Positions 1 through 64,000 of a DNA stretch of 64,000 nt are shown piece by piece. Location: the NCBI RefSeq assembly GCF_000938305.1, contig NZ_JYMT01000041.1, forward strand, positions 1 through 64,000, given 5' to 3'. Within the stretch, counting starts at the first letter, position 1; the number at the start of each line of letters is the position of its first letter. This stretch comes from Bradyrhizobium sp. LTSP885 (lineage in GTDB: Bacteria > Pseudomonadota > Alphaproteobacteria > Rhizobiales > Xanthobacteraceae). The notes beneath the pieces are model-generated. The model did no database searches and was not told the origin of the DNA. It saw only the letters and a list, made by a program, of their open reading frames with translations. The position numbers and the translations under genes are program-made.

Positions 1-756
1 GCCCCGCCCGCAGCCCGTGCGCAGGCCGCGGCGACCGGCCGGCGTGTTGCGCTGGTGATCGGCAACGGCGCCTACGCCCATGTGCGGGCGCTGCCCAATC
101 CGCCCAACGACGCGCGCGCGATCGCAAAAAGCCTGCGCGACATCGGCTTCACCGTGTCCGAGGGCCTCGATCTCGGTCGCGACGCGATGCAGACAACGAT
201 CCACGACTTCCTGCGCGAGGCGGCGCGGTCGCAGATCGCGGTGGTCTACTATGCCGGCCATGGCGTGCAGGTCGATGGCCGCAACTATCTCGTGCCGGTC
301 GACATCCAGTTCCAGGCCGGCAGCCGCATGACCGATGCGATGGTCGACATGGACACCATCATGGCTGGGCTCGACGACCAGATCCGCACCAACATCCTGA
401 TCCTCGATGCCTGCCGCAACAATCCGATGGCGCCGCAGGTGGCGTCCACCGGTGCCAGCCGCGGCATCGAGGGCGGATCGGGCCTTGCTGCACCGGCTTC
501 GCTTGGGTCGGGCTCGACACTCGGTGCCGGCACGCTGATCGCGTTTGCAACCGCACCGGGCCAGGTCGCGCTCGACGGCGAAGGCGCCAACAGCCCGTTC
601 TCCGCGGCACTGTCGCGCCACCTCGGCACCCCCGGCCTTGAGGTGCAGCAGATGCTGACACGGGTCCGCGCCGAGGTCGTAGCGGCGACCAAGGGCAAGC
701 AGGTGCCGTGGTCGAACTCCTCGCTGCTCGGCGAGGTCTATCTGGCGGAGAAGTGA
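1..756 (+). CDS. Caspase-like (peptidase C14) protein, 5' end outside window
   Basis: This is the C-terminal part of a caspase-family cysteine peptidase; the frame is open from base 1, so the start lies upstream. The first residues are Ala/Arg-rich and look like the end of an exported or linker segment. The caspase fold then opens with a strand reading RVALVIGNGAY. The catalytic dyad is visible: the His of YYAGHG at 259-261 and the Cys of LILDACRNN at 412-414. Family members are bacterial metacaspase/paracaspase-like proteins, often exported, and their substrates are mostly unknown. The protein ends soon after the peptidase domain, with no C-terminal repeats. Downstream is a palindromic repeat and then a convergent gene. 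The family call is firm; the biological role is unknown. Confidence 0.9.
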   Translation, partial: APPAARAQAAATGRRVALVIGNGAYAHVRALPNPPNDARAIAKSLRDIGFTVSEGLDLGRDAMQTTIHDFLREAARSQIAVVYYAGHGVQVDGRNYLVPVDIQFQAGSRMTDAMVDMDTIMAGLDDQIRTNILILDACRNNPMAPQVASTGASRGIEGGSGLAAPASLGSGSTLGAGTLIAFATAPGQVALDGEGANSPFSAALSRHLGTPGLEVQQMLTRVRAEVVAATKGKQVPWSNSSLLGEVYLAEK

Positions 757-771
757 AGCATACTCTTTCCA

Positions 772-849
772 CGTCATTGCGAGCGCAGCGAAGCAATCCA
801 TCGCACCACAAGCTGAGGAATGGATTGCTTCGCTTCGCTCGCAATGACG
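772..849. repeat. Palindromic intergenic repeat, family A copy 1
   Basis: Two 29-base arms (772-800 and 821-849) are near-perfect inverted copies around a 20-base centre, so the transcript would fold into a long hairpin. A second copy of the same family lies at 16003-16088. The repeat sits between the convergent caspase-like and methionine-synthase-like genes, where it could also stop transcription from both sides. It has no coding content. Confidence 0.85.
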
Positions 850-866
850 AGTTGAAGCAGCGGGGC

Positions 867-1991
867 TTATTTCCCCCACACCTCGTTGGCGACCTCGACA
901 GCAAGGCGAAGCTTGGCCCACTGCTCCTCCTCGGAAAGGACGTTGCCCTCCTCGGTCGAGGCGAAGCCGCATTGCGGCGACACGGCGAGCTGCTCGATCG
1001 GGGCGAACTTCGCCGCCTCGTCCAGCCGACGCTTGACGTCGTCCTTGTTCTCGAGCTCGCCGAACTTCGAGGTGATGACGCCGACCACCACGACCTTGTT
1101 GCCCTTCGGCAGGAAGCGCAGCGGCTCGAAGCCGCCGGCGCGGTCGGAATCATATTCGAGGAAGTAGCCGTCGTAATTGGTGCCGGCCAGCATGGTCTCG
1201 GCCACCGGCTCGTAGCCGCCCGACGAAATCCAGGTCGAGCGGAAATTGCCGCGACAGACATGCGTGGTGATCACCATATCGGACGGACGATCGGCGATCG
1301 CGTAGTTGATGACGCGGGCATAGAGTTCCTGCAGGCCGTCGGGATTGTCGCCGCGCTCGCGCGCCTTCTGCAGTTCCTCCTGCGAGCAGAGATAGGCCCA
1401 CACCGTGTCGTCGAACTGCAGATAGCGGCAGCCGGCGTCGTAGAACGCCTTCACCGCCTTGCGGTAGGTCTTGCCGAGATCCTGGAAGAACTCCTCGAGG
1501 TCAGGATAAACCTCCTTCGAGATCAGCTTGCGGCCGCCGCGGAAGTGCAGCACCGCCGGCGACGGGATCGTCATCTTCGGCGTGACATGTGCCTGATCGG
1601 CGTATTTCTTCAGGAACCTGAAGTGATCCAGCATCGGGTGATGATCGGAGAAATCGAGCTTGCCGGTCACCCTGATCGCATCATGGCGGGTCTGCACGCC
1701 CGCGAACTGGATGCCCATGTCGGGGTGGAACAGCTCGCAGCCCGTCAGATGGCTGAGGAAATCGAAGTGCCACCAGGAGCGGCGAAACTCGCCATCGGTC
1801 GCGAGCTTCAGGCCGATCGAGGCCTGCTTGTGCACGACCTTCTCGATTTCCATGTCCTCGACCTTGCGCAGATCGTCGGCCGAAATCTCGCCCTTCTCGA
1901 GCCTGGCACGGGCCTCCTTGATCTTCGGCGGCCGCAACAGGCTGCCGACCTCGTCGGCGCGGAATGGAGGCTTGGTTCGCTGCATGGTCAA
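867..1991 (-). CDS. Cobalamin-independent methionine synthase-like protein (MetE C-terminal/YxjG type)
   Basis: The 374-residue protein matches the single-domain, MetE-C-terminal-like family (YxjG/YxjH group), which transfers methyl groups to thiols. The expected zinc ligands are present: His244 and Cys246 in HVCRG, Glu279 in FLEYD and Cys341 in SPQCGF. The N-terminal folate-binding half of full-length MetE is absent, as is normal for this group, so the methyl donor cannot be read from the sequence. The gene begins 24 bases after the stop of the livF-like gene and is probably the last gene of that transport operon. That suggests use of an imported sulfur- or methyl-containing compound, but this is inference. 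Archaeal-type methionine synthase is another possible name. Confidence 0.85.
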   Translation of the reverse strand: MTMQRTKPPFRADEVGSLLRPPKIKEARARLEKGEISADDLRKVEDMEIEKVVHKQASIGLKLATDGEFRRSWWHFDFLSHLTGCELFHPDMGIQFAGVQTRHDAIRVTGKLDFSDHHPMLDHFRFLKKYADQAHVTPKMTIPSPAVLHFRGGRKLISKEVYPDLEEFFQDLGKTYRKAVKAFYDAGCRYLQFDDTVWAYLCSQEELQKARERGDNPDGLQELYARVINYAIADRPSDMVITTHVCRGNFRSTWISSGGYEPVAETMLAGTNYDGYFLEYDSDRAGGFEPLRFLPKGNKVVVVGVITSKFGELENKDDVKRRLDEAAKFAPIEQLAVSPQCGFASTEEGNVLSEEEQWAKLRLAVEVANEVWGK

Positions 1992-2015
1992 CTCCCTGAA
2001 GTCGTCAATGTGCTT

Positions 2016-2732
2016 CTAATGTGCTTTGGCCCCGGACACGCCGAGGTGGCGATCGAGGACGGAGGGATCGGCCTTCAGCGCGCTGCTCGCGGCGTCATGC
2101 ACGATCGTGCCGCGCTCCAATATCACAACGCGGTCGGCGAGCCCCAGAATCTTTTGCGCATTCTGCTCGACGATGATCGAACAGATGCCGCCGGAGCGCG
2201 TGATGGTTCCGATCGCCTTTAACAATTCCTCAACGATGATCGGCGCGAGTCCCTCGGTCGGCTCGTCCAGCAACAGCACCTTCGGGTTCAGCGTCAGCGC
2301 GCGGCCGATCGCCAGCATCTGCTGCTCGCCGCCGGAGAGCTGGTTGCCGAAATTGCTGCGTCGTTCCCTCAGCCGCGGAAACATCTCGTACACCCGCTCG
2401 ACCGTCCACGGCCCGGGCTGGGCCACCGCGGTCATATTCTCCTCGACGGTCAGCGAACGGAAGATGTTGCGTTCCTGCGGCACCCAGCCGATCCCGGCGC
2501 GGGCGCGCTGGTCCGGCCGCATCGCGGTGATGTCGAGGCCTGCGAGCGCGACGCTGCCGCCGAAGCGGCGGGTGATGCCGACGATCGAATTGATCAGCGT
2601 GGTCTTGCCGGTGCCGTTGCGGCCGAGCAGCGCCAGCACCTGCCCCTCGGCGAGCACCAACGACATGCCAGGCAGCACCACCGCTTCGCCATATCCGGCA
2701 CGCAGGCCCTGGATGGACAAGAGATCAGGCAT
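2016..2732 (-). CDS. livF: Liv-type ABC transporter ATP-binding protein (LivF-like)
   Basis: This 238-residue ATPase is the smaller of the two ATP-binding subunits of a HAAT (LivFGHMJ-type) importer. Walker A is GRNGTGKT at residues 37-44, followed by the Q-loop, the ABC signature LSGGEQQ and Walker B VLLLDEP. The start at 2732 was chosen because it gives the usual MPDLLSIQGL opening. The reading frame continues upstream to 2843, but that part lies inside the preceding ATPase gene and looks non-coding. The start overlaps the preceding stop by 8 bases, indicating translational coupling. The substrate cannot be told from the ATPase; amino acids, amides or aromatic acids are all known for the family. 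Confidence 0.93.
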   Translation of the reverse strand: MPDLLSIQGLRAGYGEAVVLPGMSLVLAEGQVLALLGRNGTGKTTLINSIVGITRRFGGSVALAGLDITAMRPDQRARAGIGWVPQERNIFRSLTVEENMTAVAQPGPWTVERVYEMFPRLRERRSNFGNQLSGGEQQMLAIGRALTLNPKVLLLDEPTEGLAPIIVEELLKAIGTITRSGGICSIIVEQNAQKILGLADRVVILERGTIVHDAASSALKADPSVLDRHLGVSGAKAH

Positions 2733-3477
2733 CGGACGCCTCGCCGAGATAGACCGCCTTGACCTGCGGATCACGCGCGACCTCGTCGGGCGCGCCTTCC
2801 GTGAGTAGCCCGCCATTGACCAGCACCGAGATGCGGTCGGCAAAAGAGAACACCAGATCCATGTCGTGCTCGATCAGCAGCACGGTGACGTCGCGCGGCA
2901 GCGCCGCAACTGCGGCCAGGATGTCGTGGCGCTCGCTTTCGGGCACGCCGGCGGCCGGCTCGTCGAGCAACAACACGCGCGGCTTGGCAGCGATCGCGAC
3001 CGCGATCTCGAGCAGGCGCTGCTTGCCATAGGGCAGCGTCGAGGTGAGCTCGGTCATCACATCGAGCAGATGGAAGCGCGACAGAATCTCGGTGATCTCG
3101 GTGTTGACGTCGTCGCGAGTTCCCATCCGCCGCCACCAGTCGCCGCCGCGCCCCATCCGCTCGGACACCGCAAGTCCGATGGTTTCGAGCGGGGTCAGCT
3201 CGGCATAGAGCTGGTTGATCTGGAAGGTGCGTGACAGTCCGCGAAGCACCCGCTTGTGCACGGGCAGATCAGTGATGTCATTGCCTTCGAGCAGGATGCG
3301 TCCGCTGTTCGGCTTCAGCACGCCGGTGAGCTGATTGATGACGGTGGTCTTGCCGGCGCCGTTCGGTCCGATCAGCGCGTGGCGGGCGCCCTGCGCCACC
3401 TTCAGCGAGAGATCGCGGGTGACGCGGAGGCCACCGAACGCCTTTTCCAGCCCTTGAGTTTCGAGCGCGATCGTCAT
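2725..3477 (-). CDS. livG: Liv-type ABC transporter ATP-binding protein (LivG-like)
   Basis: This 250-residue ATPase is the LivG partner of the importer. Walker A is GPNGAGKT at residues 37-44 and Walker B is VLLLDEPAAG. The signature region reads LPYGKQRLLEIA, the degenerate form typical of LivG proteins rather than LSGGQ. Near the C terminus, EHDMDLVF is the usual H-loop region. The start overlaps the upstream permease gene by 4 bases (ATGA), and the 3' end overlaps the next ATPase by 8 bases, so the five transport genes behave as one operon. Confidence 0.93.
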   Translation of the reverse strand: MTIALETQGLEKAFGGLRVTRDLSLKVAQGARHALIGPNGAGKTTVINQLTGVLKPNSGRILLEGNDITDLPVHKRVLRGLSRTFQINQLYAELTPLETIGLAVSERMGRGGDWWRRMGTRDDVNTEITEILSRFHLLDVMTELTSTLPYGKQRLLEIAVAIAAKPRVLLLDEPAAGVPESERHDILAAVAALPRDVTVLLIEHDMDLVFSFADRISVLVNGGLLTEGAPDEVARDPQVKAVYLGEASDA

Positions 3478-4505
3478 GACGCGTCACTCTCGGGAACGGC
3501 GACGACCGCCTTGCGTCCGGCGAACTGGCGGATGATCAAATTCGGCACGAACAGCACCCAACGATGGAGGCGCGCGCGACCGACCAGCACGATCACGACC
3601 AGTACAAGGCCGATCCAGAACAGCCAGTATTGTGGGGTGAGGTTCTGAAACAGTTCCTGCAGCATCTTGAACACGACCGCGCCGATCAGGCCGCCGTAGA
3701 GATAACCGGTGCCACCGATCACAAGCACCAGCATCAGGTCAGCCGAGCGCTCGAAGGCGAAGACGTCGAGCGAGGCCAGCGCGGTGGTCTGGGTGAACAG
3801 CGCACCCGCAATGCCGGCATAGAAGGCGGCGAGCGTATAGACCGCGATCAGACGGCGATTGACCGGCATACCGATCGCCGCTGCCCGCAGCGGATTGTTC
3901 CTGATCGCGCGCAGCGACAAGCCGAACGGCGAATGCACGATGCGCCGCGCCAGCAGGAACAGGACGAACAGCACGATCAGCGAATAGAAGAAGCCGGTCT
4001 TGCCAAACATGTCGAAGGCAAACAGCCCGAGGATCGGCTGCATCTCGATACCCTGCAGGCCGTCGGTGCCGCCGGTGATGGCGGAGAAGCGTTCGGCGAG
4101 CGCTTCCAGCAGCAACGCGATGCCGAGCGTCACCATCAACCGTGTCAGATCGACGCCGCGGATCACCAGGAAGCTGGTCAGGAAACCAACCACCGCCGCA
4201 ACGAGACCGGCGGCGACGAGCGCGACGACGGGCTCATTGATGATGCCATGCAGCGCCAGCAATCCGGCCGAATAGGCGCCGACGCCGAAGAAGGCCGCAT
4301 GGCCGAGCGAGACGATGCCGGCATAGCCGAGGATCAGGTCCAGCGACAGCGCGAACAAAGCGAGCCGCACGATATCGGTCATGATCAGATAGCGCGACGG
4401 GAACAGGAAGGCGCAGGCCAGCGCCATCACCCAGAACACGGCCTCGCTGATCCGCCAGCGCGCGCTGGCCATTGCGTGAGAGGAGACGTCAGAGAGCGCG
4501 GTCAT
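3474..4505 (-). CDS. livM: Liv-type ABC transporter permease (LivM-like)
   Basis: This is a 343-residue inner-membrane permease of the LivM class with about nine to ten hydrophobic segments. Diagnostic stretches include LDLILGYAGIVSLGHAAFFG near residue 60 and the cytoplasmic EAA-like loop SLRAIRNNPLRAAAIG that contacts the ATPases. It forms the channel with the LivH-like protein encoded just upstream; the spacing between them is 7 bases. The stop overlaps the livG-like start by 4 bases. The length is normal for the family and no defect is seen. Confidence 0.93.
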   Translation of the reverse strand: MTALSDVSSHAMASARWRISEAVFWVMALACAFLFPSRYLIMTDIVRLALFALSLDLILGYAGIVSLGHAAFFGVGAYSAGLLALHGIINEPVVALVAAGLVAAVVGFLTSFLVIRGVDLTRLMVTLGIALLLEALAERFSAITGGTDGLQGIEMQPILGLFAFDMFGKTGFFYSLIVLFVLFLLARRIVHSPFGLSLRAIRNNPLRAAAIGMPVNRRLIAVYTLAAFYAGIAGALFTQTTALASLDVFAFERSADLMLVLVIGGTGYLYGGLIGAVVFKMLQELFQNLTPQYWLFWIGLVLVVIVLVGRARLHRWVLFVPNLIIRQFAGRKAVVAVPESDAS

Positions 4506-4512
4506 GGCGGGC

Positions 4513-5382
4513 TCAACGCGCAGCGGTGCGGCCGAACAGGCCGTTCGGGCGCCAGATCAGGATCACGATCATCACGGTGTAGATCACGAACGGACCCACC
4601 TTCGGGAAGTAGTACTTCCCGGCAACATCGGCGATGCCAAGCAGCAGCGAGGCCAGGAACGGCCCGGTGATGCTGGAGGAGCCGCCGACCGTCACGACGA
4701 TCAGGAAGTAGATCATGAATTTCAGCGGGAAATACGGATCGAGCCCGAGGATCTCGGCACTCAGCGCGCCGCCGAGGCCGGCAAGGCCGCAACCAAAAGC
4801 AAAAGTGAAGGCGAACACCTGCGGCACGTTGATGCCGAGGCCGATCGCGGCACGCGGATCGTCGACCGCGGCCCGCAAGCGGCTGCCGAACCGCGTCTTG
4901 GCCAGGATGAGCTGCAGCGCCACGGTCAACAGGCCGCAGATCACCACGATCATCAGCCGGTACCGCCCGATGCCGACGCCGAACAGATCGATCTGCCCTT
5001 CCAGCGCCGCCGGCAGCTTCATGAAGACCCGTGACGATCCCATGATGAAGTCGACCCCCGCCACCGACATGAAGACAAGGCCGATCGAGAACAGCACCTG
5101 GTCGAGATGGCTGCCGGCGTAGAGATGGCGGTACAGCAAACGCTCAAGCAATATGCCGATCGCGGCGCTGGCCACGAAGGCGAGCGGCAGCGCCGCAAAG
5201 AACGGCCACCCGGAATTGTTCACCAGCACGGCGCAGACATAGCCGCCGGCCATCGCGAAGGCGCCGTGCGCGAGATTGACGAAGTTCATCAGCCCGAGCG
5301 TCACCGCAAGCCCGCAGGCGAGCACGAACAGCAGCATGCCGTAAGCGACACCGTCGAACAGGTTGGTGAGGACAGAAGCCAT
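4513..5382 (-). CDS. livH: Liv-type ABC transporter permease (LivH-like)
   Basis: This 289-residue membrane protein is the LivH-class permease. It opens with NLFDGVAYGMLLFVLACGLA and the conserved NFVNLAHGAFAMAGGY segment, followed by seven to eight further hydrophobic spans. The EAA-like loop reads RLRAAVDDPRAAIGLGI. It is separated from the upstream substrate-binding gene by 178 bases that contain a palindromic repeat. That repeat could lower permease expression relative to the binding protein, as is usual in ABC import operons. This last point is inference. Confidence 0.93.
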   Translation of the reverse strand: MASVLTNLFDGVAYGMLLFVLACGLAVTLGLMNFVNLAHGAFAMAGGYVCAVLVNNSGWPFFAALPLAFVASAAIGILLERLLYRHLYAGSHLDQVLFSIGLVFMSVAGVDFIMGSSRVFMKLPAALEGQIDLFGVGIGRYRLMIVVICGLLTVALQLILAKTRFGSRLRAAVDDPRAAIGLGINVPQVFAFTFAFGCGLAGLGGALSAEILGLDPYFPLKFMIYFLIVVTVGGSSSITGPFLASLLLGIADVAGKYYFPKVGPFVIYTVMIVILIWRPNGLFGRTAAR

Positions 5383-5438
5383 GGATCAACTTAACCGGGG
5401 GCAAGTACGAGTGACTACGTCACGAATGTCAAATACAC

Positions 5439-5528
5439 CGTCATGGCCGGGCTTGTCCCGGCCATCCACGTCTTCCTTGCTCGCCGGGAAGAAAGACGTG
5501 GATGCCCGGCACAAGGCCGGGCATGACG
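5439..5528. repeat. Palindromic intergenic repeat, family B
   Basis: A 36-base left arm (5439-5474) and right arm (5493-5528) form an imperfect inverted repeat, each arm built on a TCATGGCCGGGCTTG-like core and its complement. It lies inside the liv operon between the substrate-binding and livH-like genes. There it would form a stable mRNA hairpin protecting the upstream message or attenuating the downstream genes. No second copy was seen in this window. Confidence 0.8.
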
Positions 5529-5560
5529 TGGTGAGAGCGGAGCCCACGCCGCTGACGATG

Positions 5561-6742
5561 CTATTTCTTCGTCTTGCCGGAATCCTTCACCGCCTCGAAC
5601 GTCTCGAACTCGACATTGTAGAGCTCGCCGTCGACCTTCTCGACCTTGCGGATGTAGATGTTCTGCACGATGTCGCGGGTTTCCGGATCGATCGAGATCG
5701 GGCCGCGCGGGCTTTCCCATTTCATGCCCTTCATCGCCTCGATCAGCTTGTCGCCGTCGGTGTCACCATTGGTCTTCTTCAGCGCCTCGTAGATCAAATG
5801 GATGCCGTCATAGCCGCTCACCGCCATGAAGCCCGGACGGGTGCCGAATGCCTTCTTGTAGGCGGCGACGAAATCCTTGTTCATCTGCGAGGGGTGCGCC
5901 GCCGAATAGAGATGTGCCGTCACTGCGCCGAGCGCGGCATCGCCCATGTTGTTGAGCAGATCGTCGTCCATGACGTCGCCCGGCCCGATCACCCTGATGC
6001 CGCTCTTGTCGAGGCCGCGCTCGGCATACTGCTTCATGAAATTGCCGCCCTGCCCCGCCGGCACGAACACGAACATCGCATCGGGCTTGGCGTCCTTCAT
6101 CCGCTGCAGGAACGGCGCGAAATCCGGATTGGCCAGAGGCACCTTGACCTCTTCGACGATCTCGCCACCGCCGGCGGTAAAGTGCTGCTTGAAAGACGCC
6201 AGCGCGTCGTTGCCCGGCGCGTAGTCCGAGGTCAGCGTCGCCACCTTCTTGATACCGTTCTTGACCGCCCAATCGCCGATGATGGTGGACGACTGCGCCA
6301 GCGTGAAGCTGGTGCGCACGATATAGGGCGAACGCTCGGTGATGATGGAGGTGCCGGCCGCCATTACGATTTCCGGGATCTTGGCCTGCGTTGCCAGCGG
6401 CGCCGCGGCCAGTGCCGCCGGCGTCACGCCGAAACCGGCGATGAAATTGACCTTGTCGTTGACGATCAACTCCTGCGCGAGGCGCTTGGTGTTGTCGGGG
6501 ATCGCGGCGTCATCCTTCAGGATGATTTCGATTTTCTTGCCGGCGACGGTGTCGCCCTTCTGCTGCATGTAAAGCTTGATGGCATTGTCGATCTGCTTGC
6601 CGGTCGATGCCTGGCCGCCAGTCATCGGCAGGATCAGGCCGATCTTCACAGAATCTTCCGCGCGCGCGGGCGCGGCGGTGCACAGCGCCGACATGGCAGC
6701 CGTCGTGGCAGCCCAAAGCAACATCTCGCGACGATTGAACAT
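5561..6742 (-). CDS. Liv-type ABC transporter substrate-binding protein
   Basis: This 393-residue periplasmic-binding protein belongs to the LivK/HAAT family. The N terminus MFNRREMLLWAATTAAMSA followed by APARA gives a signal peptide cleaved near residue 28; the paired arginines make Tat export possible. Mature-protein landmarks are IGLILPMTGGQASTGKQ at the ligand cleft start, the first-domain stretch FIAGFGVTPAALAAAP, and GYDGIHLIYEAL near the C terminus. It is the first gene of the operon that continues with two permeases, two ATPases and a methionine-synthase-like protein. The ligand is not predictable by eye. Confidence 0.92.
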   Translation of the reverse strand: MFNRREMLLWAATTAAMSALCTAAPARAEDSVKIGLILPMTGGQASTGKQIDNAIKLYMQQKGDTVAGKKIEIILKDDAAIPDNTKRLAQELIVNDKVNFIAGFGVTPAALAAAPLATQAKIPEIVMAAGTSIITERSPYIVRTSFTLAQSSTIIGDWAVKNGIKKVATLTSDYAPGNDALASFKQHFTAGGGEIVEEVKVPLANPDFAPFLQRMKDAKPDAMFVFVPAGQGGNFMKQYAERGLDKSGIRVIGPGDVMDDDLLNNMGDAALGAVTAHLYSAAHPSQMNKDFVAAYKKAFGTRPGFMAVSGYDGIHLIYEALKKTNGDTDGDKLIEAMKGMKWESPRGPISIDPETRDIVQNIYIRKVEKVDGELYNVEFETFEAVKDSGKTKK

Positions 6743-6918
6743 GGACGTCCTCTCCCCCTTGCAATCTTTTCGAACCGAGTCCCCCGGCTCTGCCTCACGT
6801 TAACCCACTTGCTTTGCGGCCAAGCCGCAACGCGACAAGGCGTCTTCGGCCGCCCCGTTGTCAATCGGACGATGGGCGAGTGTTACGTCCCAACGCAGCT
6901 AACCCACCTGGCGACTAA

Positions 6919-6934
6919 TGGTATTAAAATACCA
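6919..6934. promoter_or_regulatory. Candidate operator dyad TGGTATT-N2-AATACCA
   Basis: A perfect 7-base inverted repeat with a two-base centre lies in the A/T-rich part of the divergent intergenic region, 177 bases upstream of the liv operon start. The binding protein is unknown; no regulator is encoded next to it. Confidence 0.4.
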
Positions 6935-7008
6935 CAATCTTCGTATCAAAATCAACCGCTACTGCGCACCACGCAGCGCAGGTCGCCTGTCGAAGCCGAC
7001 CCACTTTA

Positions 7009-7026
7009 TTTGTACGATTGTACAAA
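7009..7026. promoter_or_regulatory. Candidate operator dyad TTTGTAC-N4-GTACAAA
   Basis: A perfect 7-base inverted repeat around GATT lies about 95 bases upstream of the lipoprotein start. Its TTGTAC/GTACAA half-sites resemble GntR-type operators in general form. No GntR gene is nearby, so the assignment is only a suggestion. Confidence 0.4.
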
Positions 7027-7120
7027 TGGAATGACGCTGTCAACAAAGCAGCACAATTGCGGAGGAAGCGTCGCGCCTCAAATCCATCATCCTTAAGGAC
7101 AAGGGTTGTATCCTCAGCAT

Positions 7121-7429
7121 ATGCCGAACCGCATCCGCCACATCCTCGCCTTGACCGCCCTCGTGCTTGCGGCTTCCGCGCTCAGCGGATGCGGAACGAT
7201 CAACGAGAAGTTGGCGAACGGTGCCGGCGATATCCTGCCAGTCTGGGCCGGTGGGCTGCCCCGGGACGTTCCACCGCGCCAGGGGACACCTGAATACGAC
7301 GCGTTCATGAAGGAGCGGGAGCGCAAGCGCCTGATACCCGCGGCCGAACGCGGCGATGACCCCAAGGAATTAACCAAGGACGCGACCAAGCCGGCGCCAA
7401 CGTCCACATCACAGGACGCGGTTCACTAG
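7121..7429 (+). CDS. Small putative lipoprotein
   Basis: A 102-residue protein begins with a short basic region, a hydrophobic core (ILALTALVLAASA) and the lipobox LSGC at residues 22-25, so it should be lipidated and membrane-anchored. The mature part is hydrophilic, charged in the middle (KERERKRLIPAAERG) and ends in a Pro/Thr/Ser-rich tail. No enzymatic motif is visible. The ATG at 7121 was chosen; an in-frame TTG at 7106 has a better-placed AAGGA six bases upstream and would add five residues. The gene runs convergently into the RND pump gene. Function is unknown. Confidence 0.75.
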   Translation: MPNRIRHILALTALVLAASALSGCGTINEKLANGAGDILPVWAGGLPRDVPPRQGTPEYDAFMKERERKRLIPAAERGDDPKELTKDATKPAPTSTSQDAVH

Positions 7430-7464
7430 TGTCTCGACAAGACGCATGAAACACCGCGCATCTC

Positions 7465-10400
7465 TCATTCGGCGGCGCGCGGCTGAGCGGTTGCCCCTAG
7501 TCCGGCCGCCTCGAGTTCGATCGTGTCATCGCCTGTAGCAGCCCTGGAATGATCGGCCGCCAACAGAATGTAGAACGCCGGCACCACGAAGAGTGTGAAC
7601 AGCGTGCCAATCGAAAGTCCCGAAGCGATCACCAGCCCCATGTTGAACCGCGAGGCGGCGCCGGCGCCGGACGCGGTGATCAGCGGCACCACGCCGATCA
7701 CCATGGCCGCCGTCGTCATCAAGATCGGGCGCAGCCGGATCGCGGTGGCTTCGATCACCGCATCGCGCCTGGAACGGCCGGCATGCTGCAGCTCGTTGGC
7801 GAACTCGACGATGAGAATGCCGTGCTTGCTGATCAGCCCCATCAGCGTCACGAGGCCGACCTCGGTGTAGATATTCAGACTCGCGCCCTTGATGCCCAAC
7901 ATGATGAAAATCAGTGCGCCTGCGATCGACATCGGCACCGAGACCAGGATGATCAGGGGATCGCGGAAACTTTCGAACTGCGCCGACAACGCCAGGAAGA
8001 TGATGATCAATGCGAAGCCGAAAGTGGCGGCGAAACCGGATGACTCCTGGATGAACTGCCGCGACTGTCCGCCATAGTCGATGGTGTAACCCTTGGGCAG
8101 GGTCCGGTCCGCGATCTCCTTCAGCGTCGCGAGCGCTTCGCCGGTGATCACGCCGGGCATAGCTACCCCGGAAATCGTGGCGGCATTGACCTGCTGGAAA
8201 TGGTTCAACGATTCCGGAACCGTGGTTGTTTTCAGCGACGCCACCGTCGACAGCGGAACAGCCGTACCGTCCGAGGTCTTGATGTAGTAGTTCAACACCT
8301 GATCGGCGTTGAGCCGCTGGCGCTGCTCGACCTGAGGAATGACCTTGTAGGAACGGCCGTCTAGGCCGAAGTAATTGACGTAGCCGCCGCCCAGCATGCT
8401 GCCGAGTGAACCGCCGACATCGCTGAGCTTCAGCCCGAGCTGCGCGGTCTTTTCGCGATCGATGATGACCGAAGTTTGCGGCTGGTCGACCTTCAGGTCG
8501 TTGTCGAGGAAGATGAACTTGCCGCTCTTCGCCGCCTCCGCAGTGAACGCCTTCGCGATGCCATCGAGCCGGTCGAACGGATCCGTGGTCTGGATCACAA
8601 ACTGGATCGGAAGACCGCTCGCCCCAGGCAGCGGCGGCAACTGGAAAGCCACGATCTTGGCGCCGGCAACGCCGGCCATCTCCTGCTGAAGGGCAGGCTG
8701 CAGCTCCGCCGCGGTCTTGTCGCGCTTGTCCCAGGGCTTGAGCACCCAGCCCGCGATCGAGCTGCCGATGAGATCGAGCTGGAATACGCCCGCGGTTTCA
8801 GGATGCGCGGAGATGCGCCGGTACACCTCAGCCGAGTACAGCAGCTTCTGCTGCAGCGTCGCGTTCGGCGCGACGGTCGATTGCATCAGGATCGCACCCT
8901 GATCCTCCTGCGGTGCCAGCTCGTTCTTGGAGTTCGTATAGAGCCAGTAGATGCTGCTCAAGATCAAAGCCGCAAACACGACTGTGACCGGAATCGTTTT
9001 CAGGCTGCTGGCGAGCAAGCGTCGATATTGATGTTGCAACGCCTCCATCCGCGTATCGATGAACGCAACGATGCGATCGTCGAGTGTTGGGTTGCCGGTG
9101 TTCGGCGGCTTGAGGATGAAGGCGCAGCACATCGGCGTCAGCGTCAACGCGACGACGGCCGACACAGCGACGGCGCCGGCGAGGGTAAAAGCGAATTCGG
9201 TGAACAGCGCTCCGGTCAAGCCGCCCTGGAAGCCGATCGGCACGTAGACCGCGATCAGCACGACGGTCATGGCGACGATAGGACCTGCAAGCTCGCGCGC
9301 GGCGGCGATCGCGGCCTGCAACGGCTTTGCGCCCTCCGCCAGGTGCCGGTTGACGTTCTCGACCACGATGATGGCGTCATCGACAACGAGGCCGATCGCG
9401 AGCACCAGCGCCAACAGCGTCAAGAGATTGATCGAGAAGCCGAGCGCCAGCAGCAGGGTGAAGGTGCCGACCAGCGAGAGCGGTATCGCGATCACCGGAA
9501 TCAGCACCGAACGCCACGAGCCAAGGAACAGGAATACCACCACGGTGACGATGAGAAGAGCTTCGACCAGGGTATGGATCACCTCGTCGATCGAGCTGTT
9601 TACGAATTCGGTCGAGTCATAGATGATCTCGGAATTCAGTCCGTCCGGCTGCTGCGCCCTGATGTCGGGATAGACCGCGCGTATGCCCTTGATGACGTCG
9701 AGCAGGTTGGCGTTCGGCGCCACCTGGATGCCAATATAGACCGCGCGCTTACCGTTGAAGCCGACCGATGAGTCATAATCCTCAGAGCCCAGGGTGACGT
9801 TGGCCACATCGGACAGCTTGACGTTGGACGCACCCGCCTGCTTGACGACAAGGTCGCGAAACTCCTGTAGCGACTTCAGGTTGGTCGCGGCCGTCAGATT
9901 GACCTGCACCATCTGGCCCTTGGTGGTGCCTAACCCGGTAATGTAGTCGTTGCCGGACAGGGCGGTCGACACATCGGACGCGGTCAGGCCATACGCCGCG
10001 AGCTTGAGCGGATCGAGCCAGGCGCGCAGCGCGAAGGTCTTGTTGCCGAGCAGTTCCGCCGTCTGCACGCCCGACACGGCCTGCAGCTTCGGCTGCACCA
10101 CGCGGATCAGATAATCGGTGATCTGGTTCGGCGCCAGCACGTCGCTGCTGAAGCCGAGATACATGGCGTCGATGGTCTGACCGACCTTGACCGTAAGCAC
10201 CGGCTGCTGCACGCCGCTCGGCAGCTGGTTGAGCACCGAGTTCACCTTGGTATTGATCTCGGTCAACGCCTTGCCGGAATCGTAGTTCAGCCGCAGGTTG
10301 ACGGTGATGGTGGAAGTGCCGGATTGACTGGTCGACGTCATGTAGTCGATGCCATTGGCCTGGGCGATGGCGTTTTCCAGCGGCGTGGTGATGAAGCCGG

Positions 10401-10578
10401 CGACGATCGCCAGATCGGCGCCGTAATACGTTGTCGTCACGGTGACGATCGCGTTCTGGGTACGCGGATATTGCAGGATTGGCAGCGAAGCCATCGACTT
10501 GATACCCAGCACCAGGATCATCAGGCTGACGACAATCGCAAGCACCGGCCGACGAATAAAGATATCGGTAAAGGACAT
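7465..10578 (-). CDS. RND-family efflux pump, inner-membrane transporter
   Basis: This 1037-residue protein is a full-length AcrB/MexB-type proton-driven multidrug pump. It begins MSFTDIFIRRPVLAIVV with the first membrane helix. It has two large periplasmic loops and twelve expected helices, and the proton-relay aspartates are present in LVVDDAIIVVENV of helix 4. The start at 10578 is preceded by a good AGGGAGG site inside the end of the adaptor gene, so the longer reading frame to 10593 was not used. It is the last gene of the operon after the outer-membrane factor and adaptor. Within RND pumps it looks closest to the MdtB/MdtC or MexF-like branch; its drug range is unknown. Confidence 0.95.
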   Translation of the reverse strand: MSFTDIFIRRPVLAIVVSLMILVLGIKSMASLPILQYPRTQNAIVTVTTTYYGADLAIVAGFITTPLENAIAQANGIDYMTSTSQSGTSTITVNLRLNYDSGKALTEINTKVNSVLNQLPSGVQQPVLTVKVGQTIDAMYLGFSSDVLAPNQITDYLIRVVQPKLQAVSGVQTAELLGNKTFALRAWLDPLKLAAYGLTASDVSTALSGNDYITGLGTTKGQMVQVNLTAATNLKSLQEFRDLVVKQAGASNVKLSDVANVTLGSEDYDSSVGFNGKRAVYIGIQVAPNANLLDVIKGIRAVYPDIRAQQPDGLNSEIIYDSTEFVNSSIDEVIHTLVEALLIVTVVVFLFLGSWRSVLIPVIAIPLSLVGTFTLLLALGFSINLLTLLALVLAIGLVVDDAIIVVENVNRHLAEGAKPLQAAIAAARELAGPIVAMTVVLIAVYVPIGFQGGLTGALFTEFAFTLAGAVAVSAVVALTLTPMCCAFILKPPNTGNPTLDDRIVAFIDTRMEALQHQYRRLLASSLKTIPVTVVFAALILSSIYWLYTNSKNELAPQEDQGAILMQSTVAPNATLQQKLLYSAEVYRRISAHPETAGVFQLDLIGSSIAGWVLKPWDKRDKTAAELQPALQQEMAGVAGAKIVAFQLPPLPGASGLPIQFVIQTTDPFDRLDGIAKAFTAEAAKSGKFIFLDNDLKVDQPQTSVIIDREKTAQLGLKLSDVGGSLGSMLGGGYVNYFGLDGRSYKVIPQVEQRQRLNADQVLNYYIKTSDGTAVPLSTVASLKTTTVPESLNHFQQVNAATISGVAMPGVITGEALATLKEIADRTLPKGYTIDYGGQSRQFIQESSGFAATFGFALIIIFLALSAQFESFRDPLIILVSVPMSIAGALIFIMLGIKGASLNIYTEVGLVTLMGLISKHGILIVEFANELQHAGRSRRDAVIEATAIRLRPILMTTAAMVIGVVPLITASGAGAASRFNMGLVIASGLSIGTLFTLFVVPAFYILLAADHSRAATGDDTIELEAAGLGATAQPRAAE

Positions 10579-10589
10579 GTTCGCCTCCC

Positions 10590-11732
10590 TCACTGATCGG
10601 CCGGTACCGGATTTGGATCGTTCGCCACGGGAATCGAGTTGTCGACCTTCAGCAGGCTGCCGTTGCGCAGCTTGATCTGGCCGGCGGTGACGACGGTCGC
10701 GCCCCGATCGAGACCCGAGATCACCGCCACCTGATCGCCACGGGTAGCGCCGGTCTTGATGAAGGTCTGGCGGGCCACCATCCCCTCCTTACCGGGCGCG
10801 TCGCTCTTGACCGCGAGGAAGACCGAATCTCCATAAGTGTTGTAGACGATGGCGGTCTGCGGCAGCGTCACGTAGCTGGTGGCATGGCCGATAGTGACGT
10901 CGATCCGCGCGAACATACCGGGCAAGAGCTTGCGATCCGTATTGTCGAAGATCGCGCGGATCTGGACGTTGCGGCTGGTTTGATCGACCTTGGAATTGAA
11001 CGCCTGCACGACGCCGTTGAAGGTACGTCCCGGAAACGCGTCGATCCGGGCAGCGACCTCCTGCCCGACCTTGACCTGATCGACCGCCCGCTGCGGCAGC
11101 GTGAAGTCGACATAGAGACGGTCGAGCGCCTGCAGCGTGACGATGGTGGTGCCTGCGGTCAGATACTGGCCGACATCGACCTGACGCACACCGAGACGCC
11201 CGGCAAACGGTGCCTTCAGCGTCTTCTGATCTACCAGCGCCTGCTGTTGGGCGACCAGCGCAAGCGCGTTGCGCTGATTCACGACGTCATTGTCGACCGT
11301 CGCCTGGCTGACCGCATTGATCTTCAGCTGGCCCTGATCGCGCCGCAACGTGATGGCAAAGCCGTCGGCGGTGGCCTGCAAAGACTGCAGCTTGGCGACA
11401 TCGTCCTCCTTGCGCAGATCGACCAGCACGTCACCGGCGGCGACATCCTTGCCCGATTCGAAATGGATGCTGTCTACGATACCGGATTGCTGGAGCGAGA
11501 GATCGGCGCCGTTCACCGCGCGAAACGTGCCGATGGCGGTCAATCCCGACTGCCAGTCGCTGAGCACCGCGGCGGTCGTCGACACCGTCTGCGGCGGATC
11601 GGCGAGCGAGGCCATCGCCTGCCTGATCATGCCAGCGCGGAAATTGACGAACCAGGCAAGCGCGGCGAATACCGCACCGACAACACACAGCATGACAATC
11701 ATGCGCTTCAACATGGCTTCAGACTCTCGCAT
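10590..11732 (-). CDS. RND efflux periplasmic adaptor (membrane fusion protein)
   Basis: This 380-residue adaptor belongs to the AcrA/MexA family. An N-terminal membrane anchor (MIVMLCVVGAVFAALAWFV) is followed by the lipoyl-like first half (GIVDSIHFESGKDVAAGDVL), a short helical hairpin, the second lipoyl half (LKAPFAGRLGVRQVDVGQYL) and beta-barrel domains. The start codon shares a base with the stop of the outer-membrane factor (TGATG), indicating coupled translation. It links the inner-membrane pump to the outer-membrane channel. There is no lipobox cysteine, so it is anchored by the helix. Confidence 0.93.
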   Translation of the reverse strand: MRESEAMLKRMIVMLCVVGAVFAALAWFVNFRAGMIRQAMASLADPPQTVSTTAAVLSDWQSGLTAIGTFRAVNGADLSLQQSGIVDSIHFESGKDVAAGDVLVDLRKEDDVAKLQSLQATADGFAITLRRDQGQLKINAVSQATVDNDVVNQRNALALVAQQQALVDQKTLKAPFAGRLGVRQVDVGQYLTAGTTIVTLQALDRLYVDFTLPQRAVDQVKVGQEVAARIDAFPGRTFNGVVQAFNSKVDQTSRNVQIRAIFDNTDRKLLPGMFARIDVTIGHATSYVTLPQTAIVYNTYGDSVFLAVKSDAPGKEGMVARQTFIKTGATRGDQVAVISGLDRGATVVTAGQIKLRNGSLLKVDNSIPVANDPNPVPADQ

Positions 11733-13294
11733 CAGTTGGCAGGCGGGCTCTGCTGTGCCGGCAATGCCCCTGCAGGAACGAATATCGCGGCAATGCCCGC
11801 CGGCTTTGCCGCAGCCGCGGGGGTTTCATCGACACGATTCCACCAGCCGCCTCCGAGCGACTGGTACAGCGACACGCTGTCGGCATAGCGCGAGGCCTGC
11901 GCCTTCACGCGGTTGATCCGCGCCGTCAGCAGCGTCTGCTCGGCATTGATGACCGAGATGAACGTGGTGGAGCCGGCCTTGAACTGGGCCTGCGACATCT
12001 TCAGGCTTTCGGCAGCTGTATTTTCCGCCTCGACCTGCGCCTTCAGCAGCGCCGCATCCGACTGGATGGCGCGCAGCGAGTCGGCGACGTTCTGGAATGC
12101 GGTGATCACGGTCGAGCGATACTGTGCGCTGCTTTGCACCAACGCGGCGACCTTGGACTCCTTGGTATGAAAAAGAGAGCCGGCGTCGAAGATCGGCCCC
12201 GTAACGCTCGCGGCGATGCTCCAGGCCGCGGTCTGCGGGCCATACAGCGCAGACAGCGCCAGCGCTGAACTGCCGCCCGACGCCGACAGCGTCACGTTGG
12301 GCAGCATGTTGGCGGTGGCGACGCCGACATTGGCGCTGGCCTGGTGCACCTGGTTTTCGGCGGCGCGGATGTCCGGCCGCTGCTGCACCAATAGCGACGG
12401 GACGCTCACCGGCAGATCGCGCGGCAGGCGCAGGTTCTCCAGCCGTACCGCCTCGCCCCGATCCTGGTTCGGCAGCCGGCCGAGATAAGCCATCAGCTGG
12501 TTGCGGTTCTGCGCGCGCGACTTTTGCAGCGGCGGCAGGGTTGCGAGCGTCTGCGCAAGCTGGGCCTTCTGGGTCAGGACGTCGCTGTTGGAGACTGCGC
12601 CGAGCGCGAACTGCTGTTCGAGCAGCGCAACCAGCTGCCGCTGACCGTCGATCTGTTCCTGGGTCACGCGGATCTGCGCCGCGTAGGAGGCATCGCTGAT
12701 CGCGGCCGTAACGACGTTTGCCGTCAACGTCAGATAGGTTGCTTCGAGCTGGAAGCGCTGATAGTCGGCATTGGCGAGATCAGCCTCGATCCCGCGCCTC
12801 TTGCCGCCGAAGATGTCCGGCGTGAATGAAACCGGGACCGAGGTATTGTAGAGGGTGTACAGGGATGCCGGTCCGGTGAGCCCGGACTGCGCCGGCGACA
12901 CCTGATTGCGCGTCACGCTGGCGTCTCCGGTGATCGACGGCAGCAGCGCACTGGTGTCTGCCGCCGCAACCTCGCGTGCCTGGCGCAGCGCAGCCTGCGC
13001 CGCGACGAGGTCCGGATGGCTATCGATCGCTTCGCGGACGAAGGCCCCGATCTGGCGCGAGCGAAACACTTGCCACCAGGCCGCCGACACGTCCGCGCCG
13101 CTCACGAATCGCTGCGCCGTGCCGCCGGGCCCATCCGCGGCCTGGGTCGCTGGCAATCCACCTGCGGTGTAGCCGTTCACCGCCGGCGCGGCGAGCGGCT
13201 CGAAATCCGGGCCAACCGCGCAGCCGCCCAGAGAGAGCGTGGCTTGAACCAGAGGTATCAGGGCACTTTTATGGAGAAATGTCTTCAACGACAT
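11732..13294 (-). CDS. RND efflux outer-membrane factor (NodT/OprM family lipoprotein)
   Basis: This 520-residue protein is an outer-membrane channel of the NodT/OprM type. Its signal peptide ends in a lipobox (LGGC), followed by the family opening AVGPDF. It carries the paired family repeats, for example AWWQVFRSRQIGAFVREAI, and the NQVHQASANVGVATANMLPN segment in the second half. It is transcribed first in the operon, with the adaptor and pump downstream; adaptor-first order is more common. The promoter lies in the palindrome-rich gap shared with the tetR-like gene. Confidence 0.93.
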   Translation of the reverse strand: MSLKTFLHKSALIPLVQATLSLGGCAVGPDFEPLAAPAVNGYTAGGLPATQAADGPGGTAQRFVSGADVSAAWWQVFRSRQIGAFVREAIDSHPDLVAAQAALRQAREVAAADTSALLPSITGDASVTRNQVSPAQSGLTGPASLYTLYNTSVPVSFTPDIFGGKRRGIEADLANADYQRFQLEATYLTLTANVVTAAISDASYAAQIRVTQEQIDGQRQLVALLEQQFALGAVSNSDVLTQKAQLAQTLATLPPLQKSRAQNRNQLMAYLGRLPNQDRGEAVRLENLRLPRDLPVSVPSLLVQQRPDIRAAENQVHQASANVGVATANMLPNVTLSASGGSSALALSALYGPQTAAWSIAASVTGPIFDAGSLFHTKESKVAALVQSSAQYRSTVITAFQNVADSLRAIQSDAALLKAQVEAENTAAESLKMSQAQFKAGSTTFISVINAEQTLLTARINRVKAQASRYADSVSLYQSLGGGWWNRVDETPAAAAKPAGIAAIFVPAGALPAQQSPPAN

Positions 13295-13308
13295 CAGGCG
13301 CTCACGAT

Positions 13309-13375
13309 AAAACTGAACAGTTCAGTACTTGACCGCCCGACAGAGAATGTCAATAGTACTGAACTGTTCAGTTTT
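13309..13375. promoter_or_regulatory. Twin TetR-type operators with overlapping divergent promoters
   Basis: The palindrome ACTGAAC-A-GTTCAGT (13312-13326) recurs as ACTGAAC-T-GTTCAGT (13358-13372). The two lie in 21-base arms (13309-13329 and 13355-13375) that are exact inverted copies of each other. TTGAC motifs at 13329-13333 (plus strand) and 13350-13354 (minus strand) could be the -35 boxes of the tetR and efflux promoters. Each operator would then cover the -10 and start region of one promoter. Autorepression and repression of the pump by the adjacent TetR protein is the natural reading. Confidence 0.8.
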
Positions 13376-13493
13376 GTTGCTAGGCAGCCTGATGCCCAAA
13401 CCAGGCCAGATTCTCTGTTCTTCCCAGTTGTTGATGCGCGGTCATCGTGCACGTTGACACCGACGACCGATTCGCAAGCCGACGGAGCCATCA

Positions 13494-14147
13494 TTGATCG
13501 AGACGATCGCCCATCCTGCTCACGAGCAGCCGAGCGCGCCGGCGGGCCGCAAGATGGACATCGTCATCCGCGCGGCGTGGCAGCTATTTCTCGACCAGGG
13601 CTTTTCCGCAACCAGCATGGACGCCGTCGCGAAAGCTGCCGGCGTGTCGAAGGCTACGCTCTATGCGTATTTTCCCAGCAAGGAGGCCTTGTTCGCCTCA
13701 CTGATCGTAACGGAATGCGAGAGCCTGCAACGCGACTTGCCGATGCCCAAGCTGTCGGGCGGGTTGCGCGAGGCGCTGCGGGAGTTCGCCAGGCAATATT
13801 TCCGGACCTTCATCAATCGAAAGGACGTCGCCTTTGTCCGTATCATCGCCAACGAAAGCGGCCGGTTTCCTGCACTCGCCCGCCTGTTCTATGAAAGCGG
13901 CCCACAGGCGACGATCCGGCGGCTTGCTCAATTCCTCGAAACCGCCAAGGTAGATCATCTCCTGGAATTTGACGACTCAATGGAAGCCGCCAAGCAGTTC
14001 CTCTCGCTCGTCCGCGGAGAGCTCCCGCTGCGTATTGTGCTCGGCCTCAACGATTTTACCGAGGAGACGATCGAGCGGGAAATCGAGGCCGGAGTGACGT
14101 TCTTCCTCAAAGCGTGCCAACCTGCCTCACTCACAAGCTCGGTATAA
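13494..14147 (+). CDS. TetR/AcrR-family transcriptional regulator
   Basis: This 217-residue TetR-family repressor has its helix-turn-helix at about residues 40-68, including MDAVAKAAGVSKATLYAYFPSKEALF. The C-terminal ligand domain is of the AefR-like or TetR_C type, with a QYFRTFINRKDVAFVRIIA stretch. A TTG start at 13494 is supported by GGAG six bases upstream; the first in-frame ATG at 13554 would leave the HTH intact but has no such site. It is divergent from the efflux operon across the twin palindromes and is its likely local repressor, relieved by a pump substrate. Confidence 0.9.
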   Translation: MIETIAHPAHEQPSAPAGRKMDIVIRAAWQLFLDQGFSATSMDAVAKAAGVSKATLYAYFPSKEALFASLIVTECESLQRDLPMPKLSGGLREALREFARQYFRTFINRKDVAFVRIIANESGRFPALARLFYESGPQATIRRLAQFLETAKVDHLLEFDDSMEAAKQFLSLVRGELPLRIVLGLNDFTEETIEREIEAGVTFFLKACQPASLTSSV

Positions 14148-14149
14148 CG

Positions 14150-15013
14150 CTAATCGACAAACACCACCGTCTTGCGGCCGTTGAGGATGACGCGGTCGGC
14201 AAGGTGGTAACGAATCGCGCGCGCCAGCACGCGGCGCTCGATGTCGCGGCCCTTGCGGACGAGATCGTCGGGCATATCGCGATGGCTGATGCGCTCGACG
14301 TCCTGGTCGATGATCGGCCCCTCGTCGAGAGCGCTGGTGACGTAATGCGCGGTGGCGCCGATCAGCTTGACGCCCCGCTCATGCGCCTGATGGTAGGGCT
14401 TGGCGCCCTTGAAGCCCGGCAGGAACGAATGATGGATGTTGATGCAGCGGCCCGACAGCCGCGCCGACATCTCGTCCGACAGGATCTGCATGTAGCGCGC
14501 CAGCACCACGAGATCGGTCTTTGTGTCCTGCACCAGCTGCCACACCGCGTCTTCCTGCGCCCGCTTGGTCTCCTTCGTCACCGGCAGATGGTGGAACGGG
14601 ATGTCGCCGAAATCCAGCGACCCATAGGCCTCACGCGGATGGTTGGAAACGATCGCGGTCGGGATCATCTCGAGCTCGCCGGTGCGCCAGCGATAGAGAA
14701 GATCGACCAGGCAATGGTCGGACTTGGACACCAGCAGCATCACACGGCGGCGGCTGGCGCGGTCGCGCATCTGCCATGCCATGCCGAAGCGCTCGGCGAT
14801 CGCGGCAAAGCCGGTCTGCAGCGCCGCCAGCTCGACCGCAAGGTCGGCCGCGGTGAACACCACGCGCATGAAGAACTTCTGGGTCTCGATATCGTTGAAC
14901 TGCTGGGCGTCGAGGATGTTCTGCCCATTATGGGCCAGAAAGGTCGACACCGCCGAGACGATGCCTGGGCGATCCGGGCAGGACAGGGTCAGAACGAACT
15001 GATGGTCGGGCAT
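14150..15013 (-). CDS. purU: Formyltetrahydrofolate deformylase
   Basis: This 287-residue enzyme hydrolyses 10-formyltetrahydrofolate to tetrahydrofolate and formate, balancing one-carbon pools and supplying formate for purine synthesis. Residues 1-85 form an ACT regulatory domain ([20 protein letters not shown]). The formyltransferase-fold catalytic part follows, with the conserved [17 protein letters not shown] stretch and [14 protein letters not shown] carrying the catalytic Asn, His and Asp region. Its length is standard. It converges with the tetR-like gene, with only two bases between stops. In alphaproteobacteria purU-like paralogues are sometimes tied to demethylation pathways, but nothing here shows that. 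Confidence 0.95.
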
Positions 15014-15149
15014 GCAAATTGACCAAGACTTGAGCAGGAGCGTGGAGCGGCGAATTGCGGCCCTCGTCTATCACCGCCCGCGCTCTTGCGCCAATCCTGC
15101 TGCGGGTTCAAATCGAACACATGACTGCAATATCTGTTAAGGCACTCTC

Positions 15150-15992
15150 ATGGCTGACCGGCTGACCGGCTACCGCATCCTGATCCTGGAGACGCGCGAG
15201 GAGGCGCAATTCTCCCGCCTGCTCGCCGAGCAGGGCGCGGACGTGCTGCAATGCCCGATGTTCACCATCCACGATGCGCCCAACCCGGCGCCGATCGAGG
15301 CCTGGATTCGCCGCGCAATCGAACAGCCGCTCGACGATCTCGTGCTGATGACCGGCGAAGGGCTGCGCCGCCTGATGACTGTGGTGCGCCGGATCGGCGT
15401 CGAGGCGGAGTTCGTCGGCAGCCTCGCTAAGCCACGCAAATTCGCCCGCGGCCCCAAACCCGGCCGGGCCCTGCGCGAGATCGGGCTGGAGCCGCAAGTG
15501 ACGACCGAGAAGCCGACGTCGGAAGGCGTTGCCGAGATGCTGTCGAAACTCGACCTCAGAGGTCATCGCCTCGGCCTGCAGCTCTATCCGGACAAGGACC
15601 ACGGCAAGCTGATCGGCGCCATCACAGCGCAGGGCGCCGAGGTCGATCCCGTGCTGCCTTACGTCTACGACGCCCGGGCGGCCGACGCCAACATCGTTAC
15701 CGCGATCGAGGAAATGGCGGAGCGCCGCATCGATGCGATCGCGCTGACGAGTTCGGGCCAGGTTCGCCGCCTGATCGACGTGGCCAAGGCGCATGGTTGC
15801 GAGGCGCAATTGCGCGACGGATTGACCAACACGCCGATCGCCTCGGTCGGGCCCGTGGTGTCGGACGAGTTGAAGGCTTGCGGCCTGCGCACGGACATCT
15901 ATCCGGCGAACGACGCCTTCTTCATGAAGCCGCTGATCTCAGCGATGGCGACCGCGCTGGCGAAGAGCCCACCGCGGAAGGCAGAGCGATAA
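15150..15992 (+). CDS. Uroporphyrinogen-III synthase-like protein (HemD family)
   Basis: The 280-residue protein has the two-lobed HemD fold. The first lobe starts GYRILILETREEAQFSRLLAEQGADVLQCPMF, and the second includes RGHRLGLQLYPDKDHGKLIGAI and the conserved IDAIALTSSGQVRRLIDVA. HemD cyclises hydroxymethylbilane to uroporphyrinogen III in heme and B12 synthesis. HemD sequences diverge widely and no other heme gene is adjacent, so it could be a second copy rather than the main heme-pathway enzyme. Translation starts at ATG 15150 after a weak AAGG. Confidence 0.75.
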   Translation: MADRLTGYRILILETREEAQFSRLLAEQGADVLQCPMFTIHDAPNPAPIEAWIRRAIEQPLDDLVLMTGEGLRRLMTVVRRIGVEAEFVGSLAKPRKFARGPKPGRALREIGLEPQVTTEKPTSEGVAEMLSKLDLRGHRLGLQLYPDKDHGKLIGAITAQGAEVDPVLPYVYDARAADANIVTAIEEMAERRIDAIALTSSGQVRRLIDVAKAHGCEAQLRDGLTNTPIASVGPVVSDELKACGLRTDIYPANDAFFMKPLISAMATALAKSPPRKAER

Positions 15993-16002
15993 ATTTCGCT
16001 GC

Positions 16003-16088
16003 CGTCATTGCGGAGAGCGTCAGCGACGAAGCAATCCATTCGTTCCTCGCGTGGAGGGGTGGATTGCCTCGCTTCGCTCGCAATGACG
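16003..16088. repeat. Palindromic intergenic repeat, family A copy 2
   Basis: This is a second copy of the repeat at 772-849: the left arm begins CGTCATTGCGGAGAGCGTCA and the right arm ends GGATTGCCTCGCTTCGCTCG plus CAATGACG. The centre differs from copy 1. It again separates two convergent genes (the hemD-like gene and fcl), consistent with a role at transcript ends. Confidence 0.85.
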
Positions 16089-16106
16089 ATGGGGAGTGAG
16101 CGGCGT

Positions 16107-17063
16107 TTACACTGCCGCCTGCTTCGTCTCGCTCAGGTAAGCCTGATACGCGCGCTTGATGCCGTCGTCGAGCGAGGTCGAGGCGCGCCAGCCGAGCTTG
16201 GCCAGACGGCTGACATCGAGCAGCTTGCGCGGCGTGCCATCGGGCCGCGAGGTGTCGAAGCTGATCTCGCCGCGATAACCGACGGTGGCGGCGACCACGC
16301 GGGCGAATTCGGCGATGGTGATGTCCTCGCCGGTGCCGATATTGACCAGTTCGGGCGAGGAATAGGTCTTCATCAAATGAATGCAGGCGTCGGCGAGATC
16401 GTCGACATAGAGGAATTCGCGGCGCGGCGTGCCGGTGCCCCACACCACGACGTTGGCCGCATTAGACACCTTGGCTTCGTGGAAGCGGCGGATCAGCGCG
16501 GCGACGACGTGGCTGTATTCGGGATGATAATTGTCGCCGGGACCATAGAGATTGGTCGGCATCACGCTGATGAAGTCGGAGCCGTACTGGCTGCGATAGG
16601 CTTCCGCCATCTTGATGCCGGCGATCTTGGCGATGGCATAGGGCTCGTTGGTTGGCTCCAGCGGCCCCGTCAGCATCGAATCCTCACGCAAGGGCTGCGG
16701 CGCCAGCCGCGGATAGATGCAGGACGAGCCGAAGAACATCAGCTTCTCGCACCCATGGGCATGGGCGGCCTGGATCACGTTGGTTGATATCGCGAGGTTG
16801 TCGTAGAGGAACTCGGCGCGCAGCGTGTTGTTGGCGACGATGCCGCCGACCTTGGCCGCGGCAAGAAACACCGCCTGCGGCCGCTTCGCGGCGAACCACG
16901 CGTTCACGGCGGCCTGGTTGCACAGATCAACCTCGCTGCGCGAGATGGTCAGGAGTTCGGCGCCCTCGCCGGCCAGCCGGCGCATCAGCGCCGATCCAAC
17001 CATACCGCGATGGCCGGCGACGAAGGCGGTCTTGCCCTTCAGCTCAAACGGAGTGCTTGCCAT
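16107..17063 (-). CDS. fcl: GDP-L-fucose synthase
   Basis: This 318-residue short-chain-type epimerase/reductase converts GDP-4-keto-6-deoxy-mannose to GDP-L-fucose. It shows the nucleotide-binding [10 protein letters not shown], the catalytic Ser region [16 protein letters not shown] and the YAIAKIAG (YxxxK) motif. [16 protein letters not shown] is typical of Fcl/WcaG. The start at 17063 ([10 protein letters not shown]) overlaps the end of gmd by 20 bases. The frame runs on to 17090, but that segment lies within gmd. Together with gmd it supplies activated fucose, used in many rhizobial O-antigens and Nod factors. Confidence 0.95.
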
Positions 17064-18129
17064 TGCCGGCGTCCTGTCTGGCGTCCGCAAGATCGCTGGC
17101 GACCATTTCCTTCACCAGCTGCGCGAACGGCGTCTTCGGCGCCCAGCCGAGTTTGGCGCGCGCCTTGCTGGCGTCGCCGATCAGGAGATCGACCTCGGTC
17201 GGACGGAAATAGGTCGGGTCGATGCGCACCAAGGTCTTGCCGGTGGCCTTGTCGACGCCGGTTTCGTCGACGCCCTCACCACGCCATTCGATTGCGCGGC
17301 CGACCTCGGCAAACGCCAGTTCGACAAATTCGCGCACCGAGCGCGTCTCGCCGGTCGCCAACACGAAATCGTCCGGCGCATCGGCTTGCAGGATGGCGTG
17401 CATGCCCTCGACATAGTCGCGCGCATGGCCCCAGTCGCGCTTGGCCTCGACATTGCCGAGATAGATGGTGTCCTCGAGGCCGACCTCGATACGGGCGACG
17501 CCGCGCGTGATCTTGCGGGTCACGAAGGTTTCGCCACGCATCGGGCTCTCATGGTTGAACAGGATGCCGTTACTGGCGAACATGCCGTAGGCCTCGCGAT
17601 AGTTCACCGTGATCCAGTAGCCGTAGAGCTTGGCCACGCCGTAGGGCGAGCGCGGATAGAACGGCGTCGTCTCCTTTTGCGGCACTTCCTGTACCAGACC
17701 GTAAAGCTCCGACGTCGAGGCCTGGTAGAACCGCGTCTCCTTCTCCATGCCAAGGATACGGATCGCTTCCAGCAGGCGCAGCACGCCGATTGCATCCGCA
17801 TTGGCGGTGTATTCCGGGCTCTCGAAGCTAACCGCGACGTGGCTCTGCGCGGCGAGATTGTAGACCTCGGTCGGCCGGATCTGCTGCATCAGCCGGATCA
17901 GATTGGTGGAATCGGTCATATCGCCGTAGTGCATCAGGAACGGCACGTTGCCGGCGTGCGGGTCCTGGTAGAGGTGATCGACACGCGCGGTATTGAACGA
18001 GGACGACCGGCGCTTGACCCCGTGCACGGTATAGCCGAGGCCGAGCAGATATTCGGCGAGATACGCGCCGTCCTGCCCGGTGACACCGGTGATCAATGCA
18101 ACGCGCCGCTTCGTATCCTGAGCTGTCAT
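17044..18129 (-). CDS. gmd: GDP-mannose 4,6-dehydratase
   Basis: This 361-residue dehydratase makes GDP-4-keto-6-deoxy-D-mannose, the first step to GDP-fucose and GDP-rhamnose. The Rossmann motif is [14 protein letters not shown] near residue 15. The catalytic region is [19 protein letters not shown], with [12 protein letters not shown] carrying YxxxK. The C-terminal [15 protein letters not shown] is diagnostic of Gmd. It overlaps fcl, forming a two-gene unit. The pair lies about 11 kb from the main polysaccharide locus, so its product may feed more than one polymer. Confidence 0.96.
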
Positions 18130-18271
18130 GTCGTCTCCAGAGGGCGCGAACCCCGCGCGGCCCCAATCGGGCCGGTCTGTAGCATCCGACCCGGCCCAAG
18201 TCTAATGGCCCGGCCGCCCGGAATCGGGGGCCTGGAGCCGATAAAATGGTCCTTCGCGGGCCGGCCTTTCA

Positions 18272-18946
18272 TCACTCGCCGTAGCGACGCAGCCGATCGA
18301 GATCGATGATCGTCACCCCGCCATATTCGAGCCGGAGCAGTCCCTCCCGCTCCAGCCGTTTCAGGCACTGGTTGGCGTTCTGCCGGGAGATTCCCGACAA
18401 CGCGCCGATCTCCTCCTGGGTGATCTCCAGGTGCAGCGTGAGGTCGGGATAGAGAATCGGATTGAACAGCGAGGCGATCGAACGCGCGAGCCGCGCGGTC
18501 GCATCCAGCGTGCGGCCATATTCGAGCAGCGCGATGAACTGGCCGAGCCGCTCGTTGAGCTGTCCAACCAGGAAACGGTTGAAGCCGACGCTGTTCTCGA
18601 ACAGCCAGACGAAGGTCCGGCGATCCATCATCGCCAGTCGCGTATCGCGCAGCGCGACCACGTCGTAGCGCCGCGGCTCATTCTTGAGCACGGTGCCCTC
18701 GCCGAACCACGCGCCGGCGGTGAGGCCGGCGAAACTCGCCGCCTTGCCGCCGCGCGACACGATGCCCATGCGCGCCAGCCCGGTGACGATGCCGGTCCAG
18801 TACTGGAAATTGTCGCCGCGCATGAAGATGAATTCGTTGGCGCGGTACGATTTCTCGGAGACGCCGGCACGGGCGATCTCGATCTCCTGCTCGGTCAGTT
18901 CGCGCGACCAGGCCGCGATGCGCTTGAGGTAATCAGCAGCAATCAT
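18272..18946 (-). CDS. Crp/Fnr-family transcriptional regulator
   Basis: This 224-residue regulator has an N-terminal cyclic-nucleotide-binding-like barrel (residues about 20-125, with FAGLTAGAWFGEGTVL) and a C-terminal winged helix (ITQEEIGALSGISRQNANQCLKRL). The only cysteine is in the recognition-helix region, so it lacks the iron-sulfur cysteines of FNR and is not an FNR-type oxygen sensor. The GxFGE-like phosphate cassette is partly kept, but the cAMP-contact Arg-Ser pair is not evident. It is divergent from the second Liv operon across a 387-base gap and could control it. Confidence 0.88.
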   Translation of the reverse strand: MIAADYLKRIAAWSRELTEQEIEIARAGVSEKSYRANEFIFMRGDNFQYWTGIVTGLARMGIVSRGGKAASFAGLTAGAWFGEGTVLKNEPRRYDVVALRDTRLAMMDRRTFVWLFENSVGFNRFLVGQLNERLGQFIALLEYGRTLDATARLARSIASLFNPILYPDLTLHLEITQEEIGALSGISRQNANQCLKRLEREGLLRLEYGGVTIIDLDRLRRYGE

Positions 18947-19333
18947 GCGAGCGACGACATCCTCACCCCGACATATTGCACCGCAACAACACCGTTTCGG
19001 TCAGGAACTCAAGGCGCGGAATGCCCGCGAAAATTTCCTGACCAATTGTCGGGCACATGACAATTCAACCTATCGCTTTCCCGTATTGAGAGCCACCTCG
19101 CCCGACGCCGCGTGCAACCCTTAATGGATCGCCGACGGTGGATGACGGGAGGGTCGGACTAAGAGGGCGGGTGCGGCGTTACCGCGCATGACGCTGGTGA
19201 TCGGAGCGAGCAAGCTCTCGGACACCTGGCATCATTAGTCGGATGGTTTCCGACAGCCGCCCATGTAAGATCGGCGGTGTGGTTCAAGCGATAGATAAAG
19301 AGCGCGCCAAGCGCCTGATCTGGAGGGAACAGG
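18947..19333. promoter_or_regulatory. Divergent intergenic region between Crp-like gene and second Liv operon
   Basis: No gene is seen in this 387-base gap. It contains an inverted repeat AATTGTC-N8-GACAATT at 19044-19065, a plausible regulator site about 100 bases from the crp-like start. A strong ribosome site GGAGGG at 19322-19327 precedes the GTG start of the livG-like gene. Promoter boxes could not be fixed by eye. Confidence 0.5.
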
Positions 19334-20155
19334 GTGGCTTACGGTCTGGAGGTGCGCGGGGTCTCATTGCGCTTTGGTGGCGTCCGCGCGCTGACCGAAG
19401 TGAGCTTCGGCGTCAATGACGGCGAGCTGTTCTCCATCATCGGCCCGAACGGCGCCGGCAAGACCTCGATCGTCAACTGCATCTCCGGCCGCTACAAGCC
19501 GACCGAAGGCCAGCTGTTCTATCACGGGAAGGACATCACCGGCCTCAATCCGAATGCGCGGCCCGCGCTTGGCATCGGCCGCACCTTCCAGAATCTCGCC
19601 CTGTTCCACCATATGAGCGTGCTCGACAACATCATGGTCGGCCGCCATCACCTCCTGAAGAACAATTTCATCACCGGGCCGCTGTACTGGCTGACCGGCG
19701 CGCGCCGCGAGGAGCTGGAGCATCGCCGCAAGGTCGAGGAGATCATCGACTTCCTCGACCTGCAGTCGGTCCGCAAGGCAACTGCCGGTACCCTGCCCTA
19801 CGGCCTGCGCAAGCGCGTCGAACTCGCGCGCGCGATGGCGCTTGAGCCGCAACTGATCCTGCTCGACGAGCCGATGGCCGGCATGAACTTCGAAGAGAAG
19901 GAAGACATGGCGCGCTACATCGTTGACCTCAACGAAGAGTTCGGCATGACGGTCATGATGATCGAGCACGACATGGGTGTCGTAATGGACATCTCCCACC
20001 GCGTCATGGTGCTGGATTTCGGCCGCAAGATCGCCGAGGGCGACCCGGCGACCGTGCTCGCCGATCCGCATGTGAAGCGCGCCTATCTCGGCGAAGAGGA
20101 CGAGGTGCTGGTCGATCCCGACGACAAGCCGGCGGTGACGGAGAGCGCCGCATGA
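19334..20155 (+). CDS. Liv-type ABC transporter ATP-binding protein (LivG-like), second system
   Basis: This 273-residue ATPase is LivG-class: Walker A is GPNGAGKT around residues 37-44, the signature region is the degenerate LPYGLRKRVELARA and Walker B is LILLDEPMAG. A GTG start at 19334 is supported by GGAGGG six bases upstream. The stop overlaps the start of the acyl-CoA ligase gene (ATGA), so the two proteins are made together. It opens the second Liv operon, whose gene order is ATPase, ligase, two permeases, binding protein, ATPase. Confidence 0.92.
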   Translation: MAYGLEVRGVSLRFGGVRALTEVSFGVNDGELFSIIGPNGAGKTSIVNCISGRYKPTEGQLFYHGKDITGLNPNARPALGIGRTFQNLALFHHMSVLDNIMVGRHHLLKNNFITGPLYWLTGARREELEHRRKVEEIIDFLDLQSVRKATAGTLPYGLRKRVELARAMALEPQLILLDEPMAGMNFEEKEDMARYIVDLNEEFGMTVMMIEHDMGVVMDISHRVMVLDFGRKIAEGDPATVLADPHVKRAYLGEEDEVLVDPDDKPAVTESAA

Positions 20156-22080
20156 TGGACTACGCCGGACGCGCTGCCCAAGCCGATACCTATCCGAAGC
20201 TGCTGCGCCTCAACGCCAAAGAGCACGGCAACGAGATCGCACTGCGCGAAAAGGATCTCGGGCTGTGGCGTGAATTCACCTGGAACGACTATCAGACCCG
20301 CGTTCATGATTTCGCGCTCGGCATGGTCGAGCTCGGGCTCGGCCGCGGTAACGTGATCGGCATCATCGGCGACAACCGGCCGGACTGGGTCTCCGCCGAG
20401 ATCGCCAGCCACGCGATCGGCGCGATGAGCCTCGGCCTCTATCGCGACGTGCTGGACGAGGAAGCCGCCTACCTGCTGAATTACGGCGAGGCCAAGCTCG
20501 TCTTCGCCGAGGACGAGGAACAGGTCGACAAGCTGCTCACGCTGGCCGATCGCGTGCCGCATCTCAAGCACATCGTCTATTCCGACCCGCGCGGCATGCG
20601 GAAGTATGATGATCCGCGCCTGATGGAGGCGAGCAAGCTCGTCGCGCTGGGCCGCGACCGCGCCGCGCGCGAGCCCGGCCTCTACGACGGGCTGGTCGAC
20701 GCGACCAAGGGCGAGGACGTCGCCATCCTCTGCACCACCTCGGGGACGACCGCCAACCCCAAGCTCGCGATGCTCGCGGCCGGCCGCGTGTTGCGGCATT
20801 GCGCGATCTACCTCGCCTTCGACCCCAAGGGGCCGGACGACGAATATGTTTCGGTGCTGCCGCTGCCCTGGATCATGGAACAGGTCTATGTGCTTGGCAA
20901 AGGGCTGCTCTGCCGGATGAAGGTCAACTTCGTCGAAGAGCCCGACACCATGATGAATGATTTCCGCGAGATCGCGCCGACCTTCGTGCTGTTCGCGCCG
21001 CGGGTCTGGGAATCGATCGCCGCCGATGTCCGCGCCGGCGTGATGGATGCCTCCCCGCTCAAGCAGAAACTCTACGACATCGGCATGAAGCGTGGCCTTG
21101 CCGCGCTCAGCCAAGGCAAGCACTCGATATTATCAGACAAGCTGCTGTTCCGCGCGCTACGCGACCGGCTCGGATTCACGCGGTTGCGCTCGGCGGCCAC
21201 CGGTGGCGCTGCGCTCGGACCCGACACCTTCAAGTTCTTCCAGGCCATGGGCGTGCCGCTGCGCACGCTGTACGGCCAGACCGAACTGCTCGGCGCCTAC
21301 ACGCTGCATCCCGAAGGCAAGGTCGACCCTGACACCACCGGCATCCCGATGGCCGACGAGGTCGAGATTCGGATCGACAACCCCGACATCAACGGCGTCG
21401 GCGAGATCGTGGTGCGCCATCCCAACATGTTCCTCGGCTACTACAAGAATCCCGAAGCGTCGGTGGCCGACATCAAGGACGGCTGGATGCTTTCCGGTGA
21501 CGCCGGCTACTACAATGACAACCGACAGCTGGTCGTGATCGACCGCATCAAGGATCTTGCGGAGACCGCACGCGGCGACCGCTTCTCGCCGCAATATATC
21601 GAGAACAAGCTGAAATTCTCGCCCTATATCGCCGAAGCCGTCGTGCTCGGCGCCGGCCGCGAGGCGCTCGCCGCGATGATCTGCATCCGCTACTCGATCA
21701 TCTCGAAATGGGCCGAGAAGAAGCGGATCTCATTCACGACCTACACCGACCTGTCCTCGCGGTCCGAGGTCTATGCGCTGCTGCGCAAAGAGGTCGAGAC
21801 CGTCAACGCCACCCTGCCGCCGGCGCAGCGCATCTCGCGCTTCCTGCTGCTCTACAAGGAGCTCGACGCCGACGACGGCGAGCTGACCCGCACCCGAAAA
21901 GTCCGCCGCAGCGTCATCAACGAGAAATACGCCGACATCATCAACGGGATCTACGGCGGAAAGCGTGACATCCCCGTCGACACCGTGATCCGCTTCCAGG
22001 ACGGCACCACCCAGCGCATCCGCACCACGCTGCAGGTCGTCGATCTCGGCCGCGCGGTCATCGCGGAGGCTGCGGAATGA
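20152..22080 (+). CDS. AMP-binding acyl-CoA ligase within a Liv operon
   Basis: This 642-residue adenylate-forming enzyme resembles long-chain acyl-CoA synthetases. The ATP-binding P-loop is TTSGTTANPKLAM near residues 195-207, where the usual Gly after TSGTT is Ala. Further motifs are TLYGQTELLGAYT near 375, WMLSGDAGYYNDNRQLVVIDRIKD near 450 and a C-terminal lysine region. It would activate a carboxylic acid to its CoA thioester with ATP. Its position between transporter genes and its 4-base overlap with the livG-like gene suggest that it traps the imported acid in the cytoplasm. The acid (fatty, aromatic or other) is not predictable from the sequence. Confidence 0.88.
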   Translation: MMDYAGRAAQADTYPKLLRLNAKEHGNEIALREKDLGLWREFTWNDYQTRVHDFALGMVELGLGRGNVIGIIGDNRPDWVSAEIASHAIGAMSLGLYRDVLDEEAAYLLNYGEAKLVFAEDEEQVDKLLTLADRVPHLKHIVYSDPRGMRKYDDPRLMEASKLVALGRDRAAREPGLYDGLVDATKGEDVAILCTTSGTTANPKLAMLAAGRVLRHCAIYLAFDPKGPDDEYVSVLPLPWIMEQVYVLGKGLLCRMKVNFVEEPDTMMNDFREIAPTFVLFAPRVWESIAADVRAGVMDASPLKQKLYDIGMKRGLAALSQGKHSILSDKLLFRALRDRLGFTRLRSAATGGAALGPDTFKFFQAMGVPLRTLYGQTELLGAYTLHPEGKVDPDTTGIPMADEVEIRIDNPDINGVGEIVVRHPNMFLGYYKNPEASVADIKDGWMLSGDAGYYNDNRQLVVIDRIKDLAETARGDRFSPQYIENKLKFSPYIAEAVVLGAGREALAAMICIRYSIISKWAEKKRISFTTYTDLSSRSEVYALLRKEVETVNATLPPAQRISRFLLLYKELDADDGELTRTRKVRRSVINEKYADIINGIYGGKRDIPVDTVIRFQDGTTQRIRTTLQVVDLGRAVIAEAAE

Positions 22081-22112
22081 TGCAGCAACGCTCGGCGATG
22101 CTAGTTATCGCG

Positions 22113-22258
22113 CCCTCTCCCCTTGTGGGAGAGGGCAACTCCGCTAGTCAACGCAACCTCACTTGGGTGAGGGGTCCTCTCTCCACAATCCCGATGCGGA
22201 GACAACCCCTCACCCGGCTTCGCTTCGCGAAGCCACCCTCTCCCACAAGGGGAGAGGG
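22113..22258. repeat. Nested palindromic intergenic repeat, family C
   Basis: Outer arms at 22113-22135 and 22236-22258 (CCCTCTCCCCTTGTGGGAGAGGG and its near inverse) enclose inner arms GGGTGAGGGGT (22165-22175) and ACCCCTCACCC (22205-22215). The transcript would form a long two-stage hairpin inside the Liv operon, between the ligase and livH-like genes. Confidence 0.85.
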
Positions 22259-22288
22259 TACAGCCGCCGCTCGGAGCGACTGCACTCC

Positions 22289-23182
22289 ATGAACATCCAG
22301 TTCCTGATCCAGCTCATCGTCAACGGCCTCGTGGTCGGCACGCTCTATGGCGTGGTCGCGATGTCGTTCGTGCTGATCTACAAGGCGACACAGGTCGTGA
22401 ATTTCGCGCAAGGTGAGCTGCTGCTGATCGGCGCCTGGGTGTGCTGGGCGCTGCTGACGAAGTATCAGCTGCCGTTCTGGATCGGCATGCCGATCACCCT
22501 GGTCTTCATGTTCGTTTTCGGCATCGCGATCCAGGTCGTGATCCTGCGCCCGATGATCGGCGAACCGATCATCTCGGTCATCATGGTGACCATCGGCCTG
22601 TCGACGGTGTTCCAGGCGGCGCTGAAGTGGATCTTCGGCGTCAACCCGCAGCCGTTCCCGCGGGTGTTCGAGAGCCAGTCGGTCAGCCTGTTCGGGCTGC
22701 AGATCCAGACCGTCTATGTGATGAGCCTCGTGGTCTCGCTCGCCATGATGGTCGGCATGGCCTGGTTCTTCCGCGCCTCCAAATATGGCCTCGCGATGCG
22801 CGCCACCGCCTTCAACCAGCAGGTCGCGCAGTCGCTCGGCATTTCCGTGAAGAGCGTGTTCGCGATGGCCTGGGCGATCTCGGCGACGGTTTCGGCCGTT
22901 GCCGGCGTCGTCGTCGCCGTGGTCAATGGCGTGTCCTCCGGCCTCTCCACCTATGGCATCAAGGTGTTTCCGGCCGCGATCCTCGGCGGACTCGACTCGG
23001 TCGGCGGCGCCGTGCTCGGCGGCATCATCATCGGGCTCCTGGAGAACGTCGCCCAATATGTCGACAGTGAGTATCTGCACTGGGGCAATCTCTACGAGAT
23101 CGCCCCGTTCTACGTCATGATCATCATCCTGATGATCAAGCCGTACGGCCTGTTCGGCACCAAGGACATTGAGCGGATCTGA
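22289..23182 (+). CDS. Liv-type ABC transporter permease (LivH-like), second system
   Basis: This 297-residue LivH-class permease opens MNIQFLIQLIVNGLVVGTLYG and carries the conserved TQVVNFAQGELLLIGAW segment and the loop LAMRATAFNQQVAQSLGI. The frame stays open upstream to 22163, but those codons lie inside the palindromic repeat, so the ATG at 22289 was chosen. The protein pairs with the LivM-like permease encoded 3 bases downstream. It ends NPYGLFGT-like (KPYGLFGTKDIERI), as do many LivH proteins. Confidence 0.93.
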   Translation: MNIQFLIQLIVNGLVVGTLYGVVAMSFVLIYKATQVVNFAQGELLLIGAWVCWALLTKYQLPFWIGMPITLVFMFVFGIAIQVVILRPMIGEPIISVIMVTIGLSTVFQAALKWIFGVNPQPFPRVFESQSVSLFGLQIQTVYVMSLVVSLAMMVGMAWFFRASKYGLAMRATAFNQQVAQSLGISVKSVFAMAWAISATVSAVAGVVVAVVNGVSSGLSTYGIKVFPAAILGGLDSVGGAVLGGIIIGLLENVAQYVDSEYLHWGNLYEIAPFYVMIIILMIKPYGLFGTKDIERI

Positions 23183-23185
23183 TCG

Positions 23186-24259
23186 ATGGCAACAAGCACT
23201 CTCATTCCGTCCGGCGACTTCCGCACCAGCTATGCGGCTGACACCACGATCTTCCCGACATCGACCAGCCGCAATTTCGCAATTGCCGGCATTGTGCTCG
23301 CCTGCTTCGCGCCGATGGTACTGGCCAATTACTGGCTCAGCGTCGCGATCCAGATCGGCATCTTCGCGATCGCAGCTCTCGGCCTCAACATCCTGGTCGG
23401 CTTCACCGGGCAGATCTCGATCGGTCACGCCGCGTTCTTCCTGTTCGGCGCCTTCACGTCCGCCTACATCTCCAACAACACGCCGATCCCGGTGTTCTTC
23501 GCGATCCCGCTTGCCGGTGTCGTCACCGCGCTGGTCGGCCTGATCTTCGGCGTGCCGGCGGCACGGTTGAAGGGCCTCTATCTCGTCATCGCCACGCTCG
23601 CCGCGCAGTACATCCTGCTCGACTTCTTCTCGCGCGCCGACTGGTTTTCCGGCGGCTCGGTGCCGGCCAGCGCCAACCCGTTCTCGATCTTCGGCTACAC
23701 CTTTCGCGGCGACAAACAGTATTTCTACGTCGTGCTGGCCTATGTGGTGGTCTGCTATCTCCTCGTCACCAATCTGATGCGCACGCGCGACGGCCGCGCG
23801 CTGGTCGCGATCCGCGATCACTATCTCTCCGCCGAGATCATGGGCATCAACCTCACCAAGTACCGCACTTTGTCGTTCGGGCTTGCCGCCTTCTTTGCCG
23901 GCATCGCCGGCGCGCTCTACGCGCACTATCAGCTCATCGTCTCCCAGGAAGGCTTTGGCATCGAGCGCTCGGTGCTGTTCCTCGCGATGGTAATCATCGG
24001 CGGCACCGGCTCGGTAATGGGCACGCTGATGGGCACGGCGTTCGTCGTACTGCTGCCGGAATCGATGGAGTGGTTGAGCGCGGGGCTCAAAGGCAGCGCC
24101 ATCGACAAGGCGCTGCAGCTCAACAACAACATCACCTTCCTGCGCGAGATCGCGATCGGCCTGATCATCATCGGCTTCCTGATGTTCGAGCCCGACGGGC
24201 TCGCGCATCGCTGGCGGCAGATCAAGACCTATTGGAAACTCTACCCGTTCTCGCATTGA
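23186..24259 (+). CDS. Liv-type ABC transporter permease (LivM-like), second system
   Basis: This is a 357-residue LivM-class permease. After a 30-residue polar N terminus come about ten hydrophobic spans, including GLNILVGFTGQISIGHAAFF and the coupling loop ALVAIRDHYLSAEIMGINL. A 3-base gap from the livH-like gene indicates coupled translation. No defect is seen. It forms the second half of the membrane channel of this importer. Confidence 0.93.
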   Translation: MATSTLIPSGDFRTSYAADTTIFPTSTSRNFAIAGIVLACFAPMVLANYWLSVAIQIGIFAIAALGLNILVGFTGQISIGHAAFFLFGAFTSAYISNNTPIPVFFAIPLAGVVTALVGLIFGVPAARLKGLYLVIATLAAQYILLDFFSRADWFSGGSVPASANPFSIFGYTFRGDKQYFYVVLAYVVVCYLLVTNLMRTRDGRALVAIRDHYLSAEIMGINLTKYRTLSFGLAAFFAGIAGALYAHYQLIVSQEGFGIERSVLFLAMVIIGGTGSVMGTLMGTAFVVLLPESMEWLSAGLKGSAIDKALQLNNNITFLREIAIGLIIIGFLMFEPDGLAHRWRQIKTYWKLYPFSH

Positions 24260-24317
24260 AACAGGAACGGGACGCAATCAAAAGAACAGTTCAACGAATA
24301 ACAGGAGGAAACCAAAA

Positions 24318-25601
24318 ATGACGATTAGATCCCTTTTGAGCTCGGTCTCTCTCGCGCTGCTGATCGGCAGCGCAGCCGGCATTGCGCAGGCGCAGATCGC
24401 GATCGGCCATCTCGAAGACCTCTCGGGCGGCACGTCCGACGTCGGCACCCCCTACGGCCAGGGCGTCGCCGACACTCTCGCCTGGGTCAACAAGAATGGC
24501 GGCGTCGGCGGCAAGCAGCTCAACGTCGACAGCAACGACTACGGTTACCAGGTGCCGCGCGCGATCGCGCTGTACAAGAAGTGGTCTGCGCCCGACGGCA
24601 AGGTCGCGGCGATCATGGGCTGGGGCACCGCTGATACCGAGGCGCTGACCGGCTTCCTCGCCCAGGACAAGATCCCAGACATCTCCGGCTCCTACGCGGC
24701 CGCGTTGACCGATCCGGAAGGCACCAGCGGCAAGGCCAAGCCGGCACCGTACAATTTCTTCTATGGCCCGAGCTACTCGGACGCGCTGCGCGCCGAGCTG
24801 ACCTGGGCAGCCGAGGACTGGAAGGCCAAGGGCAAGTCCGGCAAGCCGAAATTCGTTCATATGGGCGCCAACCATCCCTACCCGAACGCGCCGAAGGCCG
24901 CCGGCGAAGCACTCGCCACCGAACTCGGTTTCGAGGTACTGCCGCCGCTGGTGTTTGCGCTCTCTCCCGGTGACTACTCGGCGCAGTGCCTGAGCCTGAA
25001 AAGCTCGGGCGCCAACTACGCCTATCTCGGCAACACCGCCGCCTCCAATATTTCGGTCATGAAGGCCTGCAAGACCGCCGGCGTCGAGATCCAGTTCCTC
25101 AGCAACGTCTGGGGCATGGATGAGAACGCCGCCAAGACCGCGGGCGATGCTGCCGACGGCGTGATCTTCCCGCTGCGCACGGCGGTCGGCTGGGGCGGCG
25201 ACGCACCCGGCATGAAGACGGTGATGGATATCTCCAAGATGTCGGACCCCACAGGCAAGGTCTACCGCCCGGTGCACTACATCGCCGGCATCTGCAGCGC
25301 GCTCTACATGAAGGAAGCGCTGGACTGGGCCGCCAAGAACGGCGGCGCCACCGGCGAGAACGTCGCCAAGGGCTTCTACCAGAAAAAGGACTGGGTGCCG
25401 GTGGGTATGGAGGGCGTCTGCAATCCCTCGACCTGGACCGAGAAGGATCATCGCCCGACGATGAAGGTCGACCTCTATCGCTCCAGGATCTCGGGCACGA
25501 CCGATGGCGACATCAACGACCTGATGGCCAAGGGCACGATCAAGCTCGAGAAGGCGAAGACCGTCGAACTGCCGCGCAAGCCGGAATGGTTTGGCTGGTG
25601 A
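24318..25601 (+). CDS. Liv-type ABC transporter substrate-binding protein, second system
   Basis: This 427-residue periplasmic-binding protein is longer than the paralogue at 5561-6742. The signal peptide ends near residue 25 (GSAAGIAQA). The mature protein begins QIAIGHLEDLSGGTSDVGTPYGQG. It is rich in Trp and Tyr in the cleft region (KKWSAPDGKVAAIMGWGTADTEAL), which may suit an aromatic or hydrophobic acid. Members of this subgroup are often linked with an acyl-CoA ligase gene, as here. Ligand identity remains inference. Confidence 0.9.
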   Translation: MTIRSLLSSVSLALLIGSAAGIAQAQIAIGHLEDLSGGTSDVGTPYGQGVADTLAWVNKNGGVGGKQLNVDSNDYGYQVPRAIALYKKWSAPDGKVAAIMGWGTADTEALTGFLAQDKIPDISGSYAAALTDPEGTSGKAKPAPYNFFYGPSYSDALRAELTWAAEDWKAKGKSGKPKFVHMGANHPYPNAPKAAGEALATELGFEVLPPLVFALSPGDYSAQCLSLKSSGANYAYLGNTAASNISVMKACKTAGVEIQFLSNVWGMDENAAKTAGDAADGVIFPLRTAVGWGGDAPGMKTVMDISKMSDPTGKVYRPVHYIAGICSALYMKEALDWAAKNGGATGENVAKGFYQKKDWVPVGMEGVCNPSTWTEKDHRPTMKVDLYRSRISGTTDGDINDLMAKGTIKLEKAKTVELPRKPEWFGW

Positions 25602-25629
25602 GTGGCGAGTTGGTCGCCACGAACAAGAC

Positions 25630-25728
25630 CGTCATCCCCCGCGAAAGCGGGGGATCCAGTACGCCGCGGCCTCTCGGTTGATCGCTGGCGCCTCTGGAAT
25701 ACTGGTCACCCGCGTTCGCGGATGACGA
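25630..25728. repeat. Palindromic intergenic repeat, family D
   Basis: The left arm opens GTCATCCCCCGCGAAAGCGG and the right arm closes CACCCGCGTTCGCGGATGAC. The inner segments GGATCCAGTA and TACTGG...CCAGAGG-like pieces give an imperfect cruciform. It lies between the binding-protein gene and the livF-like gene of the second Liv operon. Confidence 0.8.
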
Positions 25729-25749
25729 CAGTGGAGAGTGATCGAAGCA

Positions 25750-26589
25750 ATGACTGAAACCGCAACTGCCCCGCGCACCGTACCAACGGCGGTCCCGCCA
25801 CCGGCGCTGCTCAGCGTCAACAACATCGAGGTCGTCTATGACGATGTCATCCTGGTGCTGCGCGGCCTCAGCCTCGAGGTGCCGAAGGGCGCGATCGTGG
25901 CGTTGCTCGGCGCCAATGGTGCCGGCAAGTCGACGACGCTGAAGGCGATCTCCGGCCTGCTCAAGACCGAGGACGGCGAAGTCACCCGCGGCGAAATCCT
26001 GTTCGAGGGCCAGCGCATCAATGGCATCGATCCGGACAAGATCGTCCGGCGCGGCATTTTCCAGGTGATGGAAGGCCGCCGCATCGTCTCCGACATGACG
26101 TCGCTGGAGAATTTGCGGCTTGGCGCCTTCACCCGCCGCGACAATGGGGTCGCCAGCGACATCGACATGGTCTTCAAATATTTCCCGCGCCTGAAGGAGC
26201 GGACGGGACTGGCCGGTTATCTCTCCGGCGGCGAGCAGCAGATGCTCGCGATCGGCCGCGCGCTGATGGCGCGCCCGAAGATGATCCTGATGGACGAGCC
26301 CTCGATGGGGTTGTCGCCGCTGCTGGTCAAGGAGGTGTTCGCGATCATCAAGGAGATCAACCGCGATCTCGGCGTGACGATCCTCCTGGTCGAACAGAAT
26401 GCGCGCGCCGCGCTCTCGGTTGCGAGCCATGGCTACATCATGGAACAGGGCAAGGTCGTGCTCGACGGCTCGGCCGACGAGCTGCGCGACAACGAGGACG
26501 TCAAGGAATTCTACCTCGGCGGCGCCGGCGATCAGCGCAAGAGCTTCAAGAACCTGAAGAGCTTCAAGCGGCGCAAGCGCTGGCTGTGA
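25750..26589 (+). CDS. Liv-type ABC transporter ATP-binding protein (LivF-like), second system
   Basis: This 279-residue ATPase has Walker A GANGAGKS near residue 55, signature YLSGGEQQMLAIGRAL and Walker B MILMDEPSMGLSPLL. The ATG at 25750 follows GGAGAG at 25733-25738. A 22-residue Pro/Thr-rich N terminus precedes the normal LivF start, and the C terminus carries a lysine/arginine-rich tail (KNLKSFKRRKRWL). Both are additions compared with the first LivF. It closes the operon and converges with the AGE epimerase gene. Confidence 0.92.
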   Translation: MTETATAPRTVPTAVPPPALLSVNNIEVVYDDVILVLRGLSLEVPKGAIVALLGANGAGKSTTLKAISGLLKTEDGEVTRGEILFEGQRINGIDPDKIVRRGIFQVMEGRRIVSDMTSLENLRLGAFTRRDNGVASDIDMVFKYFPRLKERTGLAGYLSGGEQQMLAIGRALMARPKMILMDEPSMGLSPLLVKEVFAIIKEINRDLGVTILLVEQNARAALSVASHGYIMEQGKVVLDGSADELRDNEDVKEFYLGGAGDQRKSFKNLKSFKRRKRWL

Positions 26590-26662
26590 AGCTGGATGGC
26601 GTTTTCGGGCGAAGTGGAGAGCGGTTCGCGTGACGACAACGCATCACAACACCGCGGCGGCT

Positions 26663-27814
26663 TCAGCCGAGCACCTGCTCGGCTTCCGCGACCGCGCAGA
26701 GAACATGATAGAACGAGGACGCAGGGATCGTGGCGACCAGCGACTTGCCGTCGCGGTCGAACTGGTCGTACCAGCCGCCGGCTACGGGATGGCTGAGATA
26801 ATGCCGCTCCATGCGCACCAGCGCCGCACGCGCCTCGTCCGCGGCGCCGCTTTCGCCCGCCTCGGCCTGCGCGATCCAGGCCTTTGCGATCTCGGTCTGC
26901 GGCCACAGCCGCCGCGAGTGACGACGGATATTGCCCTCGGCGTCGCCCTCGTCGACCAGGCAGCCGGTGGCCTCGTCGCGATAGCGCAGGGCGGATGCGA
27001 GGAGCTCGCCGCGCTGACGCCCGGTTGGGCATCCCGTGATGCGTTCAAATCCCTTCAGCAGCCAGACCCATTCCGCCTGGTGGCCTGCCTCGACGCTGAC
27101 CGGCAGGATCCTCGACCAGTCCTCCTCGAAATATTCACCGAGCACGCGCGTCTGCTTGTCGAAGAGATTGGCCAGGAACAGCGCGAAGAACTCTCCGGCG
27201 CGGTTCTGGAACGACTGATCGTGGGTGGCGTCGAAACACGCGATCATCGCCTCGAACAGATGCATCTGCGGGTTCTGCCGGCGCGGCATCGAAGGCGGCA
27301 ACCCTTCCTGGAAGCCGCCATGCGGCGAGCGCAGCTGCGTGTCGAGGAACGCCAGCAACGCGTCGATCTCGGCGCGAATTTGAGCGTCGTGGTCGAGCCC
27401 ATGGACGGTCGCCAGCGCCAGCAGCACGAAGGCATGGTCGTAGGTGTCGCGAAGCGGGTCGAGCACGCCGCCTTCAGGCGTCAGCTGATGGACGTAGCCC
27501 GGCCGGCCGTCGGGCGCTTTCGCCTTCGCAAGCAGGTACTCCAGCCCCTTCAGCGCGATCTCGCGGCCTTCCGGGTACCAGCCCAGCTGCGCCGCCTTGG
27601 CGTAGCAGTAGATCTGGCGCGCCTGCACACGCACGCGGCGCGGCGCGGCGCGATCCGGACTGCCGTCCTGATGCAGCCGTTCGATGAAACCGCCGGCCGA
27701 GCCGTCCCAGCCGACGGTGGACCACAGCGGCAGCGCGTGATCGATCATGCGGCGCTTCAATCTTGCGACGACGTCGGCGGCTTCATCCGCCGCGACGTTG
27801 TGTGCTTCAGCCAT
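26663..27814 (-). CDS. N-acylglucosamine 2-epimerase (AGE) family protein
   Basis: This 383-residue alpha/alpha-barrel protein belongs to the AGE family of sugar 2-epimerases and aldose-ketose isomerases (acylglucosamine epimerase, mannose isomerase). Landmarks are QARQIYCYAKAAQLGW, the HQLTPEGG stretch, PQMHLFEAMIACFDAT and the catalytic-His-bearing GHQAEWVWLLKGF. The start at 27814 (MAEAHNV, after GGGAA) fits the family. The frame continues to 28396, but that extension lies opposite the next gene and is not credible. The sugar is unknown; mannose or an N-acyl hexosamine are both possible. Confidence 0.87.
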   Translation of the reverse strand: MAEAHNVAADEAADVVARLKRRMIDHALPLWSTVGWDGSAGGFIERLHQDGSPDRAAPRRVRVQARQIYCYAKAAQLGWYPEGREIALKGLEYLLAKAKAPDGRPGYVHQLTPEGGVLDPLRDTYDHAFVLLALATVHGLDHDAQIRAEIDALLAFLDTQLRSPHGGFQEGLPPSMPRRQNPQMHLFEAMIACFDATHDQSFQNRAGEFFALFLANLFDKQTRVLGEYFEEDWSRILPVSVEAGHQAEWVWLLKGFERITGCPTGRQRGELLASALRYRDEATGCLVDEGDAEGNIRRHSRRLWPQTEIAKAWIAQAEAGESGAADEARAALVRMERHYLSHPVAGGWYDQFDRDGKSLVATIPASSFYHVLCAVAEAEQVLG

Positions 27815-27910
27815 TTTATTCCCTGGAACAGTCCCGATACCGGTGCTCGCCGTCTGATAGCACGCGCGAGGCGGCGCGTAACCCTGTGCAAATCTTCCTA
27901 AGGATCCGCC

Positions 27911-29134
27911 ATGACCGAGCATTACGACGCCCTTGAAACGCGCGATCCGGCCGACCGCGAAGCCGCGCTGTTCGCCCGGCTGCCGGAGCTGCTGCACAAG
28001 GCCATGGAAGCGCCGGCCTATGCCGAGCGGTTGACGGGCACCGATCCTGCCTCCGTCACCAGCCGGGCCGCGCTGGCCCGCCTGCCGGTGCTGCGCAAGT
28101 CGGAACTCCCAGCCCTGCACAAGGCCGCCCCGCCCTTTGGCGGCTTCGTGACCGAACGGCCGGGTTCGTTCGCCCGCCTGTTCACCTCGCCCGGGCCGAT
28201 CTTCGAGCCCGAGGGCCGCCAGGCCGATCCCTGGCGGGGGGCGCGGGCGCTGTTTGCGGCGGGCTTTCGCCCCGGCGACGTGGTGCTGAACACCTTCAGC
28301 TATCACCTCACTCCCGGAGGCTTCATTTTCGACGCCTCGGCGCGTGCGCTCGGCTGCGCCGTGATCCCGGCCGGCCCGGGCAATACCGAGCAGCAATTCG
28401 AGCTGATCGAGGCCTATCGCCCGATCGGCTATAGCGGCACACCGGATTTCCTGAAGATCCTGCTCGACACCGCGGCGAATGCCGGGCGCGACGTCTCCTC
28501 GATCAAGCGCGCGCTGGTGTCGGGTGCCGCGTTCCCGAAATCGTTGCAGGAGGAGATGAAGTCACGCGGCATCGAGGCCTATCAGGCCTTCGGCACCGCC
28601 GACCTCGGCATGATCGCATTCGAGACCGCCTCACGCGAGGGCATGACGGTCAACGAGGATCTGATCATGGAAATCGTCAAACCCGGCACCGGCGATCCGG
28701 TCGTTGCGGGCGACGTCGGCGAGATCGTGGTGACCTCGCTCGATCCGCATCATCCCTGGATCCGCCTGGCGCTCGGCGACCTCACTGCGGCGCTGCCGGG
28801 CAACAGCCCATGCGGCCGCACCAACATGCGCATCAAGGGCTGGATGGGTCGCGCCGACCAGACCACCAAGGTCAAGGGCATGTTCGTCCGTCCCGAACAG
28901 ATCGCCGAGATCGGCAAGCGTCATCCCGAGCTCGGGCGGCTGCGCCTCGTCGTGACGCGCGCGGGCGAGACCGATCTGATGACGCTGAAGGCGGAAACCG
29001 CGTCGGCCGGCGATCCGCTACGCGACACCGTCGCCGCGAGCCTGCGCGCGGTGACCAAGCTGGGCGGCAATGTCGAGCTGGTTGGCACAGGCGCGCTGCC
29101 AAACGACGGCAAGGTGATCGCGGACGAGCGGTGA
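27911..29134 (+). CDS. PaaK-like phenylacetate-CoA ligase family protein
   Basis: This 407-residue adenylate-forming enzyme resembles phenylacetate-CoA ligases. The N-terminal segment (LLHKAMEAPAYAERL, RLPVLRKSELP) matches the PaaK opening. The ATP/carboxylate region is weaker than in classic PaaK: LFTSPGPIFEP replaces the Ser/Thr/Gly-rich loop. YQAFGTADLGMIAFE and GRADQTTKVKGMFVRPEQI follow. A TAAGGA site six bases upstream supports ATG 27911. It is divergent from the AGE gene and close to the second Liv operon, so activation of an imported aromatic acid is possible. Confidence 0.82.
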   Translation: MTEHYDALETRDPADREAALFARLPELLHKAMEAPAYAERLTGTDPASVTSRAALARLPVLRKSELPALHKAAPPFGGFVTERPGSFARLFTSPGPIFEPEGRQADPWRGARALFAAGFRPGDVVLNTFSYHLTPGGFIFDASARALGCAVIPAGPGNTEQQFELIEAYRPIGYSGTPDFLKILLDTAANAGRDVSSIKRALVSGAAFPKSLQEEMKSRGIEAYQAFGTADLGMIAFETASREGMTVNEDLIMEIVKPGTGDPVVAGDVGEIVVTSLDPHHPWIRLALGDLTAALPGNSPCGRTNMRIKGWMGRADQTTKVKGMFVRPEQIAEIGKRHPELGRLRLVVTRAGETDLMTLKAETASAGDPLRDTVAASLRAVTKLGGNVELVGTGALPNDGKVIADER

Positions 29135-29222
29135 GCGATGTGATCTGAAGAGCTTCTGCTTATTCATCTTGATCCATCGGAATGCGGCAGAGTAACCTCC
29201 GCGCGCTTTGAACTGGGTTGGC

Positions 29223-30380
29223 ATGAACGCAGAAAAACGAATACCGGAACTCGACGGACTGCGCGGCTGCGCTATCCTCCTGGTCACTGTCTGGCACTCG
29301 GTGATGCTGATCGACCCTTCAAAGGGAGCAATCAACTATTTGATCTGGCGGTTCTCGATCTTCGGCCAGTCCGGGGTTGACCTTTTCTTCGTCCTGTCGG
29401 GATTCCTGATCGTCGGGATTCTCAGCGATCACAAGGAGAGCGAGGCTTACTTTTCTACGTTCTATGCCCGTCGAGCCCTCCGTATCCTGCCGCCCTACCT
29501 CATCCTGATCATTGGCTTCTACCTGCTCACAAGGCTCCTTGGCACCGGCTATTACATCGGCGCGCGAGTTCCACTATGGGCCTTGCTGACGTTCATTCAG
29601 AACTGGTTCTTCGTGTCGACCCAGGGAACCGAGCCGGCTGCCATCACCGGCACGTGGTCGCTGGCCATCGAAGAGCAGTTCTACCTCGTTATCCCTGCAC
29701 TCGTTTGGTGCGTTCCACGTCGATATCTGCTGTCCATTCTGCTTGCGATCTGCTTGGCCTCCGCTTGTGCGCGGGCGGTCTATTTCTGGTCGTTTCCGAC
29801 GGATTTCTATGGGCCCTATGTCATGACGCCGCTGCGGCTCGACGGTCTTGCCATCGGAGGGGCGATCGCCGTTGCCTACAGGAATGACGCGATCCGGGCC
29901 GGGATTTTCGCCCATATCAAAACGATCCGATCGGCGTGCTTGCTGTTGCTGTCGATCGCGCCCTTCTATGCGTGGTCGCTTCGATCTGCATCCGGCCATC
30001 AAGTGCTCTACTATGTCGGCCATCTCTATCTGTCCTTGATGTACGGCCTCATCCTGATCCTGGCGACACGCCCCGGAGATAGCGCAACGAAATCTGCTCT
30101 GCGCTCCAATGTCCTGAAGTTTTTTGGACTGATCAGTTATTCGCTCTACCTGTTTCACACGCCCGCCAAGGGCCTCGTCTTCTACTTGTTCTATGGCGCA
30201 CCCGAACGATTGCAGACAATGTCCGATGCGCTGCTCATGGCTGTCTCGGCCGCAGTGGCCATTGCCTTCTGCATGGGACTTTACCGGTTCGTCGAACGAC
30301 CTGCTCAGCTCCGTGGCCGGACATTCAGCTACAATTCAAATGCGCAAGATTCCGACTCAATCGCAGTACAGAGACGCTAG
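29223..30380 (+). CDS. Acyltransferase-3 family membrane protein
   Basis: This 385-residue integral membrane protein of the OafA/ExoZ type transfers acetyl or other acyl groups to surface sugars. The N-terminal RIPELDGLRGCAILLVTVWHS holds the family Arg and His, and VDLFFVLSGFLIVGIL follows. About ten hydrophobic spans continue to residue 360. The GTWSLAIEEQFYL motif (SxEExFY) is present. ATG 29223 was chosen; a TTG at 29208 is in frame. It begins the polysaccharide locus and is probably the O-acetylase of a repeat unit. Its codons are less GC-biased than those of the metabolic genes upstream. Confidence 0.9.
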   Translation: MNAEKRIPELDGLRGCAILLVTVWHSVMLIDPSKGAINYLIWRFSIFGQSGVDLFFVLSGFLIVGILSDHKESEAYFSTFYARRALRILPPYLILIIGFYLLTRLLGTGYYIGARVPLWALLTFIQNWFFVSTQGTEPAAITGTWSLAIEEQFYLVIPALVWCVPRRYLLSILLAICLASACARAVYFWSFPTDFYGPYVMTPLRLDGLAIGGAIAVAYRNDAIRAGIFAHIKTIRSACLLLLSIAPFYAWSLRSASGHQVLYYVGHLYLSLMYGLILILATRPGDSATKSALRSNVLKFFGLISYSLYLFHTPAKGLVFYLFYGAPERLQTMSDALLMAVSAAVAIAFCMGLYRFVERPAQLRGRTFSYNSNAQDSDSIAVQRR

Positions 30381-30386
30381 AGCCGC

Positions 30387-30413
30387 TTCCGTTCCGATGG
30401 AATCGGAGCGGAA
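30387..30413. terminator. Stem-loop after the acyltransferase gene
   Basis: TTCCGTTCCGAT (30387-30398) pairs with ATCGGAGCGGAA (30402-30413) with one mismatch around a three-base loop, seven bases after the acyltransferase stop. There is no U-run, so it may be a repeat-type transcript end shared with the convergent gene rather than a classical terminator. Confidence 0.5.
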
Positions 30414-30460
30414 TTGATTCACGAGAGCCAACGACCTGCCTCGGTCAATGTGGCGCAGGC

Positions 30461-30910
30461 CTACTGAGATTGGTCGGTTGGGTCATTGGGCAAAACCGCC
30501 CAGTAGGTCCGGCTGTTCGAGTTTGGGTCACTGTTGTCGCTGGCGGAGAACACCACACCACCGCGCCAGTGCGAATATCGCCCGGCTCCCTGCTTCGAAA
30601 TCGCCTCGAACGTATTGTGGCCAGGTCCGAGCGGTACGGTATCTTCGTAGATCACAATCGGAGAGTGCTGTGGTTTTGCCGTCTCGGGGTCGGCCCAATT
30701 CGAGAGGCGATCCAGCGCCGGCTGATGACTGATCGTCGCGTGTTGATAGACCTCAAACGGCTTGACCAGCTGGACCACGATCTTGCCCTTGGGAATAACG
30801 TCAACGTATCTCTGCTTCACCCACGCTGCGGCAGGGAAGTAGAGGACAAACAACGCAACAATAGCAACACCAAGCCGGGTCATCGACGCACGACCATAGT
30901 TTGACCACAT
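30461..30910 (-). CDS. Small membrane-anchored protein of unknown function
   Basis: This 149-residue protein has one N-terminal membrane helix (LGVAIVALFVLYFPAAAWV) and a periplasmic domain of about 110 residues. That domain contains IPKGKIVVQLVKPFEVYQHA, HSPIVIYEDTVPLGPGHNTF and YSHWRGGVVFSASDNSDPN, and ends near TYWAVLPNDPTDQSQ. No known domain is recognised. The start is uncertain: ATG 30910 has GGAAG ten bases upstream, and ATG 30883 gives a shorter form starting MTRLGV. The frame is open to 31285, but that part has no coding character. It lies convergent to the acyltransferase within a group of surface genes, so an envelope role is likely. Confidence 0.6.
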   Translation of the reverse strand: MWSNYGRASMTRLGVAIVALFVLYFPAAAWVKQRYVDVIPKGKIVVQLVKPFEVYQHATISHQPALDRLSNWADPETAKPQHSPIVIYEDTVPLGPGHNTFEAISKQGAGRYSHWRGGVVFSASDNSDPNSNSRTYWAVLPNDPTDQSQ

Positions 30911-31357
30911 TCGTTCCGTGCTTCCACCGGCGAGGCGCCTCAGTTTCCAGAAATTTCGGTTCCGGAATGCTAGCATGGCCAAGCGCGTTTCGTTAAGGGC
31001 CGACGTCCGAGCGGATGCCACCAGCGGCGCTCGCAGCGACCGCTCCATCGGGCTTGACAACGCCCCAGCCCTCCAACGACCAGCCGCTCGACATTCATGC
31101 GGCAGCGAAATACTGCCACCGGTTCCATGGCTCCAGCTACCGAATGTGGCACGCGGCAGCACGGGTCTATTCGCGCGCGCACTTTGGCGATATCGCATCA
31201 CCCCCGATTGTTTCCATATATTGCTACTCAAAAGTGTGTTGCATGCAGCTCCTCCGAACCATGCGCTGCCGCCCAACATTGACATTGTTTAATTTGTCCC
31301 ACGTCCCCGCTTACGTCCTACTGGCATTCCACCTCGATCACGCGACTGAGTTGAGCA
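30911..31357. other. Gene-free stretch between small membrane protein and Sel1-repeat gene
   Basis: Nothing coding is supported in these 447 bases. Short frames exist on both strands, but their translations are low in hydrophobic structure and rich in Arg/Ala/Ser. The region separates two divergent genes and should hold both promoters. The part near 31190-31290 is A/T-richer than average. No clear dyad was found. Confidence 0.45.
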
Positions 31358-32656
31358 ATGAAACGCCTGCTGTTCGCTTCGGCCTTTGCGCTGACGACAA
31401 TGTCCGCGCACGCGGAGTCCAGCTATGTCTTCGACATGAAGATCGGGCTGGCGCCCTGGGCGTCCTGGATGCCGGTTGAACGGACGCCGGACGGCGTGCA
31501 GATGACGTTGCCGGGGACGATCGACGCCAATCATATGGACGGCATCGGTCCATTGTGGCTGCTCGCACACCTTCGCGTCACCGCCATCGGGGGACCAGGA
31601 ATTGTCGATTTCGACCAGTCCGAGCTCACGATCCGCTTCCGCGCTCACAATCTCCAGTTACACGGCGCGCGAATCCTTTGGTGGCTCACCCGGCAACTGC
31701 CGCTGGCAGAAACCGATCCAAAATTTCCGTGGCAGGAGACGAACTGGGCCCTGACCTGCTGTGATCTCAGTTCAAAGCTGGGCGAAGATTGGCAAACCAT
31801 TACCGTGAAGATGGACAAAGATCCGTCTCACTGGACTTACGCCGGCACAAACCTCATGCACCTCGGCGACTGGGGCAACCGATATGTGGAATATCCACTC
31901 GAGAAGGTGCTGAACGACAGCGTCGGGAGCCTGCATCTTGCGATTGTCGGCACCAACGCAACCGATCCGCCCAGCGGGAAGATCGAGATCAGCAGCATAT
32001 CGCTCCGCACCCTGGAGCCCGCACGTCGCGTGCAGATGATCGGCATCATCCCGCTGATCGCGCAACAGAAATGGGATGAGGCGCGATGGCACCTCGAACG
32101 GCTGATGCCGAGCGATGACCCCGAGGTCAATTTTGAACTCGGCCACATCCTGGCATTGGGGTTGGGCGGCGCCCAAGACTATCATGGGGCGGCCGACTGT
32201 CTGCAGAAGGCCACCTCACTGCCCGAGGCGCGGCTCGAACTGGCGAAGCTCTATCTCTATGGGCTCGGCGTTCCCAGGGACCAATCGAAGGCCGTTCAAC
32301 TCATGGAGACAGAATCGACGGCCGTCATCCCGGAAGCCGGCTACACGTTGGGCTTGGCGTATAGCCATGGCATCGGCGTCGAACGGAACGAGGCGAAGGC
32401 GATCTCGCTGTTTCAGTACGCGGCAGAGCACGGTCATGCTCACGCAATGCACGAGTTGGCACGGCGATTGAGCGACACCGATCCCGCAAAGGCCTATTAT
32501 TGGTACAGGCTTGCGCGCGATCGTCTTCCGCCGGGATTGGTTGGCGCGCAAAGCGATATGCTCGACTGGAACATCAGAAGGCTGTCAGCGGCTCTCTCGT
32601 CTCCTTCGATCATGCTTGAAGATCTGGAGATCGAGCATTTCCACCCGATCCCCTGA
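31358..32656 (+). CDS. Secreted Sel1-repeat protein with N-terminal beta domain
   Basis: This 432-residue protein has a signal peptide (MKRLLFASAFALTTMSAHA). Residues about 20-220 look like a beta-sandwich of a carbohydrate-binding type (FDMKIGLAPWASWMPV, LTIRFRAHNLQLHGARILWW, LHLAIVGTNATDPPSGKIEI). Helical Sel1/TPR-like repeats follow from about 235 to 400, including ARLELAKLYLYGLGVPRDQSKAV and AGYTLGLAYSHGIGVERNEAKAI. Sel1 repeats usually bind proteins; a sugar-binding head plus repeats suits a periplasmic scaffold for polysaccharide assembly. That role is inference. Confidence 0.78.
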   Translation: MKRLLFASAFALTTMSAHAESSYVFDMKIGLAPWASWMPVERTPDGVQMTLPGTIDANHMDGIGPLWLLAHLRVTAIGGPGIVDFDQSELTIRFRAHNLQLHGARILWWLTRQLPLAETDPKFPWQETNWALTCCDLSSKLGEDWQTITVKMDKDPSHWTYAGTNLMHLGDWGNRYVEYPLEKVLNDSVGSLHLAIVGTNATDPPSGKIEISSISLRTLEPARRVQMIGIIPLIAQQKWDEARWHLERLMPSDDPEVNFELGHILALGLGGAQDYHGAADCLQKATSLPEARLELAKLYLYGLGVPRDQSKAVQLMETESTAVIPEAGYTLGLAYSHGIGVERNEAKAISLFQYAAEHGHAHAMHELARRLSDTDPAKAYYWYRLARDRLPPGLVGAQSDMLDWNIRRLSAALSSPSIMLEDLEIEHFHPIP

Positions 32657-32811
32657 CGGGTAGCACGACCGGCTGGGAGCACGCGGGGTCCCCGTCTCGC
32701 AAACAGCTCACACCGGTGTTCGGGAAATGGCGACGGCTTTGCGGCGCGTTGCGTTGTGCTATTGAATGGCGGCAGAAGCCGCCTTCACGCGAACAAACGC
32801 ACGATGCTCTC

Positions 32812-33342
32812 ATGACCAGTTCTCTCATTGACCAGGCAAAGAGACCGGCCGTCTTCTTCGATCGGGATGGCGTTCTCAACAGGGACATCGGCTATCTCTT
32901 CGAAAGCAGCAGGCTGGTCTGGATCGACGGGGCACGCGAGGCGGTCAAGGCCGTCAATGATATTGGCTACTTTGCGTTTGTCGTGACCAACCAGTCAGGG
33001 GTAGCGAGAGGCCTCTACGAAGAGGCGCAGGTCCAGGAACTGCACCGCTGGATGGCGGATGAGCTTGCCAGGATCGGCGCCCGTATCGACGCCTTCGAGT
33101 ACTGCCCGTTCCACCCGGAAGGAACCATCGAGCGGTATCGGCAGGTGAGCGATCGACGCAAACCCTCGCCGGGCATGATCAACGACCTCCTGGAACGCTT
33201 TCCGGTCGATATCCAAAGAAGCTTTCTGATTGGCGATCAGCCGACCGACCTCGAGGCAGCACGCGCGGCCGGTTTGAAAGCCTATCTGTTTTCAGGGCAT
33301 AATCTGGAACTATTTCTGAAACCTCTGCTGCCGATCAGCTGA
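32812..33342 (+). CDS. HAD-family phosphatase, GmhB-like
   Basis: This 176-residue HAD hydrolase is like D,D-heptose 1,7-bisphosphate phosphatase. The nucleophile motif is FFDRDGVLNRD with Asp17 and Asp19; VVTNQSGVARG carries motif II Thr/Ser, RKPSPGM motif III and FLIGDQPTDLEAA motif IV. GmhB proteins hold zinc with a CxH...CxC set. Here Cys98 and His101 remain, but the second pair is replaced by Ser113-Asp114-Arg115. The ATG at 32812 gives the normal length. It may act in making GDP-heptose or on another sugar bisphosphate of this locus; no other heptose gene is present. Confidence 0.82.
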   Translation: MTSSLIDQAKRPAVFFDRDGVLNRDIGYLFESSRLVWIDGAREAVKAVNDIGYFAFVVTNQSGVARGLYEEAQVQELHRWMADELARIGARIDAFEYCPFHPEGTIERYRQVSDRRKPSPGMINDLLERFPVDIQRSFLIGDQPTDLEAARAAGLKAYLFSGHNLELFLKPLLPIS

Positions 33343-33489
33343 AACCGGCCAATGCTGCGGGAGATCGTCGGAGCGGTCACCACGCCCGGTGAGACGCCAA
33401 GACGCTTGAGCAAGGTGCTTGAGGACGGTATCGCGATCACATACAGAGCGGGTCTTCAGGTTATAGCCCAACGAAAGCATTTTACCGCG

Positions 33490-34734
33490 ATGCCGTCCGA
33501 GCCCAGGCAAGAAGCGCCAACCCATCGGGAGACGTTTAAAAGGATCCTTTTCGCCACCCAGTTCTATCCGCCGGACTCCAGCACGACGGCAACGTATCTG
33601 GGCAAGATCGCCGACGCCTTCGCTGATGATGCGGAGGTTGTCGTCCTGTCCGCCACCAAGCACTCTGCGTCCCCGGCAAATGGCGTGCGCGCAAATCCGT
33701 TCGTGATCGAGCTGAACAGTCTTCAGGCAGGAAAGCACGCCGTCATCTGGCGTGCCCTGGCCGTCGTCGCTCTCGCCGCCTCCATGTTCTATTCCGTGCT
33801 GAGAAAGGCCCGCAAGGACGACCTCGTATTCTGCGTGACGACGCCATTTACGCTGCCTTATGCAGTCGTGCTCGCTGCCAAATTACGGGGCGCCGCAACC
33901 GCCCTGCTGATCTACGACCTGTACCCTGAGGCGCTCGAAGCAGCCGGCTTCATCAGTTCGAAATCCCCGCTCAACAAGCTCTTGCGCCTGCTGAACGGCA
34001 TCATGTTCAGGGCGCTTGATAGCATCGTGGTCGTCGGTCGCGACGTCCCTCCGCTTCTCACGAAATACCGGAGCGTCGGCCCGGAGAAGATTCACTTCAT
34101 CCCGAACTGGACGTTTCTGCCGATCGGCTATCGAGACCTGGCTCCAACAAACCCATTCCGGCCACGCGACAGCGCGCATCTGGTCGTCGGATTGTCGGGC
34201 AATCTCGGGTTCACCCACGATCCCGGCACGGTTTTCGAAGCGGCCAGGATGCTCCGAAGCGAAGCGGGCATTCACTTCCTGCTCTCGGGCTGGGGCGTCG
34301 GCTGGAAACAGCTCAGGGATCTTCAGGCCACGGAAAAACTGCCCAACGTCACGCTGCTCGACCCCGTTCCAGCCGAGCATCTCATCGACTTCCTGTCCGC
34401 CGCTGATGTCTGGACCATCCCGTATCGCCGCAACATGGCCGGCGTGTCGATTCCCAGCCGTCTCTACAATCTGCTGGCGGTAGGACGCGCTGTCATCACA
34501 GGCACGGACGATCGTTCCGAAGCGGCGATCGAAGTTCTCGGCGAAAAAATCGGCTGGGTTGTCCCCCCTGAGGATCCTGCACGCCTCGCCGAGGCGATCC
34601 GCGCTGCCGCAGCCGACCTGAGCGAGGTCGCACGAATGGGCCAGCTAGCGGCGGTAGCCGCCCAGAAATTCACCGAGGAAGCGGCGCTGGCCCGTTACCG
34701 CGACGTCGTCGTGCAAATCAGGGCTAAGAGCTAG
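33490..34734 (+). CDS. Glycosyltransferase family 4 (WcaI/WbuB-like)
   Basis: This 414-residue GT-B glycosyltransferase opens with RILFATQFYPPDSSTTATYL, a typical WcaI/WbuB N terminus, and has an internal hydrophobic patch (WRALAVVALAASMFYSVL). The C-terminal nucleotide-sugar half has GLSGNLGFTHDPGTVFEAA, ADVWTIPYRRNMAGVSIPSRLYNLLAVGRAVI and GDD-like GTDDRSEAAIEVL. The frame is open from 33352; ATG 33490 matches the family start better. It probably adds a sugar to the lipid-linked repeat unit. It converges with the WbpE-like gene, with stops overlapping by four bases. Confidence 0.85.
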   Translation: MPSEPRQEAPTHRETFKRILFATQFYPPDSSTTATYLGKIADAFADDAEVVVLSATKHSASPANGVRANPFVIELNSLQAGKHAVIWRALAVVALAASMFYSVLRKARKDDLVFCVTTPFTLPYAVVLAAKLRGAATALLIYDLYPEALEAAGFISSKSPLNKLLRLLNGIMFRALDSIVVVGRDVPPLLTKYRSVGPEKIHFIPNWTFLPIGYRDLAPTNPFRPRDSAHLVVGLSGNLGFTHDPGTVFEAARMLRSEAGIHFLLSGWGVGWKQLRDLQATEKLPNVTLLDPVPAEHLIDFLSAADVWTIPYRRNMAGVSIPSRLYNLLAVGRAVITGTDDRSEAAIEVLGEKIGWVVPPEDPARLAEAIRAAAADLSEVARMGQLAAVAAQKFTEEAALARYRDVVVQIRAKS

Positions 34735-35828
34735 AATTTTCGAACCAGCTCGATCACTTCGTCCTGCTGCTCGCGCGTGATCTCCGCAAACATCGGCAGC
34801 GACAGAATCTGTCCCTGGTCGCGATGCGCATTCGGGAACTGCTCCGCACGATGGCCGAAGCGCGCATAGGCCGCGAGGAACGGCAGCGCGGTCGGATAGT
34901 TGATCGCCGTCTGCACGCCGTTGGCATTGAGGTGCGCCGCCAAGGCGTCGCGGCGCGGATGCCTGATCGTGTAGAGATGATAGACGTGGCTGCGCGCGGG
35001 CGCGAGCTCCGGCACCACCACGTCCTCGATCTGGTTGAGCCCGGCGTCATAGACTTTCGCGGCATCCTGCCGCGCTTCGGTCCAGGCGGCGAGACGCGGC
35101 AGCTTGGCCGACAGGATGGCGGCCTGCATGCCGTCGAGCCGGCTGTTGACGCCTTCGATATGGTGCTGGTGCTTCACCAGCCCGCCGTGGCGCGCCAGCA
35201 TGGTCATATGCTCGGCAAGATCGGCATCGTTGGTGACGACCGCACCGGCGTCACCCATCGCACCGAGATTCTTGCCGGGATAGAATGAATAGGTCGCGGC
35301 TTCACCGAACGTCCCGACCATGCGGCCCTTGTAGCGCGCGAGGTGCGCCTGGGCGCAATCCTCGATCACCCAGAGCTTGTGCTTCTTTGCGATCGCCATG
35401 ATCGCGTCCATATCGGCCGGCTGGCCGTAGAGATGGACTGGAATGATGCCGACCGTACGCGGCGTAATCGCGGCCTCGATTGCCGCCGGGTCGATCGTGA
35501 ACGTCGCACCGTCGGTATCGCAGAACACGACGGTGGCGCCGGAATGGGTGATCATCGCCGAGGTCGATATCCAGGAATGCGCGGTGGTGATCACCTCGTC
35601 GCCCGGCTTGACCTTCAGCGCCGCCATGGCGAGATAAAGCGCGTCGGTGCCGTTGGCACAGGAGACGCAATGCGCGACCTCGGCAGCCGCGGCGAACTCG
35701 CGTTCGAAGGCATCGACATAGCTGCCGCGAATGAAGGCGTTGTCGCGGATGACGCCGGCGATCGCACTATCGATCTCGCCCTTGATGGTCTGGTACTGCA
35801 ACTGGAGGTCGGCAAAAGGCACCGGCAT
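34731..35828 (-). CDS. DegT/DnrJ/EryC1 aminotransferase (WbpE-like)
   Basis: This 365-residue PLP enzyme transfers an amino group from glutamate to a keto-sugar nucleotide. The PLP lysine is Lys186 in SFYPGKNLGAMGDAG. VIEDCAQAHLARYKG precedes it, and the N terminus VPFADLQLQYQTIKGEID is typical of WbpE/DegT. The start at 35828 excludes an upstream extension that lies in the acetyltransferase gene. With the acetyltransferase 11 bases upstream and the dehydrogenase before it, it forms a WbpB-D-E-like set. That set makes 2,3-diamino-2,3-dideoxy sugars such as UDP-GlcNAc(3NAc)A in Pseudomonas. Confidence 0.88.
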   Translation of the reverse strand: MPVPFADLQLQYQTIKGEIDSAIAGVIRDNAFIRGSYVDAFEREFAAAAEVAHCVSCANGTDALYLAMAALKVKPGDEVITTAHSWISTSAMITHSGATVVFCDTDGATFTIDPAAIEAAITPRTVGIIPVHLYGQPADMDAIMAIAKKHKLWVIEDCAQAHLARYKGRMVGTFGEAATYSFYPGKNLGAMGDAGAVVTNDADLAEHMTMLARHGGLVKHQHHIEGVNSRLDGMQAAILSAKLPRLAAWTEARQDAAKVYDAGLNQIEDVVVPELAPARSHVYHLYTIRHPRRDALAAHLNANGVQTAINYPTALPFLAAYARFGHRAEQFPNAHRDQGQILSLPMFAEITREQQDEVIELVRKF

Positions 35829-35839
35829 CGATCGTCCCC

Positions 35840-36307
35840 TTATTGACCTGCCAGCAGCCGGCGCGCCGGATTGCCGGCATAGGTGCCCGGCGTCACGATA
35901 TCCTTGGTCACCACCGATCCGGCGCCGATGACGACGTCGTCGGTGATCCTGACCGGCATGATCGTGGCGTTGGAACCGATCGAAACCCGGTTGCCGATCA
36001 CGGTCTCGCGCCACAGCTCCTTGCGCCCGCGCGCCGGCGCTCCGGTCGAGAACGTATCGTTGACGAACATCACGCCATGGCCGACGAAGCAGTCCTCCCC
36101 GATCGTGACCAGTTCGCAGACAAATGCATGCGACTGCACGCGGCTGCGCGCCCCGATGACGACGCCCTGCTGGATTTCGGTGAACGGACCGACGAAACAG
36201 TCGTCGCCGATCTTGCAGCCGTACAGGTTGCACGGCTCGACGACCCTGACCCCGGCGCCGAATTCGACGTCACGGATTCCCGCCTGGTGCACCTCGGGCC
36301 GGTTCAC
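35840..36307 (-). CDS. Hexapeptide-repeat N-acetyltransferase (WbpD-like)
   Basis: This 155-residue protein is almost wholly left-handed beta-helix built of hexapeptide repeats (VVIGARSRVQSHAFVCELVTIGEDCFVGHGV). It contains the WbpD/WlbB-type NDTFSTGAPARG loop, and TDDVVIGAGSVVTKDI near the end. Such enzymes acetylate the 3-amino group of UDP-GlcNAc(3N)A using acetyl-CoA. It starts at GTG 36307, overlapping the dehydrogenase stop by four bases (GTGA). The location between WbpB- and WbpE-like genes strongly supports the assignment. Confidence 0.87.
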   Translation of the reverse strand: MNRPEVHQAGIRDVEFGAGVRVVEPCNLYGCKIGDDCFVGPFTEIQQGVVIGARSRVQSHAFVCELVTIGEDCFVGHGVMFVNDTFSTGAPARGRKELWRETVIGNRVSIGSNATIMPVRITDDVVIGAGSVVTKDIVTPGTYAGNPARRLLAGQ

Positions 36308-37365
36308 GATACGACACCCAGCCGGCTCAGCCGCGGCGTGAAGCGCAAGGCTACTTCCGCACCGGTCTCGATCGATTCATAGAGCGCGGAGATCAATTCC
36401 AGGCTCCGGCGCCCCTCGAGCCCGTCGACCAGCGCAGCGCGCTGGTTCACCAGGCAATCGACCACATGGTGATAGTACGCCTGATGGCCAAAGCCGTAGA
36501 CATTGGGCGGGTTGACCGAGAATTTCTCGACGACGTCCTTGTCCGACGGCAACTCATCGACAAAGCGCCAGTGCCGGATCTGGTTGACGGCGAAGCCGGA
36601 GATTTCGACCGTTCCCCCCTCTCCCAGGATCGAGAGCGATCCCTCGAGATCGGTCGGGCGCGCGGCGGTGGTCGCTTCGATGATCCCGAGCGCGCCATTG
36701 CGGAATTTCAGCGTTGCGACGGCCGTGTCCTCGGTCTCGATCCTGGCCAGCGCTGTGCTCGCGCGCGCGTGAACGCTCACGACATCCCCGAAAAACCACT
36801 CCAGCATGTCGACGTGGTGGCTCGCCTGGTTGGTCAGCACGCCACCGTCATAGGCCCAGGTGCCGCGCCAGCTGTCCTGGTCATAATAGGCCTGGTCGCG
36901 GCACCAGCGCACGCGCACGGTGCCGAGGATGAGCTTGCCGAAGCGGCCGGCATCGAGCGCCTCGCGCGCCTTAACCACGGGCACGTTGAAGCGGTTCTGC
37001 TTGACGATGAACATCTTGACGCCGGCCTCGTCGCAGGCCCGGATCATGTCGTCGGCGTCCTGCAGCCGCAGCGCCATCGGCTTCTCGACCACGACATGCT
37101 TGCCCGCCTTGGCGCAGGCGATCACATGCGCGGGATGCATCCCGCTCGGCGTCAGCACCGCGACGGCATCGATGTCCTTGCGGCCCAAGAATTCGTCCAG
37201 GTCGTAATGGGCGGGAACTGCGAATTTCGCGGCGAGCGCATCGGCACGCGCGCGAACCGCGTCGCAAACCGCAACGAGGCTCGCTCCCTGGATGTGATTG
37301 CCGCCGAGCAGGTCCGAGTGACGCTTGGCGATACGCCCGCAACCGAGCAGGCCAAATCTGATCAT
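36304..37365 (-). CDS. Gfo/Idh/MocA-family sugar oxidoreductase (WbpB-like)
   Basis: This 353-residue NAD(H)-dependent oxidoreductase has the Rossmann opening MIRFGLLGCGRIAKRH and the EKP motif at residues 94-96. Its catalytic region is GGVLTNQASHHVDMLEWFFGD. In WbpB it oxidises the 3-hydroxyl of UDP-GlcNAc uronate before amination. ATG 37365 was preferred over 37377 because it begins directly at the dinucleotide-binding strand. WbpA- and WbpI-like partners (UDP-GlcNAc dehydrogenase, 2-epimerase) are not in the window, so the uronate must come from elsewhere, or the substrate differs. Confidence 0.87.
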   Translation of the reverse strand: MIRFGLLGCGRIAKRHSDLLGGNHIQGASLVAVCDAVRARADALAAKFAVPAHYDLDEFLGRKDIDAVAVLTPSGMHPAHVIACAKAGKHVVVEKPMALRLQDADDMIRACDEAGVKMFIVKQNRFNVPVVKAREALDAGRFGKLILGTVRVRWCRDQAYYDQDSWRGTWAYDGGVLTNQASHHVDMLEWFFGDVVSVHARASTALARIETEDTAVATLKFRNGALGIIEATTAARPTDLEGSLSILGEGGTVEISGFAVNQIRHWRFVDELPSDKDVVEKFSVNPPNVYGFGHQAYYHHVVDCLVNQRAALVDGLEGRRSLELISALYESIETGAEVALRFTPRLSRLGVVS

Positions 37366-37629
37366 GCACAGGCCCAATTTTGTCTAATCGCCAGCCATTG
37401 CAACCGGCCGAAAAGAGCCAAGGGAACAAGCGGCCTTGCCGACCGCTCGATAACGTCCATTACTCGGAAAACTTGCAACAAGGCAAGGCATATGCGCCGG
37501 TCGACCCGGCAAAACGGGGAGCAAATTCCCGATCGATACCGCCGCCTACGCTCGGACAAGGCTCCGGGCGCGCCGGCGCCTGCGAAATACGCAAGCCTGA
37601 TCTCGTCGCTTTCGAGGACACTCTCCGCC

Positions 37630-39345
37630 TCAATCATTAACGCAGGTTTCGCCGCGGTTCGTGCGACGATAGAGTTCGATCGACAGGGGAGGCTTGAGAT
37701 CGTCGAATGATCGAGCGTCTATCCTTTCGAAACACTTCGCCAGCCCGCGCTTGACGAGCGGTGCCTCCGGGGCCCAAACCAGCCAGGACGGAAATCTGTC
37801 CGGTCGCCGCTGCACCACGACAAACTCGAAATCATTGCGCATCCAGTTTTCGGCGGTTTGATCGGTCCAAAACGACAGATCTTCAATCTCCGTGATCGTC
37901 GACGCCCTCTGCTCGGCCGTCAGATTGTCGTTCAGGCGGCGGTAGGACGATGTCAGGGTCAAGGTGACAGGAGGGACTCGAATGCCTGCGTCAGACATCG
38001 CGAGCGGAATTCTTGAATCTGAACCGATAAACCCCACCACCGAGTTCGCCGGGAGCAGCGTCCTCAGACCATCGCCAACCTGGCGGAGCTCTCCGGAAAG
38101 GGAAGTTTCCTGATTGCGGATCGAAGGCAGCCGGTTGCTCCCCACGAGGTACCACGACTGCGACGACGCCAGCACAAGTGACAGCACGATCGCCGCGACC
38201 GAGATCATGCGGCCGGCCGTCTTTCTCACGGCCGGCTCGGACAATCCGTTCAGTGCGAGTGCGCCCGCAAGGGCCGCGAAGTAGTCGAAATAGTTGGCGT
38301 AACCCTGGATACAGACTGGACAGTACGCCTGGGCGCCCAGATGGTGGAATAGCAGAAGGAAGATGTAGACTGCGACAAATGTCGCGATCCATCCGCGGTT
38401 CGGCATCCGGCGAACCACCAAGGCTCCAAGCGCAAGGATGGTTGCCGCGACGGGCAGCACATGATGCGCCAGGAACCAGTTCACCATCATGTCCGAACCG
38501 AACACGTAGGAGAGTTGCTCGGTCAGGGAACGCGACGGACTGTCGATCATCAGCATCTGATGGCTGAGGTTCAACGCATGTGGGAAAAGCGGCGGGAGAC
38601 CTCCGGTCCGAAACAGCCAGTCCGTGACGTTCGGAAACCACAACGAAACGTATATGAAGCGGCTACCCCAGACCCAGGCCAGCGCCGACCAGGTGAGGAC
38701 GAAGGCCGCCGCGGAAACGAAGTACACACGCCAACGATCGCGACCGGCCCTGACCCAGACGATTGCCAGGCTCACGGCAATAAACGAAACTAAACTGATC
38801 CTGACAAAATAGATCATGGTCAGAACGACACCGAGTGCAACGACGACGGCGTAGCCGGCGCTGCGTCGCATCGACAGCATCAAGTGCAAAGCAATAAGCT
38901 GGAGGCAGATCGAGAGCCCAAACGGGGTCGCGCTGCTGAAATAGAATATGCTGTCCTCTGTCAGCGCGAAGACGACAATCGCAAAGACGATCGGCCAGAC
39001 GCCGCAACTGAGCCGACGCAGGAGCTCCGCCAGCAGGCCGATGTTGACCGCCGTGATCAACACGGTGATCGACCGCGATGCGGCAACGTCGTGGCCGACG
39101 ATCCACTGCCAAATCCCGATCACATAGAAGATCAGGGGCTGATACCATGTCGCATCCTCAGCGGAGTAAGGGCGGACAACTCCGGTGACGTACCACCACG
39201 ACTTCAGGATGTACCCGGTTTCGTCCGCCCAGGTCCCTTGGCGGGGTACCGCGATTGCTGAAAGGATCAGCCACAGGAGGACGACGCAGCCGAGGGCAGC
39301 AATGCCTGCTGCCTGAAAACGCCTGTCACCTGGTGAAGTATGCAT
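37630..39345 (-). CDS. Polytopic membrane glycosyltransferase-like protein (GT-C/PMT type)
   Basis: This 571-residue membrane protein has an N-terminal helix followed by GTWADETGYILKSWWYV. The Asp-Glu pair in this first periplasmic loop is the catalytic hallmark of ArnT/PMT-like GT-C enzymes. Roughly eleven further hydrophobic spans and a C-terminal soluble domain of about 150 residues follow. GT-C enzymes use polyprenyl-phosphate sugars and act in the periplasm. It may add a side residue to the finished glycan. The start at 39345 (MHTSPGDRRF) gives a normal basic N terminus; the frame opens earlier at 39462. Confidence 0.75.
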   Translation of the reverse strand: MHTSPGDRRFQAAGIAALGCVVLLWLILSAIAVPRQGTWADETGYILKSWWYVTGVVRPYSAEDATWYQPLIFYVIGIWQWIVGHDVAASRSITVLITAVNIGLLAELLRRLSCGVWPIVFAIVVFALTEDSIFYFSSATPFGLSICLQLIALHLMLSMRRSAGYAVVVALGVVLTMIYFVRISLVSFIAVSLAIVWVRAGRDRWRVYFVSAAAFVLTWSALAWVWGSRFIYVSLWFPNVTDWLFRTGGLPPLFPHALNLSHQMLMIDSPSRSLTEQLSYVFGSDMMVNWFLAHHVLPVAATILALGALVVRRMPNRGWIATFVAVYIFLLLFHHLGAQAYCPVCIQGYANYFDYFAALAGALALNGLSEPAVRKTAGRMISVAAIVLSLVLASSQSWYLVGSNRLPSIRNQETSLSGELRQVGDGLRTLLPANSVVGFIGSDSRIPLAMSDAGIRVPPVTLTLTSSYRRLNDNLTAEQRASTITEIEDLSFWTDQTAENWMRNDFEFVVVQRRPDRFPSWLVWAPEAPLVKRGLAKCFERIDARSFDDLKPPLSIELYRRTNRGETCVND

Positions 39346-39511
39346 AATCTCGGTCGCCCCTGCCCGCTCATCCCCCGGTTTTCTTGCAGTCCTGCGCGAC
39401 GAATTCAAGCTAAGGTGGACGGGCGGGTCGCCTTGCCCGAGGCCGAGCCATGGGGTATTCACCCGAACGCTTTCCGCCGGGGAATCCGGCGTCGGAAGGC
39501 CGGAGGATTTG

Positions 39512-40825
39512 ATGTCGGGAACAGGACAGATACTTTACCGGCGCGCGCGCAAGGTCATGCCCGGTGGCACACAACTGCTCTCGAAGCGACCGGAAATGTT
39601 CCTTCCCGAGCAATGGCCGAGCTATTTCAAGTCGGCCAAGGGCGCAGAGGTCACCGACCTCGACGGCAAGACCTATCTCGATATGAGCTATTGCGGGATC
39701 GGCGCCACCATTTTGGGGTTTGCCGATCCTGACGTCGATGCGGCGGTAAAGGCTGCGATCGACTTGGGCTCGATGTCGACGCTGAATTGCGCCGAGGATG
39801 TCGAACTCGCCGAGCTGCTGGTCGAGCTGCATCCGTGGTCGGACATGGTGCGCTTCAGCCGCGCCGGTGGCGAAGCGATGGCGATCGCGGTCCGGATCGC
39901 GCGCGCCGCGACCGGCCGCGACATGGTGGCGTTCTGCGGCTACCACGGTTGGCATGACTGGTATCTGAGCGCCAATCTCGGCGCCACCACCGCGCTCGAC
40001 GGTCACCTGCTGCCCGGCCTCGATACCAAGGGCGTGCCGCGCGGCCTCGCCGGGCTGATGCAGCCGTTCCATTTCAACAAGCTCGATGAGATCGAGGCCA
40101 TCGTCGCCGAGCATGGCGAGCGGCTCGCCGCGATCGTGATGGAGCCGGTCCGCTCGAGCGAGCCGGAGCCTGCCTTCATCAAGGGCATTCGCGCGCTCGC
40201 CGACCGCTGCGGCGCGGTCCTGATCTTCGACGAGGTGACCTCGGGATTCCGAATCAACTCGGGCGGTGCGCATCTCGCCTACGGTGTCGATCCTGATATC
40301 GCCGTGTTCGCAAAGGCGATCGCCAACGGCTTTCCGATGTCGGCCATCGTTGGCCGTGAATCGGTGATGGATGCCGCGCAGGAGACCTTCGTCAGTTCGA
40401 CCGCCTGGACCGAGCGCGTCGGCCCGGTCGCAGCCCTCGCCACCTTGCGCAAGCACCGCGAGCAGAATGTCGCCAGGCACCTGATGCGGATCGGCGGGCG
40501 CGTGCAGAAGGGTTGGGCGGAGGCGGCGCAGGCCACCGGCCTGCCGCTGCACGTCTCCGGTATCTCGCCGCTGGGCCATTTCGCGTTCGACCTGCCGGAG
40601 GCGCAGGAGGTGCGCACGCTGTTCACCCAGATGATGCTCGACCGCGGCATCTTCGCCACTGGCTCGTTCTACGCGATGTGGGCGCACACCGACGCCCACG
40701 TCGACCGCTACCTGGAGGCGGTGAACGAGGTGTTCCGCGATCTGCGCATCGCGATCGACCAGAACGCCGTCAGGCAATTGCTGCGGGGCCCCGTCGCCCA
40801 TTCCGGGTTCAAGCGGCTGACCTGA
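39512..40825 (+). CDS. Class III aminotransferase (glutamate-1-semialdehyde aminomutase-like)
   Basis: This 437-residue PLP enzyme is of fold type I class III. The PLP lysine is Lys268 in VFAKAIANGFPMSA; FDEVTSGFR at 239-247 holds the cofactor Asp, and RAGGEAMAIAVRIAR lies before it. ATG 39512 follows CGGAGGA directly. It resembles HemL, but in a sugar locus it is more likely to aminate a sugar aldehyde or ketone or a small side-group precursor. It is transcribed towards the convergent eight-gene nonulosonate operon. The exact substrate cannot be assigned. Confidence 0.82.
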   Translation: MSGTGQILYRRARKVMPGGTQLLSKRPEMFLPEQWPSYFKSAKGAEVTDLDGKTYLDMSYCGIGATILGFADPDVDAAVKAAIDLGSMSTLNCAEDVELAELLVELHPWSDMVRFSRAGGEAMAIAVRIARAATGRDMVAFCGYHGWHDWYLSANLGATTALDGHLLPGLDTKGVPRGLAGLMQPFHFNKLDEIEAIVAEHGERLAAIVMEPVRSSEPEPAFIKGIRALADRCGAVLIFDEVTSGFRINSGGAHLAYGVDPDIAVFAKAIANGFPMSAIVGRESVMDAAQETFVSSTAWTERVGPVAALATLRKHREQNVARHLMRIGGRVQKGWAEAAQATGLPLHVSGISPLGHFAFDLPEAQEVRTLFTQMMLDRGIFATGSFYAMWAHTDAHVDRYLEAVNEVFRDLRIAIDQNAVRQLLRGPVAHSGFKRLT

Positions 40826-40843
40826 TCGGGTCGCGAGCTCTGA

Positions 40844-41509
40844 TTAGCTTGTGATCCCGAAGATGTCGCGCACCACGTTGCGTGTCGTGGCCGAACGGCG
40901 CGCATTGGGATAGATGCCATGCAGCACGCTGTCGGCGGCGAGCGCACCGCCGTCGATAATGATGGCCCCTGTCGACACGAAGCTGTTGTCGCCCACCACC
41001 GTCTTGCCGATCACCCGGCTGCCGCCATACATCACGATGCCGCGGCCGAACGACGGATAGTCGTTATCGAGGTTCGCCCCGACCGTGCAGTTGTGATAGC
41101 AGATGAAATAATCGGCATAACTGGCGCGGCCGAGCACGGTGCCGACCGGATGCTGAACCGCGAACACGTCGGGCAGCTCCACCTCGTAGAACGCGTCGAG
41201 CGCGTGCAGCGCCTTGTTGAGCGCATAGGCCTTGTCGGCAATCGGGTGGCCGGGCCTCTCGCGGAATGCGCTATTGGCGAGATAATACAGGAAGATCGCA
41301 TATTGGTCGGAGTGCCAATGCGAGAACCGCGCCTCGCCGTTGGCGAAGAAACCCTTCAGCCTGACACGGGAGAAGCAGTGCTCGACCCGTCCGAGCGCGA
41401 GATCCACGAATTTCAGCAGGTCGGAGAGATCGGTGCCGTCAGGGAACAGGTTCTCGAACTGCTTGCGCACATAGAGGGCGAGTTCGTTGCGGCCGAGCGA
41501 GAGCTGCAC
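40844..41509 (-). CDS. Hexapeptide acyltransferase (serine acetyltransferase-like)
   Basis: This 221-residue protein has a helical N-terminal half (LYVRKQFENLFPD, HSDQYAIFLYYLAN) and a beta-helix half (GTVLGRASYADYFICYHNCTVG, SRVIGKTVVGDNSFVSTGA). The arrangement resembles CysE. It is the last gene of the nonulosonate operon, four bases after the hisF-like stop, and a GTG at 41509 is the only start clear of that gene. It may acylate the nonulosonic acid or its amino precursor, or make an activated small molecule. Its start and substrate are uncertain. Confidence 0.75.
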   Translation of the reverse strand: MQLSLGRNELALYVRKQFENLFPDGTDLSDLLKFVDLALGRVEHCFSRVRLKGFFANGEARFSHWHSDQYAIFLYYLANSAFRERPGHPIADKAYALNKALHALDAFYEVELPDVFAVQHPVGTVLGRASYADYFICYHNCTVGANLDNDYPSFGRGIVMYGGSRVIGKTVVGDNSFVSTGAIIIDGGALAADSVLHGIYPNARRSATTRNVVRDIFGITS

Positions 41510-41513
41510 GGTG

Positions 41514-42290
41514 CTAGTTCCGACTTGAGGAGCTTGAACGCACGTCGAGACCGCGCGAGGCGAGATGACTGCGCAGCTTGATCGGACTGTGGTCGGTGAA
41601 CAGGAACATCGAGGAGATCGCCACGGCGGACGCGCCGGCCTCCAGCGCGTCGATCGCATGCTGCAGTGAACCGCACCCGCCGGAGACAATCAAGGGCACG
41701 CTCAGCACGCGGGATGCCTCGTGGATGATGTCGAGATCATAGCCGGTCATGGTGCCGTCGCGGTCAATCGAGCCGAGCAGCACCTCGCCGCAATGCAGGT
41801 CCTCGCAGCGCCGCGCCCATTCGACCGGATCGAGCGCGACATGTTCGCGGCCACCGTCGATGAACACGCTGGCGTGGTTGGGGCCGATCGTTTTGTAGTC
41901 GATCGACACCGTCATGCACTGGTCGCCGAAGGTGCGCGCCGCCTCGCGCAGGAATTCCGGCCGCCGCACCGCTTCCGAATTGACCGACACCTTGTCGGCG
42001 CCAGCGCGCAGCAGCATGTTGACGTCGTCGAGCGTCTTGACGCCGCCGCCGACCGTGAACGGCATGAAGATTTCTTCCGACATCCGCTCGATGATCTCGA
42101 CGACGCGGCCGCGCGAGGCGGCGCTCGGCACGATGTCGAGCACGATCAGCTCGTCGACGCCGTAATCGTTGTAGACCTTCGCGGTGGTCACCGGATTGCC
42201 GGCGATGCGCTCGTTCTCGAAGAAGCGGACATATTTCACGAGCCGGCCGTCACGCAGCAGGAATTTCGGGATCAGGCGCTTCTTCAGCAT
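41514..42290 (-). CDS. HisF-like glutaminase-partner subunit with altered active site
   Basis: This 258-residue (beta/alpha)8 protein of the HisF family (HisF2/WbuZ type) probably channels ammonia from the HisH-like subunit to the WbpG-like amidotransferase. Family landmarks are VGGGVKTLDDVNMLLRAGADKVSVNSEA and GSIDRDGTMTGYDL. Asp11 of true HisF is Leu11 here, in IPKFLLRDGRL. The second catalytic Asp is kept as Asp131 in SIDYKT. Loss of Asp11 argues strongly against imidazole-glycerol-phosphate synthesis. It lies ten bases after the hisH-like gene. Confidence 0.88.
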   Translation of the reverse strand: MLKKRLIPKFLLRDGRLVKYVRFFENERIAGNPVTTAKVYNDYGVDELIVLDIVPSAASRGRVVEIIERMSEEIFMPFTVGGGVKTLDDVNMLLRAGADKVSVNSEAVRRPEFLREAARTFGDQCMTVSIDYKTIGPNHASVFIDGGREHVALDPVEWARRCEDLHCGEVLLGSIDRDGTMTGYDLDIIHEASRVLSVPLIVSGGCGSLQHAIDALEAGASAVAISSMFLFTDHSPIKLRSHLASRGLDVRSSSSSRN

Positions 42291-42300
42291 CGCGGGCTTT

Positions 42301-42939
42301 TCACGGATTCCAGCGCAGGAAATTGCTCACCAGCTCGATCCCGGAGTCCTGGCTCTTTTCGGGATGGAACTGGGTGGCGGCGATATTGTCGCGCGCGATG
42401 ATCGCGGTGACCGGCTGGCCGTACTGGGCGTAGCCCACCACGTCGGTGGGCGCGTTGCAGCGCATGGCGAAGCTGTGCACGAAATAGAATGCTAGATTGC
42501 TCTCGCGGATGTTGGCGAGGATCGGATGGCTGCGTTCCTTCGCCACCATGTTCCAGCCCATATGCGGGATCTTCAGCGCGGGGTCATTGGGCGTCAGGCG
42601 CAAGACGTCGGCGTCGAACCAGCCGAGCCCGCGATGCGGGACGGCGTCGTCGGCGTGTTCCTCGGAGGTCTTGGCGAGGAGCTGCATGCCAAGGCACACC
42701 GCAAGAAACGGCTTGCCCTTCTCGCGGACATGGCGCTCGAGCATTTCGTCGATACCGCGGGCGCGGATGTTGGCCATGGCATCACCGAACGCGCCGACAC
42801 CAGGCAAGATCACGTGCGAGGCGTTGGCGATGGCGTCCGCGTCGTGGGTCACGACAGGGTTGAAGCCGCAATATTCGACGGCGTTGCGCACCGACCGCAC
42901 ATTGTTGATGCCGTAATCGACGATCGCAACGTCTGACAT
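42301..42939 (-). CDS. HisH-like glutamine amidotransferase subunit
   Basis: This 212-residue class I glutaminase releases ammonia from glutamine. The triad is Cys82 in AVCLGMQLL, with His192 and Glu194 in FHPEKS; the oxyanion strand PGVGAFG is at 46-52. The start at 42939 matches HisH (MSDVAIVDYGINNVRS). Between the wbpG-like and hisF-like genes, it belongs to the three-part system that turns an N-acetyl into an acetamidino group in LPS and nonulosonic acid pathways. Confidence 0.9.
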   Translation of the reverse strand: MSDVAIVDYGINNVRSVRNAVEYCGFNPVVTHDADAIANASHVILPGVGAFGDAMANIRARGIDEMLERHVREKGKPFLAVCLGMQLLAKTSEEHADDAVPHRGLGWFDADVLRLTPNDPALKIPHMGWNMVAKERSHPILANIRESNLAFYFVHSFAMRCNAPTDVVGYAQYGQPVTAIIARDNIAATQFHPEKSQDSGIELVSNFLRWNP

Positions 42940-42999
42940 CGCCCCGCTCCCAGCAGCGCCGTCACGGCGCCGTCCAATCAAGCCTCGATTATCCCTCGA

Positions 43000-44178
43000 C
43001 TATCCCTTGCCGCCGATTTCGACACCCGGATGGTTCGGCCACGGCACCTGCGTGTTGTTCCACTGGTCCATGTCGGGCATTTTCCGGCCCGGCTCGACAT
43101 TGTTCGGCGAGAATTGCCACGGGCTGACCTCGTGCTTGATCGCGATGCCGAGGAACTGCTCCTCGGTGAGCTGCAAATAGTCGAGGAACAGATCGAGGCT
43201 CGGCGGCCGCTTGCCGTCGAACTCCCGCACCAGCGCTTCGCCCTGCTCACGAGTCATGCGCTTGTTGCGGATGTCGATATTGGAGAGATGGTTGGTCCGG
43301 CCCATGCCGCGCTTGATGAATTTCAGATAGTCGCGCACGCCCTGGAAGAAGCACTCGATCTTCTCGTAATCGTATTCCGGCGGAATGCCCTCGACCTCCT
43401 GGCCCTTCCAGCCGAGTTCGCGCTTGATGATCTCGACGTGCTTCTTGGTGTCCCACTTGATGTAGCTGCCAAGGCAGATCGAGCGGCACTTGATCCGCAT
43501 CAGCTCCTTGCGCGGCGGATAGACGAACGGATAGAGGTCGCGCTTGGCGACGCGGCCGCCCAAAAATTCGTACATGTCGTCGGCGGTGATGCCGAGATTC
43601 ATCGCACGGTTGAAGCGCTTCTCGTCGACCTCTTCCATCTCGTCGTAGGAATAGAACGACTGATATTCGGCCAGGCTTTCGCCCCAGAACAGCAGCGGCG
43701 TCTCGTAGCGGATCGCGATCTGCATGGTGTGGGCATAGATGCCGGTATGACAGTGCCAGCAGAAGTCGCCGCGGCGCTTCAGCGATTCCAGCATCAATTC
43801 GCGCACCACATGCCAATTCGGCGTGAAGTTCAGCACATCGACGCCGAGCTGCTTGAAGACAGAGGTGTTGTTCTCTTCGATCAGCGGCCGGTAGAACCAG
43901 TGGTCGAAACGCACCACCAGCGGCTTCAGGCCGAGTTTCTTCACCACGTACCAGAGCTGGAAAACGCTGTCCTTGCCGCCCGAATAGGGAACGATGCAGT
44001 CGTAAAGGCCCTTGTCGCGGTATTGCGCAACCAGTTCCATCATCTGGCCGTGGCGCTCGTCCCAATTGATCAGGGTGTCGCGAACTTCGATCTGCGCACA
44101 GACGCTGCAGGAACCCGCATCATCGAACGATGTCGCCTCAGCCGTTTCCGGCAACAAGCATTTGCTACAGCTCAACAT
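43000..44178 (-). CDS. N-acetyl sugar amidotransferase (WbpG/PseA-like)
   Basis: This 392-residue PP-loop ATPase would activate the N-acetyl group of a sugar by adenylation and replace its oxygen with ammonia. The PP-loop is SGGKDS at 66-71. An N-terminal cysteine set (Cys4, Cys7, Cys24, Cys27) resembles a zinc knuckle, and internal cysteines lie in FCWHCHTG. ATG 44178 follows CTGGAA. In Campylobacter and Pseudomonas, homologues make acetamidino forms of pseudaminic or legionaminic acid or of 2,3-diamino sugars. HisH- and HisF-like partners follow immediately. Confidence 0.9.
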   Translation of the reverse strand: MLSCSKCLLPETAEATSFDDAGSCSVCAQIEVRDTLINWDERHGQMMELVAQYRDKGLYDCIVPYSGGKDSVFQLWYVVKKLGLKPLVVRFDHWFYRPLIEENNTSVFKQLGVDVLNFTPNWHVVRELMLESLKRRGDFCWHCHTGIYAHTMQIAIRYETPLLFWGESLAEYQSFYSYDEMEEVDEKRFNRAMNLGITADDMYEFLGGRVAKRDLYPFVYPPRKELMRIKCRSICLGSYIKWDTKKHVEIIKRELGWKGQEVEGIPPEYDYEKIECFFQGVRDYLKFIKRGMGRTNHLSNIDIRNKRMTREQGEALVREFDGKRPPSLDLFLDYLQLTEEQFLGIAIKHEVSPWQFSPNNVEPGRKMPDMDQWNNTQVPWPNHPGVEIGGKG

Positions 44179-44215
44179 TTCCAGGATTCTCGCAATTGCA
44201 TGATTTGCCGAGGGA

Positions 44216-45028
44216 TTACCACGCCGTCCACCCACCGTCGACCGCAATGCACTGGCCGGTCACATAGGCCGACAAATCGCTCGCCAGATAGGCCACGGCG
44301 CCCTTCATATCGTCCTCACGCGCCATGCGCGCAAGCGGCGTGCGGTCCACGTACCGGCTCAGGAACGGCTCCGGCGTGGCCCGGAATACACCACCCGGCG
44401 CCACCGCATTGACCCGGACCCGCGGCGCCATGGTGGTCGCGAGCCATCGGGTCATCTGCAGCAGGCCACCTTTGCTCGCTGCATAGGCCGCCGGGTTGCC
44501 GAGGCTGGTTCCCTCGTAGAGCCGCCAATCCGGCCCGGTGAGCCCATAAATCGAGGAAATATTGATCACGCTGCCATGACCGGATGCCGCCAGGTCTTCC
44601 GCGGCGGCCTTGATCAGGATGAACGGCGCGGTCAGGTTGACCTCGATCGCCCGCCGCCAGGTCGCATCCGACTGCTGCGCGAACGGCACCGCCCAGCCCT
44701 CGAGCCCACTGGTGCCGACAAAGGCGGCACAATTCACGATGATGTCGATGCGGCCGAACTTTTCGCGCACCCGACGCGGCAGCTCCTGCACGGCGGCGGA
44801 TTGCTCGAAATCGCACGCAAAGGTCTCGGCACTGACCGACCAGCTTTCGGTCAGCTTCGCCGCGACATCGGCACCAGTGGACTCCGCGATATCGACAAGC
44901 GCGATACTGGCGCCGAGTTCGGCAAGGCCGTTGGCAATGGCACGACCGATATGGCCGGCGCCGCCGGTGACGAGCGCAACGCGCCCACTGAGCGACATCA
45001 TTTCGCGGAGCGAGCGCTCGGTGCTCAT
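44216..45028 (-). CDS. Short-chain dehydrogenase/reductase (PtmA-like)
   Basis: This 270-residue classical SDR has the cofactor loop TGGAGHIG at 21-28, NCAAF near 99-103, catalytic Ser159 and YAASK with Tyr182 and Lys186. The C-terminal GQCIAVDGGWTAW is typical. In Campylobacter the SDR PtmA sits with PtmE in the legionaminic acid route and works before GDP-GlcNAc formation; the same neighbour is present here. It overlaps the ptmE-like gene by four bases. Its exact reaction is inferred only from context. Confidence 0.85.
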   Translation of the reverse strand: MSTERSLREMMSLSGRVALVTGGAGHIGRAIANGLAELGASIALVDIAESTGADVAAKLTESWSVSAETFACDFEQSAAVQELPRRVREKFGRIDIIVNCAAFVGTSGLEGWAVPFAQQSDATWRRAIEVNLTAPFILIKAAAEDLAASGHGSVINISSIYGLTGPDWRLYEGTSLGNPAAYAASKGGLLQMTRWLATTMAPRVRVNAVAPGGVFRATPEPFLSRYVDRTPLARMAREDDMKGAVAYLASDLSAYVTGQCIAVDGGWTAW

Positions 45029-46065
45029 CCGAAGATCCTCTGGAATTCGTCGGAGGCGCGCTGCAGGTCGTCGAGACGACCGACATCGATCCAGTATTCC
45101 CGCAACGGGAACACCACCGATTGCTTGCCGTCCGCAATCGTCCGCTCGATCAGCGTCGGCATGTCGACGGTCTCGTTGGCCTGAAGATGATCCAGCACGC
45201 CTGGATCGAGCAGATAGACGCCGGCATTGACGAAGAATTTCTGGGTCGGCTTCTCGCGGATCCCGAGCAGGCGATGATCGTCGAAATCGATCACGCCGAA
45301 CGGCACCGTCACCGCGTGCTCGCGGATGCCAACGGTGGAGAACGCCTGATGCTCGCGATGATATTTCAGCATCTGCTCGAAGTTCACGGTCGTGAGCAGG
45401 TCGCCGTTCATGACGAAGAAAGGCTGCTTCGGGCGCTCCGGCAGCAGCGAGAGCGCACCGGCGGTGCCGAGGCGCTCATTCTCCTGGAGGTACTCGATCT
45501 CGACGCCCCAGGCCGAGCCGTTGCCGAAATAGTCGCGGATCATCTCCGCCTTGTAGTTGACCGAGATGAAGAACTTGCCGAACCCGGCCTTGACGAAGCC
45601 CCCGAGCACGGTCTCCAGGATCGGCTTGTCGCCGACGCGGATCAGGGGCTTCGGAATGTCGTCGGTCAACGGCTTCAGCCGCGAGCCGAGGCCGCCGGCC
45701 ATCAACACCACCCAGTGGTCGGACTGCTGCCCGAGCGCGAGATCGTCGATCAGCTTGACCTCGACCACCCGGCCTTCGGGATCGACGACCGGCAGCTGAT
45801 GGATCGAATGCTTGCGCATCAGATTGAGGGCCGCCGGATTGGAAATGCCGACCGGCGCGGTGATCGGCGTGCGGTTCATGACGTGGTCGACGGACGCATC
45901 GAGGCCGATACCGCCGAGCAGCCCACGCCGCACGTCGCCGTCGGTCACGGTCCCGACGATCTTGCCGTCGCGCTCGACGACGGCAAGCTGCAAATGGCCC
46001 TGATCGATCCGCCGCAGCGTCTCGATCAAAGGCGTATCTTCACTGACAAAGCAAACTTCGTTCAT
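45025..46065 (-). CDS. ptmE: CBS-domain nucleotidyltransferase (PtmE-like)
   Basis: This 346-residue protein has two CBS motifs in residues 1-115 followed by a sugar-phosphate nucleotidyltransferase domain starting VVLMAGGLGSRLKPLT at about 119-134. Further motifs are GDKPILETVLGGFVKAGF and FFVMNGDLLT. This layout matches PtmE, which makes GDP-activated glucosamine or GlcNAc for legionaminic acid. CBS domains may let adenosine nucleotides tune it. It is three bases from the upstream acetyltransferase gene and overlaps the SDR gene, so all are co-translated. Confidence 0.88.
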   Translation of the reverse strand: MNEVCFVSEDTPLIETLRRIDQGHLQLAVVERDGKIVGTVTDGDVRRGLLGGIGLDASVDHVMNRTPITAPVGISNPAALNLMRKHSIHQLPVVDPEGRVVEVKLIDDLALGQQSDHWVVLMAGGLGSRLKPLTDDIPKPLIRVGDKPILETVLGGFVKAGFGKFFISVNYKAEMIRDYFGNGSAWGVEIEYLQENERLGTAGALSLLPERPKQPFFVMNGDLLTTVNFEQMLKYHREHQAFSTVGIREHAVTVPFGVIDFDDHRLLGIREKPTQKFFVNAGVYLLDPGVLDHLQANETVDMPTLIERTIADGKQSVVFPLREYWIDVGRLDDLQRASDEFQRIFG

Positions 46066-46068
46066 GAC

Positions 46069-46701
46069 CTAATCCCGGCCGCCGCCGGCGAATGCGCCAG
46101 CCTCGACATTTCTTGCGACCACGGCGCCGGCGGCAACGATCGATCCCGCTCCCACGCTGACGCCCCCCAAAACCACGGCTCCCGCACCGATATGCGCGCC
46201 CTCGCCGACCGACACACCGCCGCAAAGTATTGCCCCCGGAGCAATATGGGCGTGATCGCCGACAAGGCAGTCATGCTCCACCACCGCACGCGTGTTCACC
46301 AGGACATTGCGGCCGATCCACGCGGCCGGCTGGATCACGGCGCCGGCCATCACCTGCGCACCGTCGCCGAGCGCCGCGTCTGACGCGATCACGGCTGATA
46401 GATGCGATATGACCGGAAACCTGTAGCCCAGGCCGGCAAAACGGCCAAACAGCGCCCGCCGGCCCGCCAACCCGGAATCCGAACGCGAGGCTTGGTTGCC
46501 GAGACCGTTGGCGAGTTCGACTGCATTGGCGTCCATCTTCAGGATATCTTCGTCCGGTCCGGTGATCGGAATGCCGCCAACGGCCTCGCCGATGCGCGCC
46601 GGGTCGCGGTCTGTCACGGCCGTCGGCCGTATGCCACGGCTCAGCAATGCTTCGATGACAACGCGGGCATGGCCTCCGGCGCAGAGCACGATCAGGCTCA
46701 T
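46069..46701 (-). CDS. NeuD/PglD-family sugar O- or N-acetyltransferase (LegH candidate)
   Basis: This 210-residue protein has an N-terminal Rossmann-like part (MSLIVLCAGGHARVVIEALL, the NeuD/PglD signature). A C-terminal left-handed beta-helix follows, with VVEHDCLVGDHAHIAPGAIL, whose His is the expected general base. PglD-like enzymes N-acetylate the 4-amino group made by LegC/PglE, so this is the best LegH candidate; NeuD-like O-acetylation is the alternative. It overlaps the legI start side by four bases (ATGA). Confidence 0.85.
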   Translation of the reverse strand: MSLIVLCAGGHARVVIEALLSRGIRPTAVTDRDPARIGEAVGGIPITGPDEDILKMDANAVELANGLGNQASRSDSGLAGRRALFGRFAGLGYRFPVISHLSAVIASDAALGDGAQVMAGAVIQPAAWIGRNVLVNTRAVVEHDCLVGDHAHIAPGAILCGGVSVGEGAHIGAGAVVLGGVSVGAGSIVAAGAVVARNVEAGAFAGGGRD

Positions 46702-47780
46702 GGTTCCAGCGCCTCATTGGCCGCGTAGTCGCGCGGCGCGGGCCTGCCGAGATAGGTCCAGTACTCGATCGGCGGAATGCCATTGCCGGGCCGCTTGACG
46801 CCGAGATTGTCCTCGGTGAAGCGCTCGCCGCTTTTGATCGCACGGATGGCGACGAGGCTCCTGCGCGCCACCGTCCGGTTCGGCAGTTCTTCCGGGGCCG
46901 GCACCTTGCGGCCATCGCCGAGCGCGGCCTCGATATCGCGGATCGAAGCGATCATCGTGGCCATCTCATCCGGCTCGATCGAGGCGCGGTGATCGGGGCC
47001 GGGCAAATTTCGGTCGAGCGTCAGGTGCTTCTCGATCACGGTGGCGCCGAGCGCCACGGCGGCGGCTGCGATGTGAATGCCGCGGCTGTGATCGGAGAAG
47101 CCGACCGGAAGCCCGAACGCATCGCGCAACGTCGCCATCGCGCGCAGATTGATCGACTGCGGATCGGCGGGATATTCGGTCGTGCAGTGCAGGAGCGTGA
47201 CCTTGGTGCGCAGCTCAGTCCAGGCCGCACGGTCAAGCAGGACGTTTGCGAGATCGGCCGGCGTCGGCCGCGTACGGGCATCGCCGAGATAGCCGAACGC
47301 GATGACGCCGAGCGCCTGCTCGACTTCGGCGAGCGTCGCCATGCCGGTCGACAGGATGATCGGCAGCTTGAAGCGCGCAAGATGCAACAACAGCGGTGCG
47401 TTGGTGAGATCGCCGGAGCCGACCTTCAGCGTGGCGACGCCGATGCGCCGGACGAGGTGGGTTGCGCTGTCGGCGTCGAACGGCGTCGACATGTAGGTAA
47501 TGTCGGCGGCGGTGCAGGCGGCCGCGATGCGCGCCTCGTCGTCCTCGCTGAGCTCGAGCGCGCGCAGCATCTCGAGCTGGGATTGCTCGCTTCCGGTCGT
47601 GACCTTCTGATAGCTCGCCTTGGCAGCGTCGCTGGTCGCCAATTTGTCGGCGCGAAACGATTGAAACTTGACGACGTCGGCGCCTGCGCGCGCGGCCGCG
47701 CCGACCAGCGCGAGGGCCTGCGCAGGGTCGCCATTGTGGTTAACGCCAGCCTCGGCAATGATCAGGGTTCGGCGATGCAT
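46698..47780 (-). CDS. legI: Nonulosonic acid synthase (NeuB/LegI family)
   Basis: This 360-residue enzyme condenses phosphoenolpyruvate with a C6 amino sugar to give a nine-carbon acid. The N terminus LIIAEAGVNHNGDPAQAL, the ADVVKFQSFRADKLAT strand, LKVGSGDLTNAPLL and GFSDHSRGIHIAAAAVALGA match NeuB. The C-terminal 60 residues form the SAF/antifreeze-like domain (RRSLVAIRAIKSGERFTEDN). The start at 47780 fits NeuB; an open frame to 48260 is not coding. With LegB and LegC present, the product is more likely legionaminic acid than neuraminic acid. Confidence 0.92.
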   Translation of the reverse strand: MHRRTLIIAEAGVNHNGDPAQALALVGAAARAGADVVKFQSFRADKLATSDAAKASYQKVTTGSEQSQLEMLRALELSEDDEARIAAACTAADITYMSTPFDADSATHLVRRIGVATLKVGSGDLTNAPLLLHLARFKLPIILSTGMATLAEVEQALGVIAFGYLGDARTRPTPADLANVLLDRAAWTELRTKVTLLHCTTEYPADPQSINLRAMATLRDAFGLPVGFSDHSRGIHIAAAAVALGATVIEKHLTLDRNLPGPDHRASIEPDEMATMIASIRDIEAALGDGRKVPAPEELPNRTVARRSLVAIRAIKSGERFTEDNLGVKRPGNGIPPIEYWTYLGRPAPRDYAANEALEP

Positions 47781-47919
47781 GCGGTTTCGTCGCGGGACGC
47801 GGTGGGCGACCGAAATCACCCTCCAATCAAGCGGTTGTCTTAGTCGAGTACACTGGTAAAAGCAACGCAAGCGGGTTGCGGCTGGTACAGCTGAAAGCCG
47901 TGCAGTGGTAAGAACTTGC

Positions 47920-47938
47920 GCATCCCTCGCGGGGATGC
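47920..47938. promoter_or_regulatory. Leader hairpin upstream of legF
   Basis: GCATCCC (47920-47926) and GGGATGC (47932-47938) form a perfect stem with a five-base loop. The hairpin lies 25 bases before the legF start in the 183-base gap between the two divergent nonulosonate units. It could affect mRNA stability or translation. Confidence 0.45.
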
Positions 47939-47963
47939 CAGCGGCAGGACTCATCGAAAGCGC

Positions 47964-48710
47964 ATGGCTGAGACGGCACAGATATTGTTCCTGTTGGTGG
48001 GGCGCGGCGGATCGAAGGGATTGCCGGGCAAGAATTTGCGCGAAATCGGCGGGCTCAGCCTGATCGGCTACAAGGCGAAGTCCGCCCTGCAGTCGCGCTA
48101 TTGCTCGCGGCTGATCGTCTCCAGCGACAGTGCTGATATCCGCAACGAGGCGGTGCGCCACGGCGCCGAAATGCTGTTCGAGCGGCCGGCCGAGCTTGCG
48201 ACCGACACCGCCTCCTCCAACGACGTGGTGCTGCATACCATGGACTGGATCGAGGCGCATGAAGGACGGCGCTACGACGCCATCATGCTGCTGGAACCGT
48301 CATCGCCGTTCGCGCGCCCCGAACATTTCAACGAGGCGATCGAACTGTTCCTGGCGCGCAAGGCGAGCCTCGTGGTCGGCATGCGCGAGACCGAGGTCTC
48401 GTCGATCTTCGTTGGCACGCTCGGCGCGGACGGCTCGATCGGCGGCATCGTCGACAGGATGCTCAAGACACCGGCGCAGCGCCGCCAGGATCAGCCGATC
48501 GAGGTGACAATGAACGGCGCGCTCTATCTGGTCGGCTGGGACGCGATGCGCAAGCACCGCAAGATCTACGCCGATCCGGTCGCGAGCTACGGAATCATGA
48601 TGGACCGGATGCACTCGATCGAGATCGAAAGCGCGGCCGATCTCGCCTATGCATCCTACGTCATCGAGCACGGCATGCTCGACGCCTCGCCGTGGCGGAT
48701 ATCGCCATGA
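47964..48710 (+). CDS. legF: CMP-nonulosonic acid cytidylyltransferase (NeuA/LegF family)
   Basis: This 248-residue enzyme activates the nonulosonic acid with CTP. The nucleotide-binding motif is LVGRGGSKGLPGKNLREIG near the N terminus, and LLEPSSPFARPEHF and MNGALYLV follow. The length is that of the single-domain NeuA/LegF enzymes. ATG 47964 was chosen over the upstream open frame to 47916, which covers the hairpin. Its stop overlaps the legG start (ATGA), so the two are translated together. Confidence 0.92.
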   Translation: MAETAQILFLLVGRGGSKGLPGKNLREIGGLSLIGYKAKSALQSRYCSRLIVSSDSADIRNEAVRHGAEMLFERPAELATDTASSNDVVLHTMDWIEAHEGRRYDAIMLLEPSSPFARPEHFNEAIELFLARKASLVVGMRETEVSSIFVGTLGADGSIGGIVDRMLKTPAQRRQDQPIEVTMNGALYLVGWDAMRKHRKIYADPVASYGIMMDRMHSIEIESAADLAYASYVIEHGMLDASPWRISP

Positions 48711-49900
48711 CGGCCGCGCCACGCCGCATCGCCGTCGTCACCGGGTCGCGGGCGGACTACGGCTTGCTGCGAGGCATTTTGACGCGGCTGCAGAAGATGG
48801 ACGTCGATCTCAGCGTCATCGCCTGCGGCATGCATCTGGTGCCGAGGTTCGGCGAGACCTGGCGGATCATCGAAACCGACGGATTTCCGATCGCCGCGAA
48901 GATCGATCTGAAGCTCGACGACGATCGCGCCGCGACGGTGGCGCACGGTACCGGTATCGCCGTCTCCGGCTTTGCCGACGTGCTGCCGAAGCTCGCGCCC
49001 GATCTCCTCGTCGTGCTGGGCGACCGCTACGAGATCCTGGCGGCCGCGGTCGCAGCGACCCTTCTGAACATCCCGATCGCGCATATCCATGGCGGAGAAG
49101 TCACCGCCGGCGCCTTCGACGACGCCATCCGCCATGCCATCACCAAAATGGCCTGCCTGCATTTCGTTGCGGCCGAACCGTATCGGCGCCGCGTCATCCA
49201 GATGGGCGAGAACCCCGACTTCGTCTTCAACGTCGGCGCGCCGGGCCTCGATTTCGCTGATACCGCACCCGTGCTCAGCCGCGCCGAGCTATTCGCGCAA
49301 TTGGGCATCACCGGCCCGGAACGCTTCCTGCTGGTGACGCTGCATCCGACCACGGCGCAGCCGGAAGCCGACGCGGCCAATGTCGCGGCACTGCTCGGCG
49401 CGCTCGCGGAGATCGGAGATCGGAGCTTTGTCTTCACCGGCGTCAATGCCGATCCCGGCTATCGCGCGATCGACGATGCAATCCGCGCCTTCGTGGCGTC
49501 GCGGCCGGATCGGGCACATTTGTTCACGTCGCTCGGCAGCGAGCGCTACTGGGCAGCGCTGCGGCTTGCCGATGCCGTGGTCGGCAATTCCTCGAGCGGC
49601 ATCCTGGAGGCACCAGCCGTCGGCGTGCCTTCGATCAATATCGGCGACCGCCAACTCGGACGGTTGCGCGCCGCCTCGATCATCGATTGCCCGGCCGACT
49701 CCGCGGCGATCCAGGCTGCCCTCGAAAACATCTTTGCGGACCGGTTCCGTCCCGACCCGTCGCTTGTGCCGCCCTATGGCCTCGGGGGTGCGTCGGAGCG
49801 AATCGCTGGAACCCTTCAAAAGATCGACCTTCGCCAAGCTTTCCCCAAGCATTTCCATGACTTGGAAGCTCCCCTGAGCGGACCAGATCCAGTCTCATAG
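48707..49900 (+). CDS. legG: Hydrolysing UDP/GDP-GlcNAc-type 2-epimerase (NeuC/LegG)
   Basis: This 397-residue GT-B-fold enzyme epimerises C2 and removes the nucleotide to supply the hexose for the synthase. Motifs are VTGSRADYGLLRG at the start, HIHGGEVTAGAFDDAIRHAI in the middle and VVGNSSSGILEAPAVGVPSINIGDRQ near the end. In the legionaminic route this is LegG, acting on GDP-2,4-diacetamido-2,4,6-trideoxy-glucose. ATG 48707 overlaps the legF stop. Distinction from NeuC rests on the neighbours LegB and LegC. Confidence 0.9.
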   Translation: MTAAPRRIAVVTGSRADYGLLRGILTRLQKMDVDLSVIACGMHLVPRFGETWRIIETDGFPIAAKIDLKLDDDRAATVAHGTGIAVSGFADVLPKLAPDLLVVLGDRYEILAAAVAATLLNIPIAHIHGGEVTAGAFDDAIRHAITKMACLHFVAAEPYRRRVIQMGENPDFVFNVGAPGLDFADTAPVLSRAELFAQLGITGPERFLLVTLHPTTAQPEADAANVAALLGALAEIGDRSFVFTGVNADPGYRAIDDAIRAFVASRPDRAHLFTSLGSERYWAALRLADAVVGNSSSGILEAPAVGVPSINIGDRQLGRLRAASIIDCPADSAAIQAALENIFADRFRPDPSLVPPYGLGGASERIAGTLQKIDLRQAFPKHFHDLEAPLSGPDPVS

Positions 49901-49990
49901 CGCTCGGGCGCGGTTGCTTGCACAACGCCCCAGGTTGTATAGATCGGCCGGGCCCGGGGATAATTATGCGGGCGCCGCCGGAGACCCGAC

Positions 49991-51145
49991 ATGACGACGA
50001 TCGAGACGCTTTCCGACGTGGCACCGGCCGCGCATGCCGTCGATATCCGTGAGCTGCCGACCCCGCCCTATCGCGGCACCACCCTGCCCGACATCGACTA
50101 TGACGCGCACCCCGCCTATGGCGGCATGCTGCCGAAGCCGACGCTGAGCGAACGGCTCTATGCGCTGAAGATCTTCGTGAAGACGTTCGCCTTCGTCAGC
50201 CTCCGCCGCATCGTCGATTACGAAAACATGCCGCTGCTGTCCAAGGAAGCCGGCTTCAGCGGCCTGAACTTCTCGACCGCGCTGCGCTACGTGACGATGT
50301 TTGCGCGCATCCGCGCCAGCCGCATGATCGGCACGCTGACCGGCGCGCGGCGCCCGGCCATGCCGGCGAACCCGGCACTGCTGAACAAGATCAAGGCGGA
50401 CGGCATCGTCTGCCTGACGCTGGCGCCCGAGGAACTCGACCAGATCCGCAACGCGACCAATCCCGGCTTTGCCAAGCTCGACGAGCGCCGCGCCAATATT
50501 CTGCCGGAGAAACGCAAGTTCGACGACAACGTCTACTGGTGCACACGCACGGCCGATCCGGCCGCCTTCGCCACCGTCGAGAACGTCTTCAAGCGCTACG
50601 GCATCATCGAGGCCGCGAGCGCCTATCTCGGCCGCCCTGTCGGCGTGAAGCATGTCAACGGGCAGATCAACGACCAGGACCTCACCTTCTGGAAACGGGT
50701 GTTCCCCGACACCAAGCTCGCCGATCCATGGGGCAGCTATCTGCACATCGACGCCACCTACGGCATGCTGAAATGCGCGATCTACGTTCATGACATCGGC
50801 CCGGACGGCGGTCCGTTCTGCTACATCCGCGGTAGCCAGAACGCCAGGATCGGCTGGTTCGAAGGCATGGTCCGCCGCACCAATGACTTCTGCGGCTTCT
50901 CCGGACGCCGGCCCGACGCGCGCCAGAAGTTCATGGCGCTGCCAGCCTTCCTGCGCAGGAAGGCTGATTTCGGCGGCGACCTGCCGGACAATTCCCCCGA
51001 CGTGGCCCGCCTGCGCGAAGGTCATTTCGCGGCGACCTCGAACTACGGCAATTGCGTCCTGTTCGACGGCAACGGCATGCATCGTGGCGGAATGGTCAAC
51101 AAGGGCGAGCGGCGCTGCCTGTTCATCCTGCTCGCGGAGATCTGA
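49991..51145 (+). CDS. Phytanoyl-CoA dioxygenase-like 2OG-Fe(II) oxygenase
   Basis: This 384-residue protein has the PhyH-type double-stranded beta-helix. The iron ligands are His252 and Asp254 in LHIDATYG and His364 in GMHRGGMV. Arg374 or Arg375 is placed to hold 2-oxoglutarate. An N-terminal extension of about 130 residues has no recognised domain. It follows legG on the same strand, so it is a candidate hydroxylase of the nonulosonic acid, another sugar or a lipid of the locus. No precedent in this pathway is known to me. Confidence 0.82.
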   Translation: MTTIETLSDVAPAAHAVDIRELPTPPYRGTTLPDIDYDAHPAYGGMLPKPTLSERLYALKIFVKTFAFVSLRRIVDYENMPLLSKEAGFSGLNFSTALRYVTMFARIRASRMIGTLTGARRPAMPANPALLNKIKADGIVCLTLAPEELDQIRNATNPGFAKLDERRANILPEKRKFDDNVYWCTRTADPAAFATVENVFKRYGIIEAASAYLGRPVGVKHVNGQINDQDLTFWKRVFPDTKLADPWGSYLHIDATYGMLKCAIYVHDIGPDGGPFCYIRGSQNARIGWFEGMVRRTNDFCGFSGRRPDARQKFMALPAFLRRKADFGGDLPDNSPDVARLREGHFAATSNYGNCVLFDGNGMHRGGMVNKGERRCLFILLAEI

Positions 51146-51188
51146 CGCGCATGCCCCGCAATCGGGGGCGCGATCAGCTTTGCGTACC

Positions 51189-51974
51189 CTACAGCTTGCT
51201 CGGCCGCTTCAGGTAGGCGGCAAGCTGGTCGGCGCTGAAATAGGCCGCCTGGCTGCGCAGCTTGCTATCCTTGCGGACAAAGGCGAGATCGATCTGCGCA
51301 AGCGCGCCGTCGAGCGACCGCATGTGCCCCTCGAGCACGTCATAGACCGCGAAGCCCGCCTCGTCGCAGAAGCGCACGATGTCGGCAAACTCGGGGATGC
51401 CGTGGCGCATCGGCATCATCGTGGTTTCCAGGATCAGGAGGTCGATCTCGCCGATGCGCGAGCCGAGCCCCTTCAGCACTTCGAGCTCGGCGCCCTGGGT
51501 GTCGACCTTGAGGAAGACCGGATGCTCCAGCTGCTCCGGCAGCAACGAATCCAGTCGCCGCATCGGCGTCGGCCGCGCCTCGCCGTCGAGCACCTTGCCT
51601 TCGACCTGCGCGAAGATGCTCGATCCGGAGATATCGTCGTGCACGTTGAAGGTGACTTCGCCGTTTTCGGCACCGGCGGCGACCAGGAAATAGTCGGCGT
51701 TGAGACGCTGCTTGAGCTGCTCGAGGATTGGACGGCATTCCGCGACCGGCTCGACCAGAAAGTAGCGTGCCCGCGGAAACGCGTCGTAGATCGGCGAGGT
51801 GCCGAACGCGATGCCGACGTCGACCACGGTCTTCACATCGAAGCCGAGCGACTTGAGGTGCTTGAAGAACAGGCCGAAGTTCCGCACCGGCGCATTTGTG
51901 CGCATCAGACGCAGGCCGATCGGCTCCAGCAGGCCATTGAGGCACTGGAACGCCGCTGAAACGAATGCCTTCAT
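51189..51974 (-). CDS. FkbM-family methyltransferase
   Basis: This 261-residue class I SAM methyltransferase of the FkbM type usually O-methylates sugars. The SAM-binding region is KTVVDVGIAFGTSPIYDAFP with FLVEPVAECRPIL, and the later FLKVDTQGAELEVLKGLG is the FkbM hallmark. The start at 51974 (MKAFVSAAFQ) is the first with a normal N terminus. It is divergent from the epimerase gene at 52135 and convergent with the oxygenase. Methylation of a fucose or rhamnose residue is plausible but unproven. Confidence 0.88.
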   Translation of the reverse strand: MKAFVSAAFQCLNGLLEPIGLRLMRTNAPVRNFGLFFKHLKSLGFDVKTVVDVGIAFGTSPIYDAFPRARYFLVEPVAECRPILEQLKQRLNADYFLVAAGAENGEVTFNVHDDISGSSIFAQVEGKVLDGEARPTPMRRLDSLLPEQLEHPVFLKVDTQGAELEVLKGLGSRIGEIDLLILETTMMPMRHGIPEFADIVRFCDEAGFAVYDVLEGHMRSLDGALAQIDLAFVRKDSKLRSQAAYFSADQLAAYLKRPSKL

Positions 51975-52134
51975 GAAGCGAGCGCCGGTTGTCTGGTGAC
52001 GGGAAGCGTCCGATCGCAAAGTGCCCTCGCCCGCGAAGGTTTCGCCGCAGTTTGCAATCGACTATTCGGTTTGGTAAATCAGCCCGGCAAGCTGGTCAAG
52101 CGACCGCTTTTTCCTCGGAAACAGCCAAATCCGC

Positions 52135-53100
52135 ATGAAAGTTCTGGTGACCGGCAGCTCCGGCTTTATTGGTCAGGCGCTCGCGCAACGATTGAAAGCC
52201 GAGAATTGGAAGGTCCTGGGTATCGACAGGCGCCCGGGTCCGTCGACCAATTTCTTGTGTGACATCCTCGACGCCAAACAGTTGCTGGAGACAATTCAGG
52301 CCTGCGCGCCTGATGCACTCGTCCATCTGGCGGCGCGAATCGACATCGACGAAAAGGCTGATGTTTCGGGCTACCCGGCCAACGTCGAAGGGGTTCGAAA
52401 TGTCATTGACGCGGTTCGCAGCACCCCCTCGATCAAGCGGACCGTATGGACCTCATCGCAGCTGGTCTGTCGCGTCGATTACGCGCCGAAGAGCGACACC
52501 GACTATAATCCGGACTCGTCCTATGGGCGCAGCAAGGTCCTGACCGAGCAGACCGTCCGCGAACAGGACGGCGGAGCAACCCAATGGTGTCTCGCGCGCC
52601 CGACTACGGTCTGGGGACCGGGCATGAGCGCGCACTATCAGCGCTTCCTGCGCATGATTCAGCGCGGATACTATTTTCACATTGGACGCGAGCCCTTGCT
52701 GAAATCGTTCAGCTATGTCGGAAATATCACTCATCAGTACCTGCAATTGCTGAAGGCCGACCCGGATCGGATCCATCGCAAGACGCTTTATCTGGCCGAT
52801 TATGAACCGCTCGACCTGGTCGCCTGGGGCGATGCCTTCCAACGCGCGCTTCGCGCCCGGCCGATTCCCAGGATGCCCGTGCCTCTCGCGCGGGCAATGG
52901 CCTACTCCGGTGACGCGGCAATCGCGCTCGGACTACGACAGTTTCCTCTGACCTCGCGCCGCCTGAAGAACATCCTGACCGAATACCAGTTCGACCTGAC
53001 GGCGACCGAAGCGATCTGCGGATCGCTTCCCAGCACGTTCCAGCAGGGAATCGACGAGACGGTCGAATGGTTCAACAACCTGTCGCAGCCGAAGGCATAG
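52135..53100 (+). CDS. NAD-dependent sugar epimerase/dehydratase
   Basis: This 321-residue extended SDR shows GSSGFIGQAL in the first turn and SSYGRSKVLTEQ (YxxxK). The usual Thr/Ser before it is in VWTSSQLVC. The C-terminal half has LYLADYEPLDLVAWGDAF. The subfamily is not clear; UDP-galactose/glucose 4-epimerase-like or 4-ketoreductase activity is likely. It would supply or reduce a nucleotide sugar for the locus. It converges with the polymerase-like gene, with 58 bases between. Confidence 0.85.
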   Translation: MKVLVTGSSGFIGQALAQRLKAENWKVLGIDRRPGPSTNFLCDILDAKQLLETIQACAPDALVHLAARIDIDEKADVSGYPANVEGVRNVIDAVRSTPSIKRTVWTSSQLVCRVDYAPKSDTDYNPDSSYGRSKVLTEQTVREQDGGATQWCLARPTTVWGPGMSAHYQRFLRMIQRGYYFHIGREPLLKSFSYVGNITHQYLQLLKADPDRIHRKTLYLADYEPLDLVAWGDAFQRALRARPIPRMPVPLARAMAYSGDAAIALGLRQFPLTSRRLKNILTEYQFDLTATEAICGSLPSTFQQGIDETVEWFNNLSQPKA

Positions 53101-53137
53101 CCGCGCGCATTGGTCTAGACTCGCAAGAGGCGGTCCA

Positions 53138-53151
53138 CCGGTGAATACCGG
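53138..53151. terminator. Short stem-loop between convergent genes
   Basis: CCGGT-GAAT-ACCGG forms a five-base stem in the 58-base gap, and CCAAT-CATT-ATTGG (53152-53165) follows directly. Neither has a clear U-run on the plus strand, so termination is only possible, not shown. Confidence 0.35.
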
Positions 53152-53158
53152 CCAATCA

Positions 53159-54730
53159 TTATTGGTCTTTCTCCTGATCGCCCTGCTTCGCGGTTCCGGT
53201 CCAGACGTCGACGGCCAGCCCGACGACGAGCATTGAGCCAAGCACCAACGCCGAGTTGGCGACGCCGAGCGGGCCCTGAACGGGGCTGAGAAGGATACTC
53301 GCGAGAACAAAGACCAGAAGCAGTTGCGGCGTCATCAGACTGGAGCGTCTTGCTCCCGCCGCGCTCCAGCCCGCCACGCATCCCCAGACCAGGATGTAGA
53401 TGACGGCGCCTGCGATTCCAAAATCGATGAAGGCGGCAAGCCAGACCGTCGGGAAGAAGCCGTAAGTCCCGGCCGATCGCTGCTCGGCTTCCATGGTGGC
53501 GACATGCTGGTTCTCCGGCGCAAACACCCGCAGGATCGGCGACAGCACGCCGACCTCATAGACCCCCCACTGCCTGGAGAATTTGTCGCGTGCGTGCCAG
53601 GCGATATCGATCGTTCGGACACCGTGGGTCAGGTAGAAATAGGTGCTGAGGCCGATCATCGCGGCGCGCGCCGACAGGTGGCTGGATTCGAGCGCGGACG
53701 TGACATAGCCGCGCGGTTTCACGTTCCAGGCTTCCAGCCTGATCGCGAGCACCGCATCGGCGGAACTCACTTCCGGCGAAGGCGCCGGCGCAGCGGTCGC
53801 CTCGGCCATCCGCTTGCTGAAGTCGGTGGCGGTCATCACCTCCGCAGACTTCGGCTGGGTGGTCGACGAACCGGCTTCGGTTGAGGGACGAACCGGAGCC
53901 TCGTCCGCTTTCGGCGCAGCCTCAAGCTGAGGCTGAGCAGCATCGCGCTCCTTCTGCTTCGCCTGCAGTTCGCGGATCAGCGGCGATACCTGCGCGCAGA
54001 AATTCTGTCGGCTCGACCAGATCGAGCTCGAATAGATCGCAAACAGCCCGATCGCCACAATCGTCTTGAGCAGCAGATGGTGCCCGGGCGGCAGAGGCTT
54101 CCGTCCCTCGCTGATGCGCACCAGAATCGTGACGATAATCAGGACAAGGACGAACAGGATCGGCATCCGTCCGGAATAGAGCAGCGCGTAGCCCACCGGC
54201 GAGACGACCGACAGCTGCGCAAGCGCCGCCGCCCAGCCCTTGATCGCCTCGCCCCGCAACAGAAACACCACCACCGAGACGAAGCCGAACGAGAACATGA
54301 TGTAGCCGAGATACAGCAGCGGCGTCCGCTTGATCGCAACGGCATCGACCAGTCCCGGCGCACAGCGCAACATCTCGGCATAACCGCCGTTGCTCACGCC
54401 GCTCAGGACGGTGCGATCAAGCGCAATAAATCCAATTCCGGCGATTCCGATAAGCGAACTCGCGATGACGATTCGATTCAGCATCATCGAGGAAGGCGCG
54501 TGCATTTGTCCCTGGCGCGCGAACCGGCGCTCGAACAGGACGCCGCCGGCGCGATACGCCACGAGGAACAGCAGCACACCCGCTCCGACCACCGTCAACA
54601 CGATCAGCGACGGTTGTGCCGGATAATCGATCGGCCCAACGGCAACGAGGGCAAGCGCCGCGCACCAGACCACGACAATGAGAATAGCTGGCGACGAGGT
54701 GCCGCGAGCTAGCCGAATGAAGGGTTGCAT
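53159..54730 (-). CDS. Candidate O-antigen polymerase (Wzy-like) with Ala/Pro-rich loop
   Basis: This 523-residue membrane protein has about eleven hydrophobic segments and a large extracytoplasmic loop around residues 245-370, the layout of Wzy polymerases. Part of that loop is low-complexity (AAPKADEAPVRPSTEAGSS, AEATAAPAPSPEVSSAD), which is unusual. WGVYEVGVLSPILRVFAPENQ closes the loop. ATG 54730 follows GGGGG in its leader. It lies next to the flippase gene. Wzy proteins share little sequence, so the call rests on topology and context. Confidence 0.65.
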   Translation of the reverse strand: MQPFIRLARGTSSPAILIVVVWCAALALVAVGPIDYPAQPSLIVLTVVGAGVLLFLVAYRAGGVLFERRFARQGQMHAPSSMMLNRIVIASSLIGIAGIGFIALDRTVLSGVSNGGYAEMLRCAPGLVDAVAIKRTPLLYLGYIMFSFGFVSVVVFLLRGEAIKGWAAALAQLSVVSPVGYALLYSGRMPILFVLVLIIVTILVRISEGRKPLPPGHHLLLKTIVAIGLFAIYSSSIWSSRQNFCAQVSPLIRELQAKQKERDAAQPQLEAAPKADEAPVRPSTEAGSSTTQPKSAEVMTATDFSKRMAEATAAPAPSPEVSSADAVLAIRLEAWNVKPRGYVTSALESSHLSARAAMIGLSTYFYLTHGVRTIDIAWHARDKFSRQWGVYEVGVLSPILRVFAPENQHVATMEAEQRSAGTYGFFPTVWLAAFIDFGIAGAVIYILVWGCVAGWSAAGARRSSLMTPQLLLVFVLASILLSPVQGPLGVANSALVLGSMLVVGLAVDVWTGTAKQGDQEKDQ

Positions 54731-54814
54731 ATTGCCCCCGTTTGAAAATATCGCCGCAAAACGAGGGCTGTGTAGCAAGGTCATTACGACACCCCCATGA
54801 CGCGCCAGTCGATC

Positions 54815-56140
54815 TCAGGGATAGAGCATGTCCGGATCCGTGGGAAGGCCGACGGTTTCAGCTACGCTGCGTTCGCCGCCATTCTCCCGCACATTGCGGA
54901 CCGCCAAGGCCGTCAACGAGACGAACAGCACGGTGCTTGCGGCTCCGCCGGCCAGCGCCGCGCCATAGATGCCGAGCCGTGGAACCAGCAGCAGATTGAG
55001 CAGGGTCGACACAACAGCGGAACCGAGGTTGCAAAGCAGGAGGTATCTGTCCGACCGTGCGGCGTACAGGGCGTATGAGGGAACGTCAGCCAGCATGCGC
55101 AGGAAGATTCCCGGCAACATTGCGTAGAAGACCCAGATATTCGCCCCATAGGCAGTCAATCCGAGCACCGCCAGCATCGGTTTCATAACGAGACCGGAGG
55201 AGATCATCGCGCCCGCCGCCAGCGCCAGCATTGACCAGAAGAACGGGCGCAGCGCCGCCCGATAGGCCTGCGTCCCGGCCGTGTATCCGGCGATGACCTT
55301 CGGCAGGAACTGGTGCGAAACCGATCCACCGAGCGACAACATGCCGATCAGGATCGTCGAATAGAACGTGTAGATGCCGAGCGCATCACGCCCGACAAAT
55401 TCATCGATGACGAAGCGGTCGACATAGGAAATAACCAACGCGCCCGCCGCGGTCAGCATGAACGGACGGGCCGTCCACAGGCCCTCGCGGATGGCCCGCC
55501 AGTCGGGACGGTATCCACGCAGCGTCCGCCAGGGCAGGTCGGAGAGCGAACGGGCCGAGAAGACAATCGCTGCCATGCCGCCGAGCGCCCACCAGATCAG
55601 AACCGTTTCGAGCGTGTGCGTCGAAGGCACCGTAAACATCAGAAGCGCGATCGCGTAGACCCAGATGCCGCCGCGAAGGAACACGCCAACATAGGCCCGC
55701 ACCGGACGCGAGGTGATGATCAGGATTCGCGTCGCTTCGAGCGACAGATGCTCGGTGACGAGGATCAGGAGGAACCACGGCGCCAACCGGACCGGAAACC
55801 TGCCGGCGAAGATCGCAACGCCGACCACAAGGCCGACCAGCAGCAACGCAATCGCGCAGAGCGCGATCTGGTCCGCGATGATCCGGGTTCGCCGCTCCGG
55901 TGTCGCTGGCACCAGTTCACGCAACGTGTAGGAGTAGAACTCGAGCCCGACCGTCAGCAGTGCGAAAGCCAGCGCCGCCGTCAGGAGGCCGTATTCCCCC
56001 ATCTCCGCCGGCGACAGCATCCGCGCCAACAGCAGCGACAGCAGGAAGCGGCTGGCGAGCGTCAGCACCCGCAGAATGAGGGCCGACATGGTGCCGGCGA
56101 CCGCGGGGCGCGTCAGCAGATCAACCAGACGAGATCGCAT
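54815..56140 (-). CDS. wzx: Oligosaccharide flippase (Wzx-like)
   Basis: This 441-residue MATE/MOP-superfamily membrane protein has about twelve to fourteen helices. The opening ALILRVLTLASRFLLSLLLA, then MLSPAEMGEYGLLTAA, is typical of Wzx flippases that move undecaprenyl-linked repeat units across the inner membrane. YVDRFVIDEFVGRDALGIY is a further MOP landmark. It is the only flippase in the window and is followed by a polymerase-like gene. No Wzz chain-length regulator or ABC exporter is seen. Confidence 0.87.
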   Translation of the reverse strand: MRSRLVDLLTRPAVAGTMSALILRVLTLASRFLLSLLLARMLSPAEMGEYGLLTAALAFALLTVGLEFYSYTLRELVPATPERRTRIIADQIALCAIALLLVGLVVGVAIFAGRFPVRLAPWFLLILVTEHLSLEATRILIITSRPVRAYVGVFLRGGIWVYAIALLMFTVPSTHTLETVLIWWALGGMAAIVFSARSLSDLPWRTLRGYRPDWRAIREGLWTARPFMLTAAGALVISYVDRFVIDEFVGRDALGIYTFYSTILIGMLSLGGSVSHQFLPKVIAGYTAGTQAYRAALRPFFWSMLALAAGAMISSGLVMKPMLAVLGLTAYGANIWVFYAMLPGIFLRMLADVPSYALYAARSDRYLLLCNLGSAVVSTLLNLLLVPRLGIYGAALAGGAASTVLFVSLTALAVRNVRENGGERSVAETVGLPTDPDMLYP

Positions 56141-56196
56141 CGCTGTTCCATCACCACCGGCTATAGACGTCAGGTTGCAGACAGCTCGCGGGATTG

Positions 56197-57585
56197 TCAG
56201 GCTGCGGTTCTGCAGGACTTCATAAATCTCGGCAAATACGCGTTCAGCGAACGTACCAGCGGCTCGACTGATTTGCGTGCAGCCTCGTTTTCAGGATCGA
56301 AATTGCGCCAGCCGAAATAATCGCCCTCGACGCTGATCGCCGCAAGGTGGCGCATGACGTCGCGTTGCGTCGCCGCGAGATCCTCTGGGACGCGCCATCG
56401 CGCGAGCTTCTCGGGAAGGCCCTCGATCTCGTCGACGTCGCGGACATGCAGGAAGTTCTGCTCGGTGGCGTAGTAGGGATCGGTTGCAACGGAACAAAGC
56501 CCTGCCAGCGCTGCCTGGAAACCGATCGTGCCTGTGAGGGTGACCGAAACCGCGCATTTTCCGATCAGGAGATTGGCCGGAACGTCGTAAGGAACCAGAG
56601 TGACACCAGGCAGCTTCGACAACCGCTCGAACAGCTCGCGCTGGCGGAAGCCGAACTGCAGCGGATGATCCTTGACGAACACGCGATAGCCTGCGCCCCC
56701 GAACACCTCGCAATAGCGCACCACCACGTCATCATGCGCCAGCATGCGCTGCGACGACAGCCAGTAGTCCATCGAGGCTTCGGGAAACAGCTGCAATCCC
56801 AGGAACACGCGCCGATCTCGCGGCACTTCGGAAACTCGCCCGTCCCAATCATGGTCGAGAAGTCCGAGGACCGCGACGTCGCCTGGACGCACCTTGTGCT
56901 TCAGCCGCTTCAGTGCATCGAGGTAATGGCAATTGTAGCGGTCGTGCTTGAAGAAACGCCAGACATTGAAAAACGCGCCGCGCAGCGCGTAGTAGCCGAA
57001 TATCCGCCAGAACCTTACGAGCGTGAAGCGCTTGGCATCGCGCACATAGGACGGCGTAAAGTCCTCCTTGCAGAGCAGGCCGACCGCGGCCTCGACGTCG
57101 GCATTCGAGGGCTCGCGCAGCCAAACCGGCCGACCGCGGCGCATCAGCATGACCTGATCAGGAATGATCGAGGTGGTCATTTCGAGAAAGTCTATCCCGC
57201 GCCGGTTTGCCGTGCGCGCCATGACGTCCATGACATAGCGGTCGATGGTGAACGTCACGACGAGTTCGGGCACCAGCATATCAAACGCGCGCTCGATCGC
57301 CTGGACCATGCCGCCGATCATCCGGAGCGCTAGGCCGCGGTCGAGACTCCTGAGCACGCGGCACCGCAGGATGATGTCGGCGCAGCCGTCGTCGCCGAAC
57401 CGCGCGATCGCAACCTCGCCTGCGTCACCCCTGTCGATAAAGCGATAGAAATCGTCGACCAGCGGATAGCCGCCATCATCGCGCAGATCGCTCAACACCA
57501 CGGTGTCGGCGAATTCCATGCGCGACGCCAGGTATTTCCACCACGGGGTCGTGCTGTGAATGGTGAAGAAGACGACGCGGGACAT
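56197..57585 (-). CDS. Capsule-synthesis-like glycosyltransferase (KpsS-type) protein
   Basis: This 462-residue soluble protein looks like a capsule or polysaccharide synthesis GT-B protein. The C-terminal half contains VFVKDHPLQFGF and SVTLTGTIGFQAALAG, similar to the HP and TG...E/QA motifs of KpsS/KpsC and CDP-glycerol or Kdo transferases that use CMP or CDP sugars. The start shares a base with the legC stop (TGATG). Being co-translated with legC, it is a good candidate for the transferase that uses the CMP-nonulosonate. This is inference. Confidence 0.6.
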   Translation of the reverse strand: MSRVVFFTIHSTTPWWKYLASRMEFADTVVLSDLRDDGGYPLVDDFYRFIDRGDAGEVAIARFGDDGCADIILRCRVLRSLDRGLALRMIGGMVQAIERAFDMLVPELVVTFTIDRYVMDVMARTANRRGIDFLEMTTSIIPDQVMLMRRGRPVWLREPSNADVEAAVGLLCKEDFTPSYVRDAKRFTLVRFWRIFGYYALRGAFFNVWRFFKHDRYNCHYLDALKRLKHKVRPGDVAVLGLLDHDWDGRVSEVPRDRRVFLGLQLFPEASMDYWLSSQRMLAHDDVVVRYCEVFGGAGYRVFVKDHPLQFGFRQRELFERLSKLPGVTLVPYDVPANLLIGKCAVSVTLTGTIGFQAALAGLCSVATDPYYATEQNFLHVRDVDEIEGLPEKLARWRVPEDLAATQRDVMRHLAAISVEGDYFGWRNFDPENEAARKSVEPLVRSLNAYLPRFMKSCRTAA

Positions 57586-58814
57586 CAGATCTTGTTCGCG
57601 TTTTCTTTCCCGCCGGCGGCAAGGAATGGACTGCTCGGCAGGTTGATGCAGCGCCTATACATGTCCTCAGCGACGTCAAGCGGCGAACGCGGGCAATCAC
57701 GATACATCGGAAGCATGTGCATCGGCGTCCACAACGGCCGCGCCTTGACACCATGGCCATGCAGCGCCGACAGGAGCCGGTCGCGCTCGCCGGCACATTC
57801 GCGGTCGAGCACCAGCGTATTCAGCCAGTAATTGCTTTGTGCCCCCTTCGGCTCGCGATAGACGCGCGCGCCGGGAAACTGGCTGAAGGCCTGCAGGTAG
57901 CGTTCGGCAAGCTCCCGCTTGGCGGCGACCATCGCGGGCAGCCGCTCCATCTGCGCGCAGCCGAGGGCCGCGTTGATGTTGGGAAGGCGGTAGTTATAGG
58001 CCACCTCGTCATGGTCGAACGCCCAGGCGTGCGATTTCTTGGCGGTCGAGGTGACGTGCCGCGCGCGGCGGGCATGATCGTCGTCGCTGGTCAGGATCAT
58101 GCCGCCACCGCCGGTGGTGACGATCTTGTTGCCGTTGAAGCTGAGCACGGCGGAGTGACCGAAGGTGCCACAGCTCTGCCCGTTCAAGATCGAGCCGAGC
58201 GATTCGGTGGCGTCCTCGACGACCACCAGGTCGTATTTCGCGGCCACCGTTCCCAGCGCCGCCATGTCGACCGGGTGCCCGAAGATATGGACGGGAACCA
58301 CCGCGCGAAGCCGGCGGCCGGTCTCCTTGTTGATCCAGCCGCCATTCCGGTGCACCGCGATGGCCGCAAGATGCTCGTCGAGGGCCATGGGATCGAGGCC
58401 AAGCGAATCCCAGGTCGAATCGACGAAATGCGGGATGGCGCCGGCGTGGCTGACGGCATTCGCCGTCGCGACGAAGGTGATCGCAGGCAGCAGCACCTCG
58501 TCGTTGGGCTGCACGCCCTCGAGCAGCAGCGCGGCGTGAAGCGCGGCGGTGCCGTTGACGATAGCCACCGCATGTCGGGCGCCCGTCGCCTCCGCGACCA
58601 TCTGCTCGAAGCGGGTCACGTACTGGCCGGCGGAGGACACCCAGTTGGTATCGATACAATCGAGCACAAACTGACGCTCGCGCTCGCCGAACCTCGGCTC
58701 GTGCAGTTCAACCGGGCGCGGCTGCGCGCCAAGAACGGCATCGACGGCGTCGAGAACCGGCTGCAGGTCGAGTGCCGCGCCGACATGGCTGGCTTGCTTG
58801 GACAAAATGCTCAT
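57585..58814 (-). CDS. legC: LegC-family sugar aminotransferase
   Basis: This 409-residue DegT-type PLP enzyme aminates C4 of the 4-keto sugar made by LegB. The PLP lysine is Lys230 in SFNGNKIVTTGGGGM; VVVEDATESLGS and the LegC-type AVVPVHIFGHPVDM precede it. The N-terminal helix (LDLQPVLDAVDAVLG) and the ELHEPRFGERERQFV lead are typical of LegC. ATG 58814 is used. A GTG at 58823 would overlap the legB stop by four bases and is also possible. Next in the operon is the KpsS-like gene. Confidence 0.92.
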   Translation of the reverse strand: MSILSKQASHVGAALDLQPVLDAVDAVLGAQPRPVELHEPRFGERERQFVLDCIDTNWVSSAGQYVTRFEQMVAEATGARHAVAIVNGTAALHAALLLEGVQPNDEVLLPAITFVATANAVSHAGAIPHFVDSTWDSLGLDPMALDEHLAAIAVHRNGGWINKETGRRLRAVVPVHIFGHPVDMAALGTVAAKYDLVVVEDATESLGSILNGQSCGTFGHSAVLSFNGNKIVTTGGGGMILTSDDDHARRARHVTSTAKKSHAWAFDHDEVAYNYRLPNINAALGCAQMERLPAMVAAKRELAERYLQAFSQFPGARVYREPKGAQSNYWLNTLVLDRECAGERDRLLSALHGHGVKARPLWTPMHMLPMYRDCPRSPLDVAEDMYRRCINLPSSPFLAAGGKENANKI

Positions 58815-58819
58815 CAGGG

Positions 58820-59818
58820 TCACAGCGTGTAGGCGTTGGCGCGATAGCGCGACAGGTTCTCCTGCCTGGTGAACCAGGCGATGGTCTGTTCGAGGCCCTT
58901 GCGCAGCCCCTCAAGGCCGCCAAAGCGCGGCGACCAGCCGAGCAACCTCGCGGCCTTGGCGTTATCAGCCCACAGCCGTTCCACCTCGCTTCGGTCGGGG
59001 CGGACGCGGACGTCGTCCTGCTCGATCTCGATCTCGGCCCCCATCAGCTCGGCGATCAGGCGCGCGGTGTCGCCGATCGATATCTCGAAGCCACTGCCGA
59101 TATTGATGACCTCGCCGATACCGGCCCTGGTCTCCAGCGCCGCCAGGAAGCCGCCGGCCGTGTCGGCGACATAGTTGAAATCTCGGGTCGGGTGGACGCT
59201 GCCCAGCTTGATGCGGCGCTGGCCGGCTGCGATCTGGGTGATAATGGTCGGAATCACCGCGCGGGCGGACTGCCGCGGACCATAGGTGTTGAACGGCCGC
59301 ACAACGGTCACCGGCGTGCCGAAGGAGCGCTCAAACGACAGCGCCAGTTGGTCCGCCCCGATCTTGGTCGCCGAATAGGGCGATTGCCCCTGCAGCGGAT
59401 GCTCCTCGGTGATCGGAACGAACTGCGCCGTGCCGTAGACCTCGCTCGTCGACGTGTGCACCACATGGCCGACATCGAGATCGCGCGCCGCCTGCAGCAC
59501 ATTCAGCGTGCCGCGAATATTCGTATCGAGATAGGTGTCCGGCGAATGATATGAGTAGGGTATGGCAATGAGCGCGGCGAGATGCAGGACTGCACCACAC
59601 CCCTTCATCGCGGTTCGTAACCCGTTTGGGTCACAAATGTTGCCCGCAAATACGTCAATCTTGTCGAGCACCTCGCTGGACAGCGTATCCAGCCAACCAT
59701 ATGATCCCATGCTATTGTAGTGCACGAAGGCGCGCACGCTGAACTGTCGGCGGACCAATTCTTCAGCAAGATGAGAGCCGATGAAGCCACCCGCGCCCGT
59801 CAGCAATACCTTTTGCAA
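58820..59818 (-). CDS. legB: Nucleotide-sugar 4,6-dehydratase LegB
   Basis: This 332-residue extended SDR removes water from GDP-GlcNAc (or UDP-GlcNAc) to give the 4-keto-6-deoxy sugar that enters legionaminic acid synthesis. GAGGFIGSHLAEEL is at residues 8-21. The catalytic part is HTSTSEVYGTAQFVPI with SPYSATKIGADQ (YxxxK), and RPFNTYGPRQSARAVIPTII is the LegB-type stretch. No ATG is available: a TTG at 59818 begins at the Rossmann strand with AAGGAG nine bases upstream. A TTG at 59857 is also in frame. The leader carries repeated copies of the ribosome site. Confidence 0.9.
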   Translation of the reverse strand: MQKVLLTGAGGFIGSHLAEELVRRQFSVRAFVHYNSMGSYGWLDTLSSEVLDKIDVFAGNICDPNGLRTAMKGCGAVLHLAALIAIPYSYHSPDTYLDTNIRGTLNVLQAARDLDVGHVVHTSTSEVYGTAQFVPITEEHPLQGQSPYSATKIGADQLALSFERSFGTPVTVVRPFNTYGPRQSARAVIPTIITQIAAGQRRIKLGSVHPTRDFNYVADTAGGFLAALETRAGIGEVINIGSGFEISIGDTARLIAELMGAEIEIEQDDVRVRPDRSEVERLWADNAKAARLLGWSPRFGGLEGLRKGLEQTIAWFTRQENLSRYRANAYTL

Positions 59819-59894
59819 GCTCCAAGTCTCCTTAAGTTCAAATTTCCTGAGCTCCAAGTTAGCTCCAAGCCTCCTTTAGCTCCAAGCCTCCTTG
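59818..59894. repeat. 17-base direct repeats carrying ribosome sites before legB
   Basis: Copies at 59861-59877 and 59878-59894 (AGCTCCAAGCCTCCTT plus one base) are in tandem. A diverged copy (two changes) is at 59818-59834 and a partial one at 59850-59860. On the minus strand each full copy reads AAGGAGGCTTGGAGCT, so each presents a Shine-Dalgarno core ahead of a TTG. Confidence 0.8.
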
Positions 59895-60365
59895 AACGCG
59901 GACACAATCCGGTACCACCGCCGCTTCTAGACACTCCGGTGCCGCCAGACCAGATGGAAAGTGCCGAAAGGCGAACGAACCATGCGACAGGCCGCATGAC
60001 TTCGCTTCACGGTTGTGGGAAAATCGAATAAGATATTGAATTACTTTAGTAATCTGGATGACTACAGAAACATCGGATCAAACTGCCGTCCCGGTGAGGT
60101 AAATTTATCGAGGCAACCAGCTCCGCAAACGCCGCCACGTTCGCCTGCCCTCTCTGCAGCGCTATAACGGAGCGAGCAAGGGTTCGCGGGAGCGCCTGAT
60201 CAGGGCATACGGAACGGCATCGGGGCTCAGAGCTTGATGGAACAAAAGACGCTGGCACGCACCACTGTCGCGCGTATTCACAGGCAACTGCAACAGCCGT
60301 TGTACGGGCCATTTGAATGGGCTATCGGACGGCCTGTTGCTGCCAAGCCTTGCTGGAGACGTTAA
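59895..60365. promoter_or_regulatory. Divergent promoter region of legB and second polymerase-like gene
   Basis: No credible gene is seen in these 471 bases; short frames here are arginine- or serine-rich and lack structure. The part from 60020 to 60060 is markedly A/T-rich and includes the palindrome ATTACT-TT-AGTAAT at 60040-60053, a possible operator or promoter core for legB. A GGAG at 60355-60358 serves the GTG start at 60366. Confidence 0.5.
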
Positions 60366-61706
60366 GTGGGTTGGATCGGTCTCGACCGGATGCCGGAACG
60401 TTACAGACTACCGGTCCTGATTTACCTTCATGTCGCGACGATCTGCCTGTCGCTTGCCTGCGTCGCGTATCTTTACTCGGATTATCATATCTTCTTCCGG
60501 CGCGATGGCCTGTTATCGGCGATCGTCGTCGCCGCGGCCTTCTCGACGGTTGCGAGTCTCTTCGTCTATGCCGAATTCAGCTTCGGTTACTTCGCAGGAT
60601 TTTATCTCTTTACGATGATTGCAGGCTATCTCTGGCTCAATCAGTTCTCGGAGTTCATCTACAATCATACATTGAGCGGGCTCTCCGCGGCGGCGTCGGC
60701 CGTCGCATTTCTCCTGCCTGCGCTGTTCATTCGATCGCGTCTGCCGCAATACTGGACCCTCTCGCCAAAGGCGCTCGACCGCCTCGTTGACGTCATCCTT
60801 TTGCTCGGCGCGGTGGTGGTATCCGTCGGTGCGACTTACGACTTCCAGCTGGTTTCCATCGAGCACATCTACGAGTACCGCGAGTCGCTTCGCTCGCCGA
60901 GAGCTCTCAACTATTTGATGGGGATCATGAGCGGGGCCCTGCTGCCGTTCGCCTTTGCATGCTGTGTCGAGCTCAAGAAGAATAGGCGAGCGATGGTCGC
61001 GCTCCTGCTCCTTCTCGCTTTCTATCCGGTCACGGTGAGCAAGTTGGCACTCCTGACGTCCGCGTGGCTAGTCGTGATGACCATCCTTTCAAGGGTCTTC
61101 GAACTCAGGATTGCCGTCGTCGTCTCGCTGCTCGCGCCGCTCACGGTTGGGCTGTTGCTGTTCGCACTGTTCGAGTTCGGGTGGGCCTCGTACCAGATAG
61201 CGATCCCCTATTTCGGATTGGTCAATTTCAGGATGATTGCGATCCCGTCGCTGGCTATAGACTACTACAACGACTTTTTCTTCAAGCATGACCTGACTTA
61301 TTACTGTCAGATCGGGCTGTTCAAGCCGCTGATGTCCTGCCCGTATGACGAGCCGCTCTCGGTCGTCATCTACAAGGCATTTGGAATCGGCGGCTACTTC
61401 AATGCATCGCTGTTCGCGACCGAGGGCGTTGCGTCGATCGGGGCGCTGTTCGCTCCCGTCGCGGCGCTCGCCTGCGGACTAGTCATCGGTCTGGCGAACC
61501 GGGCATCGGCAAACCTCCCGCCCCGCTTTGTCATGGTCTCCGGAGCCGTGCTAGTCCAGCTGCTGCTCAACGTCCCCTTCACGACCGTGCTGCTGACCCA
61601 CGGCGCGATCCTCTTGTTCCTGCTCTGGTACATAACGCCGCTCACCACAGCGGAGCGTTCGTCCGACAAGGGCTATCCCGCCCCGGGCCTGCCAACATCC
61701 CGCTGA
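60366..61706 (+). CDS. Polytopic membrane protein, second candidate polymerase
   Basis: This 446-residue membrane protein has about eleven to twelve hydrophobic spans. It has a loop of some 60 residues (NDFFFKHDLTYYCQIGLFKPLMSCPYDEPLS) between late helices, whose position and Cys/Pro/Tyr content recall Wzy-type proteins. The GTG start at 60366 is supported by GGAG seven bases upstream; ATG 60390 is the alternative. It is the only plus-strand gene in its area and is convergent with a GT4 gene. The family is not recognised; O-antigen polymerase is a topology-based guess. Confidence 0.6.
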   Translation: MGWIGLDRMPERYRLPVLIYLHVATICLSLACVAYLYSDYHIFFRRDGLLSAIVVAAAFSTVASLFVYAEFSFGYFAGFYLFTMIAGYLWLNQFSEFIYNHTLSGLSAAASAVAFLLPALFIRSRLPQYWTLSPKALDRLVDVILLLGAVVVSVGATYDFQLVSIEHIYEYRESLRSPRALNYLMGIMSGALLPFAFACCVELKKNRRAMVALLLLLAFYPVTVSKLALLTSAWLVVMTILSRVFELRIAVVVSLLAPLTVGLLLFALFEFGWASYQIAIPYFGLVNFRMIAIPSLAIDYYNDFFFKHDLTYYCQIGLFKPLMSCPYDEPLSVVIYKAFGIGGYFNASLFATEGVASIGALFAPVAALACGLVIGLANRASANLPPRFVMVSGAVLVQLLLNVPFTTVLLTHGAILLFLLWYITPLTTAERSSDKGYPAPGLPTSR

Positions 61707-62860
61707 ACGGCCCGCTGCATGGTGGCCGCAAAGCTGGCCGCGAATGCGCTGACATTGTCCTCCTGATGCGGGACAATATTGCGGACGACAGGCGTGCCGG
61801 TCTGCTGTGACACCTGCATGAGATGGTCCGCCAGCGCGGCCGGGTCATCAACGCCGAAATACCGCGCAGCTCCCGCGGTCTGCTCACGGTGCACGCCGAT
61901 ATCAGACAGGATCATCGGAACACCGAACGATTTTGCCTCCTCCACGGTCGAGCTCCATCCCTCGAAGCGCGACGGGTTGACCATTGCGGTTGCGGCCCGC
62001 AACAGCGCGTAGACATGGGGAAAGGGAATGATGCCTACATGGCGGAAATGCGTCTCGAGACCGCGCTTGCATATATCGGCATTGATCTGATCGTAATAGC
62101 CTGGCTCGCGCCGATCCTCCGTGCTGCCGGATGCGCAAACCACAACGTCGACGCCGCGGTCTTTTAGGATCGCCAGGGCGTCGACGACCAACTGGTGGTT
62201 CTTGTGGCGATAGAACTGATTGGGCAGATAAAAATAGTTTTGCGGCAGGCCATAGCCAGCAATGACTTGCGCCGGATCCGCGTTCAGGAAGGCGAGTTGC
62301 GGCTGGGTTGCGAAGCGAACCACGTTGACGTTGTTTTTGACCCGTGGATAATAGGTCCTGAAATCACCTAGCGCGCTTTCGCTGCTCAGCATGATGGTCC
62401 TGCGTCCTGCGATCTGCATGCGGAAGCCGAACTCGCGCCGCCAGCGCGCAGCTCTTGGAAACAGATGCGGCAAAGATCGATGTTGCAGATCGGGGATCCA
62501 AGCGATCGCCGGGATCGGCAGCCGCCAGCCGAAGAAGCGCGCCGACTCGACGACCGCATCGATCCGCGCGGCCTGAAACGCCGCGTTGGCTTCGCGCGCC
62601 AGGCCGAGGGTGAGTGCCTTAGCTAGTTCGGGCTGGCCTTCGAAGGCATCCGATCGAACGATCTCAACGCCGGGAATCGCGGCAAGCTCGGCGAGTTCAC
62701 GCGCGTCGCCGCCGTTGCCGGCAAACACGACAGGAGCGAACTCGCCGGGCCGGAACCGGGCCAGCGCCGCGAACAGATTGCTCTGATAATTGTACCCGCC
62801 GGCCCAAAGGGTACGCGAGATGTAGTTGAACGCGATGCGCATCGGAGCTTGCGGTGTCAT
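61673..62860 (-). CDS. Glycosyltransferase family 4
   Basis: This 395-residue GT-B enzyme has an N-terminal RIAFNYISRTLWAGGYNYQ. In the C-terminal donor half are NYFYLPNQFYRHKNHQLVVDAL and NPSRFEGWSSTVEEAKSFGVPMI, the latter holding the family EX7E motif. AWIPDLQHRSLPHLFP is common in GT4 mannosyl- or rhamnosyltransferases. ATG 62860 overlaps the stop of the epimerase gene by four bases; an upstream open frame to 63025 is rejected because it lies in that gene. The 3' end overlaps the convergent membrane-protein gene by 34 bases. Confidence 0.88.
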   Translation of the reverse strand: MTPQAPMRIAFNYISRTLWAGGYNYQSNLFAALARFRPGEFAPVVFAGNGGDARELAELAAIPGVEIVRSDAFEGQPELAKALTLGLAREANAAFQAARIDAVVESARFFGWRLPIPAIAWIPDLQHRSLPHLFPRAARWRREFGFRMQIAGRRTIMLSSESALGDFRTYYPRVKNNVNVVRFATQPQLAFLNADPAQVIAGYGLPQNYFYLPNQFYRHKNHQLVVDALAILKDRGVDVVVCASGSTEDRREPGYYDQINADICKRGLETHFRHVGIIPFPHVYALLRAATAMVNPSRFEGWSSTVEEAKSFGVPMILSDIGVHREQTAGAARYFGVDDPAALADHLMQVSQQTGTPVVRNIVPHQEDNVSAFAASFAATMQRAVQRDVGRPGAG

Positions 62861-63786
62861 GAGGCCTGCTTCTTGAACCACGCCACATAGTCGACAAGGC
62901 CACGGTCGAGGGGAATCCTCCAATCGAACCCGATGCGGCGCAGGCTCTCGTCGTCGGCCAACAGGCTCACCGGATCTCCAGCCCTGCCGATCCCGGAGTA
63001 TCGCACGATAGTGTCGCCGCCCCACTGCCTGATCAGACCGTCCGCGATGTCGGCGACGCTCGTTCCTCGACCTGAACCACCATTGACGACACGGAATGCG
63101 TCCTGCGACGCTGGTTCCGCGACGCCGGCAAGCAATCTGGCGACATCACGAACATCGGTCCAATCCCGGATCTCCCGCCCTGTTCCGCCGAGATTCAGCG
63201 ACGGCACCTGCGCCTTCAGCCGCAAGCAGATGTCCCACAGCAGCTGTTTGCGGAGGTTGGGTCCGTAGACCGAGAACAGCCGCACGACAGTGCACCGGAT
63301 GCCGAACGAGTGGGCGTAGCTCCGGCACAATTGCTCCATCATGAGCTTGTGCTGGCCATAGGGCGACATCGGAGCCGGCACCGCACTCTCCGGGATCGAA
63401 CCGGAATGGTCGGCCCCGTAGACCGCCGCGCTTGACGCTGCGACGAGCGAGCAGTTCGGCGCGAACCCGCGCAACCATTCGAGCAGCCGGGCGGTGCTGG
63501 CGACGGTGCGGGAGAAATCCTCGAACGGCCGCTCGATCGACAGGCCCACCGACGATCCGCCGGCCAGATGGAACACCAGCGACGGCAGCCCATGCGCGGC
63601 CGCAAGCGCATTCAGATTGGCAGCGTCGACCTCGCCGTTGATCCAGCTCTGCAAACCGAGGCGGCGCGCCTCCGCGTCATCAACCGCCCCGTGGCCGACA
63701 CCATGGACCGCATGACCCGCGTCAGCCAATTCACGGACCAGATGGCGGCCGATAAACCCGTTCGCACCGGTGACCCAGATCGACAT
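62857..63786 (-). CDS. NAD-dependent sugar epimerase/dehydratase
   Basis: This 309-residue extended SDR begins SIWVTGANGFIGRHLVREL. It has FHLAGGSSVGLSI, VAASSAAVYGAD and SPYGQHKLMMEQ (YxxxK), and VVNGGSGRGTSVADIAD near the end. It is probably a UDP- or dTDP-sugar epimerase or 4-ketoreductase. The start at 63786 follows five bases after the stop of the next gene upstream, which runs off the window. It is coupled to the GT4 gene, and both may make and add the same sugar. Confidence 0.87.
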   Translation of the reverse strand: MSIWVTGANGFIGRHLVRELADAGHAVHGVGHGAVDDAEARRLGLQSWINGEVDAANLNALAAAHGLPSLVFHLAGGSSVGLSIERPFEDFSRTVASTARLLEWLRGFAPNCSLVAASSAAVYGADHSGSIPESAVPAPMSPYGQHKLMMEQLCRSYAHSFGIRCTVVRLFSVYGPNLRKQLLWDICLRLKAQVPSLNLGGTGREIRDWTDVRDVARLLAGVAEPASQDAFRVVNGGSGRGTSVADIADGLIRQWGGDTIVRYSGIGRAGDPVSLLADDESLRRIGFDWRIPLDRGLVDYVAWFKKQAS

Positions 63787-63790
63787 GCAC

Positions 63791-64000
63791 TCAAGCCTTG
63801 TGACAGACGAACGAATAGAGCCGGCCCGGCCGGTGGTCGAACCGTTCGGCAATCGAGAGCAGTGAGGCAAAGACGGAGCGCGACGCCAATGCGGTCCGCC
63901 ACACCGGCGCAACCGGAATTGTCCGCGTCAGCTTCGCCACGACGGCATCGCGCAACGTCTCCGGCGTATAGGGGAACAGATTGATCGGACTTTGCAGCGG
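63791..64000 (-). CDS. C-terminal end of a probable SAM methyltransferase (start outside window)
   Basis: The minus-strand frame open at the right edge encodes 69 residues and stops at 63791-63793. It reads LFPYTPETLRDAVVAKLTR and, further on, SVFASLLSIAERF, ending GRLYSFVCHKA. A final LYSFVCHK-like strand is common in class I methyltransferases that modify sugars or lipids, but no SAM-binding motif is within the window. It is the first visible gene of a unit that continues with the epimerase and GT4 genes. The frame is clearly coding; the family call is tentative. Confidence 0.6.
   Translation of the reverse strand, partial: PLQSPINLFPYTPETLRDAVVAKLTRTIPVAPVWRTALASRSVFASLLSIAERFDHRPGRLYSFVCHKA

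Follow-up and report, generated by a model that had tools for sequence, protein, structure and literature searches.

The CMP-legionaminic acid (Leg) pathway of Campylobacter jejuni and Campylobacter coli uses enzymes of the LegB, LegC, LegG, LegI, LegF and PtmE families with a presumed GDP-linked entry, together with LegH and PtmA, and the LegH of C. jejuni is of the GNAT type. PtmE (LegX) reportedly serves as a signature of Leg, and Leg is said to occur in Brevundimonas. On the Rhizobium sp. WL3 plasmid NZ_CP042825.1 (locus L210), genes for LegB, LegC, NeuC, NeuB, an acetyltransferase, a nucleotidyltransferase, a Gfo/Idh protein (PtmF-like), a cytidylyltransferase, an SDR, an amidotransferase, WbuZ and HisH form a single continuous run, and Bradyrhizobium sp. 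CCBAU 51765 has a Leg cluster of its own (L088). The O-antigen cluster of Legionella pneumophila Sg6/Sg12 is listed with a class-III aminotransferase, a cytidylyltransferase, an acetyltransferase, HisF, HisH, an LPS protein, NeuB and a capsule-type protein (PMC3694923).

The locus described here lies in the window, by which we mean the whole stretch of 64,000 nucleotides analyzed from Bradyrhizobium sp. LTSP885 (Table 1). It has the same families as Campylobacter but no PtmF was recognized among the ORFs scanned, its LegH candidate is of the NeuD type, the class-III aminotransferase and CysE-like genes are additional, and the setting is that of a polysaccharide rather than a flagellar locus. 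With the Rhizobium plasmid it shares LegB, LegC, LegG, LegI, LegH, PtmE, LegF, SDR, amidotransferase, WbuZ and HisH candidates, whereas the plasmid differs in its uninterrupted gene order, its Gfo/Idh gene and an ABC transporter, and has no class-III aminotransferase annotated in the stretch. L088 shares LegB, C, G, I, H and F, PtmE and PtmA, but its LegI falls in a separate clade (support 100), its LegF is 26% identical, and no amidotransferase trio was found above threshold in the fetched stretch. The L. pneumophila cluster is comparable as a gene list and is likened by names only; PseG, CapD and DegT are also listed there, and LegB, LegC and PtmE are not among the table rows examined (PMC3694923).

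We propose that the Bradyrhizobium locus probably directs the synthesis of a Wzx/Wzy surface polysaccharide in which a CMP-activated, amidinated legionaminic-type nonulosonate, made by a GDP-linked route, is added to the repeat unit. In this scheme PtmE would provide a GDP-glucosamine-type precursor, which would be dehydrated by LegB, aminated by LegC and N-acetylated by LegH, followed by hydrolysis and epimerization by LegG, condensation with PEP by LegI and CMP activation by LegF. WbuX together with HisH/HisF would convert one N-acetyl group to an acetamidino group, the protein termed P0002 most likely transfers the nonulosonate, and further changes to this sugar are probably made by the class-III aminotransferase, the CysE-like acetyltransferase and the PhyH protein. 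We infer every one of these reactions from the known pathway and the protein families, and likewise the site of the acetamidino group, the role of P0002 as transferase and the choice of legionaminic acid over an epimer as the product. The reading draws on gene content, conservation, the synthase tree and nine intact frames, namely LegB, LegC, LegI, LegG, LegF, PtmE, WbuX, HisH and the class-III aminotransferase, all of which are without internal stops and in which selected motifs were checked. Nonulosonic acids on the Bradyrhizobium cell surface could affect how hosts recognize the bacterium and how phages bind to it, and the locus supplies named genes as targets for deletion.

Table 1. Features of the nonulosonate locus and its surroundings in the window, with profile and motif evidence.
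Feature	Positions	Strand	Evidence
DegT, hexapeptide and Gfo/Idh genes	34.7-37.4 kb		
Class-III (glutamate-1-semialdehyde aminomutase-like) PLP aminotransferase	39509..40825 (start uncertain)	+	PF00202, 152.8 bits
CysE-like hexapeptide acetyltransferase	40844..41518 (start uncertain, ORF open to 41689)	-	EpsC NF041874, 36.7 bits, below cut-off 150
WbuX/HisH/HisF trio as a whole	41514-44178	-	
HisF/WbuZ-type subunit	41514..42290	-	TIGR03572 WbuZ, 291 bits, just below cut-off 300
HisH-type glutaminase subunit	42301..42939	-	TIGR01855, 223 bits, cut-off 105
WbuX-type N-acetyl-sugar amidotransferase	43000..44178	-	TIGR03573, 394 bits, cut-off 203; motif SGGKDS
PtmA-like SDR	44216..45028	-	SDR profiles only
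PtmE/LegX, CBS + nucleotidyltransferase, presumed GDP-sugar entry	45025..46065	-	PF00571 + PF00483
LegH candidate, predicted NeuD/PglD-type hexapeptide acetyltransferase	46069..46701	-	TIGR03570, 201 bits, cut-off 161
LegI, NeuB/LegI-family nonulosonate synthase	46698..47780 (likely start 47780; longest ORF, 46698-48260, overruns)	-	TIGR03569, 462 bits, cut-off 400; PseI 232 bits, cut-off 340
LegF, CMP-nonulosonate synthetase	47964..48710	+	PseF TIGR03584, 101 bits, below cut-off 206; motif RGGSKG
LegG, hydrolyzing 2-epimerase (NeuC family)	48707..49900	+	NeuC TIGR03568, 432 bits, cut-off 236
PhyH-type dioxygenase	49991..51145	+	PF05721, 23.4 bits, cut-off 22
Wzy polymerase candidate	53159..54784	-	TIGR04370, 35.9 bits, below cut-off 40
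Wzx flippase candidate	54815..56140	-	PF01943, 19.8 bits, below cut-off 28.2
P0002, candidate nonulosonate transferase, GT-B-like	56197..57585	-	PF05159 Capsule_synth, E 0.0068, 16.3 bits, cut-off 20
LegC, PLP aminotransferase	57585..58823	-	TIGR04181, 525 bits, cut-off 420; motif GNK
LegB, GDP-GlcNAc 4,6-dehydratase candidate	58820..59818 (ORF open to 59857; TTG start inferred from upstream AAGGAG)	-	TIGR04180, 498 bits, cut-off 475; motifs GAGGFIG, YSATK

The original prediction described a near-complete Leg-type pathway in two blocks with flippase and polymerase genes between them, and this observation is confirmed by the profiles, which recover LegB, LegC, a LegH candidate, LegI, LegF, LegG, PtmE and a PtmA-like protein in that layout, the Wzx and Wzy candidates separating the two blocks. 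Its further statement, that a candidate exists for each step leading from GDP-GlcNAc to a CMP-nonulosonate, stands on profile matches, of which LegF is the weakest label (relatives with 56 and 53% identity occur in L041 and L075); LegF, HisF/WbuZ, Wzx, Wzy, P0002 and the CysE-like protein all score below curated cut-offs. LegB and LegC each match their own NCBIfam model best, as opposed to those of other sugar pathways, and a PDB sequence search with LegB returned no match at 1e-40, a limit so strict that this says little. The name PtmA is suggested by position and by relatives that adjoin PtmE, and the PtmE architecture, which is linked to Leg genes in other loci, would fit a GDP-linked precursor. 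A Pse pathway is rejected, as the PseI, PseC and PseB models are all below cut-off.

The interpretation offered with that prediction is only partly supported. The LegI candidate, the sole PF03102 match in the genome at E 0.001, carries an SGD rather than an SFE motif, which together with its score against the PseI model makes it of the LegI/NeuB type and not PseI. In a synthase tree from which three rows were omitted (one duplicate locus and two short or odd), most of the synthases it groups with come from PtmE loci, and it stands apart from PseI (support 99) and from NmNeuB (97), not with them as a refutation of the prediction would have required. E. coli K1 NeuB lies outside the 49-row set of the candidate, yet it falls within the broader set of 71 rows to which the candidate also belongs in this tree, which is without a biochemically characterized LegI, and hence the sequence of the synthase cannot by itself tell NeuB from LegI. 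The published NmNeuB-184 site rule fits only in part and did not classify the candidate, in which the matching residue is Thr, as in 64 of the 97 rows, whereas Leg is reported with Tyr. Measured along the tree path, its closest neighbors are L028, L041, L054 (Burkholderiales), L057 and L075; the highest identity (59%) is to L038 (Gammaproteobacteria). A recent import from Campylobacterota is rejected on the strength of these neighbors and because the Campylobacterota synthases in the tree belong to a separate 14-row set.

The failure of the tree to set E. coli NeuB apart from synthases of the LegI type favors the view that the product is an epimer or another 5,7-diamino nonulosonate (4-epi- or 8-epi-legionaminic acid), or a Neu5Ac-like sugar, as do passages of PMC7371886 reporting that Leg isomers share one pathway and the similar accessory set listed for L. 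pneumophila Sg6/Sg12 in PMC3694923. We regard this as rather unlikely, given that no gene in the locus has been shown to epimerize C4 or C8, and a simple Neu5Ac route is itself unlikely because LegB and LegC are above their own cut-offs.

The amidotransferase trio was missed by the original prediction, and its presence, which points to an acetamidino modification of the WbuX/PseA/PtmG type, changes the predicted product to an acetamidino-substituted one. The trio is tied to the nonulosonate genes by genetic linkage, which makes the nonulosonate its candidate substrate. In Pseudomonas aeruginosa O5, WbpG/HisH2/HisF2 act on a 2,3-diacetamido sugar. By analogy, the Leg pathway could be correctly assigned and the target of the trio still be a different residue of the repeat unit, likewise a 2,3-diacetamido sugar, whose synthesis would fall to the DegT, hexapeptide acyltransferase and Gfo/Idh genes about 4 kb from the trio. 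These three genes lie directly after LegB in nine of the ten congeners, and in both of two distant alphaproteobacterial MAGs (G150 and G151) a DegT gene (36% identity) is near the nonulosonate locus that lies apart from the trio's relatives, with a Gfo/Idh gene shown there for L041. Against this, Rhizobium WL3 combines the trio with Leg genes, and its gene table, though incomplete, has no DegT/hexapeptide/Gfo-Idh set, and relatives of the trio accompany LegB in both MAGs, with no WbpB/D/E-type match in those stretches. Among 80 PtmE loci, the best 80 of 455 relatives, a complete trio was found with Leg genes in 13, each with LegI; none was seen in the other 67, which counts against amidination of the nonulosonate. 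On balance we judge it unlikely that the trio serves another sugar, and we retain the amidinated nonulosonate.

These counts come from a scan of genome contigs with PtmE alone as the query, and they describe close PtmE relatives, because the 80 loci are the top-ranking ones among 455 confirmed relatives; gene counts per locus also depend on the chosen bit-score thresholds and on contig ends. The 80 loci span 14 named phyla, with 13 labelled Alphaproteobacteria, and at least three of LegB/C/G/I/F are present in the fetched stretch in 70 of them and all five in 37. Together with the Rhizobium plasmid, which carries the whole set and the trio, this leaves the claim that the place of the pathway in an alphaproteobacterium is notable without support, and the core Leg pathway is ordinary and widespread in bacteria. 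One of the eight full-length PtmE loci in the order sample (L029, from G008) has no Leg gene on its 10-kb contig. Within the genus, 62 other genomes have a LegF-like match, and the layout was compared in the ten with a window-type LegF; two further congeners, G035 and G143, were retrieved for the Leg cluster that each of them has. The HisF-HisH-WbuX-PtmA-PtmE-LegH-LegI / LegF-LegG block and P0002-LegC-LegB recur in all ten, and since genes and gene order are so kept, chance co-location is implausible, although exceptions exist, and is rejected.

The less ordinary parts of the locus are the accessory enzyme set and what is likely a new sugar-attaching enzyme, P0002. This protein adjoins LegC, as do its counterparts in all ten congeners (74-82% identity), and a homologue (39%) is present in the locus of G859. 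Five of six distant relatives scanned pass the PF05159 gathering score but P0002 itself does not, so we consider it related to the Capsule_synth transferases rather than a member; it shares a V-x-VK-x-HP region with three distant relatives. A PDB sequence search with P0002 gave no match up to E 1, and its GT-B matches (query TM-scores of 0.20-0.28, among the 50 matches listed) are weak because the structure model, built on four sequences, is poor (pLDDT 57). The presence of P0002 and the Wzx/Wzy candidates between the Leg blocks also bears on whether the nonulosonate is destined for flagellin, which the Leg pathway feeds in Campylobacter and Plesiomonas according to passages of PMC4481668; with Wzx and Wzy divergent and the sugar genes retained in one congener (G391), we consider a flagellin destination very unlikely. 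PF01973, in the release used, was tried as a flagellin-Maf test but matched archaeal controls only, which makes this test uninformative.

The accessory genes beside the trio were likewise absent from the original prediction. The set is uncharacterized, with no assigned chemistry, and the class-III aminotransferase, the CysE-like acetyltransferase and a P0002-like protein reappear alongside nonulosonate genes in certain distantly related alphaproteobacteria. Useful leads are this recurring set and the candidate transferase, which no curated model covers specifically. We suggest, as a tentative and doubtful extension, that alphaproteobacteria have a variant pathway in which an undescribed legionaminic derivative is built by the class-III aminotransferase, the CysE-like protein and the trio and is attached by an unrecognized GT-B nonulosonate-transferase family represented by P0002. 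In G150 and G151, one locus holds relatives of WbuX (72 and 74% identity, respectively), HisF (69 and 70%), the CysE-like protein (54 and 53%) and LegB (66 and 64%), with WbuX and LegB 7-9 kb apart, and a second locus holds an aminotransferase, LegG, LegF, LegI, LegH, PtmE and PtmA. No LegC orthologue was recognized in these two genomes and no LegB orthologue in G859, and thus the accessory genes are not bound to a single form of the core pathway; where LegC is not recognized, the class-III aminotransferase may even replace it. Relatives of this aminotransferase (64 and 61%) are in the LegG/LegF loci of L041 and L075, whereas those of L096 and L223 are only 28-29% identical to it. The best NCBIfam model, NF004856 (cut-off 486), is passed by the L096 protein (620 bits) and not by the locus protein (268) or that of L041 (240), and for both reasons the L096/L223 proteins may be different enzymes. 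The PhyH-type dioxygenase is present in nine of the ten congeners and in the G859 locus. Among 398 genomes, eight others have a match to the CysE-like protein, G859 alone combining it with both the trio and nonulosonate genes, and CysE-like homologues (53 and 54%) adjoin HisF in L163 and L164.

The original prediction of a legionaminic-acid-type (Leg) pathway was borne out at its core. In the window, which belongs to a genome of 7.85 Mb in 43 contigs, LegB, LegC, a NeuD-type LegH candidate, a LegI/NeuB synthase and LegG all lie above curated profile cut-offs, the PtmE protein contains CBS and NTP-transferase domains, the PtmA-like protein is an SDR, and the nine frames examined are free of internal stops and contain all of the motifs sought. 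LegF has a PseF match under the threshold as its sole profile support. The core pathway is confirmed and is ordinary, and the view that its alphaproteobacterial setting is notable is not supported, because the pathway is known and widespread, being found across PtmE loci, the order, the genus, a Rhizobium plasmid and a published table.

The PtmE loci come from a profile search of genome contigs with a PtmE alignment, in which the best 80 of 455 confirmed relatives were taken. The stretches fetched for these 80 contain LegF in 72, LegI in 69, LegG in 67, LegC in 64, LegH in 57 and LegB in 45, with at least three of LegB/C/G/I/F in 70 and all five in 37. The complete WbuX/HisH/HisF trio is present in 13 of the best 80, every one of them with LegI. 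The 80 loci represent 14 named phyla (three rows carry no phylum), and 13 are labelled Alphaproteobacteria, including Bradyrhizobium, two Magnetospirillum, Methyloligella, Thalassobium and Brevundimonas. In an even draw across the order, 9 of 150 genomes (the window's own counted) have a full-length PtmE match, and seven of the eight others have more Leg genes nearby. The genus is very probably Bradyrhizobium: two congeners, G035 and G143, align over 14-19 kb at 80-88% DNA identity with Bradyrhizobium sp. CCBAU 51765 and a Bradyrhizobiaceae MAG. Within the genus, a LegF-like match occurs in 63 of 146 genomes: in 11, the window's own included, it is of the window type (83-100% identity), and in the other 52 it is at most 35% identical. 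A plasmid of Rhizobium sp. WL3 carries the whole Leg set and the trio, as in the window; its annotation names LegB, LegC, the amidotransferase, WbuZ and HisH as such, gives LegG as NeuC and LegI as NeuB, and has only generic names for LegH, PtmE and LegF. Legionaminic acid biosynthesis also appears for Stagnihabitans tardus, of a genus placed in the Paracoccaceae by the paper's title, in a published table (PMC13209277). Titles and visible abstracts, in partial coverage with few subscription journals, held no description of a Bradyrhizobium legionaminic polysaccharide locus; a Bradyrhizobium motility paper mentions legionaminic in a reference only, and the eLife FlmG paper reports a Caulobacter Pse synthase. 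Other members of the genus (loci L030, L032, L088 and L089) have a different Leg cluster with LegI in a clade of its own (100*), so nonulosonate loci of two or more kinds exist in the genus.

The identity of the synthase was addressed in a LegI/NeuB/PseI tree of 94 rows, built by a quick method with SH-aLRT support. The window synthase falls within a set of 49 rows (97*), almost all from PtmE loci, and apart from both the PseI-type rows (99*) and the group of NmNeuB and S. meliloti (97*). E. coli K1 NeuB is outside the 49-row set and inside the next one of 71 rows, and the fork joining the window synthase to L028, L041 and L075 is weak (80). A published residue comparison excludes the Pse-type Phe in the window synthase (PMC7371886). 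At NmNeuB position 184 it has Thr, as do 64 of 97 rows, whereas Tyr is reported for Leg (PMC7371886). The Leg assignment of the synthase is made by context and not by its sequence.

The moderate interest of the locus rests on an amidation trio, a recurrent accessory set and a candidate transferase. The trio, which the original prediction passed over, is identified by profiles as an N-acetyl-sugar amidotransferase set. Beside it, and likewise passed over, are genes for a class-III aminotransferase and for a hexapeptide protein of CysE-like type. Campylobacter PseA and PtmG are relatives of WbuX. One paper terms them acetamidino synthases that act on CMP-Pse and CMP-Leg (PMC13317340). P0002, the candidate transferase flanking LegC, gave nothing above cut-off against Pfam and NCBIfam.

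Features of the locus by position in the window
Feature	Position	Strand
WbpE/D/B-like set (DegT aminotransferase, hexapeptide acyltransferase, Gfo/Idh oxidoreductase)	34731-37377	
WbuX, HisH and HisF(WbuZ) amidotransferase genes	41514-44178	-
P0002, candidate nonulosonate transferase, GT-B-like, 462 aa	56197-57585	-
Polymerase-like protein without Pfam match, beyond LegB	60366-61706	+

The accessory set, comprising the aminotransferase, the CysE-like acetyltransferase and the trio, would decorate the nonulosonate, and parts of it recur in distant relatives. Two alphaproteobacterial MAGs (G150/G151) have a first locus (L041/L075) with the aminotransferase (64/61%), LegG, LegF, LegI, LegH, PtmE and PtmA, where LegF is 56/53% identical to that of the window, compared with 24-38% in the remaining 70 LegF loci of the best 80 of 455. 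Their second locus has WbuX (72/74%), HisH (55/54%), HisF (69/70%) and the CysE-like gene (54/53%), with LegB (66/64%) 7-9 kb from WbuX; no LegC orthologue was recognised in either genome, as the best identity was only 30-37%. A FlaA1-type dehydratase adjoins PtmA in L041. Thalassobium (L096) has LegB, LegC, LegG, LegI, LegH, PtmE, LegF, aminotransferase, PtmA-like, CysE-like and trio genes in one run, at low identities (aminotransferase 28%, CysE-like 37%, WbuX 25%), and its aminotransferase passes NF004856 while that of the window does not. In G859 the locus L223 has LegF (32%), WbuX (62%), HisH (48%), HisF (59%), CysE-like (42%), aminotransferase (29%), PtmA (41%), a P0002 homologue (39%) and PhyH (34%), and about 8-13 kb past PhyH come LegI, LegG and LegH, along with a short match to PtmE and a relative of LegC (36%); a search of this genome for a LegB orthologue recognised none. 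A published table gives, for the Sg6/Sg12 O-antigen cluster of L. pneumophila, NeuB, HisF and HisH together with a class-III aminotransferase, a cytidylyltransferase, an acetyltransferase, an LPS protein and a capsule protein (PMC3694923). The aminotransferases of the compared loci may not all be one enzyme. Two loci of a 1.2-Mb genome (L156 and L157, G356) have class-III aminotransferases 40-45% identical to that of the window, together with NeuB-like and WbuX-like genes.

Layout was compared in ten congeneric loci. All ten have HisF-HisH-WbuX-PtmA-PtmE-LegH-LegI opposed to LegF-LegG, with P0002-LegC-LegB farther along, and a gap of ~2.5 kb separates HisH from WbuX in G406. The aminotransferase and CysE-like genes precede HisF in nine, the contig of G468 stopping within HisF, and the Wzy-Wzx order is likewise kept in nine. 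In the G391 locus no PhyH, FkbM or SDR matches were seen and Wzx/Wzy are divergent, with P0002 (74%), LegC, LegB and the sugar block retained. These layouts fit a sugar module that stays fixed while the repeat-unit genes can be exchanged. The WbpE/D/B-like set, which may serve a 3-acylamino sugar, follows LegB in nine of the ten congeners. In the window it lies on the opposite side of the locus, as do the hexapeptide acyltransferase and Gfo/Idh genes in G391. The polymerase-like protein beyond LegB has 50-75% identity in congeners.
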